From the NCBI GenBank assembly GCA_017617545.1, contig JAFZVZ010000038.1:1-41350 (forward strand): DNA of 41,350 bases, given 5' to 3'. The notes under the pieces are model-generated. The model worked only from the letters and a program-made list of their open reading frames with translations. It did no database searches and had not been told where the DNA came from. Shown here one piece after another: positions 1 through 41,350 of this stretch. The stretch comes from Lachnospiraceae bacterium (GTDB taxonomy: Bacteria > Bacillota > Clostridia > Lachnospirales > Lachnospiraceae). Within the stretch, counting starts at the first letter, position 1, and every line of letters begins with the position of its first letter. Both the position numbers and the translations under genes were made by a program.

Positions 1-2
1 AA

Positions 3-62
3 CGGAATCTGCATTTGATGACGCCTGCCGAGTATCACGACCACTACTATTCGGCGGCATAA
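3..62 (+). pseudogene. 3' tail of a probable IS3-family transposase (OrfB), cut by window edge
   Basis: Reading frame 3 is open from the window start to a TAA at 60-62 and encodes a tail ending in LHLMTPAEYHDHYYSAA. The pattern L-M-T-P-x-E-Y-H is typical of the C-terminal end of IS3/IS150-type integrase-core transposases, where it follows the last catalytic Glu. Only about 19 residues are visible, so I cannot tell whether the element is intact upstream. A hairpin and a sequence resembling an IS3 right end (around 114-140) follow at the expected place. The family call rests on a short motif and is moderate. Confidence 0.5.
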
Positions 63-65
63 GAA

Positions 66-95
66 TACCGCCAGCTGCATACACAACTGGCGGTA
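66..95 (+). terminator. Hairpin after the transposase tail
   Basis: A perfect 9-bp stem (TACCGCCAG at 66-74, CTGGCGGTA at 87-95) with a 12-nt loop begins just after the stop codon. A run of U residues does not follow directly (TTTATAATTTTT starts 6 nt later), so it may be a weak terminator or a secondary structure belonging to the insertion sequence. Confidence 0.45.
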
Positions 96-163
96 CGGGA
101 CTTTATAATTTTTCACTGTCCTCTTGACGGGTAGCACACCATCGTTCAGCCCTTTCTATTTTC

Positions 164-217
164 TTGAAACGAAAGGTCCTTTCTGCTACAATGAAACTGC
201 GGGTACGTGTAAGGAGG
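164..217 (+). promoter_or_regulatory. Sigma-A-type promoter and RBS of the PAP2 gene
   Basis: TTGAAA (164-169) and TACAAT (187-192) are separated by 17 bp, and AAGGAGG (211-217) lies 10 bp before the ATG at 228. This gives the PAP2 gene its own promoter directly downstream of the presumed insertion-sequence end. Confidence 0.7.
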
Positions 218-227
218 TTTTTGCTCT

Positions 228-1265
228 ATGGATATTGATTATCTGTTGATGTTACAGAGGTTTCGCGAGAGTATCGACAACTTTCTAACGCCCTTTATGG
301 AGGGCATTTCGCTGTTCGCTGTGACGTATCTGATCATGCTCCCGGTGTTCCTGTACTGGGTGTGTGACAAGAGGGCAGGACTGTACACTCTGGTGTCGTA
401 CTATCTGTGCTGCAGTATCAATGCCCTGGTAAAGCTGACGGCATGCGTCTATCGCCCATGGATCCGCGACGCCCGCGTCGTTCCGGCGGGGGATGCGATC
501 ACCACAGCCACCGGCTACTCCTTCCCCAGCGGCCACACGACCACTGCGGGGCCGATCTACGGCGGAATGGCGGTTTCCGGGAGAAAACGGGTTAAGCCGG
601 TCGCCGTGTTCTGTGTGATCATGGTGGCGCTCACCGCATTTTCCAGAAACTATCTCGGAGTTCATACCCCTCAGGATGTCCTTGTAGGACTTGTGGAGTC
701 CGTATTGGCACTCTGGGCAGCAGCGGTTTTGTTCCGTTACCTTGATCAGCATCCTGAGAAGGAGAACCTGTTCCTGATCATCAGCTTCATCGTCGGATGG
801 CTCGGCATCATCTACATCACCTTCAAGCCGTATCCGATGGACTACGTCGACGGAAAGCTTCTCGTCAACCCGCAGAAAATGATGAACGACGGGTACGGGG
901 ACACCTGCCTTCTGATTGCATTTCCAATCGCACGGTTCATCGAGAAAAAGTGGATCAGATTCCGCGCGACGGGCCTTAAAGGCGCAGGTCTTTTCGTAGG
1001 ACTGTTCGGCCTTGTGCCGCTGTTCTTCATGATCGAGTATCTCGGGACGCCTCTGGACAATCTGCTGGGAACCCACTGGGGGCATTTTACGAACAGCTTT
1101 ATCACCGTACTGTATTGTGTGGCGCTTTATCCGCTGGTGATCAAACTCTGGCAGACGAAGTTTGCACAGGCTGATCCTGAGGAAACTGTGACGACATCGT
1201 CCATGGACACCGTGGTGACGGATTCCGAGGAAACCGAATCGACAAATTCCGGGAAAAAGTCGTAA
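228..1265 (+). CDS. PAP2-superfamily membrane phosphatase
   Basis: Integral-membrane lipid phosphatase of the PAP2 superfamily, whose members dephosphorylate phosphatidate, undecaprenyl diphosphate or related lipids at the outer face of the membrane. All three signature motifs are present: K69-x6-R76-P77, PSGH at 100-103 and S139-R140-x5-H146-x3-D150. The protein (345 aa) is longer than minimal PAP2 enzymes (about 200 aa) because further hydrophobic segments follow the catalytic region (about residues 180-310) and a Ser/Thr/Glu-rich hydrophilic tail ends it. The start is fixed by AAGGAGG ten bases upstream. The next gene has its own promoter, so it is probably monocistronic. The exact lipid substrate cannot be read from sequence. 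Confidence 0.88.
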   Translation: MDIDYLLMLQRFRESIDNFLTPFMEGISLFAVTYLIMLPVFLYWVCDKRAGLYTLVSYYLCCSINALVKLTACVYRPWIRDARVVPAGDAITTATGYSFPSGHTTTAGPIYGGMAVSGRKRVKPVAVFCVIMVALTAFSRNYLGVHTPQDVLVGLVESVLALWAAAVLFRYLDQHPEKENLFLIISFIVGWLGIIYITFKPYPMDYVDGKLLVNPQKMMNDGYGDTCLLIAFPIARFIEKKWIRFRATGLKGAGLFVGLFGLVPLFFMIEYLGTPLDNLLGTHWGHFTNSFITVLYCVALYPLVIKLWQTKFAQADPEETVTTSSMDTVVTDSEETESTNSGKKS

Positions 1266-1311
1266 AATATGGCACTATTCCGGTCGGCGTCCGATTTTCC
1301 GTCAGGCTGTA

Positions 1312-1374
1312 TGGACACGCTGTTTAAAGAATGATAGAATGCTTTATATAGATGTTGGCACGTAGAATAGGAGG
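1312..1374 (+). promoter_or_regulatory. Promoter and RBS of the acyl-transfer operon
   Basis: TGGACA (1312-1317), a 17-bp spacer and TAGAAT (1335-1340) form a good sigma-A promoter. AGGAGG (1369-1374) is placed for the ATG at 1385 and not for the in-frame ATG at 1352, which decides the start of the first gene. Confidence 0.65.
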
Positions 1375-1384
1375 TGGATGGAGT

Positions 1385-2578
1385 ATGTCGGAAAATTCTT
1401 CGAATTCGACAGCCGAGGCTGCTGTTGAAGCTAAGGCTGTGCAGAAGAAACCGTTGACACGGTTCGGAGAGTTTGAACTGCTGAAGGCGTTGGCGATCCT
1501 CGGACTTCCCGCGGTACACCTGATGGAGGAGGCTCTTGAGGCAGGGTTTGCCAGCCCCGGGCTTTTAAAGTTCGGCACCGGTATCATCGGTCTGTGCGCG
1601 TTCGGTCCTTCGGTGTTCATGATCTGTATGGGCTTCGGGATCGGCGGCGGCAGAACCTCCCCAAAGCATATCCGCGCGAACGGAATTCAGTTCCTGCTGA
1701 TCGGTGCGCTGCTCAACATTTTCCGATGGCTCATCCCGGGAATTATCAAGGCTTCGGTGCTTGGCACATCGCTCATCAATGACCTCGAGGTCTGCCTGCA
1801 GTCGGATATTTACTATTTTACAGGCTTGTACTTTATCCTGTATTCCTTCCTGAAACAGTGGAATATCAAGACGCCGGGTGTGGTCATGACAAGCGTGCTG
1901 ATGCTGACGGCCAACACGCTGCTTACACCGTTCACAAGCGCGTATATCCACGACGAAACGCTTGTTTCGCTTGTCGGAAACATTGTCTATGTAAACGAGA
2001 CGAGTTGTTTCCCGCTGCTTTCCTGGGCGATCTTCCCGAGTGTCGGCGTGCTTCTCGGCGAGATCTTGAAGAAGACGGACGAGGCGCAGAGGGAAAATAT
2101 CATGCGGCGCATGTTTGACTTTTCCGCGGCGCTGCTGGCATCGTTTGTGGTGTTCCTCTGGGATTATGACATCGACATTGTCAAGGCTGTGGTGTCGCCC
2201 GCAAACGACTATATCACCGACCTTCCGAACGTGATCCTTCTGCTCAGCCTTGCGCTGTTTTTGGTGGCGCTCACCTACAATCTGTGCAAGCTGATCGGAG
2301 CCTCCGGATTCATGAAGTTCATGCTCCGGATCTCCGCCTTTATCATTCCGTTCTACCTGCTGCAGTGGATCATCGTTTCGTGGATCGTTTACGGACTGTC
2401 GATCGCACGCGCGCCGGCGGAGTGCATCTCTCTCTGGATCTATTTCGTGTGTGTCGCGGCCATCACGGCAATCTGTATTCTTGTGACCAACAAGTACGGA
2501 ATGAAGATCATGAAGATCCTGCTGAAGATCACAAGCTTCAAGAAAAAGAAGAAAAAAACGGTGGCAAAGGAGGCGTGA
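1385..2578 (+). CDS. Multi-pass membrane protein, probable acyltransferase of the acyltransferase-3/DUF1624-like fold
   Basis: A 397-aa protein with a short hydrophilic Ala/Glu/Lys N-terminus and about ten hydrophobic segments, ending in a very basic cytoplasmic tail (KKKKKK near the C-terminus). The first helix reads ELLKALAILGLPAVHLMEE. The placement of a His at the end of the first membrane helix recalls transmembrane acyltransferases (acyltransferase 3, heparan-glucosaminide N-acetyltransferase type), though the usual Arg/Asp pair of those families is not obvious. It is directly followed by an acyl-adenylating ligase and an acyl carrier protein, so a role as the membrane enzyme that passes an acyl group from ACP to an extracytoplasmic acceptor is a reasonable inference. 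The start at 1385 is chosen over 1352 from the RBS. The family call is tentative. Confidence 0.55.
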   Translation: MSENSSNSTAEAAVEAKAVQKKPLTRFGEFELLKALAILGLPAVHLMEEALEAGFASPGLLKFGTGIIGLCAFGPSVFMICMGFGIGGGRTSPKHIRANGIQFLLIGALLNIFRWLIPGIIKASVLGTSLINDLEVCLQSDIYYFTGLYFILYSFLKQWNIKTPGVVMTSVLMLTANTLLTPFTSAYIHDETLVSLVGNIVYVNETSCFPLLSWAIFPSVGVLLGEILKKTDEAQRENIMRRMFDFSAALLASFVVFLWDYDIDIVKAVVSPANDYITDLPNVILLLSLALFLVALTYNLCKLIGASGFMKFMLRISAFIIPFYLLQWIIVSWIVYGLSIARAPAECISLWIYFVCVAAITAICILVTNKYGMKIMKILLKITSFKKKKKKTVAKEA

Positions 2579-2581
2579 CCT

Positions 2582-4174
2582 ATGGGGAAAAAGAATCCGG
2601 TGTATATGGATGTTGAGCCTGTGAGCAGTCTTGCGGAAATGATCGAGCGCAAGGCGAAGGACATGCCCGAGGGAGTTGCCTTCCGGTTCACCAAGGGCAG
2701 GGACCAGATTGAAAATAAGACCTATGCCGATACATACATGGATGTCCGAAAGGCCGCTTCCCGGATTGAGGAGCGCTTCGGAACAGGGCAGCACATCGCC
2801 GTCTTAGGTGAGAACTCATACGAGTGGCTGGTGGCATTTTTCGCGGTAATGACCTCGGGAAATGTTGCTGTGCCGATCGATAAAGAGCTGCCCGCAGCGG
2901 AGGTCGCGGCGCTGATCGCTGCGGCGGATGCAAAGGCAATCTTTATTTCCAAGACCTACAGTGACCTCGCGGAGGGAATCGATGGACTGCAGCTTACCAC
3001 GCTGAAGGCGCTGCTGGAGGATTCGGCGAGCGGTGACGAAGCCTATGAGCTGAAGAAAACGGGGAAGGATGAGCTTGCGGCGATCTTCTTTACCTCAGGC
3101 ACATCGGGAACCAGCAAGGGTGTTATGCTGAGTCACGGAAATCTGGCGGCGGAAGTGTCCGACTGCTGCCGCATGTTCGATACGGAGGGCATCCATATGA
3201 CGCTTTCCGTTCTGCCGTTTCATCACACCTTCGGCATGAGCGTGGCAATCCTGATGCCGTATTTCTTAGGATTTCCGATCTTTCTGAACAAGAGTTTAAA
3301 GCGCCTTACGGATGATATTCAGAAGGCGAAGCCCGATCTGATGATGCTGGTGCCGCTGTTCATCGAGACATTTTACAAGCGGCTCATGGAAGGCATCGAG
3401 AAGAGCGGCAACGCGAAGAAGGTTCAGAAGGGCATCAAGGTAAGCCGTTTTCTTCGGAAAATCGGCATCGACAAGCGTCGCGAGTATTTTGCGGAGATCC
3501 TCAAGTCCTTCGGCGGTAACCTTAGGATGATCATCTCCGGCGGTGCGTACCTCGATCCGATGTATGTGACGGCATTCCGCGATTTCGGCGTCGAGATTTA
3601 TAACGGGTACGGCGCGACGGAGTGTTCCCCGTGTATCGCCTTCAACCGCCCGCATTACAATAAGGACGGCAGCGTCGGACAGCTGATCCCCGGGACGGAG
3701 GCGAGAGCTACGGAGGACGGAGAGGTTCAGATTAAGGGACCGACCGTGATGCAGGGCTATTACAACAATCCCGAGGCCACGGCGGAAACACTGCAGGACG
3801 GCTGGTATTCCACCGGCGACCTGGGCTATGTGGACAAGAACGGCTACCTGTTCCTCACCGGGCGGAAGAAGAACCTGATCATCCTGAGCAACGGTGAGAA
3901 TATTTCTCCGGAGGAACTGGAAAATGACTTCCGCAAGGATCCCGGCGTCAACGAGGTCCTGGTCTATGATCGGAAGAACGCGATCGTTGCGGAGATCTAT
4001 CCCGAGGAGGCGTTCATGGGCAACGAGGACTACTTCAACGAGCTGATGAAGAAGGTCAACGAGGGACGACCGATCTACAAGCAGGTTGCGAAGGTAGTGC
4101 TTCGCAGCGAGGATTTCATTCGAAATACAACCAAGAAGGTTGTACGATACAAGAACATACCAAAGGAGGAGTAA
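2582..4174 (+). CDS. AMP-forming acyl ligase (ANL superfamily), probably acyl-ACP ligase
   Basis: A 530-aa adenylate-forming enzyme that activates a carboxylic acid as acyl-AMP and transfers it to a thiol, either the phosphopantetheine of ACP or CoA. Visible motifs are the Ser/Thr/Gly-rich phosphate loop FTSGTSGTSKG (about 171-181), the adenine-binding YGATECSP, the YSTGDLGYVDKNG hinge region with its conserved Asp, and the C-terminal GRKKNLIILSNGENISPEE stretch. There is no fused acyltransferase domain. The gene begins 3 bp after the stop of the membrane protein with AAAGGAGG in the end of that gene, and the next start codon follows its stop by 4 bp, so the three are almost certainly translated together. 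The adjacent dedicated carrier protein suggests ACP rather than CoA as acceptor. Substrate chain length cannot be told. Confidence 0.88.
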   Translation: MGKKNPVYMDVEPVSSLAEMIERKAKDMPEGVAFRFTKGRDQIENKTYADTYMDVRKAASRIEERFGTGQHIAVLGENSYEWLVAFFAVMTSGNVAVPIDKELPAAEVAALIAAADAKAIFISKTYSDLAEGIDGLQLTTLKALLEDSASGDEAYELKKTGKDELAAIFFTSGTSGTSKGVMLSHGNLAAEVSDCCRMFDTEGIHMTLSVLPFHHTFGMSVAILMPYFLGFPIFLNKSLKRLTDDIQKAKPDLMMLVPLFIETFYKRLMEGIEKSGNAKKVQKGIKVSRFLRKIGIDKRREYFAEILKSFGGNLRMIISGGAYLDPMYVTAFRDFGVEIYNGYGATECSPCIAFNRPHYNKDGSVGQLIPGTEARATEDGEVQIKGPTVMQGYYNNPEATAETLQDGWYSTGDLGYVDKNGYLFLTGRKKNLIILSNGENISPEELENDFRKDPGVNEVLVYDRKNAIVAEIYPEEAFMGNEDYFNELMKKVNEGRPIYKQVAKVVLRSEDFIRNTTKKVVRYKNIPKEE

Positions 4175-4178
4175 ATTG

Positions 4179-4400
4179 ATGTTTGATCGTACTGTGGAGA
4201 TCTTAAGCGAATTTGTTGACAGTGAGGAGATTACGAGAGAGAGCGCGCTGGTGGATGATCTGGGCCTGAGTTCCCTGGATGTGATCAACGTCGTTGCCGC
4301 GTTTGAGGATGAGTTCGGCATTGAGGTCCCGGATCGCGTGATCCCGACGCTGCGCACGGTAGGCGATGTTGTGGATTATCTTGAGGAAAATGCCGAGTGA
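4179..4400 (+). CDS. Acyl carrier protein
   Basis: A 73-aa acidic carrier protein with the phosphopantetheine-attachment motif DDLGLSSLDVI. Ser32 is the expected prosthetic-group site, and the usual Asp before it (DSL) is replaced by Ser31. Helix II and III features (AAFEDEFGIEVPD, TVGDVVDYLEE) are intact and the length is normal for an ACP. The ATG at 4179 is chosen because AAAGGAGGA sits just before it inside the end of the ligase gene; an upstream in-frame ATG at 4140 lies inside the ligase. It is probably the acyl carrier of this operon and not the general fatty-acid-synthesis ACP, because no fab genes are nearby. Confidence 0.88.
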   Translation: MFDRTVEILSEFVDSEEITRESALVDDLGLSSLDVINVVAAFEDEFGIEVPDRVIPTLRTVGDVVDYLEENAE

Positions 4401-4474
4401 CCGGCAGGTACAATACACTGTGATCGACGAAAACTCCGGACAACACGGGAAAACATACTGTGATCAACGAAAAG

Positions 4475-4502
4475 CCCGGGCAGGGAATGAAACCTGCCCG
4501 GG
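4475..4502 (+). terminator. Terminator between the acyl operon and the convergent exonuclease gene
   Basis: A perfect 10-bp stem (CCCGGGCAGG 4475-4484, CCTGCCCGGG 4493-4502) with an 8-nt loop is flanked by AACGAAAAG on the left and TATTTATGTT on the right. It lies between two convergent genes and could serve both strands. Confidence 0.65.
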
Positions 4503-4537
4503 TATTTATGTTCGGTGGTGGTTTTTATGTACGGTGG

Positions 4538-5773
4538 TTATTTGCCGAAGAACAGAGACAACAGTCCCTTGACATAGGGAAGATACCGCTCCGGATGCTT
4601 CGGCAGTTCCTTGGCGGGGAACAAAAGGCACCGGTCTTTGGAGCCGTAGAGGAAACAGGGGGAGAACACCTCGCCCACCTGCGGCAGCAGCTCGCCCCGG
4701 AACCAGTCAAATGCCTCGCCTCGCTTGGCGGGGCGGCAGTATTTGCGGTCCATGTGCGTCGCGATGCTCTTGTGGATCGCGCGGCCCTCCAGCGGAAGAT
4801 AGAAGTAATCGTGATAGTTGTCGTAGAAGTGCTTCGCCGGTTCCGTGAGGATCGGAATGCTGAGAGTCGGGCGGCCCTCCTCATCGGCCGAGACCGTTAC
4901 GATGCAATCGAAGCAGCGGTCGGGAAGTGTGAGACACTTCTTCGGAAGCGGACAGGCCACCAGCAGATCCTTCGGCCAGCTGCGCTTTGTCATCAGCGTG
5001 AGAATCGTGGCGTAAGGGCCGAACTCGGCGATTTCCGCGTCGTCAATGTCCCCGTTCAGAATATCGAACACATCGTACAGTCGCACCAATGAGACAAGAC
5101 CCGCGAGGTCTTCACGGTTGTGCCGTGAGAGCGTTTCGTAGATGCCGGCCGCGGACTCCTCGGCGGAGTAGGGAAGGTCGGGATCGTGCGGCGGTATAGG
5201 AATCTGCATCGACTCCTGAATATGGAAGAGCTTGTTGTATTTTACATAATCGCCGTAGTAGCGGATCAGTGTGCCTCCGTCGTACGGGTCAACTCTTGTG
5301 TAGCCCGCGTAGGGCTCGAGGTCGCGCTGACGGCAGGAGGACAGAAGAGCGGGCTTTCTCAGTCTGCGGAGCTGCGTGTAGAGGTCAACGGAGAGCGCAG
5401 GCCAGGTGATGTTCAGTTCCATATAGCGGCAGCGGTCGCGCAGGAACGGAATGTCGAAGGTTGTTCCGTTGAAATGGAGAAGCGCACATTCGGTGGGCAG
5501 CGCTTCAGCAAATGCCCACAGCAGTTCCTCCTCCTCTGCGGGTCCCTCCGCGAACCATTGGCGGAACGTCCACTTGCGGGCTTCATTTCGCATCACGGCG
5601 CCGATCATGTACGTGCATGCCGAAGATGAGGAGAGCCCGGTAGTCTCGATGTCAAACCACACCGGTTCCGCACTGCCGATCGGGCAGTATGCATCGTTCG
5701 CAAGCCATGCTTCCATCACGGGAAGCAGGTCATCTGCGACGAGTTCGGTTAGCGGCAGTTCGATGTAGTGCAT
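4538..5773 (-). CDS. YprB-like ribonuclease H-fold 3'-5' exonuclease
   Basis: A 411-aa protein with a DEDD-type exonuclease domain in its N-terminal half. WFDIETTGLSS carries the first Asp/Glu pair. LLHFNGTTFDIPFLRDR carries the second Asp in the N-G-x-x-F-D form typical of the YprB/RNase_H_2 family. HNREDLAGL supplies the last motif. This family is predicted to degrade nucleic acid; its biological substrate is not established. The C-terminal ~150 residues have no motif I recognise. The ATG at 5773 is chosen because GGAGG (complement of 5780-5784) lies just upstream; a longer in-frame extension to 5944 has no comparable ribosome site. It is convergent with the acyl operon and divergent from the surface-protein gene. 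Confidence 0.75.
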   Translation of the reverse strand: MHYIELPLTELVADDLLPVMEAWLANDAYCPIGSAEPVWFDIETTGLSSSSACTYMIGAVMRNEARKWTFRQWFAEGPAEEEELLWAFAEALPTECALLHFNGTTFDIPFLRDRCRYMELNITWPALSVDLYTQLRRLRKPALLSSCRQRDLEPYAGYTRVDPYDGGTLIRYYGDYVKYNKLFHIQESMQIPIPPHDPDLPYSAEESAAGIYETLSRHNREDLAGLVSLVRLYDVFDILNGDIDDAEIAEFGPYATILTLMTKRSWPKDLLVACPLPKKCLTLPDRCFDCIVTVSADEEGRPTLSIPILTEPAKHFYDNYHDYFYLPLEGRAIHKSIATHMDRKYCRPAKRGEAFDWFRGELLPQVGEVFSPCFLYGSKDRCLLFPAKELPKHPERYLPYVKGLLSLFFGK

Positions 5774-5931
5774 GGGGTTCCTCCGAAAAAACAGTGTATC
5801 TTTCTGCGGGTGTGCAGAACACATTTTCCGTGTAATACGGTAACAAATTAACCATCGGATTTCAAGCGGAAAATGAGTGAAAACAGTTCTTACATTTTTG
5901 TAATAAATCGAATTAAGGAGTTTTTGTATGG

Positions 5932-5937
5932 TATAAT
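5932..5937 (+). promoter_or_regulatory. Extended -10 promoter of the surface-protein gene
   Basis: TATAAT (5932-5937) is preceded by TGG, giving an extended -10. No good -35 is present at the expected distance. A ribosome site (TTGGAGG) precedes the ATG at 5997. The divergent interval 5774-5996 also holds two inverted copies of the CATTTTCCG word (5822-5830, 5867-5875). Confidence 0.55.
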
Positions 5938-5996
5938 GAATCAATTAATATGAGCAATTATTTGCTTTGCAAAACACAGTACTTGGAGGATGTAAA

Positions 5997-8900
5997 ATGA
6001 GCAAGATAGGGAAGAAAGCCTTAGTGTGGATGCTGTGTGTCGTACTGATGGTGGCTATGAATATGCCCATGGTATCGGCGGCAGAAGATAAGAAGGTAGA
6101 CGAAACACCGTTTGGAGATGCTAACTTGAATGGCTATGTAGATATGGGAGATGCAGTTCTGATCAGTCGATTTGCCGCTGAAGATGCAGAAGCGAAAATT
6201 TCAGCACAGGGTCAGATAAACGCTGATGTTACTCATGATGGGAATATCAAGGAAGATGATGCCATGCTTATTCGGAAGTATCTTGCTTATCTTCTCACCT
6301 CCGATGAATTAACGGATCGCGTTACCGGAGGAAATGCAGGAGGCGAAAATGCCGATGTAAAGTTTTCTTTCGTCAGCGATAACAACGAAAGTACGGTTCA
6401 TGTTACAAGCGGTACCGGCAAGACGTTGAGAGTGCCGGTGCTGATTGACGCCGGCGAGAATGCTATCACTGCGTTGGATGTTCAGTTTCATTGTTCGGAC
6501 GGGATTCGTATCACCGCAATCGAGAGAGACATGAGTAATGAGGCTGCCTTCATATATCGTGGTCCAATGATCGTCAATACGGAATTACTTCGTGCCAACA
6601 CGTTTACCAAATCGATTTCCTCTAGTGGAGACAACGATGGGGTTGTCCCCAACAAAGGAAAGGCCGTTTTTTTCTTGACAGTGGAAGTCCCGGAAACTAC
6701 AGAACCCGGGACATATACAGTTGGATTCAGCAGTGAGTGCAGGGTGTATAAGGGTTGTTCAGGCGAAATCTATTCAACCACGTTTACGCCTCTTACTGTT
6801 GTGGTTGAACGCAGCGTATGGGGAGATGCCAATCTGGATGGGCATGTGGATGTGTTGGATGCGAGTTACATACTAAAGGACTATGCTATGCATGCCTCAG
6901 CCACTGGCACATTTCTTACAGAACCACAACAAACGATTAATGCGGATGTAGATAAAGATGGAAAGGTTGATAGTGCTGATGCTTCATATGTTGCAGAATA
7001 CTTAGTTGGGCTTACGTTGCCTGATAAAGTTTCACCCAAGGGGACGCCACCGGAGTTGATAACTGTAGGAAAAGACGGAGGAAATAATCCGAATATCCTG
7101 TTCTCTTTGGTTGATAATCAGCAAGCTGATACCATAACGATTGAATATGGAAAGAATGCTACCATAGACATATCTGTTCAATTATATTCGGGACAGGTTG
7201 ACATCTCTTGTATGAATGTGCAGTTTCTTGGTTCAAAAGGCATTACCATCACCAGTGGTGCAAAAGGAATAATACTCAATACATCAGCAACAGGTCGTTT
7301 CCGTAACTATAGTCATACATGGAATCCGGATAACCTTCGTGTTGCGGTTTATTGCTCGGAATCATATTCTTTTAGTGCTGAGAATGGCGAGCCTGTATTC
7401 ACTATGCAGGTGAGTGTCCCTGACAACCTTCCTGAAGGAACATACACGGTGGGCTTTAGTGATGAATGCCGTGTGCATATAGGGCTTACAGAGAATATAT
7501 ACTCTACTGCCTTTACACCTTACACTATTGTTGTCAAGAAGAAGCAGGAAGCGACCCCGGAGGCGGTTTTCACTGCGACCGGATCCGATACGGCGACGCT
7601 TACCAATGTGGCGGCGGGCATGACGTACAGTATCGATGGTGGTGCTGCAGCGGAGATTACCGGGGATACCGTAGAACTAACAAATCTTGAAGAATGCACG
7701 ATTTCGGTTATACAGCCAAGTAAAAGCGCGGTAACCGCAGACAGCGATGCACAGAACATTACTGTTACAAAAGCCGCAAAGCCTGATCTGAAAGCGACGC
7801 AGCCGGCGACGATCAATGAAAAGGGAAGCATCCCCACCACGACATCCCATCAGAAGAGCACGGATGGCATAAACTGGACCAATTGTGACGGCGCATGGGA
7901 AAACCTTGACGAGGGAACTTATTATGTGCGTGTTGCTCCTTCCGGAACGTCACTGGCCTCAGATGCACAGGAGATTTCCATAACGACAAAGCGATATACA
8001 GTTTCATTCGTGGATGAGGATGGCACGGAACTGCAAAGCGGGCCTGTCGCGGCGGGCGAAACGCCTGCCTATACAGGCGAAACGCCGGTGAAAGCGCCGA
8101 CGGTTGAGAAACTTCGTACGTTTGCGGGCTGGACACTGCCGAACAGCAGCGAAATCTTCAAAACGCTTCCCGCGGTTACCGATGAGGCAACGTACGTGGC
8201 AGCGTATACGGAAAGCGACCGCGACTACACCGATCCGGTTTGGGTGTGGACAGGCTATACAGAAGCCAAGGCGACCTTTACCGCGGTGGATGACGCAGCC
8301 TTCACGCAGGAAGTAACGGCGACCGACGATGCGATCACGAACGTGGTCACCGGACAACCGACCTGTACAGGAAAAGGCGAGCGTACATATACGGCGACGA
8401 TAACATTCCTTGGCGGACAGTATACCGACACGGTGACGGAGGAGATCGCACCGATCGCACATACCTTCAATCAGGAAGTCGTCAACGCAAAATACCTGAA
8501 GAGTGAGGCAACCTGCACGACGGCAGCGGTGTATTACAAGAGTTGTGTCTGCGGCGAAAAGGGAACGGAAACCTTCGAATCCGGAAAGCCGCTCGGCCAT
8601 GATTACCGGGAGGTTGCAGGCACTGCCAAGGCAGCTACCTGTAAGGAAGCAGGCAAAGAGGCAGACAAAAAGTGCACGAGATGCGGCGATGTGATCACCG
8701 GAGCCGAGATTGCAAAGACGACGGTTCATCAGTGGAAGGCCGCAACCGGCTACGCACCGAAAACATGTGAGATCTGCGGTCTGCAGGAGGGCGATGTGAT
8801 CCGTTATCTTCCTGCAGAGGGCAATACGATCGAGCATGTGAAGGGCAGCACCGAGTCGAAGACGGTTACGTATCACCGCAGCGAGAACGACAACGACTGT

Positions 8901-9257
8901 ATCAGCCATTACAGAATGATTTTGATCGACGGCGAGGAGAAAGCGCTGCCTGCAAAATCCGGCAGTACGATCATCACGTTCGATGCGGATACGCTGAATT
9001 TACTCAGCGTCGGAACACATATCGTAACAGTTGTGTTTGATGACTGGAAGGATGAACTGACGTTAGTGATCAAGGAAGCGGAGGCACCTGCACCTGTTGA
9101 GCCGGAACCCACACCGACGGTTGCTCCTGCGGTGAAACCTGTCGACACACCGACCACCGGAGACTCCGAAATGATGACGATTTGGATCCTTCTGGCGATT
9201 GTTGCAGCGGGAAGCATCGGCGGACTTGCTGCGATGAAGAAGCAGAAGCGAGCATGA
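5997..9257 (+). CDS. Large cell-wall-anchored protein with two dockerin-like and two cohesin-like (beta-sandwich) modules
   Basis: A 1086-aa secreted protein. A signal peptide (LVWMLCVVLMVAMNMPMVSA) is followed by a dockerin-type module (about 40-100: GDANLNGYVDMGDAVLI ... NADVTHDGNIKEDDAMLI, two EF-hand-like loops). Next come a beta-sandwich module (about 121-271), a second dockerin-like module (about 274-341: GDANLDGHVDVLDAS ... NADVDKDGKVDSADAS) and a second beta-sandwich (about 366-515). The sandwiches are duplicates, each ending G-T-Y-T-V-G-F-S-x-E-C-R-V...I-Y-S-T-x-F-T-P; I read them as cohesin-like, tentatively. Later parts are an InlB-like repeat (about 668-738), a Cys-pair-rich repeat region (about 835-935), a Pro-rich stalk, and a C-terminal TPTTGD sortase-like motif with membrane helix and KKQKR tail. 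The 5' half is visibly AT-richer than the 3' half. Likely role: surface adhesion or scaffold; substrate unknown. Confidence 0.78.
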   Translation: MSKIGKKALVWMLCVVLMVAMNMPMVSAAEDKKVDETPFGDANLNGYVDMGDAVLISRFAAEDAEAKISAQGQINADVTHDGNIKEDDAMLIRKYLAYLLTSDELTDRVTGGNAGGENADVKFSFVSDNNESTVHVTSGTGKTLRVPVLIDAGENAITALDVQFHCSDGIRITAIERDMSNEAAFIYRGPMIVNTELLRANTFTKSISSSGDNDGVVPNKGKAVFFLTVEVPETTEPGTYTVGFSSECRVYKGCSGEIYSTTFTPLTVVVERSVWGDANLDGHVDVLDASYILKDYAMHASATGTFLTEPQQTINADVDKDGKVDSADASYVAEYLVGLTLPDKVSPKGTPPELITVGKDGGNNPNILFSLVDNQQADTITIEYGKNATIDISVQLYSGQVDISCMNVQFLGSKGITITSGAKGIILNTSATGRFRNYSHTWNPDNLRVAVYCSESYSFSAENGEPVFTMQVSVPDNLPEGTYTVGFSDECRVHIGLTENIYSTAFTPYTIVVKKKQEATPEAVFTATGSDTATLTNVAAGMTYSIDGGAAAEITGDTVELTNLEECTISVIQPSKSAVTADSDAQNITVTKAAKPDLKATQPATINEKGSIPTTTSHQKSTDGINWTNCDGAWENLDEGTYYVRVAPSGTSLASDAQEISITTKRYTVSFVDEDGTELQSGPVAAGETPAYTGETPVKAPTVEKLRTFAGWTLPNSSEIFKTLPAVTDEATYVAAYTESDRDYTDPVWVWTGYTEAKATFTAVDDAAFTQEVTATDDAITNVVTGQPTCTGKGERTYTATITFLGGQYTDTVTEEIAPIAHTFNQEVVNAKYLKSEATCTTAAVYYKSCVCGEKGTETFESGKPLGHDYREVAGTAKAATCKEAGKEADKKCTRCGDVITGAEIAKTTVHQWKAATGYAPKTCEICGLQEGDVIRYLPAEGNTIEHVKGSTESKTVTYHRSENDNDCISHYRMILIDGEEKALPAKSGSTIITFDADTLNLLSVGTHIVTVVFDDWKDELTLVIKEAEAPAPVEPEPTPTVAPAVKPVDTPTTGDSEMMTIWILLAIVAAGSIGGLAAMKKQKRA

Positions 9258-9290
9258 TTTTTCGAAAAATGAATACGTAAGACGACAGAG

Positions 9291-9323
9291 AGCGGCGAAT
9301 ATGAAAAATGTTCGCCGCTTTTC
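9291..9323 (+). terminator. Terminator of the surface-protein gene
   Basis: A 9-bp perfect stem (AGCGGCGAA 9291-9299, TTCGCCGCT 9311-9319) is followed by a short T run. Confidence 0.75.
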
Positions 9324-9353
9324 CGTAAAATGGGTGCTTTTCCGCGAGTACTG

Positions 9354-9362
9354 TGGTATACT
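9354..9362 (+). promoter_or_regulatory. Extended -10 promoter of ruvA
   Basis: TGG followed by TATACT (9357-9362) forms an extended -10 about 40 bp before the ruvA start. The -35 region is weak. Confidence 0.5.
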
Positions 9363-9401
9363 GCTATCAGGGATAGTATGTCCGGAAGTGAGGTACCTGC
9401 A

Positions 9402-10013
9402 ATGATAGCTATGCTTCAGGGGAAGCTGGAATATATGACGGAGTCGGAGGCCGTGATCCTGTGCGGCGGCGTCGGTTACGAGGTGACCATGCCCGCGTCG
9501 GATCTGTCCTCAATGCCCGGGATCGGGGAAGAGGTGCGCGTGTATACGCATTTGAGCGTAAATGAGAACACGGGCATCAATTTGTTTGGCTTTCTTTCGA
9601 GGGACACGCTGGAGATGTTTCGGCGATTGATCACTGTGAGCGGCATCGGGCCGAAGGGCGCGGTCGGGATCCTGTCGACCATGTCGGTACAGGATCTGCA
9701 GATGGCGATCCTGACCGAGGACGTCGCGTCGATCGCGAAGGCGCCGGGTGTCGGAAAGAAGACGGCGGCGAAGCTTGTGCTGGAGCTCAAGGACAAGGTC
9801 GACTGGAAGCAGACACTGGAAGCGCGTTTGGATGCAGGCGCGGCGGCAGCGGCGGCAGTGCCCGGACGGAGCGCGGCGGCAGCGGACGCGATCGAGGCGT
9901 TGGTTTCGCTCGGGTATTCGAGAAGTGACGCGGCGAAGGCCGTGGCGGCGGTGCCGGGCGGCGACAGTATGGACGCGGACGATCTGCTGACGAACAGTCT
10001 GCGGTATTTATAA
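9402..10013 (+). CDS. ruvA: Holliday junction branch migration protein RuvA
   Basis: RuvA tetramers bind four-way DNA junctions and load the RuvB motor. The 203-aa protein starts MIAMLQGKLE in typical RuvA fashion. It has the two helix-hairpin-helix motifs (VSGIGPKGAV and APGVGKKTA) and a C-terminal RuvB-binding domain (DAIEALVSLGYSRSDAAKAV) after an Ala-rich linker. The ATG at 9402 fits the family start; the frame is open further upstream to 9330 but that extension is not RuvA-like. ruvB follows after 57 bp. ruvC is not in the window. Confidence 0.95.
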   Translation: MIAMLQGKLEYMTESEAVILCGGVGYEVTMPASDLSSMPGIGEEVRVYTHLSVNENTGINLFGFLSRDTLEMFRRLITVSGIGPKGAVGILSTMSVQDLQMAILTEDVASIAKAPGVGKKTAAKLVLELKDKVDWKQTLEARLDAGAAAAAAVPGRSAAAADAIEALVSLGYSRSDAAKAVAAVPGGDSMDADDLLTNSLRYL

Positions 10014-10070
10014 TCTTTCGGAAAATGCACCTGCAACAGAAAAACGATCGCAGTATAGGAACATAAAACA

Positions 10071-11078
10071 ATGGCGAAACGAATCACTACAACCGAAGCG
10101 ACGAGCGAAGATACCCGCCTGGAGGGATCGCTCAGACCGCAGAAGCTGTCCGAGTACATCGGCCAGACGAAGGTGAAGGACACGATGGCGGTCTACATCG
10201 AGGCGGCGAGGGCACGAGGCGAGGCGCTTGACCATGTGCTTCTGTTCGGACCTCCCGGATTGGGCAAGACAACGCTTGCGAACATCATCGCGAACGAGAT
10301 GGGCGTCAACCTGAGACAGACGTCGGGTCCGGCGATCGACAAGCCGGGCGACATGGCGGCGATCCTCAGCAAGCTTCAGAAAAATGACATCCTCTTCATC
10401 GACGAGATCCATCGATTAAACCGACAGGTGGAGGAGCTTCTGTACTCGGCGATGGAGGATTTCGGAGTTGATATCATCATCGGCTCGGGGCCGGCGGCCA
10501 AGCCGGTGCGCCTGAAGCTTCCGAAGTTCACGCTCGTCGGCGCGACGACGCGCGCGGGTATGCTGACGGCGCCGCTTAGGGACCGTTTCGGTGTGGTTGA
10601 CAGACTGGAGTTCTACACGGTGTCGGAGCTGGCGCTGATCGTTCGCCACTCTGCCAAGGTGTTAAATGTGGAGATTGACGAGGACGGAGCGACGGAGATC
10701 GCCAGACGGTCCCGAGGAACGCCGCGACTGGCAAACCGACTTCTGAAGCGCGTGAGGGATTTTGCGCAGGTGAAGCACGACGGCGTGATCCGCGGAGATG
10801 TGGCCAGGGAGGCTCTTGATGTGCTTGATGTGGACCGGCTGGGCCTTGACCAGATCGACAGAGCCATTTTACAGACCATGATCACGAAATTCGGCGGAGG
10901 CCCTGTGGGAACGGCAGCTGTGGCGACGACGATCGGTGAGGATCAGGAGACTGTCGAGGAAGTGTATGAGCCGTATCTGGTGCAGACCGGATTGATCGTC
11001 CGGACGCCCCGCGGGCGAATGGTGACGAAAGAGGCATATGAGCATATGGGGATCCCGATGCCCGCAGCCAAATCGTAA
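10071..11078 (+). CDS. ruvB: Holliday junction DNA helicase RuvB
   Basis: AAA+ hexameric motor that drives branch migration with RuvA. The 335-aa protein has Walker [12 protein letters not shown] (about 63-73), Walker B FIDEIHR, sensor 1 GATTRAGML, the arginine-finger region RDRFG, and the C-terminal winged helix ([15 protein letters not shown]). Length and start are normal. The ribosome site is poor (TAGGA), which may mean translational coupling to ruvA is limited. Confidence 0.96.
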
Positions 11079-11143
11079 CGATTAAGAGAAGAGAGATCGA
11101 AGGATCTGACGATACTATATGAGGAGAATTGGAGGTGCATACG

Positions 11144-11560
11144 ATGCAAAAGCGCACGGAAGTTAAGGTGATCATCAATGACAGACCGTTCTGTATCATG
11201 GGGATTGATGACGAGGAGAACCTTCAGAAGATCGCTACTTACCTGAACAGCAAGTACGCTTCTGTCAAGGAGATGAAGGGGTACAAGAACCTGGACAAGG
11301 ACAAGAAGGAGATGCTCGTGCTGATCAACGCGGCGGACGATTACCTGAAGAGCCGCCAGCAGGTCGCGGAAAAACAGGCCGAGATCGAGCAGAAGGACGC
11401 GGACATCTACAACCTTAAGCACGATATGCTTGCGGACCGCGCGCGCATCAAGGAACTGGAGGAGCAGCTCGAGCAGGTGAAGGCTGCCCGGCTGGAAGAC
11501 CAGAAGAAGATCGTGCGCCTTGAGACTGAGATTGCGAATTACAGGAAGAACCGAAATTAA
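11144..11560 (+). CDS. zapA: Cell division protein ZapA
   Basis: A 138-aa ZapA homologue. ZapA binds FtsZ and promotes bundling of Z-ring filaments. The N-terminal globular part (VKVIINDRPFCIMGIDDEENLQ) is the recognisable ZapA domain, followed by a long coiled coil (about 60-135) rich in Glu, Lys and Leu that mediates dimerisation. GGAGG at 11131-11135 selects the ATG at 11144 over an upstream TTG. Its stop codon overlaps the start of the U32 peptidase by one base. The zapA-U32 pairing is, from general knowledge, common in Firmicutes. Confidence 0.88.
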   Translation: MQKRTEVKVIINDRPFCIMGIDDEENLQKIATYLNSKYASVKEMKGYKNLDKDKKEMLVLINAADDYLKSRQQVAEKQAEIEQKDADIYNLKHDMLADRARIKELEEQLEQVKAARLEDQKKIVRLETEIANYRKNRN

Positions 11561-14148
11561 TGAGAGATCAGAACCGGACAATCGAACTGCTGGCACCGGC
11601 CGGCTCGTACGACGCGCTGCTTGCGGTCATCGAAGCGGGCTGTGACGCGGTGTACATCGGCGGAACGAGGTTCGGCGCGCGTGCGTACGCGGACAATCCC
11701 GAGGAGGAGCTTCTTCTCAAGGGCATTGACCATGCGCACATGCGAGGTGTGAAGGTCTATATGACGGTCAACACGCTTCTGAAGCAGACGGAGACGAAGG
11801 AGCTGCTTCAGTACCTGCTTCCGTACTACGAGGCGGGGCTGGATGCGGTGATCGTACAGGACTTCGGGGTGATGCGGCTGATCGCGGAGCATTTTCCGTC
11901 GCTGCCGATCCATGCGAGCACACAGATGACGATCACGGACGCTGACGCGGTGAAGCTTCTGCCGGAGCAGGTCAACCGGATCGTGCCCGCACGGGAGTTG
12001 TCGCATACGGAGATCGACGCGCTGTCGAAGGCTACGGACCGGGAGCTTGAGATCTTTGTGCACGGCGCCCTGTGCTATTGCTACTCGGGACAGTGCCTGT
12101 TCTCGTCGATGATCGGCGGGAGAAGCGGCAACCGCGGTCGTTGCGCGCAGCCGTGCCGCAAGCGGTATCGCTACCGCGAGGGGGCAGCGAAGCATGATGA
12201 GGCGGATGCATACGGCTTTCTGCTGAGCCCGAAGGATCAGTGTCTGTTGCCGAGGCTTCACGAGCTGATCGCCGCAGGCGCGGATTCGCTGAAGATCGAA
12301 GGAAGAATGAAGAAACCGGAGTATGCGGCAGGCGTCACGGCGATCTATCGCCGCTGGCTCGACCGGCTCGCGGAGCTCGGGTTTGACGAATATGAGAGGT
12401 ATCTCGCGGCTCACGCGCAGGAGATGGCGGACGATGTCGCGGCGCTCGCGGAGATTTACAACCGCGGAGGCTTTTGCGACGGGTACGTGTTCGGAACCAA
12501 GGGCAAGGATATGCTCTGCGCGGACCGTCCGAACCACACCGGCGTTGTCGTCGGGCACGGAACGGTCGAGGACGGTCCGAAGCCGGCGGCGCACATCACC
12601 TACCGCGAGGAGATCGGACCGGAGGAGGTCCTCGAGCTTCGTTCGCCGACGGGATTTGTCTGCGGCGATGTGACGACGCCGAAGGACATGACGCGGTTCG
12701 ATCCGGCTAAGCCGGTGGCGATCCACTGGAATCCCGCCTTTGGGCGGATGCCGAAGACGGTGGAGGTGTTCCGCACGAAGAACGGCACACTTCTCAACGA
12801 GATCCGCGAGACGTTTCTTTTGACCCGGCGGGATATCCCCGTGTGCGGCACGTTCCGCGCGGCAGCGGGTGAACCGATCCGTCTCACGGTTACGGACGAG
12901 CAGGGGCGCGCATGCGTGACGGTTGAGGGAGATGTGCCTGAGAGCGCGATGCAGAGCGCGACGGATGCGGAGCAGGTGCTCGCGAAGCTTCGGCGCACGG
13001 GCGGCTCAGGGTACGAGTGGAGCCAGCTGTCCGCCGATGTCGCGGACGGATTGTTCATCCCCGTATCGAAGCTGAACGAGCTTCGCCGCGAGGCGCTTGC
13101 GGCATACGAGGAAGCCGTGGTGCGCGAGTGGAGACGGAGCGTTCCGCAGTGGGCGAGAGATGAAGAGGAAGAATTGATCACGAAGCCCGTGAAACCGGAG
13201 ACGGAAACGGAAGAGCCGGAGACGGTTTCGTATGAGGAAGAACAGATATCGGATATAGAAGATCCGGATACGGACAATGTTGTGATCGACGAGAGCAGCA
13301 TCTCCGACCTTCATTGTGCGGTGAGCGTGATGACACCGGAGCAGACGGAGGCAGCGGTGCGCGGCAAGGTCGTGACGGATCTGTTTGTGGATATGGAGGG
13401 CGCCTACGAAGGATGCCTGCACATTTTACGAGCCGAGAGAGGGTTCGGCGACGCAAAGCATCTGGCGGTGAGCATCGTGCTGCCGCGCGTCGGCAAGGGC
13501 GAGAGAAGGAAGCAGATGCTCGCGGAGGTTGAGCGGCTGATCGGGGATCCGCTGGTAGGCGGTATCGTTGTTCGTACGCCGGATCAGCTGGCGATGGCGG
13601 AGACATGGAAACAAAGACGCCCCGAACTTGCGGTCCACGCGGACAGTACGCTCTACCTGATGAATGAAGAGGCAGCCAAATGGCTGCGGGAGCATGGCGT
13701 AGAGCACGGCACGGTGTCCGTGGAGCTTCGGAGAAGCGAGATCACGCAGGAGATGGCGAGCGGCTCGTGGATCACGGTGTACGAGCGCTGTCCTCTGATG
13801 GTTTCCGAGCAGTGCGTGCATCGCACGGTGTTCGGCACCGGCAGCTGCGGAAAGAACGCTGCGGGAATACTGACGGACATGGAAGGCAAGGAGATGCCTG
13901 TGCAGAGCGTGTGCAGGTATTGCCATTCCGTTTTATACAATGCGCATGTCACCTCGCTTCTGACGGTGGCGGGTGAGGTGTTGCAGAAGGAGCCATACGG
14001 GGTGCGCGTCAACTGCCAGGCGGAGACGCGGCGCGAGCTTGACCTCGTGCTGCGAACGCTTGCGGATGCGCTTTCGGGCAAGGTCGTTTCAGAGCCTCTT
14101 GCGGGAGTGCAGTACACGAAGGGGCACTGGAGGCGCGGCGTCGAGTAA
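11560..14148 (+). CDS. Peptidase U32 family protein with DUF3656-type C-terminus
   Basis: An 862-aa U32-family protein. The N-terminal TIM-barrel-like U32 domain shows ELLAPAGSYDALLAVIEAGCDAVYIGG and the Cys-rich core FVHGALCYCYSGQCLFSS...GNRGRCAQPCRKRY. Despite the peptidase name, characterised members (TrhP, RlhA, UbiU/V) are Fe-S proteins needed for prephenate-dependent hydroxylation of tRNA, rRNA or ubiquinone precursors; tRNA hydroxylation is the likeliest role here. The C-terminal half resembles the DUF3656 extension. An acidic Glu/Thr/Pro-rich linker (about 535-585) separates two parts. A further Cys cluster near the C-terminus (CVHRTVFGTGSCGKN and CRYCHS) is consistent with the family. 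The start codon overlaps the zapA stop (TAATG). Confidence 0.88.
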   Translation: MRDQNRTIELLAPAGSYDALLAVIEAGCDAVYIGGTRFGARAYADNPEEELLLKGIDHAHMRGVKVYMTVNTLLKQTETKELLQYLLPYYEAGLDAVIVQDFGVMRLIAEHFPSLPIHASTQMTITDADAVKLLPEQVNRIVPARELSHTEIDALSKATDRELEIFVHGALCYCYSGQCLFSSMIGGRSGNRGRCAQPCRKRYRYREGAAKHDEADAYGFLLSPKDQCLLPRLHELIAAGADSLKIEGRMKKPEYAAGVTAIYRRWLDRLAELGFDEYERYLAAHAQEMADDVAALAEIYNRGGFCDGYVFGTKGKDMLCADRPNHTGVVVGHGTVEDGPKPAAHITYREEIGPEEVLELRSPTGFVCGDVTTPKDMTRFDPAKPVAIHWNPAFGRMPKTVEVFRTKNGTLLNEIRETFLLTRRDIPVCGTFRAAAGEPIRLTVTDEQGRACVTVEGDVPESAMQSATDAEQVLAKLRRTGGSGYEWSQLSADVADGLFIPVSKLNELRREALAAYEEAVVREWRRSVPQWARDEEEELITKPVKPETETEEPETVSYEEEQISDIEDPDTDNVVIDESSISDLHCAVSVMTPEQTEAAVRGKVVTDLFVDMEGAYEGCLHILRAERGFGDAKHLAVSIVLPRVGKGERRKQMLAEVERLIGDPLVGGIVVRTPDQLAMAETWKQRRPELAVHADSTLYLMNEEAAKWLREHGVEHGTVSVELRRSEITQEMASGSWITVYERCPLMVSEQCVHRTVFGTGSCGKNAAGILTDMEGKEMPVQSVCRYCHSVLYNAHVTSLLTVAGEVLQKEPYGVRVNCQAETRRELDLVLRTLADALSGKVVSEPLAGVQYTKGHWRRGVE

Positions 14149-14204
14149 CGGCGGACCGGATACTTGTTGTTTGTTTTTGCGATGGACAAAGGAGAAAGGA
14201 CGGT

Positions 14205-14759
14205 ATGAGTGACTTGCTGGATCAGGCGATAGCGATAGCGAAGGATGCGCACAAGGATCAGAAGGACAAGGCAAACCGACCTTATTTTCTGCATCCCCAG
14301 ACGGTCGCCTCGTTCGTGGACACGGAGGAGGAGAAGATCGTCGCGTATCTGCACGACGTGATGGAGGATCATCCGGATTACATGACGGAGAGAGGATTTC
14401 GCGAGCTCTTCGGCGACCGGGTGACGGACGCGCTTTTATTGCTTCGGCACGACCGTGACGATACCTACGCGGAGTACATCGAGAAGATCCGCCGCTCCAA
14501 CAATCTTCTGGCGATCCGCGTGAAGCTTGCGGACCTGCGCCACAACACGGATGTTTCGCGAGGGATCACGATCACCGATCCGGAGGAGCGCGACCGGTTT
14601 TACGCCAAGAGAAACGAGAAGGTGCAGACGTGTTACATGCCGGCCATCCGCAGTTTGAGCGAGCAGCTGCGCGTGATCGATGAGGCGGTTGCCGCCGAAG
14701 GCGTCGGGCACGCGGAGAATGGCATGTCCGCATACACGTCTTCGGAAAATGCCGAATAA
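14205..14759 (+). CDS. Stand-alone HD-domain phosphohydrolase, RelA/SpoT-hydrolase-like
   Basis: A 184-aa single-domain HD hydrolase. Metal-binding motifs are FLHPQTVAS (His), IVAYLHDVMEDH (HD pair) and VKLADLRHNTD (Asp), in the order of the RelA/SpoT hydrolase domain. No synthetase domain is present, so it could be a small alarmone hydrolase or a related nucleotide phosphohydrolase; sequence alone does not settle the substrate. AAAGGAGAAAGGA precedes the ATG. It lies 56 bp after the U32 gene in the same direction and may be cotranscribed. Confidence 0.72.
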   Translation: MSDLLDQAIAIAKDAHKDQKDKANRPYFLHPQTVASFVDTEEEKIVAYLHDVMEDHPDYMTERGFRELFGDRVTDALLLLRHDRDDTYAEYIEKIRRSNNLLAIRVKLADLRHNTDVSRGITITDPEERDRFYAKRNEKVQTCYMPAIRSLSEQLRVIDEAVAAEGVGHAENGMSAYTSSENAE

Positions 14760-14781
14760 ACGGAGGTTCCGAAGATAACGC

Positions 14782-14842
14782 TTGCAAATCCACGGCAATG
14801 GGCGTATACTGAACCCAATGTAATACACCAATAGACAGGGGG
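14782..14842 (+). promoter_or_regulatory. Promoter and RBS of the NUDIX gene
   Basis: TTGCAA (14782-14787), a 17-bp spacer and TATACT (14805-14810) form a near-consensus sigma-A promoter, with AGGGGG just upstream of the ATG at 14851. Confidence 0.75.
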
Positions 14843-14850
14843 TCTTGCTT

Positions 14851-15303
14851 ATGGTTGAGGCTACTAGCTGTGGTGGTGTTGTTATTTTCAGAGGGAAGAT
14901 CCTTTTGCTTTACAAGAATTACAAGCATAAGTACGAAGGATGGGTGCTTCCCAAGGGAACCGTGGAAGAAGGCGAAGAGTTTCCCGAGACAGCGACTCGG
15001 GAGGTCAAAGAAGAGAGCGGAGCCGATGCGCAGATCGTCAAATATGTAGGAAAGAGCCAGTACACCTTCAAGACGCCCCAGGGCATGGTCAAGAAGGATG
15101 TCCACTGGTACTTGATGATGGCGGACAGCTATTACAGCAAACCACAGACCGAGGAGTATTTTGCGGATTCCGGGTTTTACAAGTATCATGAGGCCTACCA
15201 CCTGCTCAAGTTTTCGAATGAGAAGCAGATTCTGGAGAAAGCCTACAACGAGTACCTGGACCTGAAGAAGAAAAATCTTTGGGGCGGACGCAAGTATTCC
15301 TGA
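14851..15303 (+). CDS. NUDIX hydrolase
   Basis: A 150-aa NUDIX protein. The Nudix box is a perfect match, from Gly in PKGTVEEGEEF through TREVKEESGA (G-x5-E-x7-R-E-V-x-E-E-x-G), which binds Mg and hydrolyses a nucleoside diphosphate linked to another moiety X. The start at 14851 is set by AGGGGG eight bases upstream; a TTG six bases earlier is less likely. It has its own promoter and terminator, so it is a single-gene unit. Substrate is unknown. Confidence 0.88.
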   Translation: MVEATSCGGVVIFRGKILLLYKNYKHKYEGWVLPKGTVEEGEEFPETATREVKEESGADAQIVKYVGKSQYTFKTPQGMVKKDVHWYLMMADSYYSKPQTEEYFADSGFYKYHEAYHLLKFSNEKQILEKAYNEYLDLKKKNLWGGRKYS

Positions 15304-15346
15304 TGAGACACCGGTCACAGGCGTTTCATCAACACCAATGAAGGAA

Positions 15347-15373
15347 ACGGGCCGTTTGGAACGGTCCGTTTTT
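15347..15373 (+). terminator. Terminator of the NUDIX gene
   Basis: A 10-bp stem with one G-U pair (15347-15356 with 15360-15369), a 3-nt loop and a T5 run is a strong intrinsic terminator. Confidence 0.85.
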
Positions 15374-15430
15374 CATCGGGAGAAATACGCGCGGGATGAG
15401 AACATGTTCCGCGTTGACAGGAGGAAAGTA

Positions 15431-16045
15431 GTGAATAAGATCAAGGAATTGTTTCAGAAATACCGCGAAGTGATCATGTATCTGATCTTCGGCGTTGCGA
15501 CGACGCTTGTAAACTTCATCGTGACGTTCGGACTTCAGAGACTGTTCAAACTGACGCAGATCGCCAACGAGTACGGCAAGAGCTCGAGCAAATACCAGGT
15601 TCTGTACCTGACGGCCAATATCATCGCGTGGTTTGTCGCGGTGCTGTTCGCTTTCTTTACGAACAAGAAATACGTGTTTGAGAGCCGCACGGTCGGCGCG
15701 AAAGCGTATTTTTCGGAGATGGGCAAGTTCTTCGGAGCGAGAGCCGCGTCCGGCGTTGTTGAGAACGCACTGCCGTCCCTCCTGGTGAAGATCGGACTTG
15801 ATCAGTCGGTGTCTGTCGTGATAGCATCGAAAACGTATACGTACGAGAGCTTCTGGGCGAAGGCGATCACGGCCGTGATCGTCATCATCCTGAACTATGT
15901 GTTCAGCAAGCTCTTCGTGTTCCGCAAGAAGAAGGATGCGGGAGATGCCGCTGAGGAAGGCGATGCCAAAGCGTCGGAGGAAGCCGGCGCAGAGAATGAG
16001 ACTTTAGCAGAGAAGGACGTGAAGGAAGGCGGCGCGGACGAGTAA
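15431..16045 (+). CDS. GtrA-family membrane protein
   Basis: A 204-aa protein of the GtrA/DPMS family: four hydrophobic helices including VIMYLIFGVATTLVNFIVTFGL, the conserved internal NKKYVFES, and the final helix with LNYVFSKLFVFRKKK. GtrA-like proteins are associated with moving or modifying polyprenyl-phosphate sugars for cell-surface glycans. I choose the GTG at 15431 because AGGAGG (15419-15424) is six bases upstream; in-frame ATGs at 15338 and 15404 lack ribosome sites, and 15338 overlaps the preceding terminator. The C-terminal ~40 residues are Ala/Glu/Lys-rich and presumably disordered. Confidence 0.8.
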   Translation: MNKIKELFQKYREVIMYLIFGVATTLVNFIVTFGLQRLFKLTQIANEYGKSSSKYQVLYLTANIIAWFVAVLFAFFTNKKYVFESRTVGAKAYFSEMGKFFGARAASGVVENALPSLLVKIGLDQSVSVVIASKTYTYESFWAKAITAVIVIILNYVFSKLFVFRKKKDAGDAAEEGDAKASEEAGAENETLAEKDVKEGGADE

Positions 16046-16085
16046 CCGTTGTCGTAATTGAGTACTGATCTTTCGGGAGATTATC

Positions 16086-17306
16086 ATGGGAGACGAACGA
16101 TACAATGTGACACGCACCGTGACGCTCAAAAAGGGCGAGGGCAGAAGCCTCAAAGCCGGCGGACTGTGGGTGTATGACAATGAGATCGCCTCGGTGATCG
16201 GCGGCGGGGAGAACGGCGCGCTCGCGGCGGTGAAGGACTTCGACGGTTATCCGATGGGCATCGGCGTTTACAACGAGAACTCGAAGATCCGCGTGAGGAT
16301 GCTCACAAGGCGCAAGGGATCCGCTGTGACAGAGGAACTGCTGAAGGAACGTGTGAAGGCAGCGTGGGTGTACCGCACGAAGACGGTGGACACGTCGTCG
16401 TGCCGTGTCATCTTCGGCGAGGCGGACTGGCTGCCCGGCATCGTCGTCGACAAATTCTCCGACATCCTCGTGATCCAGTCGCTGTCCTTAGGCATGGACC
16501 GCTTCAAGAATGTTATCCTTGATACGCTTAAAGAGCTTCTGGCAGCGGACGGCATGCCCGTGCGCGGGATCTACGAGCGCAGCGACGCGAGAGAGCGCGA
16601 GCGCGAGGGCATGGAGCGCTTCAAGGGCTTCATCGGCGATGAGTTTGATCCGATCGTGGAGATTACGGAAAATGGTGTCCGCTACGAGGTGGATGTCGCG
16701 CAGGGGCAGAAGACGGGGTTCTTCCTTGATCAGAAGTACAACCGTCTGGCAATCCAGAAGCTTTGCAGGGGAGCCAGGGTGCTTGACTGCTTCACGCACA
16801 CCGGCTCGTTCGCGCTCAACGCGGGACTGGCCGGAGCGTCTGAGGTGCTCGGCGTGGACGCCTCTGAGCTTGCCATCCGGCAGGCGGAGCGGAACGCGGA
16901 GCTGAACGGCTTGTCGGAGCGGGTGCATTTTCAGGTCGAGGACGTGTTTGACCTTCTGCCGAAGCTGGAGGCGGAGGGAGAGAAGTACGATGTCGTCATC
17001 CTCGATCCGCCCGCGTTCACCAAATCGAGAGTAGCGACGAAGCAGGCGATCAAGGGATACCGCGAGATCAATATGCGCGGACTGAAGCTTGTGAAGGACG
17101 GAGGGTTCCTCGCGACATGCTCGTGTTCGCACTTCATGACGCCCGAGTTGTTCACGGAGACGATCGCGCAGGCAGCGGCGAGCACGCACAAGCGGCTTCG
17201 CCAGGTGGAATACCGCACGCAGTCACCGGATCATCCGATCCTGTGGGCAGCGGACGAGTCGTACTACCTGAAGTTCTACATTTTCCAGGTGTGCGAAGAG
17301 AAATAG
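16086..17306 (+). CDS. rlmI: Class I rRNA methyltransferase of the RlmI type (PUA plus SAM domain)
   Basis: A 406-aa protein of the COG1092 family; characterised members such as E. coli RlmI methylate 23S rRNA cytosine-1962 at C5. An N-terminal PUA-like RNA-binding domain (about 1-75, including RSLKAGGLWVYDNEIASV) is followed by the SAM-binding fold. QGQKTGFFLDQKYNR, LDCFTHTGSFALNAGLAGA (motif I), ILDPPAFTKSR (catalytic motif IV) and CSCSHFM (motif VI Cys) are all visible. Which rRNA base is modified here is inferred from the family only. Confidence 0.88.
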   Translation: MGDERYNVTRTVTLKKGEGRSLKAGGLWVYDNEIASVIGGGENGALAAVKDFDGYPMGIGVYNENSKIRVRMLTRRKGSAVTEELLKERVKAAWVYRTKTVDTSSCRVIFGEADWLPGIVVDKFSDILVIQSLSLGMDRFKNVILDTLKELLAADGMPVRGIYERSDAREREREGMERFKGFIGDEFDPIVEITENGVRYEVDVAQGQKTGFFLDQKYNRLAIQKLCRGARVLDCFTHTGSFALNAGLAGASEVLGVDASELAIRQAERNAELNGLSERVHFQVEDVFDLLPKLEAEGEKYDVVILDPPAFTKSRVATKQAIKGYREINMRGLKLVKDGGFLATCSCSHFMTPELFTETIAQAAASTHKRLRQVEYRTQSPDHPILWAADESYYLKFYIFQVCEEK

Positions 17307-17317
17307 GAAACCGGATT

Positions 17318-17360
17318 TGTTACATACGGGATGCCTTCGGGCATCCCTTTTTGTAACAAT
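17318..17360 (+). terminator. Terminator after the rRNA methyltransferase
   Basis: An 8-bp GC-rich stem (GGGATGCC 17328-17335, GGCATCCC 17340-17347) with a TTCG tetraloop is followed by T5. The dyad continues outward as TTGTTACA / TGTAACAA, so GTAACA half-sites lie in its flanks. Confidence 0.85.
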
Positions 17361-17395
17361 TTGTTCTACGTAGGTAGTAAAAAATACCCGTAAAA

Positions 17396-17421
17396 TGTTA
17401 CATGTTTCATGCAATGTAACA
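17396..17421 (+). promoter_or_regulatory. Inverted GTAACA repeat upstream of the P60 gene
   Basis: TGTTACAT (17396-17403) and ATGTAACA (17414-17421) form a perfect inverted repeat with a 10-bp centre. The half-site is the same word that is repeated directly at 17520-17548. It lies in the 301-bp gap 17307-17607, which otherwise holds the terminator, promoter elements and the WalR-type box and shows no gene. Confidence 0.5.
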
Positions 17422-17485
17422 CGTCGGAAAAGCGTGAAGAAATTGTTAAAATTCCTTGATTTTACGCAGTTTTGCCGTTTTGGGG

Positions 17486-17514
17486 TTGATTTTTCAATTT
17501 TTCTGTGTTATGAT
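17486..17514 (+). promoter_or_regulatory. Candidate promoter of the P60 gene
   Basis: TTGATT (17486-17491), a 17-bp spacer and TATGAT (17509-17514). An alternative promoter uses TTGACA at 17550-17555 with a weak -10 (TAGATT, 17571-17576), which would place the GTAACA repeats just upstream of its -35. Confidence 0.5.
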
Positions 17515-17519
17515 GCACG

Positions 17520-17548
17520 CGTAACATTTATGTAACATTTGTGTAACA
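17520..17548 (+). promoter_or_regulatory. WalR-type operator: three GTAACA repeats at 11-bp spacing
   Basis: GTAACA occurs at 17521, 17532 and 17543, an exact 11-bp period. The last two copies read TGTAAC-N5-TGTAAC (17531-17547), which matches the published WalR (YycF) consensus TGTWAH-N5-TGTWAH of Firmicutes; the first copy deviates only in its first base. The downstream gene is a peptidoglycan hydrolase, the classic type of WalR target. Binding by WalR is inferred. Confidence 0.65.
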
Positions 17549-17607
17549 ATTGACAGTTAACAATTTGATATAGATTACATTTTTGAAGATAACAGGAGAC
17601 ATTTCCT

Positions 17608-19500
17608 ATGAAGTTAAGTAAGGCAATGAGACGGGTGATGGCGCTTCTTATGGCCGGCTTGGTCGCCTTCGGAATAGCACTCGGACCGCGATTGTTCAGC
17701 TCGGTTTCCGCTGATAAGAAGACCGGTGAGCAGCTTGCGGCAGAGAACCAGAGATTGCTTGACCAGGGTCGGGGAGTTCCCACCAACCCGGACAACATTG
17801 TACCGACGCCGGACAATGCCGTTCCCGGACTGATCATCGTGGATGCCGGACAGGATCCCGTGAAGGTCGGAGAGAAGAGCGAGCCGCAGTCGCAGGCCGA
17901 CAGCGCAGCTGCTCCGTATGACGGCAAAGAATTTTCCGCAGACGAGATCGCATCCTGGGAAGCATCCCAGGTGAACGCAAAAGACGAGAAGCCTTCGGTT
18001 GCACGTGAGGGCCGCGGTCTTCCGTCCATCAGCGATACGGCGAACGTAAACGACGGAACCGACGCGCAGGACAAGGGTGAGTTCCTTGTCGGTGACGAGC
18101 CGTCCTCGGTTCCCGGAGAAACGTCGGCGGACGAGCCGGTTGCAAGCAGCGATGCGGGCAACGCGGATGATGCTTCCGACGATGACGGAAACGGACAGTA
18201 TACGTTTACGGAGATGGATGAGACGCTCTCCGTAAGTGATGTCAGTGAATATATCAATGTGCGCAGCGAGCCTACGACAAGCAGCGAGATCCTGCGTACG
18301 TTATCCATCGGCAGCCGTGTTCATGTGACCGGCCGCTGCAATGAGAACGGCTGGTACCGGATTGCCTACACCCAGATGGGTCAGTCGTATGTCGGTTATG
18401 TTCGCGGCGATTATCTGAAAGAAACGCCGAAGCAGAAGGTTACACCGACTCCGACACCGACGCCTACGAGTACGCCTTCGCCGACGCCTGCTCCCACGAG
18501 CACGCCGAAGCCGACGAGCACACCGAAGCCGACGAGCACTCCGAAGCCTACCAGCACACCGAAGCCGACGAGCACGCCGAAACCTACGGCTACGCCGACT
18601 CCGAAGCCTACGGAGACCCCGGTGCCTACTCCTACGCCCACACCTGAGCCTACGAGTACGCCGACTCCGACCCCTACTTTGACACCTACCCCGATAGTGA
18701 TCATGACGGACACTCCTACGCCTACCGCTGTGCCGAAGGATTCCAAAGACGAGGCTCCGACTCCTTCGGCAGAGCCCAAGGCAGACGATCTTCCGTACAA
18801 GATCGAGAAGATGGACAAGACCATGTACCTGAACGCTCAGGAAGTCAATGTCCGCTCAACGCCTGAGGTTACTTCGGATAACAAGAACCGCGTTGATACC
18901 GTGAAGGAGTTCGGCAAGGCCTTCCACGTGATCGGCAAGACAACATACAAGGAAAATACATGGTACGTCGTGGACTACAACGGACAGACGGCATTTGTCT
19001 ACTCGACTTACCTGTCCAACTCCGTATCCAAAGAGCACGATGCGATCTACGATCTGTTCACCGTGAGCGTTAAGCATAAGGACCTTCCGTACAGAGCCAA
19101 CAACACCTGGGATTCCGCGGACTGCTGCGGTTATGTTCAGGTACTCTACAAGGAAGTGCTCGGCATCGATCTCGGACGCAGCGTAACGGATCAGATGGCA
19201 TACGGCACGAAGATCTCGTGGGATGAGGCAAGACCCGGTGATCTGGTTTGCACGACCTACGACCCGTACACGCACGGAACGCATGTCGGTATCTATCTCG
19301 GCTATGTGGACGGCCACTACTGGTATCTGTCCCAGTCGAAGTACCACATTCATCTCGGTTACATGGAAGGTACCTGCAGAGGTACGAACTACCGCGATGT
19401 GTATTCACCGTACCGCGTGACGGACAAGACGACATCGAAGACGGCTGAGGAGATCTACAACATGCTGATCGAGGCAGGCGTTCGCAAGAACAACTATTGA
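17608..19500 (+). CDS. Secreted SH3b/NlpC-P60 peptidoglycan hydrolase
   Basis: A 630-aa secreted endopeptidase that probably cleaves peptide bonds in peptidoglycan stems. After a signal peptide (about 1-35) and an acidic disordered region comes an SH3b domain (about 205-272, [20 protein letters not shown]). A long Thr/Pro linker (about 275-385) with PTSTPK units follows, then a second SH3b (about 408-475, [17 protein letters not shown]) and a C-terminal NlpC/P60 domain. The catalytic Cys506 lies in SADCCGYV (families usually have DCSG, here DCCG), and His559 in [15 protein letters not shown] precedes the ATG. It is followed by a terminator and stands alone behind a WalR-type box, which suits a cell-wall growth hydrolase. 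Confidence 0.9.
18505..18594 (+). repeat. Five tandem 18-bp units encoding PTSTPK-type linker
   Basis: Units start at 18505, 18523, 18541, 18559 and 18577, beginning CCGAAGCCGACGAGCAC with a few substitutions, mostly synonymous. They code for the Thr/Pro spacer between the SH3b domains. Such arrays can change copy number by slippage, so linker length may vary between strains. Confidence 0.85.
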
Positions 19501-19535
19501 TGTCAAAGCTTCACAATTGATTTATACGAAAAATA

Positions 19536-19577
19536 AGGCGCCTGCGGCTATCCACCGCGGGCGCTTTGTGGTATAAT
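19536..19577 (+). terminator. Terminator of the P60 gene merged with the GH5 promoter
   Basis: A 10-bp stem (GCGCCTGCGG 19538-19547, CCGCGGGCGC 19555-19564, one U-G pair) is followed by TTT. TGG-TATAAT (extended -10, TATAAT at 19572-19577) begins only 5 bp after the stem, so the -35 position of the next promoter falls in the hairpin. Confidence 0.7.
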
Positions 19578-19650
19578 CCGAGATGGAAAAATGTCACCGC
19601 CGCGGGAAGATACATGCAAGCGGGCGGTGGAGATCGAACGGGAGGGAATT

Positions 19651-21714
19651 ATGGCGAATTCCGAAGAGAACAAGGCTGCTTCCGCTGAGGGCGGAAACAA
19701 CCAGACGAAGCGCCTGGTCATCATCGCGATCGCTCTGATGGCGGTTGTGATCATCGGCCTGACCATCGCGCTCATCAACGCGAACAAGAAGAACAATAAA
19801 AACCAGGACGATCCGGTACCGACACCTAACAGTGTCAGTGAGGCGACGCCGACGGAAGCACCGAACGGTACGCCTACGGAGACGGGTACACCCACGCCCA
19901 CAGGCGAGGCCAAGGACACGCCCACGCCTGCGGGAGACGTGACGGGAACGCCCGCGCCGACCGAGGCAGGCAAGACGCCGACGCCGACGGAAGCGGGCAA
20001 GGGAACACCGACACCGTCCGCATCGCCCACACCGAAGCCCGAGGAGATCGACGGGTATCTCGTGGAGTACTCGGCCGGCAACACGTGGAACGACGGCGGC
20101 GTCACGATGATGAACCTGGAGTTCGGCATCCGCAACAACGCGAAGGAAGCGATCAGCGGCGGCTGGACGCTCGTTGTCGAGATCGAGGGGCTCGCGAAGG
20201 CTGACGGCTGGAACGGAACATTTTCCGTAAAGGGTGACACCCTGACGATCAAGAGCGCGAACTATAACGGAGATATCGCCAAGGGCGCGACACAGGTTGT
20301 CGGCTGCAACCTGGGCATCAAGAAGGATGCGCTTAAGGTTGTCAAGGCTACGCTGAACGGTGTGGCCTGCACGGTGCGCGCGGGCGTTGTCGACCAGAAC
20401 CGTCAGAACAACAACCAGGGCAACAACGGAAACGGCAACAACGGCGGCAATGACGTCGATGTCGAGGAGATGCTCAAGCGTTCGAAAAATGCCGTACAGG
20501 GCGATGACTGGCTCCATACGGACGGAACGCGCATCCTGGACAAGGACGGCAAGGAAGTATGGCTCACCGGTCTGAACTGGTTTGGCTATAATACCGGAAC
20601 CAACCTTTTTGACGGACTTTGGAACTCGAAGCTGGAGCCGACCGTGAAGGCGATCGCCGACCACGGCTTCAACCTGATCCGCGTGCCGATCTCCGCGGAG
20701 CTGATCAACCAGTGGGCGGACGGCGTGTATCCGACCGCCAACTACAACCATGCCTACAACGAGGGTCTCAACTCGATGAACAGCCTCGAGATCTTCGATT
20801 ATTTCCTAAAGCTCGCGGAGGCCAATGGCATCAAGGTGATGCCCGATATCCACAGCGCCGAGACCAACGCTTCCGGCCATAACGTGAACCTGTGGTACAC
20901 GCAGAAGGTGACCGAGGAAGACTGGCTCAAGGCACTCGAGTGGATGGCAAAGCGCTACAAGGACAATGACACGATCATCGCGTACGACCTGAAGAACGAG
21001 CCTCACGGCAAGCCGTACGAGAAGGACGGCGCGGCAATCTGGAACGATTCGAAGCAGCCGAACAACTGGAAGTACGCAGCGGAGAAGGCGGCGGCCCGCA
21101 TCCTTGCGGTCAACCCGAACGTATTGATCCTTGTCGAGGGTATCGAGATCTTCCCGAAGAACCTTGAGACCAACGCGGACTTCCACTCGACAGATGAGAA
21201 GGACTACGATTTCAACTGGTGGGGCGGCAACCTGCGAGGCGTTGCGAAGTACCCGGTCGACCTCGGCAAGTACAAGGACAAGCTCGTGTACTCGCCTCAC
21301 GATTACGGTCCGACCGTCTATCAGCAGCCGTGGTTCAAGGGCACGTTCGACTATGACAGCCTGATGAAGGATTGCTGGCACGACAACTGGTTCTTCATCT
21401 ACGAGGAGAAGATCGCTCCTCTGCTGATCGGTGAGTGGGGCGGCTTCATGACGGAGCCGAACATCAGCTGGATGAAGCTGATGCGCCAGCTGATCAAGAC
21501 ATATCACCTGAACCACACCTTCTGGTGCCTGAACGCCAACTCGGGAGACACCGGCGGACTGCTGCTCGACGATTTTACGACGTGGGATGCCGAAAAATAC
21601 GAGTTCGTGAAGGATGTCCTCTGGCAGGAGAACGGCAAGTTCGTCGGACTTGACCATGCGATCCCGCTCGGCGACAACGGCATCACGCTCAAGGATGCCA
21701 AGGGGATCAAGTAA
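19651..21714 (+). CDS. Membrane-anchored GH5 endoglucanase with CBM2-like module
   Basis: A 687-aa glycoside hydrolase. An uncleaved-looking N-terminal membrane anchor (about 21-45, LVIIAIALMAVVIIGLTIAL) is followed by a Thr/Pro/Gly linker. Next is a carbohydrate-binding module resembling CBM2 (about 130-250, GGWTLVVEIEG), an Asn/Gly linker, and a GH5 catalytic domain (about 285-680). The acid/base Glu450 is in DLKNEPHG and the nucleophile Glu595 in LIGEWGG, both canonical. GH5 enzymes with this layout cleave beta-1,4-glucans such as cellulose by a retaining mechanism; the subfamily is not determinable here. GGGAGG (19640-19645) selects the ATG at 19651 over an in-frame ATG at 19591. It sits between two envelope genes, consistent with a surface location. 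Confidence 0.9.
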   Translation: MANSEENKAASAEGGNNQTKRLVIIAIALMAVVIIGLTIALINANKKNNKNQDDPVPTPNSVSEATPTEAPNGTPTETGTPTPTGEAKDTPTPAGDVTGTPAPTEAGKTPTPTEAGKGTPTPSASPTPKPEEIDGYLVEYSAGNTWNDGGVTMMNLEFGIRNNAKEAISGGWTLVVEIEGLAKADGWNGTFSVKGDTLTIKSANYNGDIAKGATQVVGCNLGIKKDALKVVKATLNGVACTVRAGVVDQNRQNNNQGNNGNGNNGGNDVDVEEMLKRSKNAVQGDDWLHTDGTRILDKDGKEVWLTGLNWFGYNTGTNLFDGLWNSKLEPTVKAIADHGFNLIRVPISAELINQWADGVYPTANYNHAYNEGLNSMNSLEIFDYFLKLAEANGIKVMPDIHSAETNASGHNVNLWYTQKVTEEDWLKALEWMAKRYKDNDTIIAYDLKNEPHGKPYEKDGAAIWNDSKQPNNWKYAAEKAAARILAVNPNVLILVEGIEIFPKNLETNADFHSTDEKDYDFNWWGGNLRGVAKYPVDLGKYKDKLVYSPHDYGPTVYQQPWFKGTFDYDSLMKDCWHDNWFFIYEEKIAPLLIGEWGGFMTEPNISWMKLMRQLIKTYHLNHTFWCLNANSGDTGGLLLDDFTTWDAEKYEFVKDVLWQENGKFVGLDHAIPLGDNGITLKDAKGIK

Positions 21715-21744
21715 TCCGGGTAAGTAAAGCAGATCGAAGGAATA

Positions 21745-21768
21745 CGGAAAATGAGGGTTCATTTTCCG
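21745..21768 (+). repeat. Perfect inverted pair of the CATTTTCCG word
   Basis: CGGAAAATGA (21745-21754) and TCATTTTCCG (21759-21768) form a 10-bp stem with a GGGT loop, 30 bp after the GH5 stop. It is not a classical terminator (AT-rich stem, no T run). The word is over-represented across the window. Confidence 0.7.
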
Positions 21769-21803
21769 AATAAAGCTGCAAAACAATTACACAGACAGCA
21801 ATG

Positions 21804-21832
21804 AGGGACCGCCGGTTAAATCAGCGGTCCCT
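21804..21832 (+). terminator. Terminator after the GH5 gene
   Basis: A perfect 9-bp stem (AGGGACCGC 21804-21812, GCGGTCCCT 21824-21832) is followed by TCAACGTTTTC; the T tract is imperfect. Confidence 0.65.
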
Positions 21833-21884
21833 TCAACGTTTTCACAAAGATTCTTCACGAAAAACATAATTTGCCAACACAATT

Positions 21885-21913
21885 TTGACATACTTGTATT
21901 GTATTCTTTGGAT
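21885..21913 (+). promoter_or_regulatory. Possible promoter of the HtrA gene
   Basis: A consensus TTGACA (21885-21890) has only TTGGAT at the 17-bp distance (21908-21913). The rest of 21833-21993 is AT-rich leader with no other feature seen. Confidence 0.35.
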
Positions 21914-21993
21914 AAAGGGACAGGGAACCGGACACGGTGTCCGGCGGAACGTTGACCATGTCCCGGTGAGTGAGAGAAAAGAGGCGTACAAAT

Positions 21994-23475
21994 ATGAGTG
22001 AAGAATATGACTATGACGAATACCGGAAGAGTCCCGAGTACCAGGCGTATAGTCAGAGTGCTGTTCAGGGAGATGCGCCGGTCGTAAACCAGGCACCGTA
22101 CAGTGACGCGCCGGTTTACGGAACGCAGCAGATGCCTGTGACGGAGGATGCGTACATCCGCAGGATCGACGAGATGGCCCGCGAGAGGGAAGAGGAGAAG
22201 AAGCCGAAGAAACACTCGTTTATCGCGAGCGCGTTCGGATTTCTGATGCTTGCGCTTCTGATGGGCGTGATCGCCGGCGGCACGTACTTCGGTCTGGAGA
22301 AGTATTTCAGCAAGGATGACTCAAAGCAGTCGACGAGCAACTCGTCCGTCGATTCGTCCAACAAGCACAAGGAGGGCGAGCTGGCGCCGACGAAGGCGAT
22401 CGAGCTTGCGCAGTCCGGGGAACTCGGCGAGAGCAAGGCTTCCGCGGTAACGGCAGCAGATGTATCCGCGGTCGTCGACAGTGTGATGCCTGCGGTCGTG
22501 GCGATCAACAGCTACGCGACGCGCACCGTGTATGACTTCTGGGGCGATCAGGGTTCCACCTCGGAGCAGCTGCGAGGCAGCGGTTCGGGCATCATCATCG
22601 GTCAGAACTCCGGTGAGGTGCTGATCGTGACGAACAACCACGTGATCGCGGATGCGGATCGTGTTGAGATCGTATTTTGCGATGAGTCGAAGGTAGAAGC
22701 GACGATCAAGGGTAAGGCGGCTTCGTCTGACCTTGCGGTAGTAGCGGTTCCGTTCTCGGAGCTTCCGAGTGAGACAGCGGATGTCATCCGCGTTGCGCGG
22801 ATCGGCAACTCCGACAGCGTCAAGGTCGGTCAGATCGCGATCGCGATCGGTAACGCGCTCGGCTACGGTCAGTCCGTGACCGTCGGTTACATCAGTGCTC
22901 TGAACCGTCAGATCACGATCGACAACGTAACCTACACGCTGATCCAGACAGATGCGGCCATCAACCCCGGCAACAGCGGCGGCGCTCTTCTCAACCAGTA
23001 CGGTGAGGTGATCGCGATCAACTCCGCAAAATACTCCGACTACTCCGTGGAGGGCATGGGATTTGCCATTCCGATCAGCAATGTCCGTGAGATCATTGAG
23101 GAGCTCAGCAACCGTGAGCATCTCGACGATTCCGAGAAGGGCTACATCGGTATCGGATCCGCACAGGATCTGACGTCGGAGTACTCCACGATGCTCGGCA
23201 TGCCGCAGGGCGTGTACGTACAGGAAGTCATCAAGGGGTCACCGGCAGAAGAAGGCGGCTTGCGTGCAGGGGATATCATCACGAAGATCAACAATGAGAA
23301 TATCACCGGGATCGGGGATATTCAGGAGATCATGAGTTACACCAGGGCAGGTGCAGAGGTAACCGTTACGGTTGCGAGACGTACCAGAAGCGGCGAGTTC
23401 GAGGAGACGGATCTGAAGATCGTCCTCGGGAGCTATGAGGAAGCGCTCAACGCCCAGAAGAAGGACAGTAAGTAA
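21994..23475 (+). CDS. htrA: HtrA/DegP-family serine protease with one PDZ domain
   Basis: A 493-aa membrane-tethered quality-control protease. A hydrophilic acidic cytoplasmic N-terminus (about 1-75) is followed by one membrane helix (about 80-102) and a low-complexity linker. Next come the trypsin-like domain with His216 (TNNHVIAD), Asp246 (SSDLAVV) and Ser328 (NPGNSGGAL), then a PDZ domain (about 390-475, GVYVQEVIKGSPAEEGGLRAGD). This architecture matches Firmicutes HtrA/HtrB/YyxA, which face the outside and degrade misfolded exported proteins. In many Firmicutes a yyxA/htrA gene belongs to the walRK locus, but no walRK genes are in this window. The ATG at 21994 replaces an upstream in-frame start that lies in the leader. 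Confidence 0.92.
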   Translation: MSEEYDYDEYRKSPEYQAYSQSAVQGDAPVVNQAPYSDAPVYGTQQMPVTEDAYIRRIDEMAREREEEKKPKKHSFIASAFGFLMLALLMGVIAGGTYFGLEKYFSKDDSKQSTSNSSVDSSNKHKEGELAPTKAIELAQSGELGESKASAVTAADVSAVVDSVMPAVVAINSYATRTVYDFWGDQGSTSEQLRGSGSGIIIGQNSGEVLIVTNNHVIADADRVEIVFCDESKVEATIKGKAASSDLAVVAVPFSELPSETADVIRVARIGNSDSVKVGQIAIAIGNALGYGQSVTVGYISALNRQITIDNVTYTLIQTDAAINPGNSGGALLNQYGEVIAINSAKYSDYSVEGMGFAIPISNVREIIEELSNREHLDDSEKGYIGIGSAQDLTSEYSTMLGMPQGVYVQEVIKGSPAEEGGLRAGDIITKINNENITGIGDIQEIMSYTRAGAEVTVTVARRTRSGEFEETDLKIVLGSYEEALNAQKKDSK

Positions 23476-23486
23476 GAGTAAAAACA

Positions 23487-23516
23487 GGGCTCCGTGTCAA
23501 AGCGGAGCCCGTTTTT
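23487..23516 (+). terminator. Terminator of htrA
   Basis: An 8-bp stem GGGCTCCG (23487-23494) / CGGAGCCC (23503-23510) is followed by GTTTTT. Confidence 0.85.
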
Positions 23517-23535
23517 CATACAAAACATAAAAACA

Positions 23536-23566
23536 GAGCTCCGCGATCATGCGGAGCCCTTTCTTT
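23536..23566. terminator. Second, near-duplicate terminator between convergent genes
   Basis: A stem GCTCCGC (23538-23544) / GCGGAGC (23551-23557) is followed by TTTCTTTT on the plus strand and preceded by ATAAAAACA, so it could also end the minus-strand small gene. Its left arm and flank (TAAAAACAGAGCTCCG) are nearly the same as the first hairpin's. Confidence 0.7.
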
Positions 23567-23589
23567 TGCAAAAGTATCAGCGAGAATAA

Positions 23590-23805
23590 TTACTTCTCTT
23601 CGAAGATGTCCTCTTCTTCCTTCTCTTCGTTCTTAGCTTCCTCTTCCGGATCAAGGTCGATGTCATCGAACTCTTCGATGTACTCCGGAGTGCAGAAACG
23701 ATACACTGCATAAGCAATGCCTGCGATTACGGCGATAATACCGATGATGCCGAGAATCAAGCCGATCGTTTTGCAGCTCTTGCATTCTTTACAATCACAT
23801 CCCAT
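23590..23805 (-). CDS. Small Cys-rich membrane protein with acidic tail, function unknown
   Basis: A 71-aa protein in three parts: a Cys-rich N-terminus (MGCDCKECKSCK, four Cys in the first 11 residues), one membrane helix (about 14-36, IGLILGIIGIIAVIAGIAYA) and a very acidic tail (FDDIDLDPEEEAKNEEKEEED). I do not recognise a named family. A strong ribosome site (GGGAGG in the complement of 23815-23820) and its own -10 support a real gene. The Cys cluster could bind metal or be lipidated; that is speculation. Confidence 0.75.
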   Translation of the reverse strand: MGCDCKECKSCKTIGLILGIIGIIAVIAGIAYAVYRFCTPEYIEEFDDIDLDPEEEAKNEEKEEEDIFEEK

Positions 23806-23894
23806 ATTCGTATCCTCCCAAAATAATAGTTCTATGCCACATTACGTGCATCGTAACAGCGTTCATTCGAAACAATGAATCGCTACACACCGAT

Positions 23895-23934
23895 ATTATA
23901 ACACGGAACTCCCTCTTTGAAAAGGAGTTCCGTG
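23895..23934 (-). promoter_or_regulatory. pcrA 3' hairpin merged with promoter of the small gene
   Basis: On the minus strand a perfect 11-bp stem (arms 23924-23934 and 23902-23912, CACGGAACTCC/GGAGTTCCGTG) follows the pcrA stop at 23942. TATAAT (complement of 23895-23900) begins one base after the stem. The hairpin can end pcrA transcription while its distal arm occupies the -35 side of the next promoter. Confidence 0.65.
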
Positions 23935-23941
23935 AATTTTG

Positions 23942-26500
23942 TTATACCTTCTTCAGTTTGGCAAAGGATGCGAGCATGACCTTCGTGCCCGCGTCGAACT
24001 GCACGGTCACCTCGAAATCGTGGGAGCCCTGCGTGATCTCTAAGACGGTGCCTACGCCGAACTTGACATGGCGGACATGATCACCCACACCGTACCCGAG
24101 AGAGGATGACGAGCCGGCTGAAGGCGCCGGCGTGACCGGTGTGGTGTACGGGTTCTTATAAGTGCCGCCGACGGAGCCGGAGGAGCCGGTCTTCTTCGCG
24201 GGCGTACCGTAGGAACCGACCGAGTAATCGCCGTATCCGAGATCGTAACCGTTGGAATCGGAATCGCCGAAGCGTCTGCCGCGGCTGCGATCGCCGTAGC
24301 CGTCGGAATCATAGCCTCTGCCGGAGCCGTAACCGCTTCGGCCTTCGCCGTAGGAGCGGTCGCTGCCACCGTATCCGCCGGAACTGTTTCCGTAGGAGCT
24401 GCTTCCGCGGGAATTGCCGCTGTAGGAGCCACTGCCGTAGGAACCGGTTCTGCCGCCGGAGTATCCGCCGTAACGGCTTCCCTGGCTTCGCATGGAGCTG
24501 CGGTCACTCCAGGAGGAACCGGAGATCGTGACCTTGTGGATCAGCTCGCGGGGAAGCTCCTGAAGGAAGCGGGAAGGGCGGTTAAACTGCATCTCACCGC
24601 GCGCCATGCGTTGGCTTGCGTAGCTGATGGCGAGCGTCTTTCGCGCACGGGTTATGCCGACGTAGAAGAGGCGTCGCTCCTCCTCAAGGCCCTCGGAATT
24701 CTCCCTGCCGAAACCGTCCTGTTCGACGCTCATTCCGCTTGGGAAGAGGCCTTCCTCAAGGCCGCTGATGTACACGTGGTCAAATTCCAGACCCTTGGCG
24801 CTGTGCAGCGTCATGAGAATGACATAGTCCGCGGCGCTGTCCACGGAATCGATGTCGGCGACGAGCGCGACCTCCGCGAGAAAGCCGGACAGGGAAGGCT
24901 GGTCCGCGTCCTGCTCGTACTGCGCGATCTTGTTTTTCAATTCAAGAATGTTGTTGATGCGGTCGTCCGCCTTCTCGGGCTCCTGTGCGCGAAGCTCATC
25001 CTCGTACCCGGTAGCCTCCAGAAGGTCATCGATGATCTGCGGCAAATGATAGTCCTCTGACGCGAGCTGTCCTGCGAGATCGTCGATCATATCCGTGAAC
25101 TTGCGGATGCCGGTGATGGCGCGGGAACCGAGCCCGGGAACGGAACCTGCATCATGCAGGGCATCGTACAGAGGAATGTCCTTGACATAGGCGTAGTCGT
25201 CCACGCGGTCCACGGTCGTGTCGCCGATGCCGCGCTTCGGAACGTTGATGATACGCTTTAACGAAACGGCGTCGCTGCCGTTATCGATGACGCGGAGATA
25301 TGCGAGTACGTCGCGGATCTCCATGCGCTCGTAGAAGTTGGTGCCGCCGACAAGACGGTACGGAATGCCGCTGTAGACGAACTGCTCCTCGAAGGCACGG
25401 GATTGCGCGTTCGTGCGGTACAGGATCGCAAAATCGCGATAATCGCCGTGGCCGTCGCGAACCTCCTTCGCGATCTCGCGCACGACTTCCTTCGCCTCCT
25501 CGAGGTCGGACGGGTATTCCGTGACGCGGATCACATCGCCCTCCTCGTTGGCGGACCAGAGCGACTTCGGCTTGCGGCCGAGGTTGTGCTTGATCACGCC
25601 GTTGGCGGCGTCGAGAATGCGGCGGGTGGAGCGGTAGTTCTGCTCGAGCTTGATGACCTTCGCGTCAGGGTAGGTCTTCTCAAAATCAAGAATATTGCGG
25701 ATGTTGGCGCCGCGGAAGCGGTAGATGGACTGGTCGTCATCACCGACGACACAGAGGTTGTGCTCGGGCTCCCCGTACTCGTTGATGTGCGTCGCCAGAA
25801 GACGGATCAGCTCAAACTGGGCGGTGTTCGTGTCTTGGTACTCATCGACGAGAATGTGTTCAAACCGGTTCTGATAGTAAGCCAAAGCCTCGTGGTTGGT
25901 GCGGAGCATTTCCACGGTCATCATCAGCAGATCGTCAAAATCAAACGCGTTGTTCTTGCGCAGGAACTCCTGGTATTCCGCGTATGCGCGCGCCACGTTG
26001 GGGTCGGACTCGCGTCCGATCGCCGAGGCGCGGAAATCCGCGGGGCCGATCAGTTCGTTCTTCGCTTTCGAGATGGCGGAGAGCACCTGCTTCGGAGGGA
26101 GCATCTTCACATCGATGTTGAGGTGACGCAGAACGTCCCTCATCGCGCGCTTCTGGTCGTCCGTGTCATAGATCACGAAATTCTGCTCGTAGCCTAAGCC
26201 GGTGCAGAATCTGCGGAGCATGCGGACGCACGCGGAGTGGAAGGTGCTGACCCACACGTCGTTGAAGGAATCGTCAAGAAGCCGCGCGACACGTTCCTTC
26301 ATCTCGTCTGCGGCCTTGTTGGTAAATGTGATCGCAAGAATGCGGTAGGGGCTGACGTTGCATTCGCGAATGAGGTGCGCGATGCGGTGCGTGATCACGC
26401 GCGTCTTGCCCGAGCCGGCGCCGGCAAGCACAAGGAGAGGACCCTTCTCGTGCGTAACGGCTTCAAATTGCTGGGGATTTAGATTCTCATATATGTCCAT
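23942..26500 (-). CDS. pcrA: UvrD/PcrA-type DNA helicase with Gly/Ser/Tyr-rich tail
   Basis: An 852-aa superfamily 1A 3'-5' DNA helicase acting in repair, plasmid replication and clearing RNA polymerase or RecA from DNA. Motifs visible: LNPQQFEAV (Q motif), LAGAGSGKTR (Walker A, 26-34), VDEYQDTN (Walker B), VVGDDDQSIYRFRGA (motif III), EQNYRST (motif IV), MTLHSAKGLEFDHV (motif V), YVGITRARKTL (motif VI). After the core, residues about 668-790 form a low-complexity SYG/RGG-like linker. A C-terminal Tudor-like domain (about 795-852, GDHVRHVKFGVGTVLEI) of the RNA-polymerase-binding kind ends the protein. The start MDIYENLNPQQ is typical; the frame extends further upstream without PcrA similarity. 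Confidence 0.95.
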   Translation of the reverse strand: MDIYENLNPQQFEAVTHEKGPLLVLAGAGSGKTRVITHRIAHLIRECNVSPYRILAITFTNKAADEMKERVARLLDDSFNDVWVSTFHSACVRMLRRFCTGLGYEQNFVIYDTDDQKRAMRDVLRHLNIDVKMLPPKQVLSAISKAKNELIGPADFRASAIGRESDPNVARAYAEYQEFLRKNNAFDFDDLLMMTVEMLRTNHEALAYYQNRFEHILVDEYQDTNTAQFELIRLLATHINEYGEPEHNLCVVGDDDQSIYRFRGANIRNILDFEKTYPDAKVIKLEQNYRSTRRILDAANGVIKHNLGRKPKSLWSANEEGDVIRVTEYPSDLEEAKEVVREIAKEVRDGHGDYRDFAILYRTNAQSRAFEEQFVYSGIPYRLVGGTNFYERMEIRDVLAYLRVIDNGSDAVSLKRIINVPKRGIGDTTVDRVDDYAYVKDIPLYDALHDAGSVPGLGSRAITGIRKFTDMIDDLAGQLASEDYHLPQIIDDLLEATGYEDELRAQEPEKADDRINNILELKNKIAQYEQDADQPSLSGFLAEVALVADIDSVDSAADYVILMTLHSAKGLEFDHVYISGLEEGLFPSGMSVEQDGFGRENSEGLEEERRLFYVGITRARKTLAISYASQRMARGEMQFNRPSRFLQELPRELIHKVTISGSSWSDRSSMRSQGSRYGGYSGGRTGSYGSGSYSGNSRGSSSYGNSSGGYGGSDRSYGEGRSGYGSGRGYDSDGYGDRSRGRRFGDSDSNGYDLGYGDYSVGSYGTPAKKTGSSGSVGGTYKNPYTTPVTPAPSAGSSSSLGYGVGDHVRHVKFGVGTVLEITQGSHDFEVTVQFDAGTKVMLASFAKLKKV

Positions 26501-26586
26501 GGATAGATATCCTTCCGTTGATACAGAAAAATGCGCCTTCATGCCGTCAGAAAAACGGCAATCCGGGCGCGTCGACCGACAATCAC

Positions 26587-26615
26587 AGTATACCATATCG
26601 GGGGTCTGAATACAA
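26587..26615 (-). promoter_or_regulatory. Promoter of pcrA
   Basis: On the minus strand TTGTAT (complement of 26610-26615), a 17-bp spacer and TATACT (complement of 26587-26592) with an extended TGG. Confidence 0.55.
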
Positions 26616-26717
26616 CGTGTTTGAGATAAAAAACAGAACATTTGTGCGATTTTTCGACGGTGGAGTGAATTAAAATGTACAAAAAACACGTGAGAAGGTT
26701 TTTAAAACAAGATGTTG

Positions 26718-26746
26718 TTGCAATACCCCTTCAAAAAGCGTATAAT
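26718..26746 (+). promoter_or_regulatory. Promoter of the DUF1836 gene
   Basis: TTGCAA (26718-26723), a 17-bp spacer and TATAAT (26741-26746) form a strong sigma-A promoter 33 bp before the start codon. Confidence 0.8.
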
Positions 26747-26779
26747 GTCACCTATAACCGTTGCGGAAAGGGGAACCAT

Positions 26780-27481
26780 ATGGACAGAGAATGGCGCAGA
26801 TATCTCAGAGAATTGCTGGACAGTGTTCAGAATCCGGACTACATCCGCCCGCATGACATTCCGAACATCGATCTGTACATGGACCAGGTGACGACCTTTA
26901 TGGACGAGCATCTGGAGACAACCAAACGGTTCGAGGATGACAAGCTGCTGACCAAGACGATGATCAACAACTACACGAAGAACCATTTGCTCCCGAATCC
27001 CAACAAGAAGAAGTATACCAAGGGGCACATGTACCTTCTGGTGTTTATTTACTATCTCAAGAACTTCATGAGCATCAGCGACGTGAAGCGCATTGTCGAG
27101 CCGATGCAGGAGATGTTCTACGGTCCCGATTCCGAGATCAAGCTCGACGATATCTACGAGAAGATCGTCGATGTCGAGAAGGAAGTTGCACAGGGCCTCG
27201 GTAAGGACGTCATGAAGAAGTTCATGAGATCCCGCAACGCGTTTAATGAGGTGAAGGGGGAAGAGGAGCGTGAGTTCCTCAACATCTTCAGTTTCATCGC
27301 GATGCTCAGTTTCGACGTGTATCTGAAGAAGGCGATGATCGAGAAGATCATCGATGAGCTGCTCGTGCCCGCCCAGGAGGTGCGCAAGTCCAAGAAGGAC
27401 GGCGGAAAGAAGGCGACCAAGGCGGAGGCGAAGGACGCGAAGAAAGAGAGCGAAAGCGAAGACGCAAAAGCAGAGGAATGA
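26780..27481 (+). CDS. DUF1836-family protein
   Basis: A 233-aa cytoplasmic protein. The central region (LLTKTMINNYTKNHLLPNP, YTKGHMYLLVFIYYLKNFM) matches the DUF1836 family of Firmicutes, which looks like a helix-turn-helix (MerR-like) fold of unknown function. The C-terminal ~35 residues are Lys/Glu/Ala-rich. The ATG at 26780 follows AAAGGGG and lies 33 bp after the promoter. The frame is open further upstream to 26675, but that region contains the promoter. Confidence 0.75.
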   Translation: MDREWRRYLRELLDSVQNPDYIRPHDIPNIDLYMDQVTTFMDEHLETTKRFEDDKLLTKTMINNYTKNHLLPNPNKKKYTKGHMYLLVFIYYLKNFMSISDVKRIVEPMQEMFYGPDSEIKLDDIYEKIVDVEKEVAQGLGKDVMKKFMRSRNAFNEVKGEEEREFLNIFSFIAMLSFDVYLKKAMIEKIIDELLVPAQEVRKSKKDGGKKATKAEAKDAKKESESEDAKAEE

Positions 27482-27490
27482 CGAAAGAAA

Positions 27491-27511
27491 GGGGACATCG
27501 ATGATGTCCCC
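27491..27511. terminator. Terminator between DUF1836 and yerC genes
   Basis: A perfect 9-bp stem (GGGGACATC 27491-27499, GATGTCCCC 27503-27511) with a GAT loop lies between convergent genes. The plus-strand tail is TGTTT and the minus-strand tail is TTTCTTTCG. Confidence 0.7.
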
Positions 27512-27534
27512 TGTTTCAAAACAACATTTTCCGA

Positions 27535-27855
27535 TTAATTATCTTCCTCGCCGGATTTCTCCGCGGCAGCCTCAGCCATGCGCTTCAAAACAAGCGCGTA
27601 GCCGTCGTTGCCGTAGGTGAGCGAGCGGTTCACGCGGCTGATCGTAGCCGTGGAAGCGCCGGTCTTCTCGGCGATATCGAGATATGTTTTCTTCTGCGTG
27701 AGCATGTCGGCGACCTCGAACCGCTGCGAGATGGCAACGAGCTCCTGGATCGTGCAGACATCCTCAAAGAACTGATAGCATTCCTCCACTGTCTTCAGCG
27801 TGAGGATTGCGGAAAATAACTGATTGACTGCGGGGGTATGTATATCTTTACCCAT
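27535..27855 (-). CDS. yerC: YerC/YecD-family TrpR-like DNA-binding protein
   Basis: A 106-aa protein of the YerC/YecD family related to the Trp repressor. The helix-turn-helix is visible in YLDIAEKTGASTATISRVNRSL, with the upstream helices CTIQELVAISQRFEVADML. Length is as expected. GGAGG precedes the ATG at 27855 and excludes the longer frame to 27948. In Firmicutes yerC is often near pcrA; here the DUF1836 gene lies between them. Regulatory targets are not known from sequence. Confidence 0.88.
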   Translation of the reverse strand: MGKDIHTPAVNQLFSAILTLKTVEECYQFFEDVCTIQELVAISQRFEVADMLTQKKTYLDIAEKTGASTATISRVNRSLTYGNDGYALVLKRMAEAAAEKSGEEDN

Positions 27856-27960
27856 GGTAAACCTCCAATGCGCAATGGCAAGTGAAAACTGGTCCGTTCC
27901 CGGCTCTGTAGCATATGGGGGAACGGTACGGCGGTGGCCTCTTCTCATACCGCTGTAGAC

Positions 27961-27989
27961 ATTTTAACACTGTACAGAGGTAAAGTAAA
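27961..27989 (-). promoter_or_regulatory. Promoter of yerC
   Basis: On the minus strand TTTACT (complement of 27984-27989), a 17-bp spacer and TGT-TAAAAT (TAAAAT is the complement of 27961-27966). The divergent rlmD start is at 28105. Confidence 0.5.
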
Positions 27990-28104
27990 GAAGTTTCTTT
28001 GGAAAATGAAGGACCGTATTTTCAAAAGATGATAATAGAACCCGCGAATACCGGATACGGTTCGCGGAACAAACGATTTTGTTAAGAAAGAGGAACAACA
28101 ACGA

Positions 28105-29502
28105 ATGAAACGGGGAGATATAGTGACGGGAATTGTCGGGAATACGACGTTTCCCAACCACGGACATATTACGGTTGACGGCACGAAGATCCGGGTGAAG
28201 GGCGTCCTTCCGGGGCAGGAGGTCGAGGTCGCGATCAAGAGGTCCTCGAAGGAGAAGGCGGAGGGCATCCTTCGGAGAGTGGTCACGCCGTCGCCGCTGG
28301 AGAGTGAAACTCCTGCGTGTCCGCAGTTCGGAACGTGCGGAAGCTGTACGCTGCAGTGCATGCCGTATGAGGAACAAGTAAAACTCAAGGAAGATCATAT
28401 CCGCAAGCTGTTGTCGCCGGCGATCCGGAACGCGGATGAGTGCGCGTGGCTGCCGATCGCAGGCAGTCCGTCGTCTTACGAGTACCGCAACAAGATGGAG
28501 TTCACGTTCGGCGATGAGTACCGCGACGGTCCGCTCACACTCGGACAGCATAAGAAGGGGAGCATGTACGACCTTGTCAGCGCGGAGTGTTGCTGTCTGG
28601 TCGATGAGGATGTGAGAAGCATTGTCCGTGAGACGCTTCGTTACGCGGAGGAGAACGGACTGCCGTTCTATCACAAGATGCGCAAAGAAGGGTATCTTCG
28701 GCATCTTCTTGTGCGCAAGGCGAAGATCACCGGTGAGATCCTTGTCGATGTCGTCACGACGACGCAGCTGGAGCACGACTGGAGCGGCTGGGCTTCGAAG
28801 ATTGCCGCGCTGCCGTTTGCAGGGCAGATTAAGGGAGTGCTTCACACGGTCAACGACGCCGCTGCGGACACGATCATCAACGAGGGCACGAGCGTTCTGT
28901 ACGGGCAGGACTGCATCACGGAGAAGCTGCTGGGACTTACGTTTACGATCAGCGCATTTTCCTTCTTCCAGACGAACTCGGAGGGAGCGGAAGTGCTGTA
29001 CAGCGCGGTGCGCGACCGCGTGCTGAAGGTGACCGGAGGCAGCGCGGGAGACGCGGCATCGCAAAGAGGCGTTATCTTCGACCTCTACAGCGGGACCGGC
29101 ACGATCGGACAGCTGCTCGCGCCGGTAGCGCGAAAGGTTGTCGGCATTGAGATCGTTGAGGAGGCGGTTGTCGCCGCGCGCGCTAACGCCGAACTGAACG
29201 GACTGACGAACTGCGAGTTCATCGCGGGCGATGTTCTGAAGAAGCTTGATGAGGTCACGGAGAGACCGGATTTCATCGTGCTCGATCCGCCGCGCGATGG
29301 CGTCAACCCGAAGGCGTTGACCAAGATACTCGCGTACGGCGTTGACCACATGGTGTACATCTCCTGCAAACCGACGTCGCTCGCGAACGACCTGGGCGCG
29401 ATCCAGGACGCGGGCTATCGTGTCGTGAGCGTCCAGCCGGTTGATATGTTCCCGCAGACGCCGCACTGTGAGGTTGTCGTTTTGCTGACGAAGGGAACGT
29501 GA
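28105..29502 (+). CDS. rlmD: 23S rRNA (uracil-1939-C5)-methyltransferase RlmD-type
   Basis: A 465-aa RNA m5U methyltransferase of the TrmA/RlmD family. It has an N-terminal TRAM domain (about 1-60, GIVGNTTFPNHGHITVDG). A Cys cluster for an Fe-S centre follows (CPQFGTCGSCTLQ), whose fourth Cys would be further on in the VSAECCCLV region. The SAM fold has FDLYSGTGTIGQLL, the catalytic motif VLDPPRDGVNP, and YISCKPTSLANDL with the nucleophilic Cys. Firmicutes have several paralogues (RlmCD type); the exact uracil is inferred from the family. Confidence 0.9.
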   Translation: MKRGDIVTGIVGNTTFPNHGHITVDGTKIRVKGVLPGQEVEVAIKRSSKEKAEGILRRVVTPSPLESETPACPQFGTCGSCTLQCMPYEEQVKLKEDHIRKLLSPAIRNADECAWLPIAGSPSSYEYRNKMEFTFGDEYRDGPLTLGQHKKGSMYDLVSAECCCLVDEDVRSIVRETLRYAEENGLPFYHKMRKEGYLRHLLVRKAKITGEILVDVVTTTQLEHDWSGWASKIAALPFAGQIKGVLHTVNDAAADTIINEGTSVLYGQDCITEKLLGLTFTISAFSFFQTNSEGAEVLYSAVRDRVLKVTGGSAGDAASQRGVIFDLYSGTGTIGQLLAPVARKVVGIEIVEEAVVAARANAELNGLTNCEFIAGDVLKKLDEVTERPDFIVLDPPRDGVNPKALTKILAYGVDHMVYISCKPTSLANDLGAIQDAGYRVVSVQPVDMFPQTPHCEVVVLLTKGT

Positions 29503-29541
29503 TCGGAACAGAATATGGTACGGTGAAAGGGGGAGGAAACA

Positions 29542-30144
29542 ATGGCGAATCTGATCGTTGTGTGCGGTCCGCAGGCGGTCGGGAAAATGACCGTGGCGGA
29601 GAGCCTCAGGGATAAACTGAAGTACAATATGATGATGAATCACGACAGCATCGAGCTGTCGGACCGGATCTTCGGATTTGCGACGCCGCCGCAGCGGGAG
29701 CTGAATGCGGCCATCCGGGAGAAGGCGTTCGAGATCGCGGTGAAGCACAACGTGGACCTCGTCTTTACGTATGTGTGCGCATTTAACGTGCCCGAGGACT
29801 GCGCCTATCTTATGAAGCTGCGCGATCAGTTTGAGCAGAGCGGAGGACACTTCTATTTTGTCGAGCTGAGCGCGAGCCTTGAGGAGCGGCTGGCGAGAAA
29901 TGAGACGCCGCACCGGATGGAGCGCAAGGCTTCCAAGAGGGATGTCGCGTGGAGCAGGGACAATCTGCTCCGCGATATGGAGAGATACCGTCTGAATACA
30001 AACAAGGACGAGTATCTGTTCGAGAATCACCTGAAGATCGACAACACGGAGCTTTCGCCGGATCAGGTCGCAGACATCGTCATTGAGACGTACGGGCTGA
30101 CGGCGAACGAGAAGGAAGAGAAGGAGTACCGGTTCGGCGTCTGA
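29542..30144 (+). CDS. P-loop kinase-like ATPase
   Basis: A 200-aa P-loop protein. The N-terminal Walker A reads GPQAVGKMT (residues 9-17), with Met where Ser/Thr normally follows the Lys. I recall this GKMT form from a small group of shikimate-kinase-like predicted kinases. A later Arg-rich lid-like segment (RNETPHRMERKASKRD) fits a phosphotransferase. Substrate unknown. GGGGGAGG precedes the ATG. The last residues RFGV-stop are echoed in the DNA 44 bp downstream (13-bp direct repeat). Confidence 0.7.
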   Translation: MANLIVVCGPQAVGKMTVAESLRDKLKYNMMMNHDSIELSDRIFGFATPPQRELNAAIREKAFEIAVKHNVDLVFTYVCAFNVPEDCAYLMKLRDQFEQSGGHFYFVELSASLEERLARNETPHRMERKASKRDVAWSRDNLLRDMERYRLNTNKDEYLFENHLKIDNTELSPDQVADIVIETYGLTANEKEEKEYRFGV

Positions 30145-30224
30145 GAGGATGCGCGGACGAGGTAAAAAGCAACCGGTTCGGCGTATGATACGTCGAGCGG
30201 GGCGAAGGAACAGGGGGGAGCAAT

Positions 30225-31649
30225 ATGAGAAATGAATTTCTGGCAGTATTCAGCGGGTTTCCGGACCATCATTTTTCGAAAGAGATCACGGACCGGCTGC
30301 GCGAGGAACTGACGGAGAGAAAGAGCATCGTGTTTATCACCGCGTGTCCGCTTGACTACGCGCAAAACGACGATGACTGCGACGGCATGCACGAGATGTT
30401 CGTTGAGCAGGGACTGGGGTTTGAAAAGCACTGCGTGATCGATCAGCGCACCGAGCCGGAGACGGCGAAGGAATCAGTGGAAACTGCGGACTGCATTTTC
30501 CTCATGGGAGGAGGCGTCTGTGAGGAACAGCTTGCGCTGATCCGCGAGAAGGGTTGTTATGACGCGCTTCTTGACTGCCATGCCGCGATCTTCGGTGTGA
30601 GCGCCGGCTCGATGAACATGGCGCGCAAGACGGTTGATTTCTTCGAGTCCATGGAGGCCTTCGACGGGCTTGGACTTACGAACATTACGGTGAGCTGCCA
30701 TCATGACCCGGAGGACACATGGCGCTGCGAGCAGACCCTTCGGATGTCTGAGGACCGCGTTGTGTATGCCATGGAGGACATGAGCGCGTTTTTCATCAAG
30801 AGGGGACGGATCGACACCGTCGGGACGATCTACCGCATGGAGAACAGGGAACTTCAGCCGCTCACGGAGGAAGGCATCAGGGAGCTGGAGCAGGATGAGT
30901 TCCGCAGAGTGTTCGACACGATCCCGGATCAGTTTGACCGTTTCCGCCCGCGGTACAGCGAGGAGCTGTTCGCGTACTTAAACGCGGAGGCGGGGATCGG
31001 ACCCGGCAAGCGCGTTCTGGAGCTCGGACCGGGGACGGGGCAGGCGACGGAGCCGGTGCTTCGGACCGGCTGCGAATACCACGCCATCGAACTCGGCGAG
31101 CATCTGTATCGGAAAATGAAGGAGAAGTACGGAAGACTACCGAACTTCAACATCGTAAACGACGACTTCATCACGCACGATTTCGGCGACATGAAGTTTG
31201 ACATGATCTATTCGGCGGCCACGATCCAGTGGATCCCCGAAGCGGTGGCGTATACCAAGACCTTCGATCTTCTGAAGCCGGGCGGTACGCTTGCGATGAT
31301 GCTGACAAGAGCGGAATACAAGTCCGACAACGAGGCACTGTACGAGAAGATCCAGGCGCTGTACGACCGCTACTACAAGCCCGATATCCCGTATGTGCAC
31401 GGTGGCTTCCGATACACCGCTGCGCCGGAGTACGGCTACACGGAGGTGGAGCGACACGAGTTTACGGGGCAGCGGGTGTTCACCGCCGACGAGTACGTCG
31501 CATTTTCCGGAACACACAGCGATCATATCGTGATCCCCGAGCCGATGCGGACAGAGTTCTTCGAAGAGATGCGGAACGCGGTGCTGGAGGCCGGAGACCG
31601 GATTGTATTCAACGATACGTATGTGCTGTTTATAACGAAAAAACCTTGA
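30225..31649 (+). CDS. Fusion of peptidase S51-like domain and SAM methyltransferase
   Basis: A 474-aa two-domain protein. The N-terminal part (about 1-215) is a peptidase S51/dipeptidase E-type fold, which is related to class I glutamine amidotransferases: LMGGGVCEEQLALI and the nucleophile elbow FGVSAGSMNMA with Ser126. The C-terminal part (about 230-474) is a class I methyltransferase with motif I VLELGPGTGQ (264-273), acidic AIELGEHL, and LLKPGGTLAMML; it resembles the Methyltransf_11/25 group. GGGGGAG precedes the ATG. The reading frame crosses the domain boundary without interruption, so the fusion is real in this sequence. Substrates of either domain are unknown; a product of the peptidase step might be methylated, which is speculative. 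Confidence 0.8.
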   Translation: MRNEFLAVFSGFPDHHFSKEITDRLREELTERKSIVFITACPLDYAQNDDDCDGMHEMFVEQGLGFEKHCVIDQRTEPETAKESVETADCIFLMGGGVCEEQLALIREKGCYDALLDCHAAIFGVSAGSMNMARKTVDFFESMEAFDGLGLTNITVSCHHDPEDTWRCEQTLRMSEDRVVYAMEDMSAFFIKRGRIDTVGTIYRMENRELQPLTEEGIRELEQDEFRRVFDTIPDQFDRFRPRYSEELFAYLNAEAGIGPGKRVLELGPGTGQATEPVLRTGCEYHAIELGEHLYRKMKEKYGRLPNFNIVNDDFITHDFGDMKFDMIYSAATIQWIPEAVAYTKTFDLLKPGGTLAMMLTRAEYKSDNEALYEKIQALYDRYYKPDIPYVHGGFRYTAAPEYGYTEVERHEFTGQRVFTADEYVAFSGTHSDHIVIPEPMRTEFFEEMRNAVLEAGDRIVFNDTYVLFITKKP

Positions 31650-31667
31650 TGGGACAGGAGAAAGAAG

Positions 31668-32486
31668 ATGGAAGTACTGTGTTCAACCGGCGCGCTGATC
31701 GGGCGCCCGAACGGCCGCAACCCGCGGCTTTTGGAGGACCTGACGAAGAAACTGACGTGTGATGGACTCGAGTTCATGATGTACAGCACATGGTATGACG
31801 ACGTGGACGAGATCACGGAGTATGTGCAGAGCCTCGGACTGCATATTCCCGTGTACCATTGCCAGAAGACGGTCGGCGAGGAACTGACGAAGGGCGATTT
31901 CGCGGAGGCGAACCGCCGTATGGAGATCAACGCCCGGCAGGCTGAGGCGATCGGTGCGCGGAAAATGGTGTTCCACCTCTGGAACGGCGAGATCTCGGAT
32001 TCCGCGTTTGAGAACAATCTAAAGGGGTACGGAGACCTTCGAAAGATCACGGCGGATCACGGCGTGGACCTTTTGGTGGAAAACGTCGTCTGCAACAAGG
32101 AGAACCCCCTTCTTCACTGGAAGCAGCTTGCGGACCGCTATGCGGAACCGCACTTTATCTTCGACACGAAGATGGCTGCGTTCCATGATCAGATTGATGC
32201 ATTTTGCGAGGGCGAGTACGCGTGGGCGTGGAAGGACGGGCTTGTGCGCCACTACCACATCAATGACTACGCGGGCGGCTATATGGACTGGACTGCGCTC
32301 AGAACGCTTCCAATCGGGTCGGGACATATTGATTTTCCGAAGTTTTTTGAGTTCGTCAAGGGCACGGGGTACGACGGCACATTCACCCTCGAATCGACGG
32401 CGTTTGACAAGACCGGCACGGTTGACACGGAGATGCTCAACCGGCAGGTGGCGTACGTGCGCAAGCAGTGGCAAGGGAACGAGTGA
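31668..32486 (+). CDS. Sugar phosphate isomerase/epimerase-like TIM barrel
   Basis: A 272-aa protein of the xylose-isomerase-like / AP-endonuclease-2 superfamily. Visible features are VLCSTGALIGRPNGRN at the start and LLVENVVCNKENPLLHW with the metal-binding Glu. FIFDTKMAAFHDQ (Asp/His), HYHINDYAGG and FTLESTAF (final Glu) are further metal ligands typical of the fold. Members isomerise or epimerise sugars or cyclitols; the substrate cannot be assigned. It follows the S51-methyltransferase gene by 18 bp with AGGAG before its ATG, so the two are probably cotranscribed. Confidence 0.8.
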   Translation: MEVLCSTGALIGRPNGRNPRLLEDLTKKLTCDGLEFMMYSTWYDDVDEITEYVQSLGLHIPVYHCQKTVGEELTKGDFAEANRRMEINARQAEAIGARKMVFHLWNGEISDSAFENNLKGYGDLRKITADHGVDLLVENVVCNKENPLLHWKQLADRYAEPHFIFDTKMAAFHDQIDAFCEGEYAWAWKDGLVRHYHINDYAGGYMDWTALRTLPIGSGHIDFPKFFEFVKGTGYDGTFTLESTAFDKTGTVDTEMLNRQVAYVRKQWQGNE

Positions 32487-32582
32487 GACGCTGGATACAA
32501 ATGGTGAATACTGTTGATTTTCCGCTCGAAAAATGAGTGTAATCTGTCTGTTATGTCAATAGATATTTTTGTTCAACGATGA

Positions 32583-32588
32583 TATAAT
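32583..32588 (+). promoter_or_regulatory. Extended -10 promoter of the SDR gene
   Basis: TGA-TATAAT (TATAAT 32583-32588), with a weak -35. The 152-bp gap 32487-32638 also contains ATTTTCCG followed by CGAAAAAT (32515-32533), a near-inverted pair of the recurrent word. Confidence 0.5.
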
Positions 32589-32638
32589 GCCTTGGGTTGT
32601 GTATCGGGGTAATTTCATGAACAGAAAGGACAGATGAC

Positions 32639-33409
32639 ATGAAGAATTTGTTTGATCTTACCGGACAGGTTGCAGTAGTTACCGGAGCTTCCACAGGACT
32701 GGGAGTACAGATGGCCAAGGCGCTTGCAAGCCAGGGAGCCAATCTGGTATTGATGGCACGCCGCCAGAACCTTCTGGACGAGAACAAGGAGGCGATCGAG
32801 AAGGAGTACGGCGTGAAGGTTCTCGCCTACGCCTGCGACATCACCGACACCGAGCGCGTCAAGAGCGCGGTTGCCGCTACAATGGCAGAGTTCGGCAGAG
32901 TGGATATCCTGATCAACAACGCGGGTACCGGCGCGGTTGCTCCGGCAGCGGAGATCACGGACGAGCAGTTCAACAACGAGCTGCAGATCGACCTCTTCGG
33001 CACCTTTGTGTGCGCGAGAGAGTTCGGCAAGGAGATGCTCAAGGCACACTACGGACGGATCATCAACATTTCTTCGATGTACGGTCTTGTCGGAAATATG
33101 GCAGCCACCTGCGCGCCCTACCATGCGGCGAAGGGCGGTGTCTGCAACTTAACCCGCGCGCTTGCGGCGGAGTGGGGCAAGGAGGGCGTTACGGTCAATT
33201 CGATCTGCCCGGGCTATTTCTGGACACCCCTCACGCAGTCCACGCTTGAGAGCGACTGGTTCAAGGAGTACGCGAAGGGTGCGATCCCGGTGGGACGCTA
33301 CGGCGAGGAAGGCGAGCTTGATACATGCACGCTGTTCCTGGCTTCGCCCGCTTCGGCGTACGTAAACGGACAGAACATCGCCGTGGACGGCGGTTATACC
33401 TGCATCTAA
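32639..33409 (+). CDS. Short-chain dehydrogenase/reductase
   Basis: A 256-aa classical SDR that oxidises or reduces a hydroxyl/carbonyl group with NAD(P). The nucleotide motif is VVTGASTGLG (12-21), followed by ACDITDTE, the structural INNAG, the catalytic Ser in IINISSMYG, and Tyr/Lys in YHAAKGG. The C-terminal AVDGGYT is typical. The sequence resembles gluconate 5-dehydrogenase-like SDRs (SPASAYVNGQ), but many SDRs share this. AAAGGA precedes the ATG. Single gene with its own promoter. Confidence 0.9.
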   Translation: MKNLFDLTGQVAVVTGASTGLGVQMAKALASQGANLVLMARRQNLLDENKEAIEKEYGVKVLAYACDITDTERVKSAVAATMAEFGRVDILINNAGTGAVAPAAEITDEQFNNELQIDLFGTFVCAREFGKEMLKAHYGRIINISSMYGLVGNMAATCAPYHAAKGGVCNLTRALAAEWGKEGVTVNSICPGYFWTPLTQSTLESDWFKEYAKGAIPVGRYGEEGELDTCTLFLASPASAYVNGQNIAVDGGYTCI

Positions 33410-33446
33410 AAGTGAATATTTGACATATTTTCCGTCAGAGAACATA

Positions 33447-33504
33447 TTGACTCCTTAGTCAAATTCCAAATCGGTTTGGAAAAGTAAACGGCTTCTGTTA
33501 TACT
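33447..33504 (+). promoter_or_regulatory. Promoter with overlapping inverted repeats before the DUF3592 gene
   Basis: TTGGAA (33476-33481), a 17-bp spacer and TATACT (33499-33504) form a good promoter. The -35 is the right arm of a perfect inverted repeat TTCCAAA-TCGG-TTTGGAA (33464-33481). A second repeat, TTGAC-N6-GTCAA (33447-33462), lies just upstream. This arrangement suits a repressor operator; no regulator gene is adjacent. Confidence 0.55.
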
Positions 33505-33558
33505 TGCAATGGAATTACGGCTTAACGGCAGTTTACGATGCATAAGGAGGAACGCGCG

Positions 33559-34584
33559 ATGACGATTGAGAACAAATTTGCAAGGTTGACAAGGAATACC
33601 AGAGCGGCGAGATTTTTTATTCCGGTCGGTCTTGCGCTGATCGTTTTCGGGGTGATCCTGTTTCTGTTCAAGAACGACGATTACCTTGAGACGACCGGCA
33701 AGATCACAGCTGTGAAGGAGCTGCCCATCGACACGACGGCGGAGGACAAGCATCAGGAGTATGATGTTGATCTGACCTATACGGTTGACGGGAAGGAATA
33801 CACCGGAACGTTTTCCAACCTCTCGGGAACCTACAAGGTCGGCGACGACATCAAGGTGTATTACGACGGGAAGGATCCGTCGAAGATCACCAACAGTAAG
33901 ATTGGGATCTATATTCCGATAGCGTTAGTCGCGGCCGGCGTGCTTGCGATCGTCTTCGGTATCGCAAAGACGGTCGGGGAGTTCAAGAAGAGCAAACAGC
34001 TCGACAGCATCGGAGCTTTTCCGGACAAGGAGTTCGAGAGCTACAAGACCGCGCCGGGGATCACGGAGTACTATTTCCGCTTCGACGGGCAGCACACGAA
34101 GCCCGGATACATCATCGAGGACGCGAACCGCAATGTTCTCTTTGAGGGGAAAATGACGAAGCAGGCGCTCATCGGAGCGAGAACCTACGAGTTCCGCAAC
34201 CACCAAAACGGCAAGACGGAGTCTCACGAGGTCGGCCACACCATGACGAGCACTTACAACAACGAGTTTTTCTCCGTCCGCTCCTGGTTCAAGTTCGACG
34301 GGAAAAATGTTTGGGATGTTCTTCATGAGCAGGGCTTCCGAATGACGACGGACCTGCACAGCAAGTTCCCTTACATGGTTTACAATGTGGCGAAGAACGG
34401 AGCTGCATTTGCCCGTGTGGAGACATGCGGTGTCTATGTGCACGAGGACGAAGAGGCACAGCACAAGGTTACGGTACCGTCCGGAAGCATGTACTACAGG
34501 TTCTGGACCGGATCGGACGATTTCGAGGCACTCTTCCTCAACATTTTCGCGATCTCCGAGTCGGAGCAGGCGGTTGTGGAGTAA
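33559..34584 (+). CDS. DUF3592-domain membrane protein
   Basis: A 341-aa protein with two membrane helices (about 18-37, FFIPVGLALIVFGVILFLF, and about 116-135, IYIPIALVAAGVLAIVFGI) enclosing a DUF3592-like beta domain (YDVDLTYTVDGKEYTGTF, GDDIKVYYDGKDPSKI). A C-terminal cytoplasmic or extracytoplasmic beta-rich domain (about 165-335) follows, which I do not recognise. GGAGG before the ATG at 33559 excludes the in-frame ATG at 33538. Function unknown; a sensory or envelope role is possible. Confidence 0.7.
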   Translation: MTIENKFARLTRNTRAARFFIPVGLALIVFGVILFLFKNDDYLETTGKITAVKELPIDTTAEDKHQEYDVDLTYTVDGKEYTGTFSNLSGTYKVGDDIKVYYDGKDPSKITNSKIGIYIPIALVAAGVLAIVFGIAKTVGEFKKSKQLDSIGAFPDKEFESYKTAPGITEYYFRFDGQHTKPGYIIEDANRNVLFEGKMTKQALIGARTYEFRNHQNGKTESHEVGHTMTSTYNNEFFSVRSWFKFDGKNVWDVLHEQGFRMTTDLHSKFPYMVYNVAKNGAAFARVETCGVYVHEDEEAQHKVTVPSGSMYYRFWTGSDDFEALFLNIFAISESEQAVVE

Positions 34585-34696
34585 CCTGCGGTGTCGGTTT
34601 AGCGGCAGCCTCGTCTGTGACAGCGGTTATCCGGCAGACAGTCTGCGGCAGCGGCTGTACCGCGAAGATGGTTAAGAATTTTACGTAAGAAACATA

Positions 34697-34729
34697 ACGC
34701 GGCGGTGGAGTTGTCTTCCGCCGCGTTTT
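34697..34729 (+). terminator. Terminator of the DUF3592 gene
   Basis: A perfect 9-bp stem (ACGCGGCGG 34697-34705, CCGCCGCGT 34718-34726) is followed by TTT. Confidence 0.8.
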
Positions 34730-34792
34730 GTGAAGAAGGATAACGGGAAACCGTGACAAAGGAGAAGATTAAGAATACGGAGGGGTACGATC

Positions 34793-35941
34793 ATGAATGA
34801 AAGAAAGCTTACGGAATATCTGGATTCCCTGCTGAAGGCAGGGCTTCCGTCCTTTGACTGCATGGTCAGCAAAGACCATGAGTTACTGTACCGCCACATG
34901 GGCGGCTTTGCGGACGCAGGAAAGACCGAGCCGATCCGCACGGATCAGAAATATCTGATGTTTTCCATGACGAAGATCCAGACCATGACGGCTGTGATGC
35001 AGCTTGTTGAGCAGGGAAAGCTGTCTTTGGAGGATGAGGTCGCCAAGTACCTTCCCGCGTACCGAAACCTTACGGTGCGGGAGAAGGATGCCGACGGCAA
35101 GGAGCGGATCGTACCGGCCGACAAGCCGCTTACAATGCTTCATCTTGTGACCATGCAATCGGGCCTGAACTACGACCTTCACCGGCCCGGCGTGGACCGG
35201 TTCCTCGCAGAGCACGGCGGTGACGGGACCACGAGAGAGCTTGTGAACGCCATGGCGGAGTCGCCCCTTGACTTCCATCCGGGGACTCATTTTCAGTACA
35301 GCTTAAGCCACGACGTGGCGGCAGCGGTTGTCGAGGTCGTGTCCGGGAAGAGATTTTCCGAGTATCTCGCGGAAAATGTGTGGACCCCCTTGGGGATGTC
35401 CTCCACATGCTTTTGCAAAGGCATGAATGAGGGAGTCGAGGGACTTGCGCAGCAGTATGTGTGCGATAACGGAGACATTGCGCAGATCCGTCCCATGGAG
35501 CCCTCCTGCGATTACCAGCTGGCGCCCGGTTATGAGAGCGGCGGCGCGGGGCTTATGAGCACGACGGAGGATTATGCGAAGCTGGCGGATGCCCTTGCCT
35601 GCGGCGGGACCGGAGCTGACGGAGCGCAGATTCTTAGGCCTGAGACGGTGGCTGAGTTTTCCGTCAACCGCATCAGCGGGGCTTCCCGGGACGAGCTTGT
35701 GAAAAATATGGGACGCCGCGGCTATGGCTACGGCATCGGTATGCAGGTGCTTCTTGAGCCCGGGAGACTCGGCACGAAGGCTCCGGCGGGGATCTTCGGC
35801 TGGGACGGCGCGGCGGGAAGCCTCGCGATCATGGATCCGGTCAACCGTATGTCGCTTGTGTTCGCCATGCATGTGAGAAACTGCGGGTACGCGTACGGCG
35901 TGATCCACCCGGCGCTTCGCGACCTGATGTTTGAGGATTGA
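34793..35941 (+). CDS. Beta-lactamase-fold serine hydrolase (peptidase S12 type)
   Basis: A 382-aa class C beta-lactamase-like protein (family of esterases, D-aminopeptidases and penicillin-binding-like hydrolases). The nucleophile Ser58 is in FSMTKIQT (S-x-x-K), the Tyr motif in FQYSLSHDV (Tyr-Ser, with Leu instead of the usual Asn) and the third motif in FGWDGAAGS. No signal peptide is seen, so it is probably cytoplasmic and more likely an esterase or peptidase than a resistance enzyme. GGAGGGG precedes the ATG. Confidence 0.85.
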   Translation: MNERKLTEYLDSLLKAGLPSFDCMVSKDHELLYRHMGGFADAGKTEPIRTDQKYLMFSMTKIQTMTAVMQLVEQGKLSLEDEVAKYLPAYRNLTVREKDADGKERIVPADKPLTMLHLVTMQSGLNYDLHRPGVDRFLAEHGGDGTTRELVNAMAESPLDFHPGTHFQYSLSHDVAAAVVEVVSGKRFSEYLAENVWTPLGMSSTCFCKGMNEGVEGLAQQYVCDNGDIAQIRPMEPSCDYQLAPGYESGGAGLMSTTEDYAKLADALACGGTGADGAQILRPETVAEFSVNRISGASRDELVKNMGRRGYGYGIGMQVLLEPGRLGTKAPAGIFGWDGAAGSLAIMDPVNRMSLVFAMHVRNCGYAYGVIHPALRDLMFED

Positions 35942-35976
35942 TCATTAGCGGTGTCTTTTGGAAGGAGTTTGAAAGA

Positions 35977-36792
35977 ATGTCGATTCGTATGCTCGCCGTC
36001 GACTTGGACGGCACGTTGTTGACCGATGACAAGAGGATCAGTGACACCAACCGGGAAGCGCTTACGCGGATCACGGCGGAGGGCGTCCGTGTGATCCTTT
36101 CCACCGGAAGGGCGTGGCCCGGGGCAAAGGGCTTTGCCGCCGAACTGGGGCTGGGACTTCCCTTGATCACCTCCAACGGGGCGATGATCGTTGACAGCGC
36201 GACCGAGGAAATCCTGTATCAGCGGGACATGGAGACGGAGGCTGCATTTTCCGTCATCGAGGAGGGCGTCAGAAGAGGAACGAGCCAGATCATCTGGAGC
36301 CGGAACCGTCTGTACGGGCTGCCCGTGAATGAACGGCTGCAGGACTACGGGCGGCGCTTCGGACGGATGACGCCGCAGCCGGCGCCGCTTGCAATGCTGG
36401 AGGAGGACGGGATATCCAAGGTGCTCTGGTACGACACGGAGGAAAACATCGCGCAGTGGGAGAAGGAGCTGGCTCCGAGGGAGGACAGAAGCACGGAGCG
36501 GTTCCCGAACACCAAGGTTGTCACGTCGACGCCGACATTTCTTGAGTTTTTCCACCGCGGCGTTTCCAAGGCGACGGCCATCGCGACGGTTGCCGCGATG
36601 TACGGCATCGCAAAGGAGGAGATTGCGGCCATCGGTGACGCGGACAATGATCTTCCGATGCTAGCGGAAGCGGGACTGGCCATCGCGATGGGCAACGGCA
36701 CGGAGCGTGTCAAGGCTGCCGCGGACAGGATCACCCTTGATAACGAGCACGACGGCGTCGCGTACGCGGTGGAGCATTTTCTTGCGGAGTGA
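35977..36792 (+). CDS. Cof-type HAD-IIB phosphatase
   Basis: A 271-aa haloacid-dehalogenase phosphatase. Motif I AVDLDGTLLTDD has the nucleophilic Asp, followed by motif II VILSTGRAWPG, the IIB cap in the middle, motif III Lys in GVSKATAI, and motif IV AIGDADNDLPMLAEAG. These enzymes dephosphorylate sugar phosphates and related metabolites with broad specificity. GAAGGAG selects the ATG at 35977; an in-frame ATG at 35938 overlaps the end of the preceding gene. Confidence 0.9.
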   Translation: MSIRMLAVDLDGTLLTDDKRISDTNREALTRITAEGVRVILSTGRAWPGAKGFAAELGLGLPLITSNGAMIVDSATEEILYQRDMETEAAFSVIEEGVRRGTSQIIWSRNRLYGLPVNERLQDYGRRFGRMTPQPAPLAMLEEDGISKVLWYDTEENIAQWEKELAPREDRSTERFPNTKVVTSTPTFLEFFHRGVSKATAIATVAAMYGIAKEEIAAIGDADNDLPMLAEAGLAIAMGNGTERVKAAADRITLDNEHDGVAYAVEHFLAE

Positions 36793-36905
36793 CCCGCGGC
36801 GGGTCGTGTAATCCGGTCACAATAAGTGCCGCGGGATTGGCCGAAACTTACAGAAAATCTTGCGAAAAACACGGTAAAACGGCTGTTTTTTGTGCACTTT
36901 TGCAT

Positions 36906-36935
36906 TTGCATTTGGGTCTCAAAATGTGTTATAAT
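36906..36935 (+). promoter_or_regulatory. Promoter of the CarD-like gene
   Basis: TTGCAT (36906-36911), an 18-bp spacer and TGT-TATAAT (TATAAT 36930-36935, extended -10). Confidence 0.7.
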
Positions 36936-36982
36936 ACTCGTGTAGTCTGACGGTCTTGTTGGGAAAGAACAGGAGTGATAGC

Positions 36983-37510
36983 ATGTTTGAGAAAGGAGCG
37001 TATGTGATCCACGGCAGCAACGGTGTGTGCCGGGTGGACGACATCGGACCGCTGGTCGGAATGGGCGCCGGAGACAAGGAATATTACACGCTGACGCCGA
37101 TCTACACGAACGGCGGCAAGATATTCAGTCCGGTCGACAATCTGCGGATCGTGTTGCGGCCGGTGCTGACGAAGTCGGAAGCCGAGCAGCTGCTTGCAAA
37201 GGTCGGAGACCTGGAAGAGCTGAAGATCACAGACGAGAAGAAGAGAGAGGAAGCATACAAGCAGGCATTTTACTCGGGAGAGTGCGAGAATCTCGTGATG
37301 ATGCTGAAGGCGATCTACAGCCGCGGTCTGCAGCGCCTGTCACAGGGCAAGCGTGCGACGGCGAGCGACGAGCGCTTTATGCACATGGCTGAGGACTGCC
37401 TGTACGGAGAACTGGCGATCTCGTTCGATACAAGCCGCGAGGAAGCGAAGGAGATGTTTGAGAGCCGGGTCGACACGAAGCTACAACTTACCGAAGCAAT
37501 GAAGAAATGA
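36983..37510 (+). CDS. CarD/CdnL-family transcription regulator
   Basis: A 175-aa RNA-polymerase-binding regulator. The N-terminal Tudor-like RNAP-interaction domain begins MFEKGAYVIHGSNGVCRVDDI and includes YYTLTPIYTNGGKIFSPVDN. The C-terminal all-helical domain (about 75-175) carries the CdnL-type DNA-contacting surface. CarD/CdnL proteins stabilise open promoter complexes, often at rRNA promoters. AGGAGTG selects the ATG at 36983. The gene has its own promoter and a strong terminator that overlaps its stop codon. Confidence 0.88.
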   Translation: MFEKGAYVIHGSNGVCRVDDIGPLVGMGAGDKEYYTLTPIYTNGGKIFSPVDNLRIVLRPVLTKSEAEQLLAKVGDLEELKITDEKKREEAYKQAFYSGECENLVMMLKAIYSRGLQRLSQGKRATASDERFMHMAEDCLYGELAISFDTSREEAKEMFESRVDTKLQLTEAMKK

Positions 37511-37539
37511 CGTCGGAGCGTTCTCCGGCGTCTTTTTTT
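37509..37539 (+). terminator. Terminator of the CarD-like gene
   Basis: A 10-bp stem with one G-U pair (GACGTCGGAG 37509-37518, CTCCGGCGTC 37523-37532) followed by T7. The stem starts inside the TGA stop codon. Confidence 0.92.
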
Positions 37540-37675
37540 GCGCTTGCGCGGGTGAGCGCGTGCGGAGGCGGGCGCATATCTTAGTAATTATATACATATA
37601 AGCATATAAAATACGTGTATACACGCATTAAAACGCCGAAATACCGAAAAGTACCTTTTTGCGTGCGAAAAATAC

Positions 37676-37704
37676 TTGGAATAAATGCTGTTTTGTGTTA
37701 AAAT
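37676..37704 (+). promoter_or_regulatory. Promoter of the hydrogenase operon
   Basis: TTGGAA (37676-37681), a 17-bp spacer and TGT-TAAAAT (37699-37704, extended -10). A ~60-nt leader ends with AAGGAGG before the ATG at 37768. The preceding 37540-37675 is AT-rich with TATA-like repeats and nothing else recognisable. Confidence 0.65.
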
Positions 37705-37767
37705 GATTTATTGGGGATTGGGGAGTCTATGCCCAGTCTGTTAACACCCTGATAAGGAGGATTTTTA

Positions 37768-38262
37768 ATGGCCACAAAAAAGAGTACCGTACCGTTTAAC
37801 GGAACGGAAGAGCAAAAGCAACAGCTTCTGCAGGTGATTCGTGAGCTGAAGGACGAGCGCGGCGCGTTGATGCCGATTCTTCAGAAGGCTCAGGACATTT
37901 ACGGTTATCTGCCGATCGAAGTCCAGACGATGATCTCGGACGAAACCGGCATTCCGCTGGAGAAGATCTACGGTGTTGTTACATTTTACGCGCAGTTCTC
38001 CCTGTATCCGAAGGGAAAATACGCGATCTCCGTATGCCTCGGAACCGCATGCTATGTTAAGGGTTCGGGCGATATCTACAACAAGCTTTGCGAGAAGCTC
38101 GGCATCGAGGGCGGTGAGTGCACTCCCGACGGCAAGTTCTCGCTCGACGCGTGCCGCTGCATCGGCGCTTGCGGACTTGCTCCGGTTATGACGATCAACG
38201 GCGAAGTATACGGCAAGCTGACCGTCGACAAGCTTGACGAGATCCTTGCAAAATACGAGTAA
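37768..38262 (+). CDS. hydC: NuoE-like [2Fe-2S] subunit of NADH-dependent [FeFe] hydrogenase
   Basis: A 164-aa thioredoxin-fold ferredoxin subunit. It resembles NuoE and the HydC/HndA subunit of multimeric hydrogenases. The four cluster Cys are in VCLGTACYVKG and CRCIGACGLAPV (C-x4-C ... C-x3-C). The N-terminal helical region with DIYGYLPIEVQTMI is typical. It passes electrons between the flavin subunit and the hydrogenase. AAGGAGG precedes the ATG and hydB starts 13 bp after its stop. Confidence 0.92.
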   Translation: MATKKSTVPFNGTEEQKQQLLQVIRELKDERGALMPILQKAQDIYGYLPIEVQTMISDETGIPLEKIYGVVTFYAQFSLYPKGKYAISVCLGTACYVKGSGDIYNKLCEKLGIEGGECTPDGKFSLDACRCIGACGLAPVMTINGEVYGKLTVDKLDEILAKYE

Positions 38263-38275
38263 CAGGAGGAAGCAA

Positions 38276-40192
38276 ATGATATCCATTACGGAACTTAACA
38301 AGATTAAGGCGGAGCAGGAAGGCATCATTGCGATGCGCCGCGAGGGCGAAGCCAAGATCGCCGATTTGAATGCACAGGGCAAGAACTACAAGCATCATGT
38401 CCTTGTCTGCGGCGGTACCGGCTGTACTTCCTCCCACAGCGAAGACATCATCGTTGCATTTAACGACGAGATCAAGAAGAACGGACTCGAGAACGACGTA
38501 TGCGTCGTACGCACCGGCTGCCACGGCCTCTGCGCACTCGGTCCGATCGTTATCATTTATCCGGAAGCTGCTTTCTACGCTAACATGGCAATCGAGCATG
38601 TTCCGGAGATCGTTACCGAGCACCTTGTAAACGGTAACGTCGTAACCAAGTATCTCTATGAGAAGACGGTTACTCCGGAAGGCATCATCTCGATGCACGA
38701 GACGGATTTCTACAAGAAGCAGAACCGTGTGGCTCTGCGTAACTGCGGTGTCATCGATCCCGAGAACATCGACGAGTACATCGGTACGGGCGGTTATCAG
38801 GCGCTCGCTAAGGTGCTCACCGAGAAGACCCCGGATGATGTCATCCAGATCCTCCTTGATTCCGGACTTCGCGGCCGCGGCGGCGCAGGTTTCCCGACCG
38901 GTCGTAAGTGGATGTTCGCGAAGGCTAACAAGGCTGATCAGAAGTATGTATGCTGTAACGCCGACGAGGGCGACCCGGGTGCATTCATGGATCGTTCCGT
39001 TCTCGAGGGCGACCCTCACGTAGTGCTTGAGGCTATGGCTATCGCGGGTTACACCATCGGTTCCTCCCAGGGTTACATTTATGTCCGTGCTGAGTACCCG
39101 ATCGCAGTTCAGCGTCTTGAGATCGCCATCAAGCAGGCGAGAGAGTACGGTCTGCTCGGTGACAACATCCTCGGCACCGGCTTCAAGTTCGATATCGGCC
39201 TTCGCCTCGGTGCAGGCGCATTCGTCTGCGGTGAGGAGACGGCTCTCATGACCTCCATCGAAGGTCACAGAGGCGAGCCCAGACCGAGACCGCCGTTCCC
39301 GGCTGTCAAGGGTCTGTTCGAGCGTCCTACCATTCTCAACAACGTTGAGACATGGGCTAACATCCCTCAGATCATTATGAGAGGACCGGAATGGTTCGCA
39401 GCAATGGGAACCGAGAAGTCCAAGGGTACGAAGGTATTCGCACTCGGCGGCAAGATCCAGAACACCGGTCTTGTTGAGATCCCGATGGGTACCACGCTCC
39501 GCGAAGTTGTCGAGGAGATCGGCGGCGGCGTTCCGAACGGCAAGAAGTTCAAGGCTGCTCAGACCGGTGGTCCGTCCGGTGGCTGCATCCCTGCTTCGCA
39601 GATGGATGTTCCGATGGATTACGACAACCTGATCGCGATCGGTTCCATGATGGGATCCGGCGGTCTGATCGTTATGGACGAAGACAACTGTATGGTTGAT
39701 ATCGCCAAGTTCTTCCTTGAGTTTACCGTAGATGAGTCCTGTGGTAAGTGCGCACCGTGCCGTATCGGTACGAGACGTATGCTCGAGATCCTCGAGAAGA
39801 TCACCAAGGGTCAGGCTACGATGGATGACCTGGATCGTTTGGAGAAGCTTGCTGCACACCTGCAGAAGAGCTCCCTCTGCGCACTCGGCCAGACGGCTCC
39901 GAACCCGATCATTTCCACACTGCGTTACTTCCGTGACGAGTACATTGCCCACATCGTTGACAAGAAGTGTCCGGCAGGCGTCTGCAAGGATCTCCTTCAG
40001 TTCAGCATCGATCAGGACAAGTGTATCGGCTGCGGTCTCTGCGCTAAGAACTGCCCGGCTGACGCAATCTCCAGAACCGATTACATCGCACCCGGCCACA
40101 AGCTGGCTTCGATGGCAATCGACGCTTCGAAGTGCGTGAAGTGCGGCGCCTGCATGGCGAACTGCAAGTTCAAGGCAATTAGTAAACAATAA
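38276..40192 (+). CDS. hydB: NuoF-like flavoprotein subunit of NADH-dependent [FeFe] hydrogenase
   Basis: A 638-aa subunit that oxidises or reduces NAD(H) at FMN. Domains: an N-terminal thioredoxin-like [2Fe-2S] domain (about 40-125, VCGGTGCTSSHS ... RTGCHGLCALGP). The 51-kDa FMN/NADH core (about 165-470) has GLRGRGGAGFPTGRKW, CNADEGDPGAFMDR and GAGAFVCGEETALM. A [4Fe-4S] site (SCGKCAPCRIGT) follows, and a C-terminal two-cluster ferredoxin (CIGCGLCAKNCPAD, CVKCGACMANCKF) ends it. This is the HydB/HndC layout of electron-bifurcating or NADH-linked hydrogenases. The ATG at 38276 follows CAGGAGG; the in-frame ATG at 38234 lies inside hydC. Confidence 0.94.
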   Translation: MISITELNKIKAEQEGIIAMRREGEAKIADLNAQGKNYKHHVLVCGGTGCTSSHSEDIIVAFNDEIKKNGLENDVCVVRTGCHGLCALGPIVIIYPEAAFYANMAIEHVPEIVTEHLVNGNVVTKYLYEKTVTPEGIISMHETDFYKKQNRVALRNCGVIDPENIDEYIGTGGYQALAKVLTEKTPDDVIQILLDSGLRGRGGAGFPTGRKWMFAKANKADQKYVCCNADEGDPGAFMDRSVLEGDPHVVLEAMAIAGYTIGSSQGYIYVRAEYPIAVQRLEIAIKQAREYGLLGDNILGTGFKFDIGLRLGAGAFVCGEETALMTSIEGHRGEPRPRPPFPAVKGLFERPTILNNVETWANIPQIIMRGPEWFAAMGTEKSKGTKVFALGGKIQNTGLVEIPMGTTLREVVEEIGGGVPNGKKFKAAQTGGPSGGCIPASQMDVPMDYDNLIAIGSMMGSGGLIVMDEDNCMVDIAKFFLEFTVDESCGKCAPCRIGTRRMLEILEKITKGQATMDDLDRLEKLAAHLQKSSLCALGQTAPNPIISTLRYFRDEYIAHIVDKKCPAGVCKDLLQFSIDQDKCIGCGLCAKNCPADAISRTDYIAPGHKLASMAIDASKCVKCGACMANCKFKAISKQ

Positions 40193-40206
40193 GGAAGGAA
40201 ACAACT

Positions 40207-41350
40207 ATGGCAGATGAAATTAAGATGGTTAATGTGAAAGTTAACGGAATCCCGGTGTCGGTTCCCGAGGGAACAACGATTCTGGACGCTGCTCATCAGG
40301 CCGGCGTTAAGATCCCGACCCTGTGCTTCCTTCGTGACACCAATGAAGTCGGTGACTGCCGTATCTGTCTTGTCGAGTCGACCAAGGCCCGCGGACTGGT
40401 AGCTGCCTGCATGTATCCTCTTGCTGCATCCGACGAGGGCGCAGAGATCAAGACGAACAGCGCGAAGGTTCTGGATTCCAGAAGAAAGACGCTCCAGCTC
40501 ATCCTCTCCACGCATGACCGCAAGTGTCTGTCCTGCGTGCGCAGCGGCAAGTGCGAGCTCCAGAAGCTCTGCAACGAGCTCGGCGTTGAAGATGAGAAGC
40601 TGTATGAAGGCTTCCGTCCCGAGTATGAGAAGGATACGTCGGCCGTACATATGGTACGCGACAACAACAAGTGCGTTCTGTGCCGTCGCTGCGTAGGTGC
40701 ATGCGAGAAGGTTCAGGGCATCGCCGTGATCGGACCGAACAACCGTGGTTTCGCGTCCTGCATCGGCAGCGCATTTGATATGGGCCTGGCTGAGACGAGC
40801 TGCATCCACTGCGGTCAGTGTATCGTTGCATGTCCTACCGGCGCTCTCTATGAGAAGGATGATACCTACAAGGTTGAGGAAGCTTTGGCTGATCCCGAGA
40901 AGATCGTTGTTGTACAGCCTGCTCCGTCCGTGCGTGCTACGCTCGGTGAGGAGTTCGGTATGCCGATCGGAACGGATGTTGAGGGCAAGCTTGCTACCGC
41001 ACTCCGTGCACTCGGCTTTGACAAGGTATTCGATACCGATTTCGCAGCAGACCTCACGATCGTTGAGGAAGCTACCGAGCTTGTTGAGCGCGTGAAGAAC
41101 GGCGGCGTTCTGCCGATGATCACGTCCTGCTCGCCCGGCTGGGTTAAGTTCTGCGAGACCTACTATCCGGAGCAGATTGCACATCTCTCGAGCTGCAAGT
41201 CTCCTCAGCAGATGTTCGGTGCTACGGTTAAGACCTACTACGCACAGAAGATGGGCATCGATCCCGCGAAGATCGTCTGCGTCGGCGTTATGCCTTGTAC
41301 CGCGAAGAAGTTCGAGGTTACGAGAGACCAGAGCGCAGTTCCGGGTCTTC
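40207..41350 (+). CDS. hydA: [FeFe] hydrogenase catalytic subunit, truncated by window end
   Basis: The first 381 codons of the H2-forming subunit; the frame stays open to the window edge. An N-terminal [2Fe-2S] domain (about 9-85, CFLRDTNEVGDCRICLV) is followed by a His/Cys3 cluster motif (HDRKCLSCVRSGKCELQKLC) and two [4Fe-4S] motifs (CVLCRRCVGACEK, CIHCGQCIVACPTG). Then the H-cluster domain starts. The L1 motif at 306-312 reads TSCSPGW, where the textbook form is TSCCPxW. L2 is MPCTAKKFE (normal). L3 is outside the window. AAGGAAGGA precedes the ATG 15 bp after hydB. With hydC and hydB it should form a trimeric NADH/ferredoxin-coupled hydrogenase; bifurcation is inferred from the subunit set. 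Confidence 0.94.
   Translation, partial: MADEIKMVNVKVNGIPVSVPEGTTILDAAHQAGVKIPTLCFLRDTNEVGDCRICLVESTKARGLVAACMYPLAASDEGAEIKTNSAKVLDSRRKTLQLILSTHDRKCLSCVRSGKCELQKLCNELGVEDEKLYEGFRPEYEKDTSAVHMVRDNNKCVLCRRCVGACEKVQGIAVIGPNNRGFASCIGSAFDMGLAETSCIHCGQCIVACPTGALYEKDDTYKVEEALADPEKIVVVQPAPSVRATLGEEFGMPIGTDVEGKLATALRALGFDKVFDTDFAADLTIVEEATELVERVKNGGVLPMITSCSPGWVKFCETYYPEQIAHLSSCKSPQQMFGATVKTYYAQKMGIDPAKIVCVGVMPCTAKKFEVTRDQSAVPGL

Follow-up and report, generated by a model that had tools for sequence, protein, structure and literature searches.

A short DNA word over-represented in Lachnospiraceae genomes as a candidate DNA uptake sequence

Copies of the word in the window

Across the window (the whole 41,350-nt stretch of DNA that was analysed), copies of CATTTTCCG lie both within genes and in the spacers between them. 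Genic copies on the forward strand were found at 1717..1725 (gene 1385-2578), 11890..11898 (11560-14148, U32 peptidase-like), 20219..20227 (19651-21714, with a GH5 cellulase domain), 31501..31509 (30225-31649, methyltransferase-like) and 36245..36253 (35977-36792). Those on the reverse strand were at 14743..14751 (14205-14759), 16666..16674 (16086-17306, rRNA methyltransferase-like), 31110..31118 (again in 30225-31649), 31959..31967 (31668-32486, a xylose isomerase-like TIM barrel) and 35370..35378 (34793-35941, beta-lactamase/esterase-like). Outside genes, a reverse copy at 10019..10027 directly follows gene 9402-10013, and a forward copy at 27525..27533 sits between convergent genes. The other copies form two inverted pairs, both of which we folded. 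One has its left arm between divergent genes at 5822..5830 (forward) and its right arm at 5867..5875 (reverse), with an RNA fold of -16.2 kcal/mol (z -2.25). The other begins directly past gene 19651-21714 and joins a reverse copy at 21745..21753 to a forward copy at 21760..21768 in a hairpin (21745-21768) with a 10-bp stem (-12.4 kcal/mol, z -3.0).

These 16 copies, all located exactly where the original prediction had put them, compare with a mean of 0.53 and a maximum of 3 in 100 dinucleotide shuffles. The shorter ATTTTCCG occurs 25 times against 1.74 expected, in both orientations, with 16 copies in genes and 9 in non-coding DNA (script-called genes), and CATTTTCC is the top-ranked 8-mer of the window (25 against 2.4 under an order-3 Markov model). 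About nine further ATTTTCCG copies with a leading base other than C had been claimed, and the difference between 25 and 16 is indeed nine. Among these variants, the forward copies within genes are at 17931..17938 (gene 17608-19500), 32332..32339 (31668-32486) and 35353..35360 (34793-35941, inverted relative to the 35370 copy). The reverse ones are at 1389..1396 (1385-2578), 3455..3462 (2582-4174) and 27810..27817 (27535-27855, conserved in L009), and forward copies at 1294..1301, 32517..32524 and 33427..33434 are intergenic. The reported absence of the word from the dockerin gene (5997-9257), pcrA (23942-26500) and the hydrogenase genes (the NuoF-like 38276-40192 and the next gene, 40207-41349, were checked) also held, with 0 copies in each, and 0 of ATTTTHCG as well.

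Abundance, shape and distribution in the source genome

The draft genome from which the window comes (G000, 2,732,263 bp) contains 1,005 copies of CATTTTCCG and 7 copies of the same word read backwards, which served as a control. Codon, frame and Markov statistics for this genome were taken from a 439 kb sample, and the genomes compared with it are also drafts. In this sample, 140 copies were found against 27.3 under an order-4 Markov model, well away from the near-Markov count that would have spoken against the original prediction. Within genes there were 85 copies against 5.7 by synonymous-codon shuffle (15-fold). The word had been described in several codon phases and both orientations, and all six phase/orientation classes in coding DNA were above expectation, so that the excess is not confined to a single reading frame. 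The suggested check for intergenic enrichment gave 55 copies against 1.9-2.3 expected, or 1.05 per kb compared with 0.22 per kb in coding DNA. Density was highest between divergent genes (2.83 per kb) and lowest in convergent spacers.

The top-ranked 8-, 9-, 10- and 11-mers in the sample were all fragments of CATTTTCCG and its flank. One-letter neighbours of the word showed a graded over-representation around a strict core, in which ATTTT and C8 are strict and positions 1, 7 and 9 tolerant. The 3' flank is A-rich, giving a fuller preference of about CATTTTCCGAAGAA, and is near background past position 14, which does not fit a dispersed repeat or a transposon end. A long-repeat origin was rejected by masking repeated 16-mers, after which the word remained (164 against 30.8).

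Over 538 kb there is roughly one site per kb apart from a few deserts, which take in the pilus operon and surface-protein/surface-repeat, dockerin, capsule and also glycolysis genes. The single integrase counted in the genome leaves too little mobile DNA to gauge site scarcity there. Genome-wide, the 513 forward and 492 reverse copies of CATTTTCCG are uninformative on polarity because the contigs are arbitrarily oriented. Polarity was instead counted on five partly sampled draft contigs. On 200 kb with a steady GC skew, CATTTTCCG was split 33/25 by strand. For ATTTTCCG, the split was 68/45 on C31 (0-200 kb), a mild bias that counts against reading the word as an uptake signal, and 21/26, 16/16, 11/11 and 18/10 on C5, C7, C4 and C6, respectively. 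Pairs of ATTTTCCG less than 60 bp apart were inverted in 19 of 22 cases.

Dialects and competence genes among relatives

The word had been proposed in a clostridial setting, and the relatives found are Lachnospiraceae. Among 20 species of the genus, CATTTTCCG abundance tracks clades: ten species have 181-408 copies/Mb, others 96-162, G006 and G017 are near background, and G015 is slightly higher. In the shuffle test, z reached 46-48 in the source genome and at most 10 in G006 and G017. This test is noisy in word-poor genomes, where unrelated words reach 4-5-fold; G315 and G004 are near that noise, and ATTTTCCG in G017 (27 against 8.2) is within it. A de novo search for a dialect in G006 and G017 found none. 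As a family-wide detector CATTTTCCG alone proved imperfect, in that G343 has 207 copies genome-wide yet little local excess (68/53).

Dialects follow phylogeny. G007 favours ATTTGCCG (63 against 12.7) and has a G-containing 5' flank, and CATTTGCCG occurs 445 times in G013 and 431 times in G007 compared with 129 in the source genome. Variant words in other genera were CATTGNCC, CATTT[TC]CC and TCATTTCC. A core, CATTNNCC, is common to the dialects of the genus, G112 (138 against 40) and G128 (98 against 36), and four scrambled cores were at or below 1.4-fold in every genome tested. The signal is weak in G315 and G004 and not convincing in G343, and the G238 word is closer-spaced: TCATTTCC (34 against 5.2) has its two halves one base closer, and the CATTNNCC excess there is just 66 against 44.

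The suggested check on site conservation was made on stretches from congeners because alignment to the three nearest named records took in just three sites apiece. Six relatives with the same dialect kept 33 of 79 aligned sites (background 17-23%). In G007, 6 of 49 were kept (background 18%) and ATTTGCCG stood at 5 of the other 43. The copy at 20219..20227 is kept in L009, whereas the aligned positions of L010 and L011 do not carry it.

The genus carries type IV pilus genes (PilB, PilT and pilins) together with ComEA and ComEC. PilB was matched at E < 1e-130 in 16 of 16 members with completeness of at least 86%, a ComEA-sized short frame with an HHH_3 match was present in 22 of 22 (HHH_3 matches in long frames are other proteins), and ComEC was found in 58 of 61 genomes. 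The operon on C7 encodes five N_methyl pilins; in a scan of three, one was ComGE-like below the cut-off, and no ComP-named family was among the matches listed. A third ATPase considered as ComGA turned out to be PilT. PilM_2 was uninformative as a family-wide pilus marker, matching 231 of 299 genomes, often weakly, and we take many of these matches for FtsA/DnaK-like proteins.

Pilus presence fails as a simple correlate of the word within the genus, since word-poor species also carry pilus, ComEA and ComEC genes. PilT2, a second retraction ATPase, has orthologues in 13 of 15 congeners by protein search, the exceptions being G006 and G015, and no PilT2 was among the matches listed for G017; the loss amounts to a single event within one clade. 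Several genomes sit poorly with an uptake reading. G015, without PilT2, keeps some excess (CATTTTCCG 96 against 13 reversed, CATTTGCCG 143 against 41), and G016 is word-rich (435 copies) despite a ComEC that reads as broken. G033 has PilB, yet 127 copies against 31 reversed. In G238 no PilB-type ATPase was found, only the TadA type, and yet a related word is present.

Interpretation and comparison with known systems

The original prediction had proposed a selected DNA word that could serve in uptake, in recombination or segregation, or as a binding site. This reading is supported and, judged from genome sequences, the evidence favours uptake. We consider CATTTTCCG to be probably a DNA uptake sequence that accumulated via biased natural transformation, akin to the neisserial DUS and Haemophilus USS. 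Both the lineage dialects and the inverted close pairs are as expected of uptake sequences. The word in free DNA would be bound by a DNA receptor at the cell surface, for which a minor type IV pilin is the likeliest candidate, and pilus retraction, with PilT2 taking part, would bring the DNA across the wall as far as ComEA and ComEC. Recombination of word-bearing DNA would then raise word frequency by molecular drive where protein or regulatory constraint permits. A shift in receptor preference could allow a new dialect to spread, and loss of uptake would leave the word to decay.

Other roles were weighed against the same data. The word could be the site of an abundant chromosome-organising protein (a nucleoid protein, condensin loader or nucleoid-occlusion factor) selected for chromosomal spread. 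The density of about 1 site per kb across 538 kb outside the few deserts would suit such a role, and the tolerant positions resemble a protein-binding profile. However, an important protein would have had to change rapidly to account for the dialect change between sister species and for the near-complete decay of the word in G006 and G017, and it is pilus, surface and capsule genes that lie in the deserts, so we regard this as unlikely. Somewhat more doubtful is the view that a defence or modification system uses the word, as a non-palindromic target of methylation or of a BREX-like system, to tag the chromosome as self; its high copy number would be maintained for that purpose, and dialects would track swaps of the specificity subunit. 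A non-palindromic word on both strands with dialects by lineage would agree with this, as would the methylation-dependent uptake of Campylobacter. However, the targets of defence and modification enzymes are sharp, whereas recognition here is graded and reaches into a soft flank, and genomes usually avoid restriction targets instead of accumulating them.

A Chi- or KOPS-type recombination or segregation signal would likewise give many intragenic copies, and the mild ATTTTCCG excess on C31 (68/45) leans that way. In such signals the strand bias with replication is strong, and the weak bias observed (33/25 for CATTTTCCG on the steady-skew 200 kb; 68/45) argues against them; the bias of ATTTTCCG is weak on the other four contigs as well, and close pairs are inverted. 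Polarity of this type is thus unsupported on the five partly sampled contigs, and the explanation is very improbable. We give slightly less credence still to a transcription-factor operator or a terminator element, despite the density peak between divergent genes and the hairpins at 21745-21768 and 5822-5875. The CodY box is a palindromic AATTTTCWGAAAATT that resembles the word, but 537,892 bp held 0 copies of AATTTTC[AT]GAAAATT and 1 of TTTTC[AT]GAAAA, and identity with it was rejected. The lack of a CodY-like box, along with the coding excess in all frames, argues against a regulator site. A terminator-only role was rejected as the main cause because convergent spacers are least dense, and 85 of 140 copies are genic; some close pairs may nevertheless serve as terminators. 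Least credible of all is a codon-pair or mutational bias with a word that has no function. Codon-pair effects are real, since the shuffle null leaves a 4-5-fold excess for unrelated words in word-poor genomes, but the z values of the source genome exceed those of G006 and G017 severalfold, all six frame classes are in excess and the intergenic excess is stronger still, which refutes a codon-pair artefact for this genome.

Passages in PMC5031613, PMC1939737 and PMC3630211 assign uptake words to the Neisseriaceae and Pasteurellaceae. Among the open-access papers listed, no title or opening of an abstract reported an uptake word for archaea, Clostridia, Firmicutes, Gram-positives or Lachnospiraceae. 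Lachnospiraceae are taken as monoderm. On balance, we favour a third, independently evolved uptake-sequence system in monoderm bacteria, in which several Lachnospiraceae genera would use dialects of one word (CATTTTCCGAA, GCATTTGCCG and CATTGNCC around the CATTNNCC core, plus the closer-spaced TCATTTCC). Among gut and rumen anaerobes the word would mark off groups that mate by sequence-selective transformation, exchanging DNA via type IV pili and the retraction ATPase PilT2, and clades that lose uptake would lose the word. If this is true, sequence-selective sex evolved a further time, in bacteria that lack an outer membrane, and these anaerobes would be naturally transformable, which would open genetic access by adding the right word to donor DNA. 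A genus in which some dialects are intact and others have shifted or been lost would also be a natural experiment on the origin, drift and decay of such a word and would bear on which pilin reads it.

Like Chi and KOPS words, the Lachnospiraceae word is short, frequent and intragenic, but it shows no strong strand polarity on the contigs sampled. The cyanobacterial HIP1 is likewise a short word repeated many times throughout coding DNA, but it is a palindrome, whereas CATTTTCCG is non-palindromic and has graded dialects. The Pasteurellaceae USS, given as AAGTGCGGT in part of one account (PMC5031613) and as two dialects adhering to phylogeny in part of another (PMC12616744), is an unrelated word in unrelated bacteria, and the A-rich 3' flank in the source genome and the G-containing 5' flank in G007 set ours further apart. 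The Neisseriaceae DUS, in the sections of the papers concerned, comes in dialects that differ by lineage and share a short invariant core (PMC3630211), and it is under-represented both in the accessory genome and among hypervariable surface genes (PMC5031613). The word described here differs from it in its CATTNNCC core, which is not CTG-based, and is a candidate only, with no ComP identified; it resembles the DUS in its many genic and intergenic copies, its core-based lineage dialects and the accompanying type IV pilus genes.

Abundance and anatomy of the word

The original prediction placed 16 copies of the nine-letter word CATTTTCCG in the window, and all were found at the coordinates claimed, against a mean of 0.53 and a maximum of 3 in 100 dinucleotide-keeping shuffles. 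The eight-letter form that leaves the first base free, ATTTTCCG, was likewise over-represented (25 copies vs. 1.74). The window is positions 1–41350 of contig C14 in the source draft genome (G000; 2.73 Mb, 45 contigs), which carries 513 and 492 copies of CATTTTCCG on its two strands and 7 of the same word read backwards, our control.

The anatomy of the word was studied in 439,189 bp, made up of the window and 398 kb more of G000. In this sample an order-4 Markov model bore out the excess (140 copies of CATTTTCCG vs. 27.3), and the top-ranked 8-, 9-, 10-, and 11-mers were fragments of the word and its flank, including CATTTTCCGAA (36 vs. 1.5). In single-letter substitutions, positions 1, 7, and 9 proved tolerant, with ATTTTACG and ATTTTTCG also in excess, in contrast to the strict ATTTT run and position 8 (C). 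The 3′ flank favors A at positions 10 (48%), 11 (46%), and 14 (54%) and G at 12 (39%), and is close to background past position 14. From these strict and tolerant letters and the flank bias, the full preference is approximately CATTTTCCGAAGAA. Outside the motif, GATCCCGA/TCGGGATC was over-represented too (98 vs. 38.9).

Placement and turnover of sites

Genes in the 439 kb sample were called with our own script (341 genes). Genes held 85 of the 140 CATTTTCCG copies, compared to 5.7 after synonymous codons were shuffled within each gene. Occurrence in several codon phases and both orientations also held up, since all six phase-by-orientation classes exceeded expectation (26 vs. 1.0 and 37 vs. 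2.5 in two classes; 5 or 6 vs. 0.3–1.1 in the remaining four). The suggested intergenic enrichment was found as well: spacers held 55 copies vs. 1.9–2.3 under Markov models of spacer DNA, a density of 1.05 per kb compared to 0.22 in genes. By spacer type, ATTTTCCG was densest between divergent genes (2.83 per kb), followed by tandem (1.41) and convergent (0.93) ones. Pairs of ATTTTCCG less than 60 bp apart were inverted in 19 of 22 cases. In the window, the inverted pair at 21745/21760 forms a hairpin with a 10-bp stem after a cellulase gene (19651–21714, GH5 with CBM2), and the pair at 5822/5867 forms a larger one. A perfect palindrome, CATTTTCCCGGAAAATG, lies between divergent genes at about 32.69 kb of contig C7 (L105, ~12690–12707) and contains the single occurrence of CATTTTCCNGGAAAATG in 538 kb of G000.

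Chi and KOPS words have strong strand polarity. Over the first 200 kb of contig C31, where GC skew is steadily positive, CATTTTCCG was read 33 times forward and 25 in reverse, and ATTTTCCG showed a mild bias (68/45); four other contigs gave 21/26, 16/16, 11/11, and 18/10 for ATTTTCCG. These mild or weak biases, counted on five partly sampled contigs, fall short of strong polarity of the Chi/KOPS type. The genome-wide 513/492 is uninformative here because contig orientation is arbitrary.

Conservation among relatives, another check suggested in the original prediction, was evaluated in six same-dialect relatives (G002, G005, G009, G011, G014, and G019), where 33 of 79 aligned ATTTTCCG sites were identical, a count in which one G000 site may enter several times. 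Other 8-mers of equal A+T content were conserved at 17–23%, and G009 by itself kept 17 of 32 sites. G007 kept 6 of 49, less than its 18% background, and five of the 43 sites not kept read ATTTGCCG. Smaller alignments kept 2 of 29 (G008), 1 of 10 (G006), 0 of 2 (G017), 2 of 2 (locus L009), and 0 of 3 (L010); a separate alignment of the nearest loci kept 2 of 3 (L009), 0 of 3 (L010), and 0 of 3 (L011). These alignments point to sites that are preferred as a class, though individual ones appear and vanish.

The sites also leave deserts. ATTTT[CAT]CG occurs about once per kb across 538 kb of G000, and the type IV pilus operon (C7:44.2–57.3 kb) has two sites in 13.1 kb. Pooled over six genomes with a single-locus operon, there were 14 sites in 77.9 kb, vs. 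37 in 31.7 kb of DNA flanking the operon in five of the six. G007, which has a different dialect and an operon split in two, was kept out of this pool (0 sites in 12.7 kb). Other deserts lie at C31:31.0–42.8 kb (four of nine genes scanned: a dockerin protein, GAPDH, phosphoglycerate mutase, and one without a family), C31:4.1–10.5 kb (two of three scanned: a response regulator and a Listeria-Bacteroides-repeat protein), and C7:66–73 kb (four scanned, of capsule/polysaccharide type; GC 0.42 at 65–70 kb). Deserts thus contain pilus, surface, and capsule genes, but glycolysis genes as well. The large dockerin protein gene of the window (5997–9257), said to be free of the word, indeed has no motif site; a second large dockerin-bearing protein (C31:32850–36047) likewise has none. 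Within the accessory genome and among surface genes that are hypervariable, DUS, the uptake words of the Neisseria group, are under-represented according to one review (PMC5031613). A single phage integrase was found in G000, too small a sample to gauge word density in mobile DNA.

Distribution and dialects across the family

For one window protein, the closest named records were all assemblies from Lachnospiraceae: Lachnoclostridium sp. UBA1175 (87% identity), RGIG8155 from water-buffalo rumen (84%), and RUG13295 (76%). Among 21 congeners, CATTTTCCG counts ranged from 63 to 1,060. A tree built from ten proteins covered 20 species, with G020 and G021 omitted for missing loci and sizes of the other genomes rounded. 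It placed ten species with 181–408 copies per Mb in one clade (support 100/100) and showed a second clade with 96–162. G006, G015, and G017 had 28–46 per Mb, and their sister G012 had 115. Because mixed Lachnospiraceae loci carry about 20 per Mb (23 copies in 1.14 Mb), G006 and G017 are near background; G015 retains some excess (CATTTTCCG 96 vs. 13 reversed; CATTTGCCG 143 vs. 41). Before repeat masking, G006 (L116–L122) and G017 (L123–L130) also showed longer dispersed repeats, exemplified by the pieces CCCGCTGAGGC and CAATGGATGG in the former and CCGCAGTGCGA and CAGTGCGATCC in the latter.

Within the rich clade, G007 prefers ATTTGCCG (63 vs. 12.7) over ATTTTACG (31 vs. 6.0) and ATTTTCCG (29 vs. 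13.4), and its word extends 5′ with G at −2 (84%) and −5 (66%). Whole-genome copies of CATTTGCCG numbered 445 in G013, 431 in G007, 354 in G016, 287 in G008, and 129 in G000; G006 and G017 had 41 each, under their reversed controls.

Across 299 surveyed Lachnospiraceae genomes, each from a different genus except for G002 alongside G000, five genera outside the home genus exceeded both 200 copies of CATTTTCCG and eight times the count of the reversed word: G112 (401/15), G238 (340/5), G128 (337/20), G315 (233/19), and G343 (207/24). Samples of 62 to 100 kb were taken from each. G112 prefers CATTGACC (22/3.0), CATTGCCC (24/4.1), and CATTGGCC (17/2.8), with CATTNNCC at 138/40 overall; G128 prefers CATTTTCC and CATTTCCC (98/36 overall). 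G238 prefers TCATTTCC (34/5.2), whose halves lie one base nearer each other, and has CATTNNCC at only 66/44. CATTNNCC stood at 80/45 in G315 and 68/53 in G343, the latter an unconvincing excess, and at 63/52, 22/25, and 623/546 in the genera G259 and G340 and in pooled mixed loci, respectively. Four scrambled cores reached at most 1.4-fold in all genomes tested. In word-poor G006 and G017, lone unrelated words rise to 4–5-fold (z 9–10) by shuffle test, and ATTTTCCG in G017 scored 27/8.2 by that test but showed no excess by Markov model (30 vs. 29). G315 and the congener G004 are therefore weak cases, in contrast to G000 (z 46–48) and to G009, G007, and G008 (z 13 to 17).

Putative uptake machinery and comparison with known uptake words

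ComEC was present in 58 of 61 genomes, and an HHH_3 match in a short, ComEA-sized frame in all 22 genus members (stronger long-frame matches were other proteins); in G000 the two genes lie 3.4 kb apart on C31. The C7 pilus operon encodes PilB, PilT, PilD, PilM, and pilins that lie near positions 48430, 49040, 53107, 55911, and 56434 of the contig, and PilB was found (E < 1e-130) in all 16 genus members at least 86% complete, including word-poor G006 and G017. ComEC reads as broken in G015 (two pieces, C63:24535–25331) and G016 (internal stops, C57:53707–54488), which could be competence decay or assembly error; G016 holds 435 word copies despite this.

G000 also encodes PilT2, a second retraction ATPase apart from the operon (C6:45111–46166; L231:2112–3170; 352 aa; NCBIfam pilT_fam, 435.7 bits). 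A protein search of 15 congeners found orthologues at 60–97% identity in 13 (94–97% across the eight rich-clade relatives searched) and only the operon PilT, at 51%, in G006 and G015. Strong ATPase matches in G017 were PilB, one PilT, and one TadA-sized protein, with no PilT2 among them; G016 and G018–G021 have a PilT-sized ATPase distant from PilB, judged by size and place. The three word-poorest species are thus those without PilT2, which amounts to a single loss in a single clade, with G015 80% complete. A review reports that transformation is impaired by PilT loss and names PilT2 too; it describes the effect of the related second ATPase PilU as strong in one species and absent in a second (PMC6370729). 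Beyond the genus, G112, G128, and G315 each have a strong match of PilB size, and G259, G340, and G343 have none. There are two exceptions: word-bearing G238 lacks PilB and has only a TadA-sized pilus ATPase, so that a Tad/Flp pilus, of the kind reviewed for Micrococcus luteus (PMC6370729), may perform uptake there, and G033 has PilB yet only 127 copies vs. 31 reversed.

Among the matches listed in open-access literature searches, no title or abstract opening named an uptake word for Lachnospiraceae, Clostridia, or any Gram-positive, and a search on the letters of CATTTTCCG listed unrelated titles. Based on the observed genes and a signature shared with DUS and USS (the Haemophilus-group words), we read CATTTTCCG as, quite probably, a DNA uptake sequence. 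A receptor would read the word, DNA carrying it would be taken up, and drive would follow. In the DUS/USS literature, known or predicted receptors are minor pilins (PMC12616744, PMC6370729), and build-up by biased uptake is described as molecular drive (PMC1939737). The same source describes DUS and USS in both genes and spacers, with no orientation bias and with near-variants in excess, as seen for the Lachnospiraceae word, and another describes DUS dialects with a short core that agree with phylogeny, again the same signature (PMC3630211).
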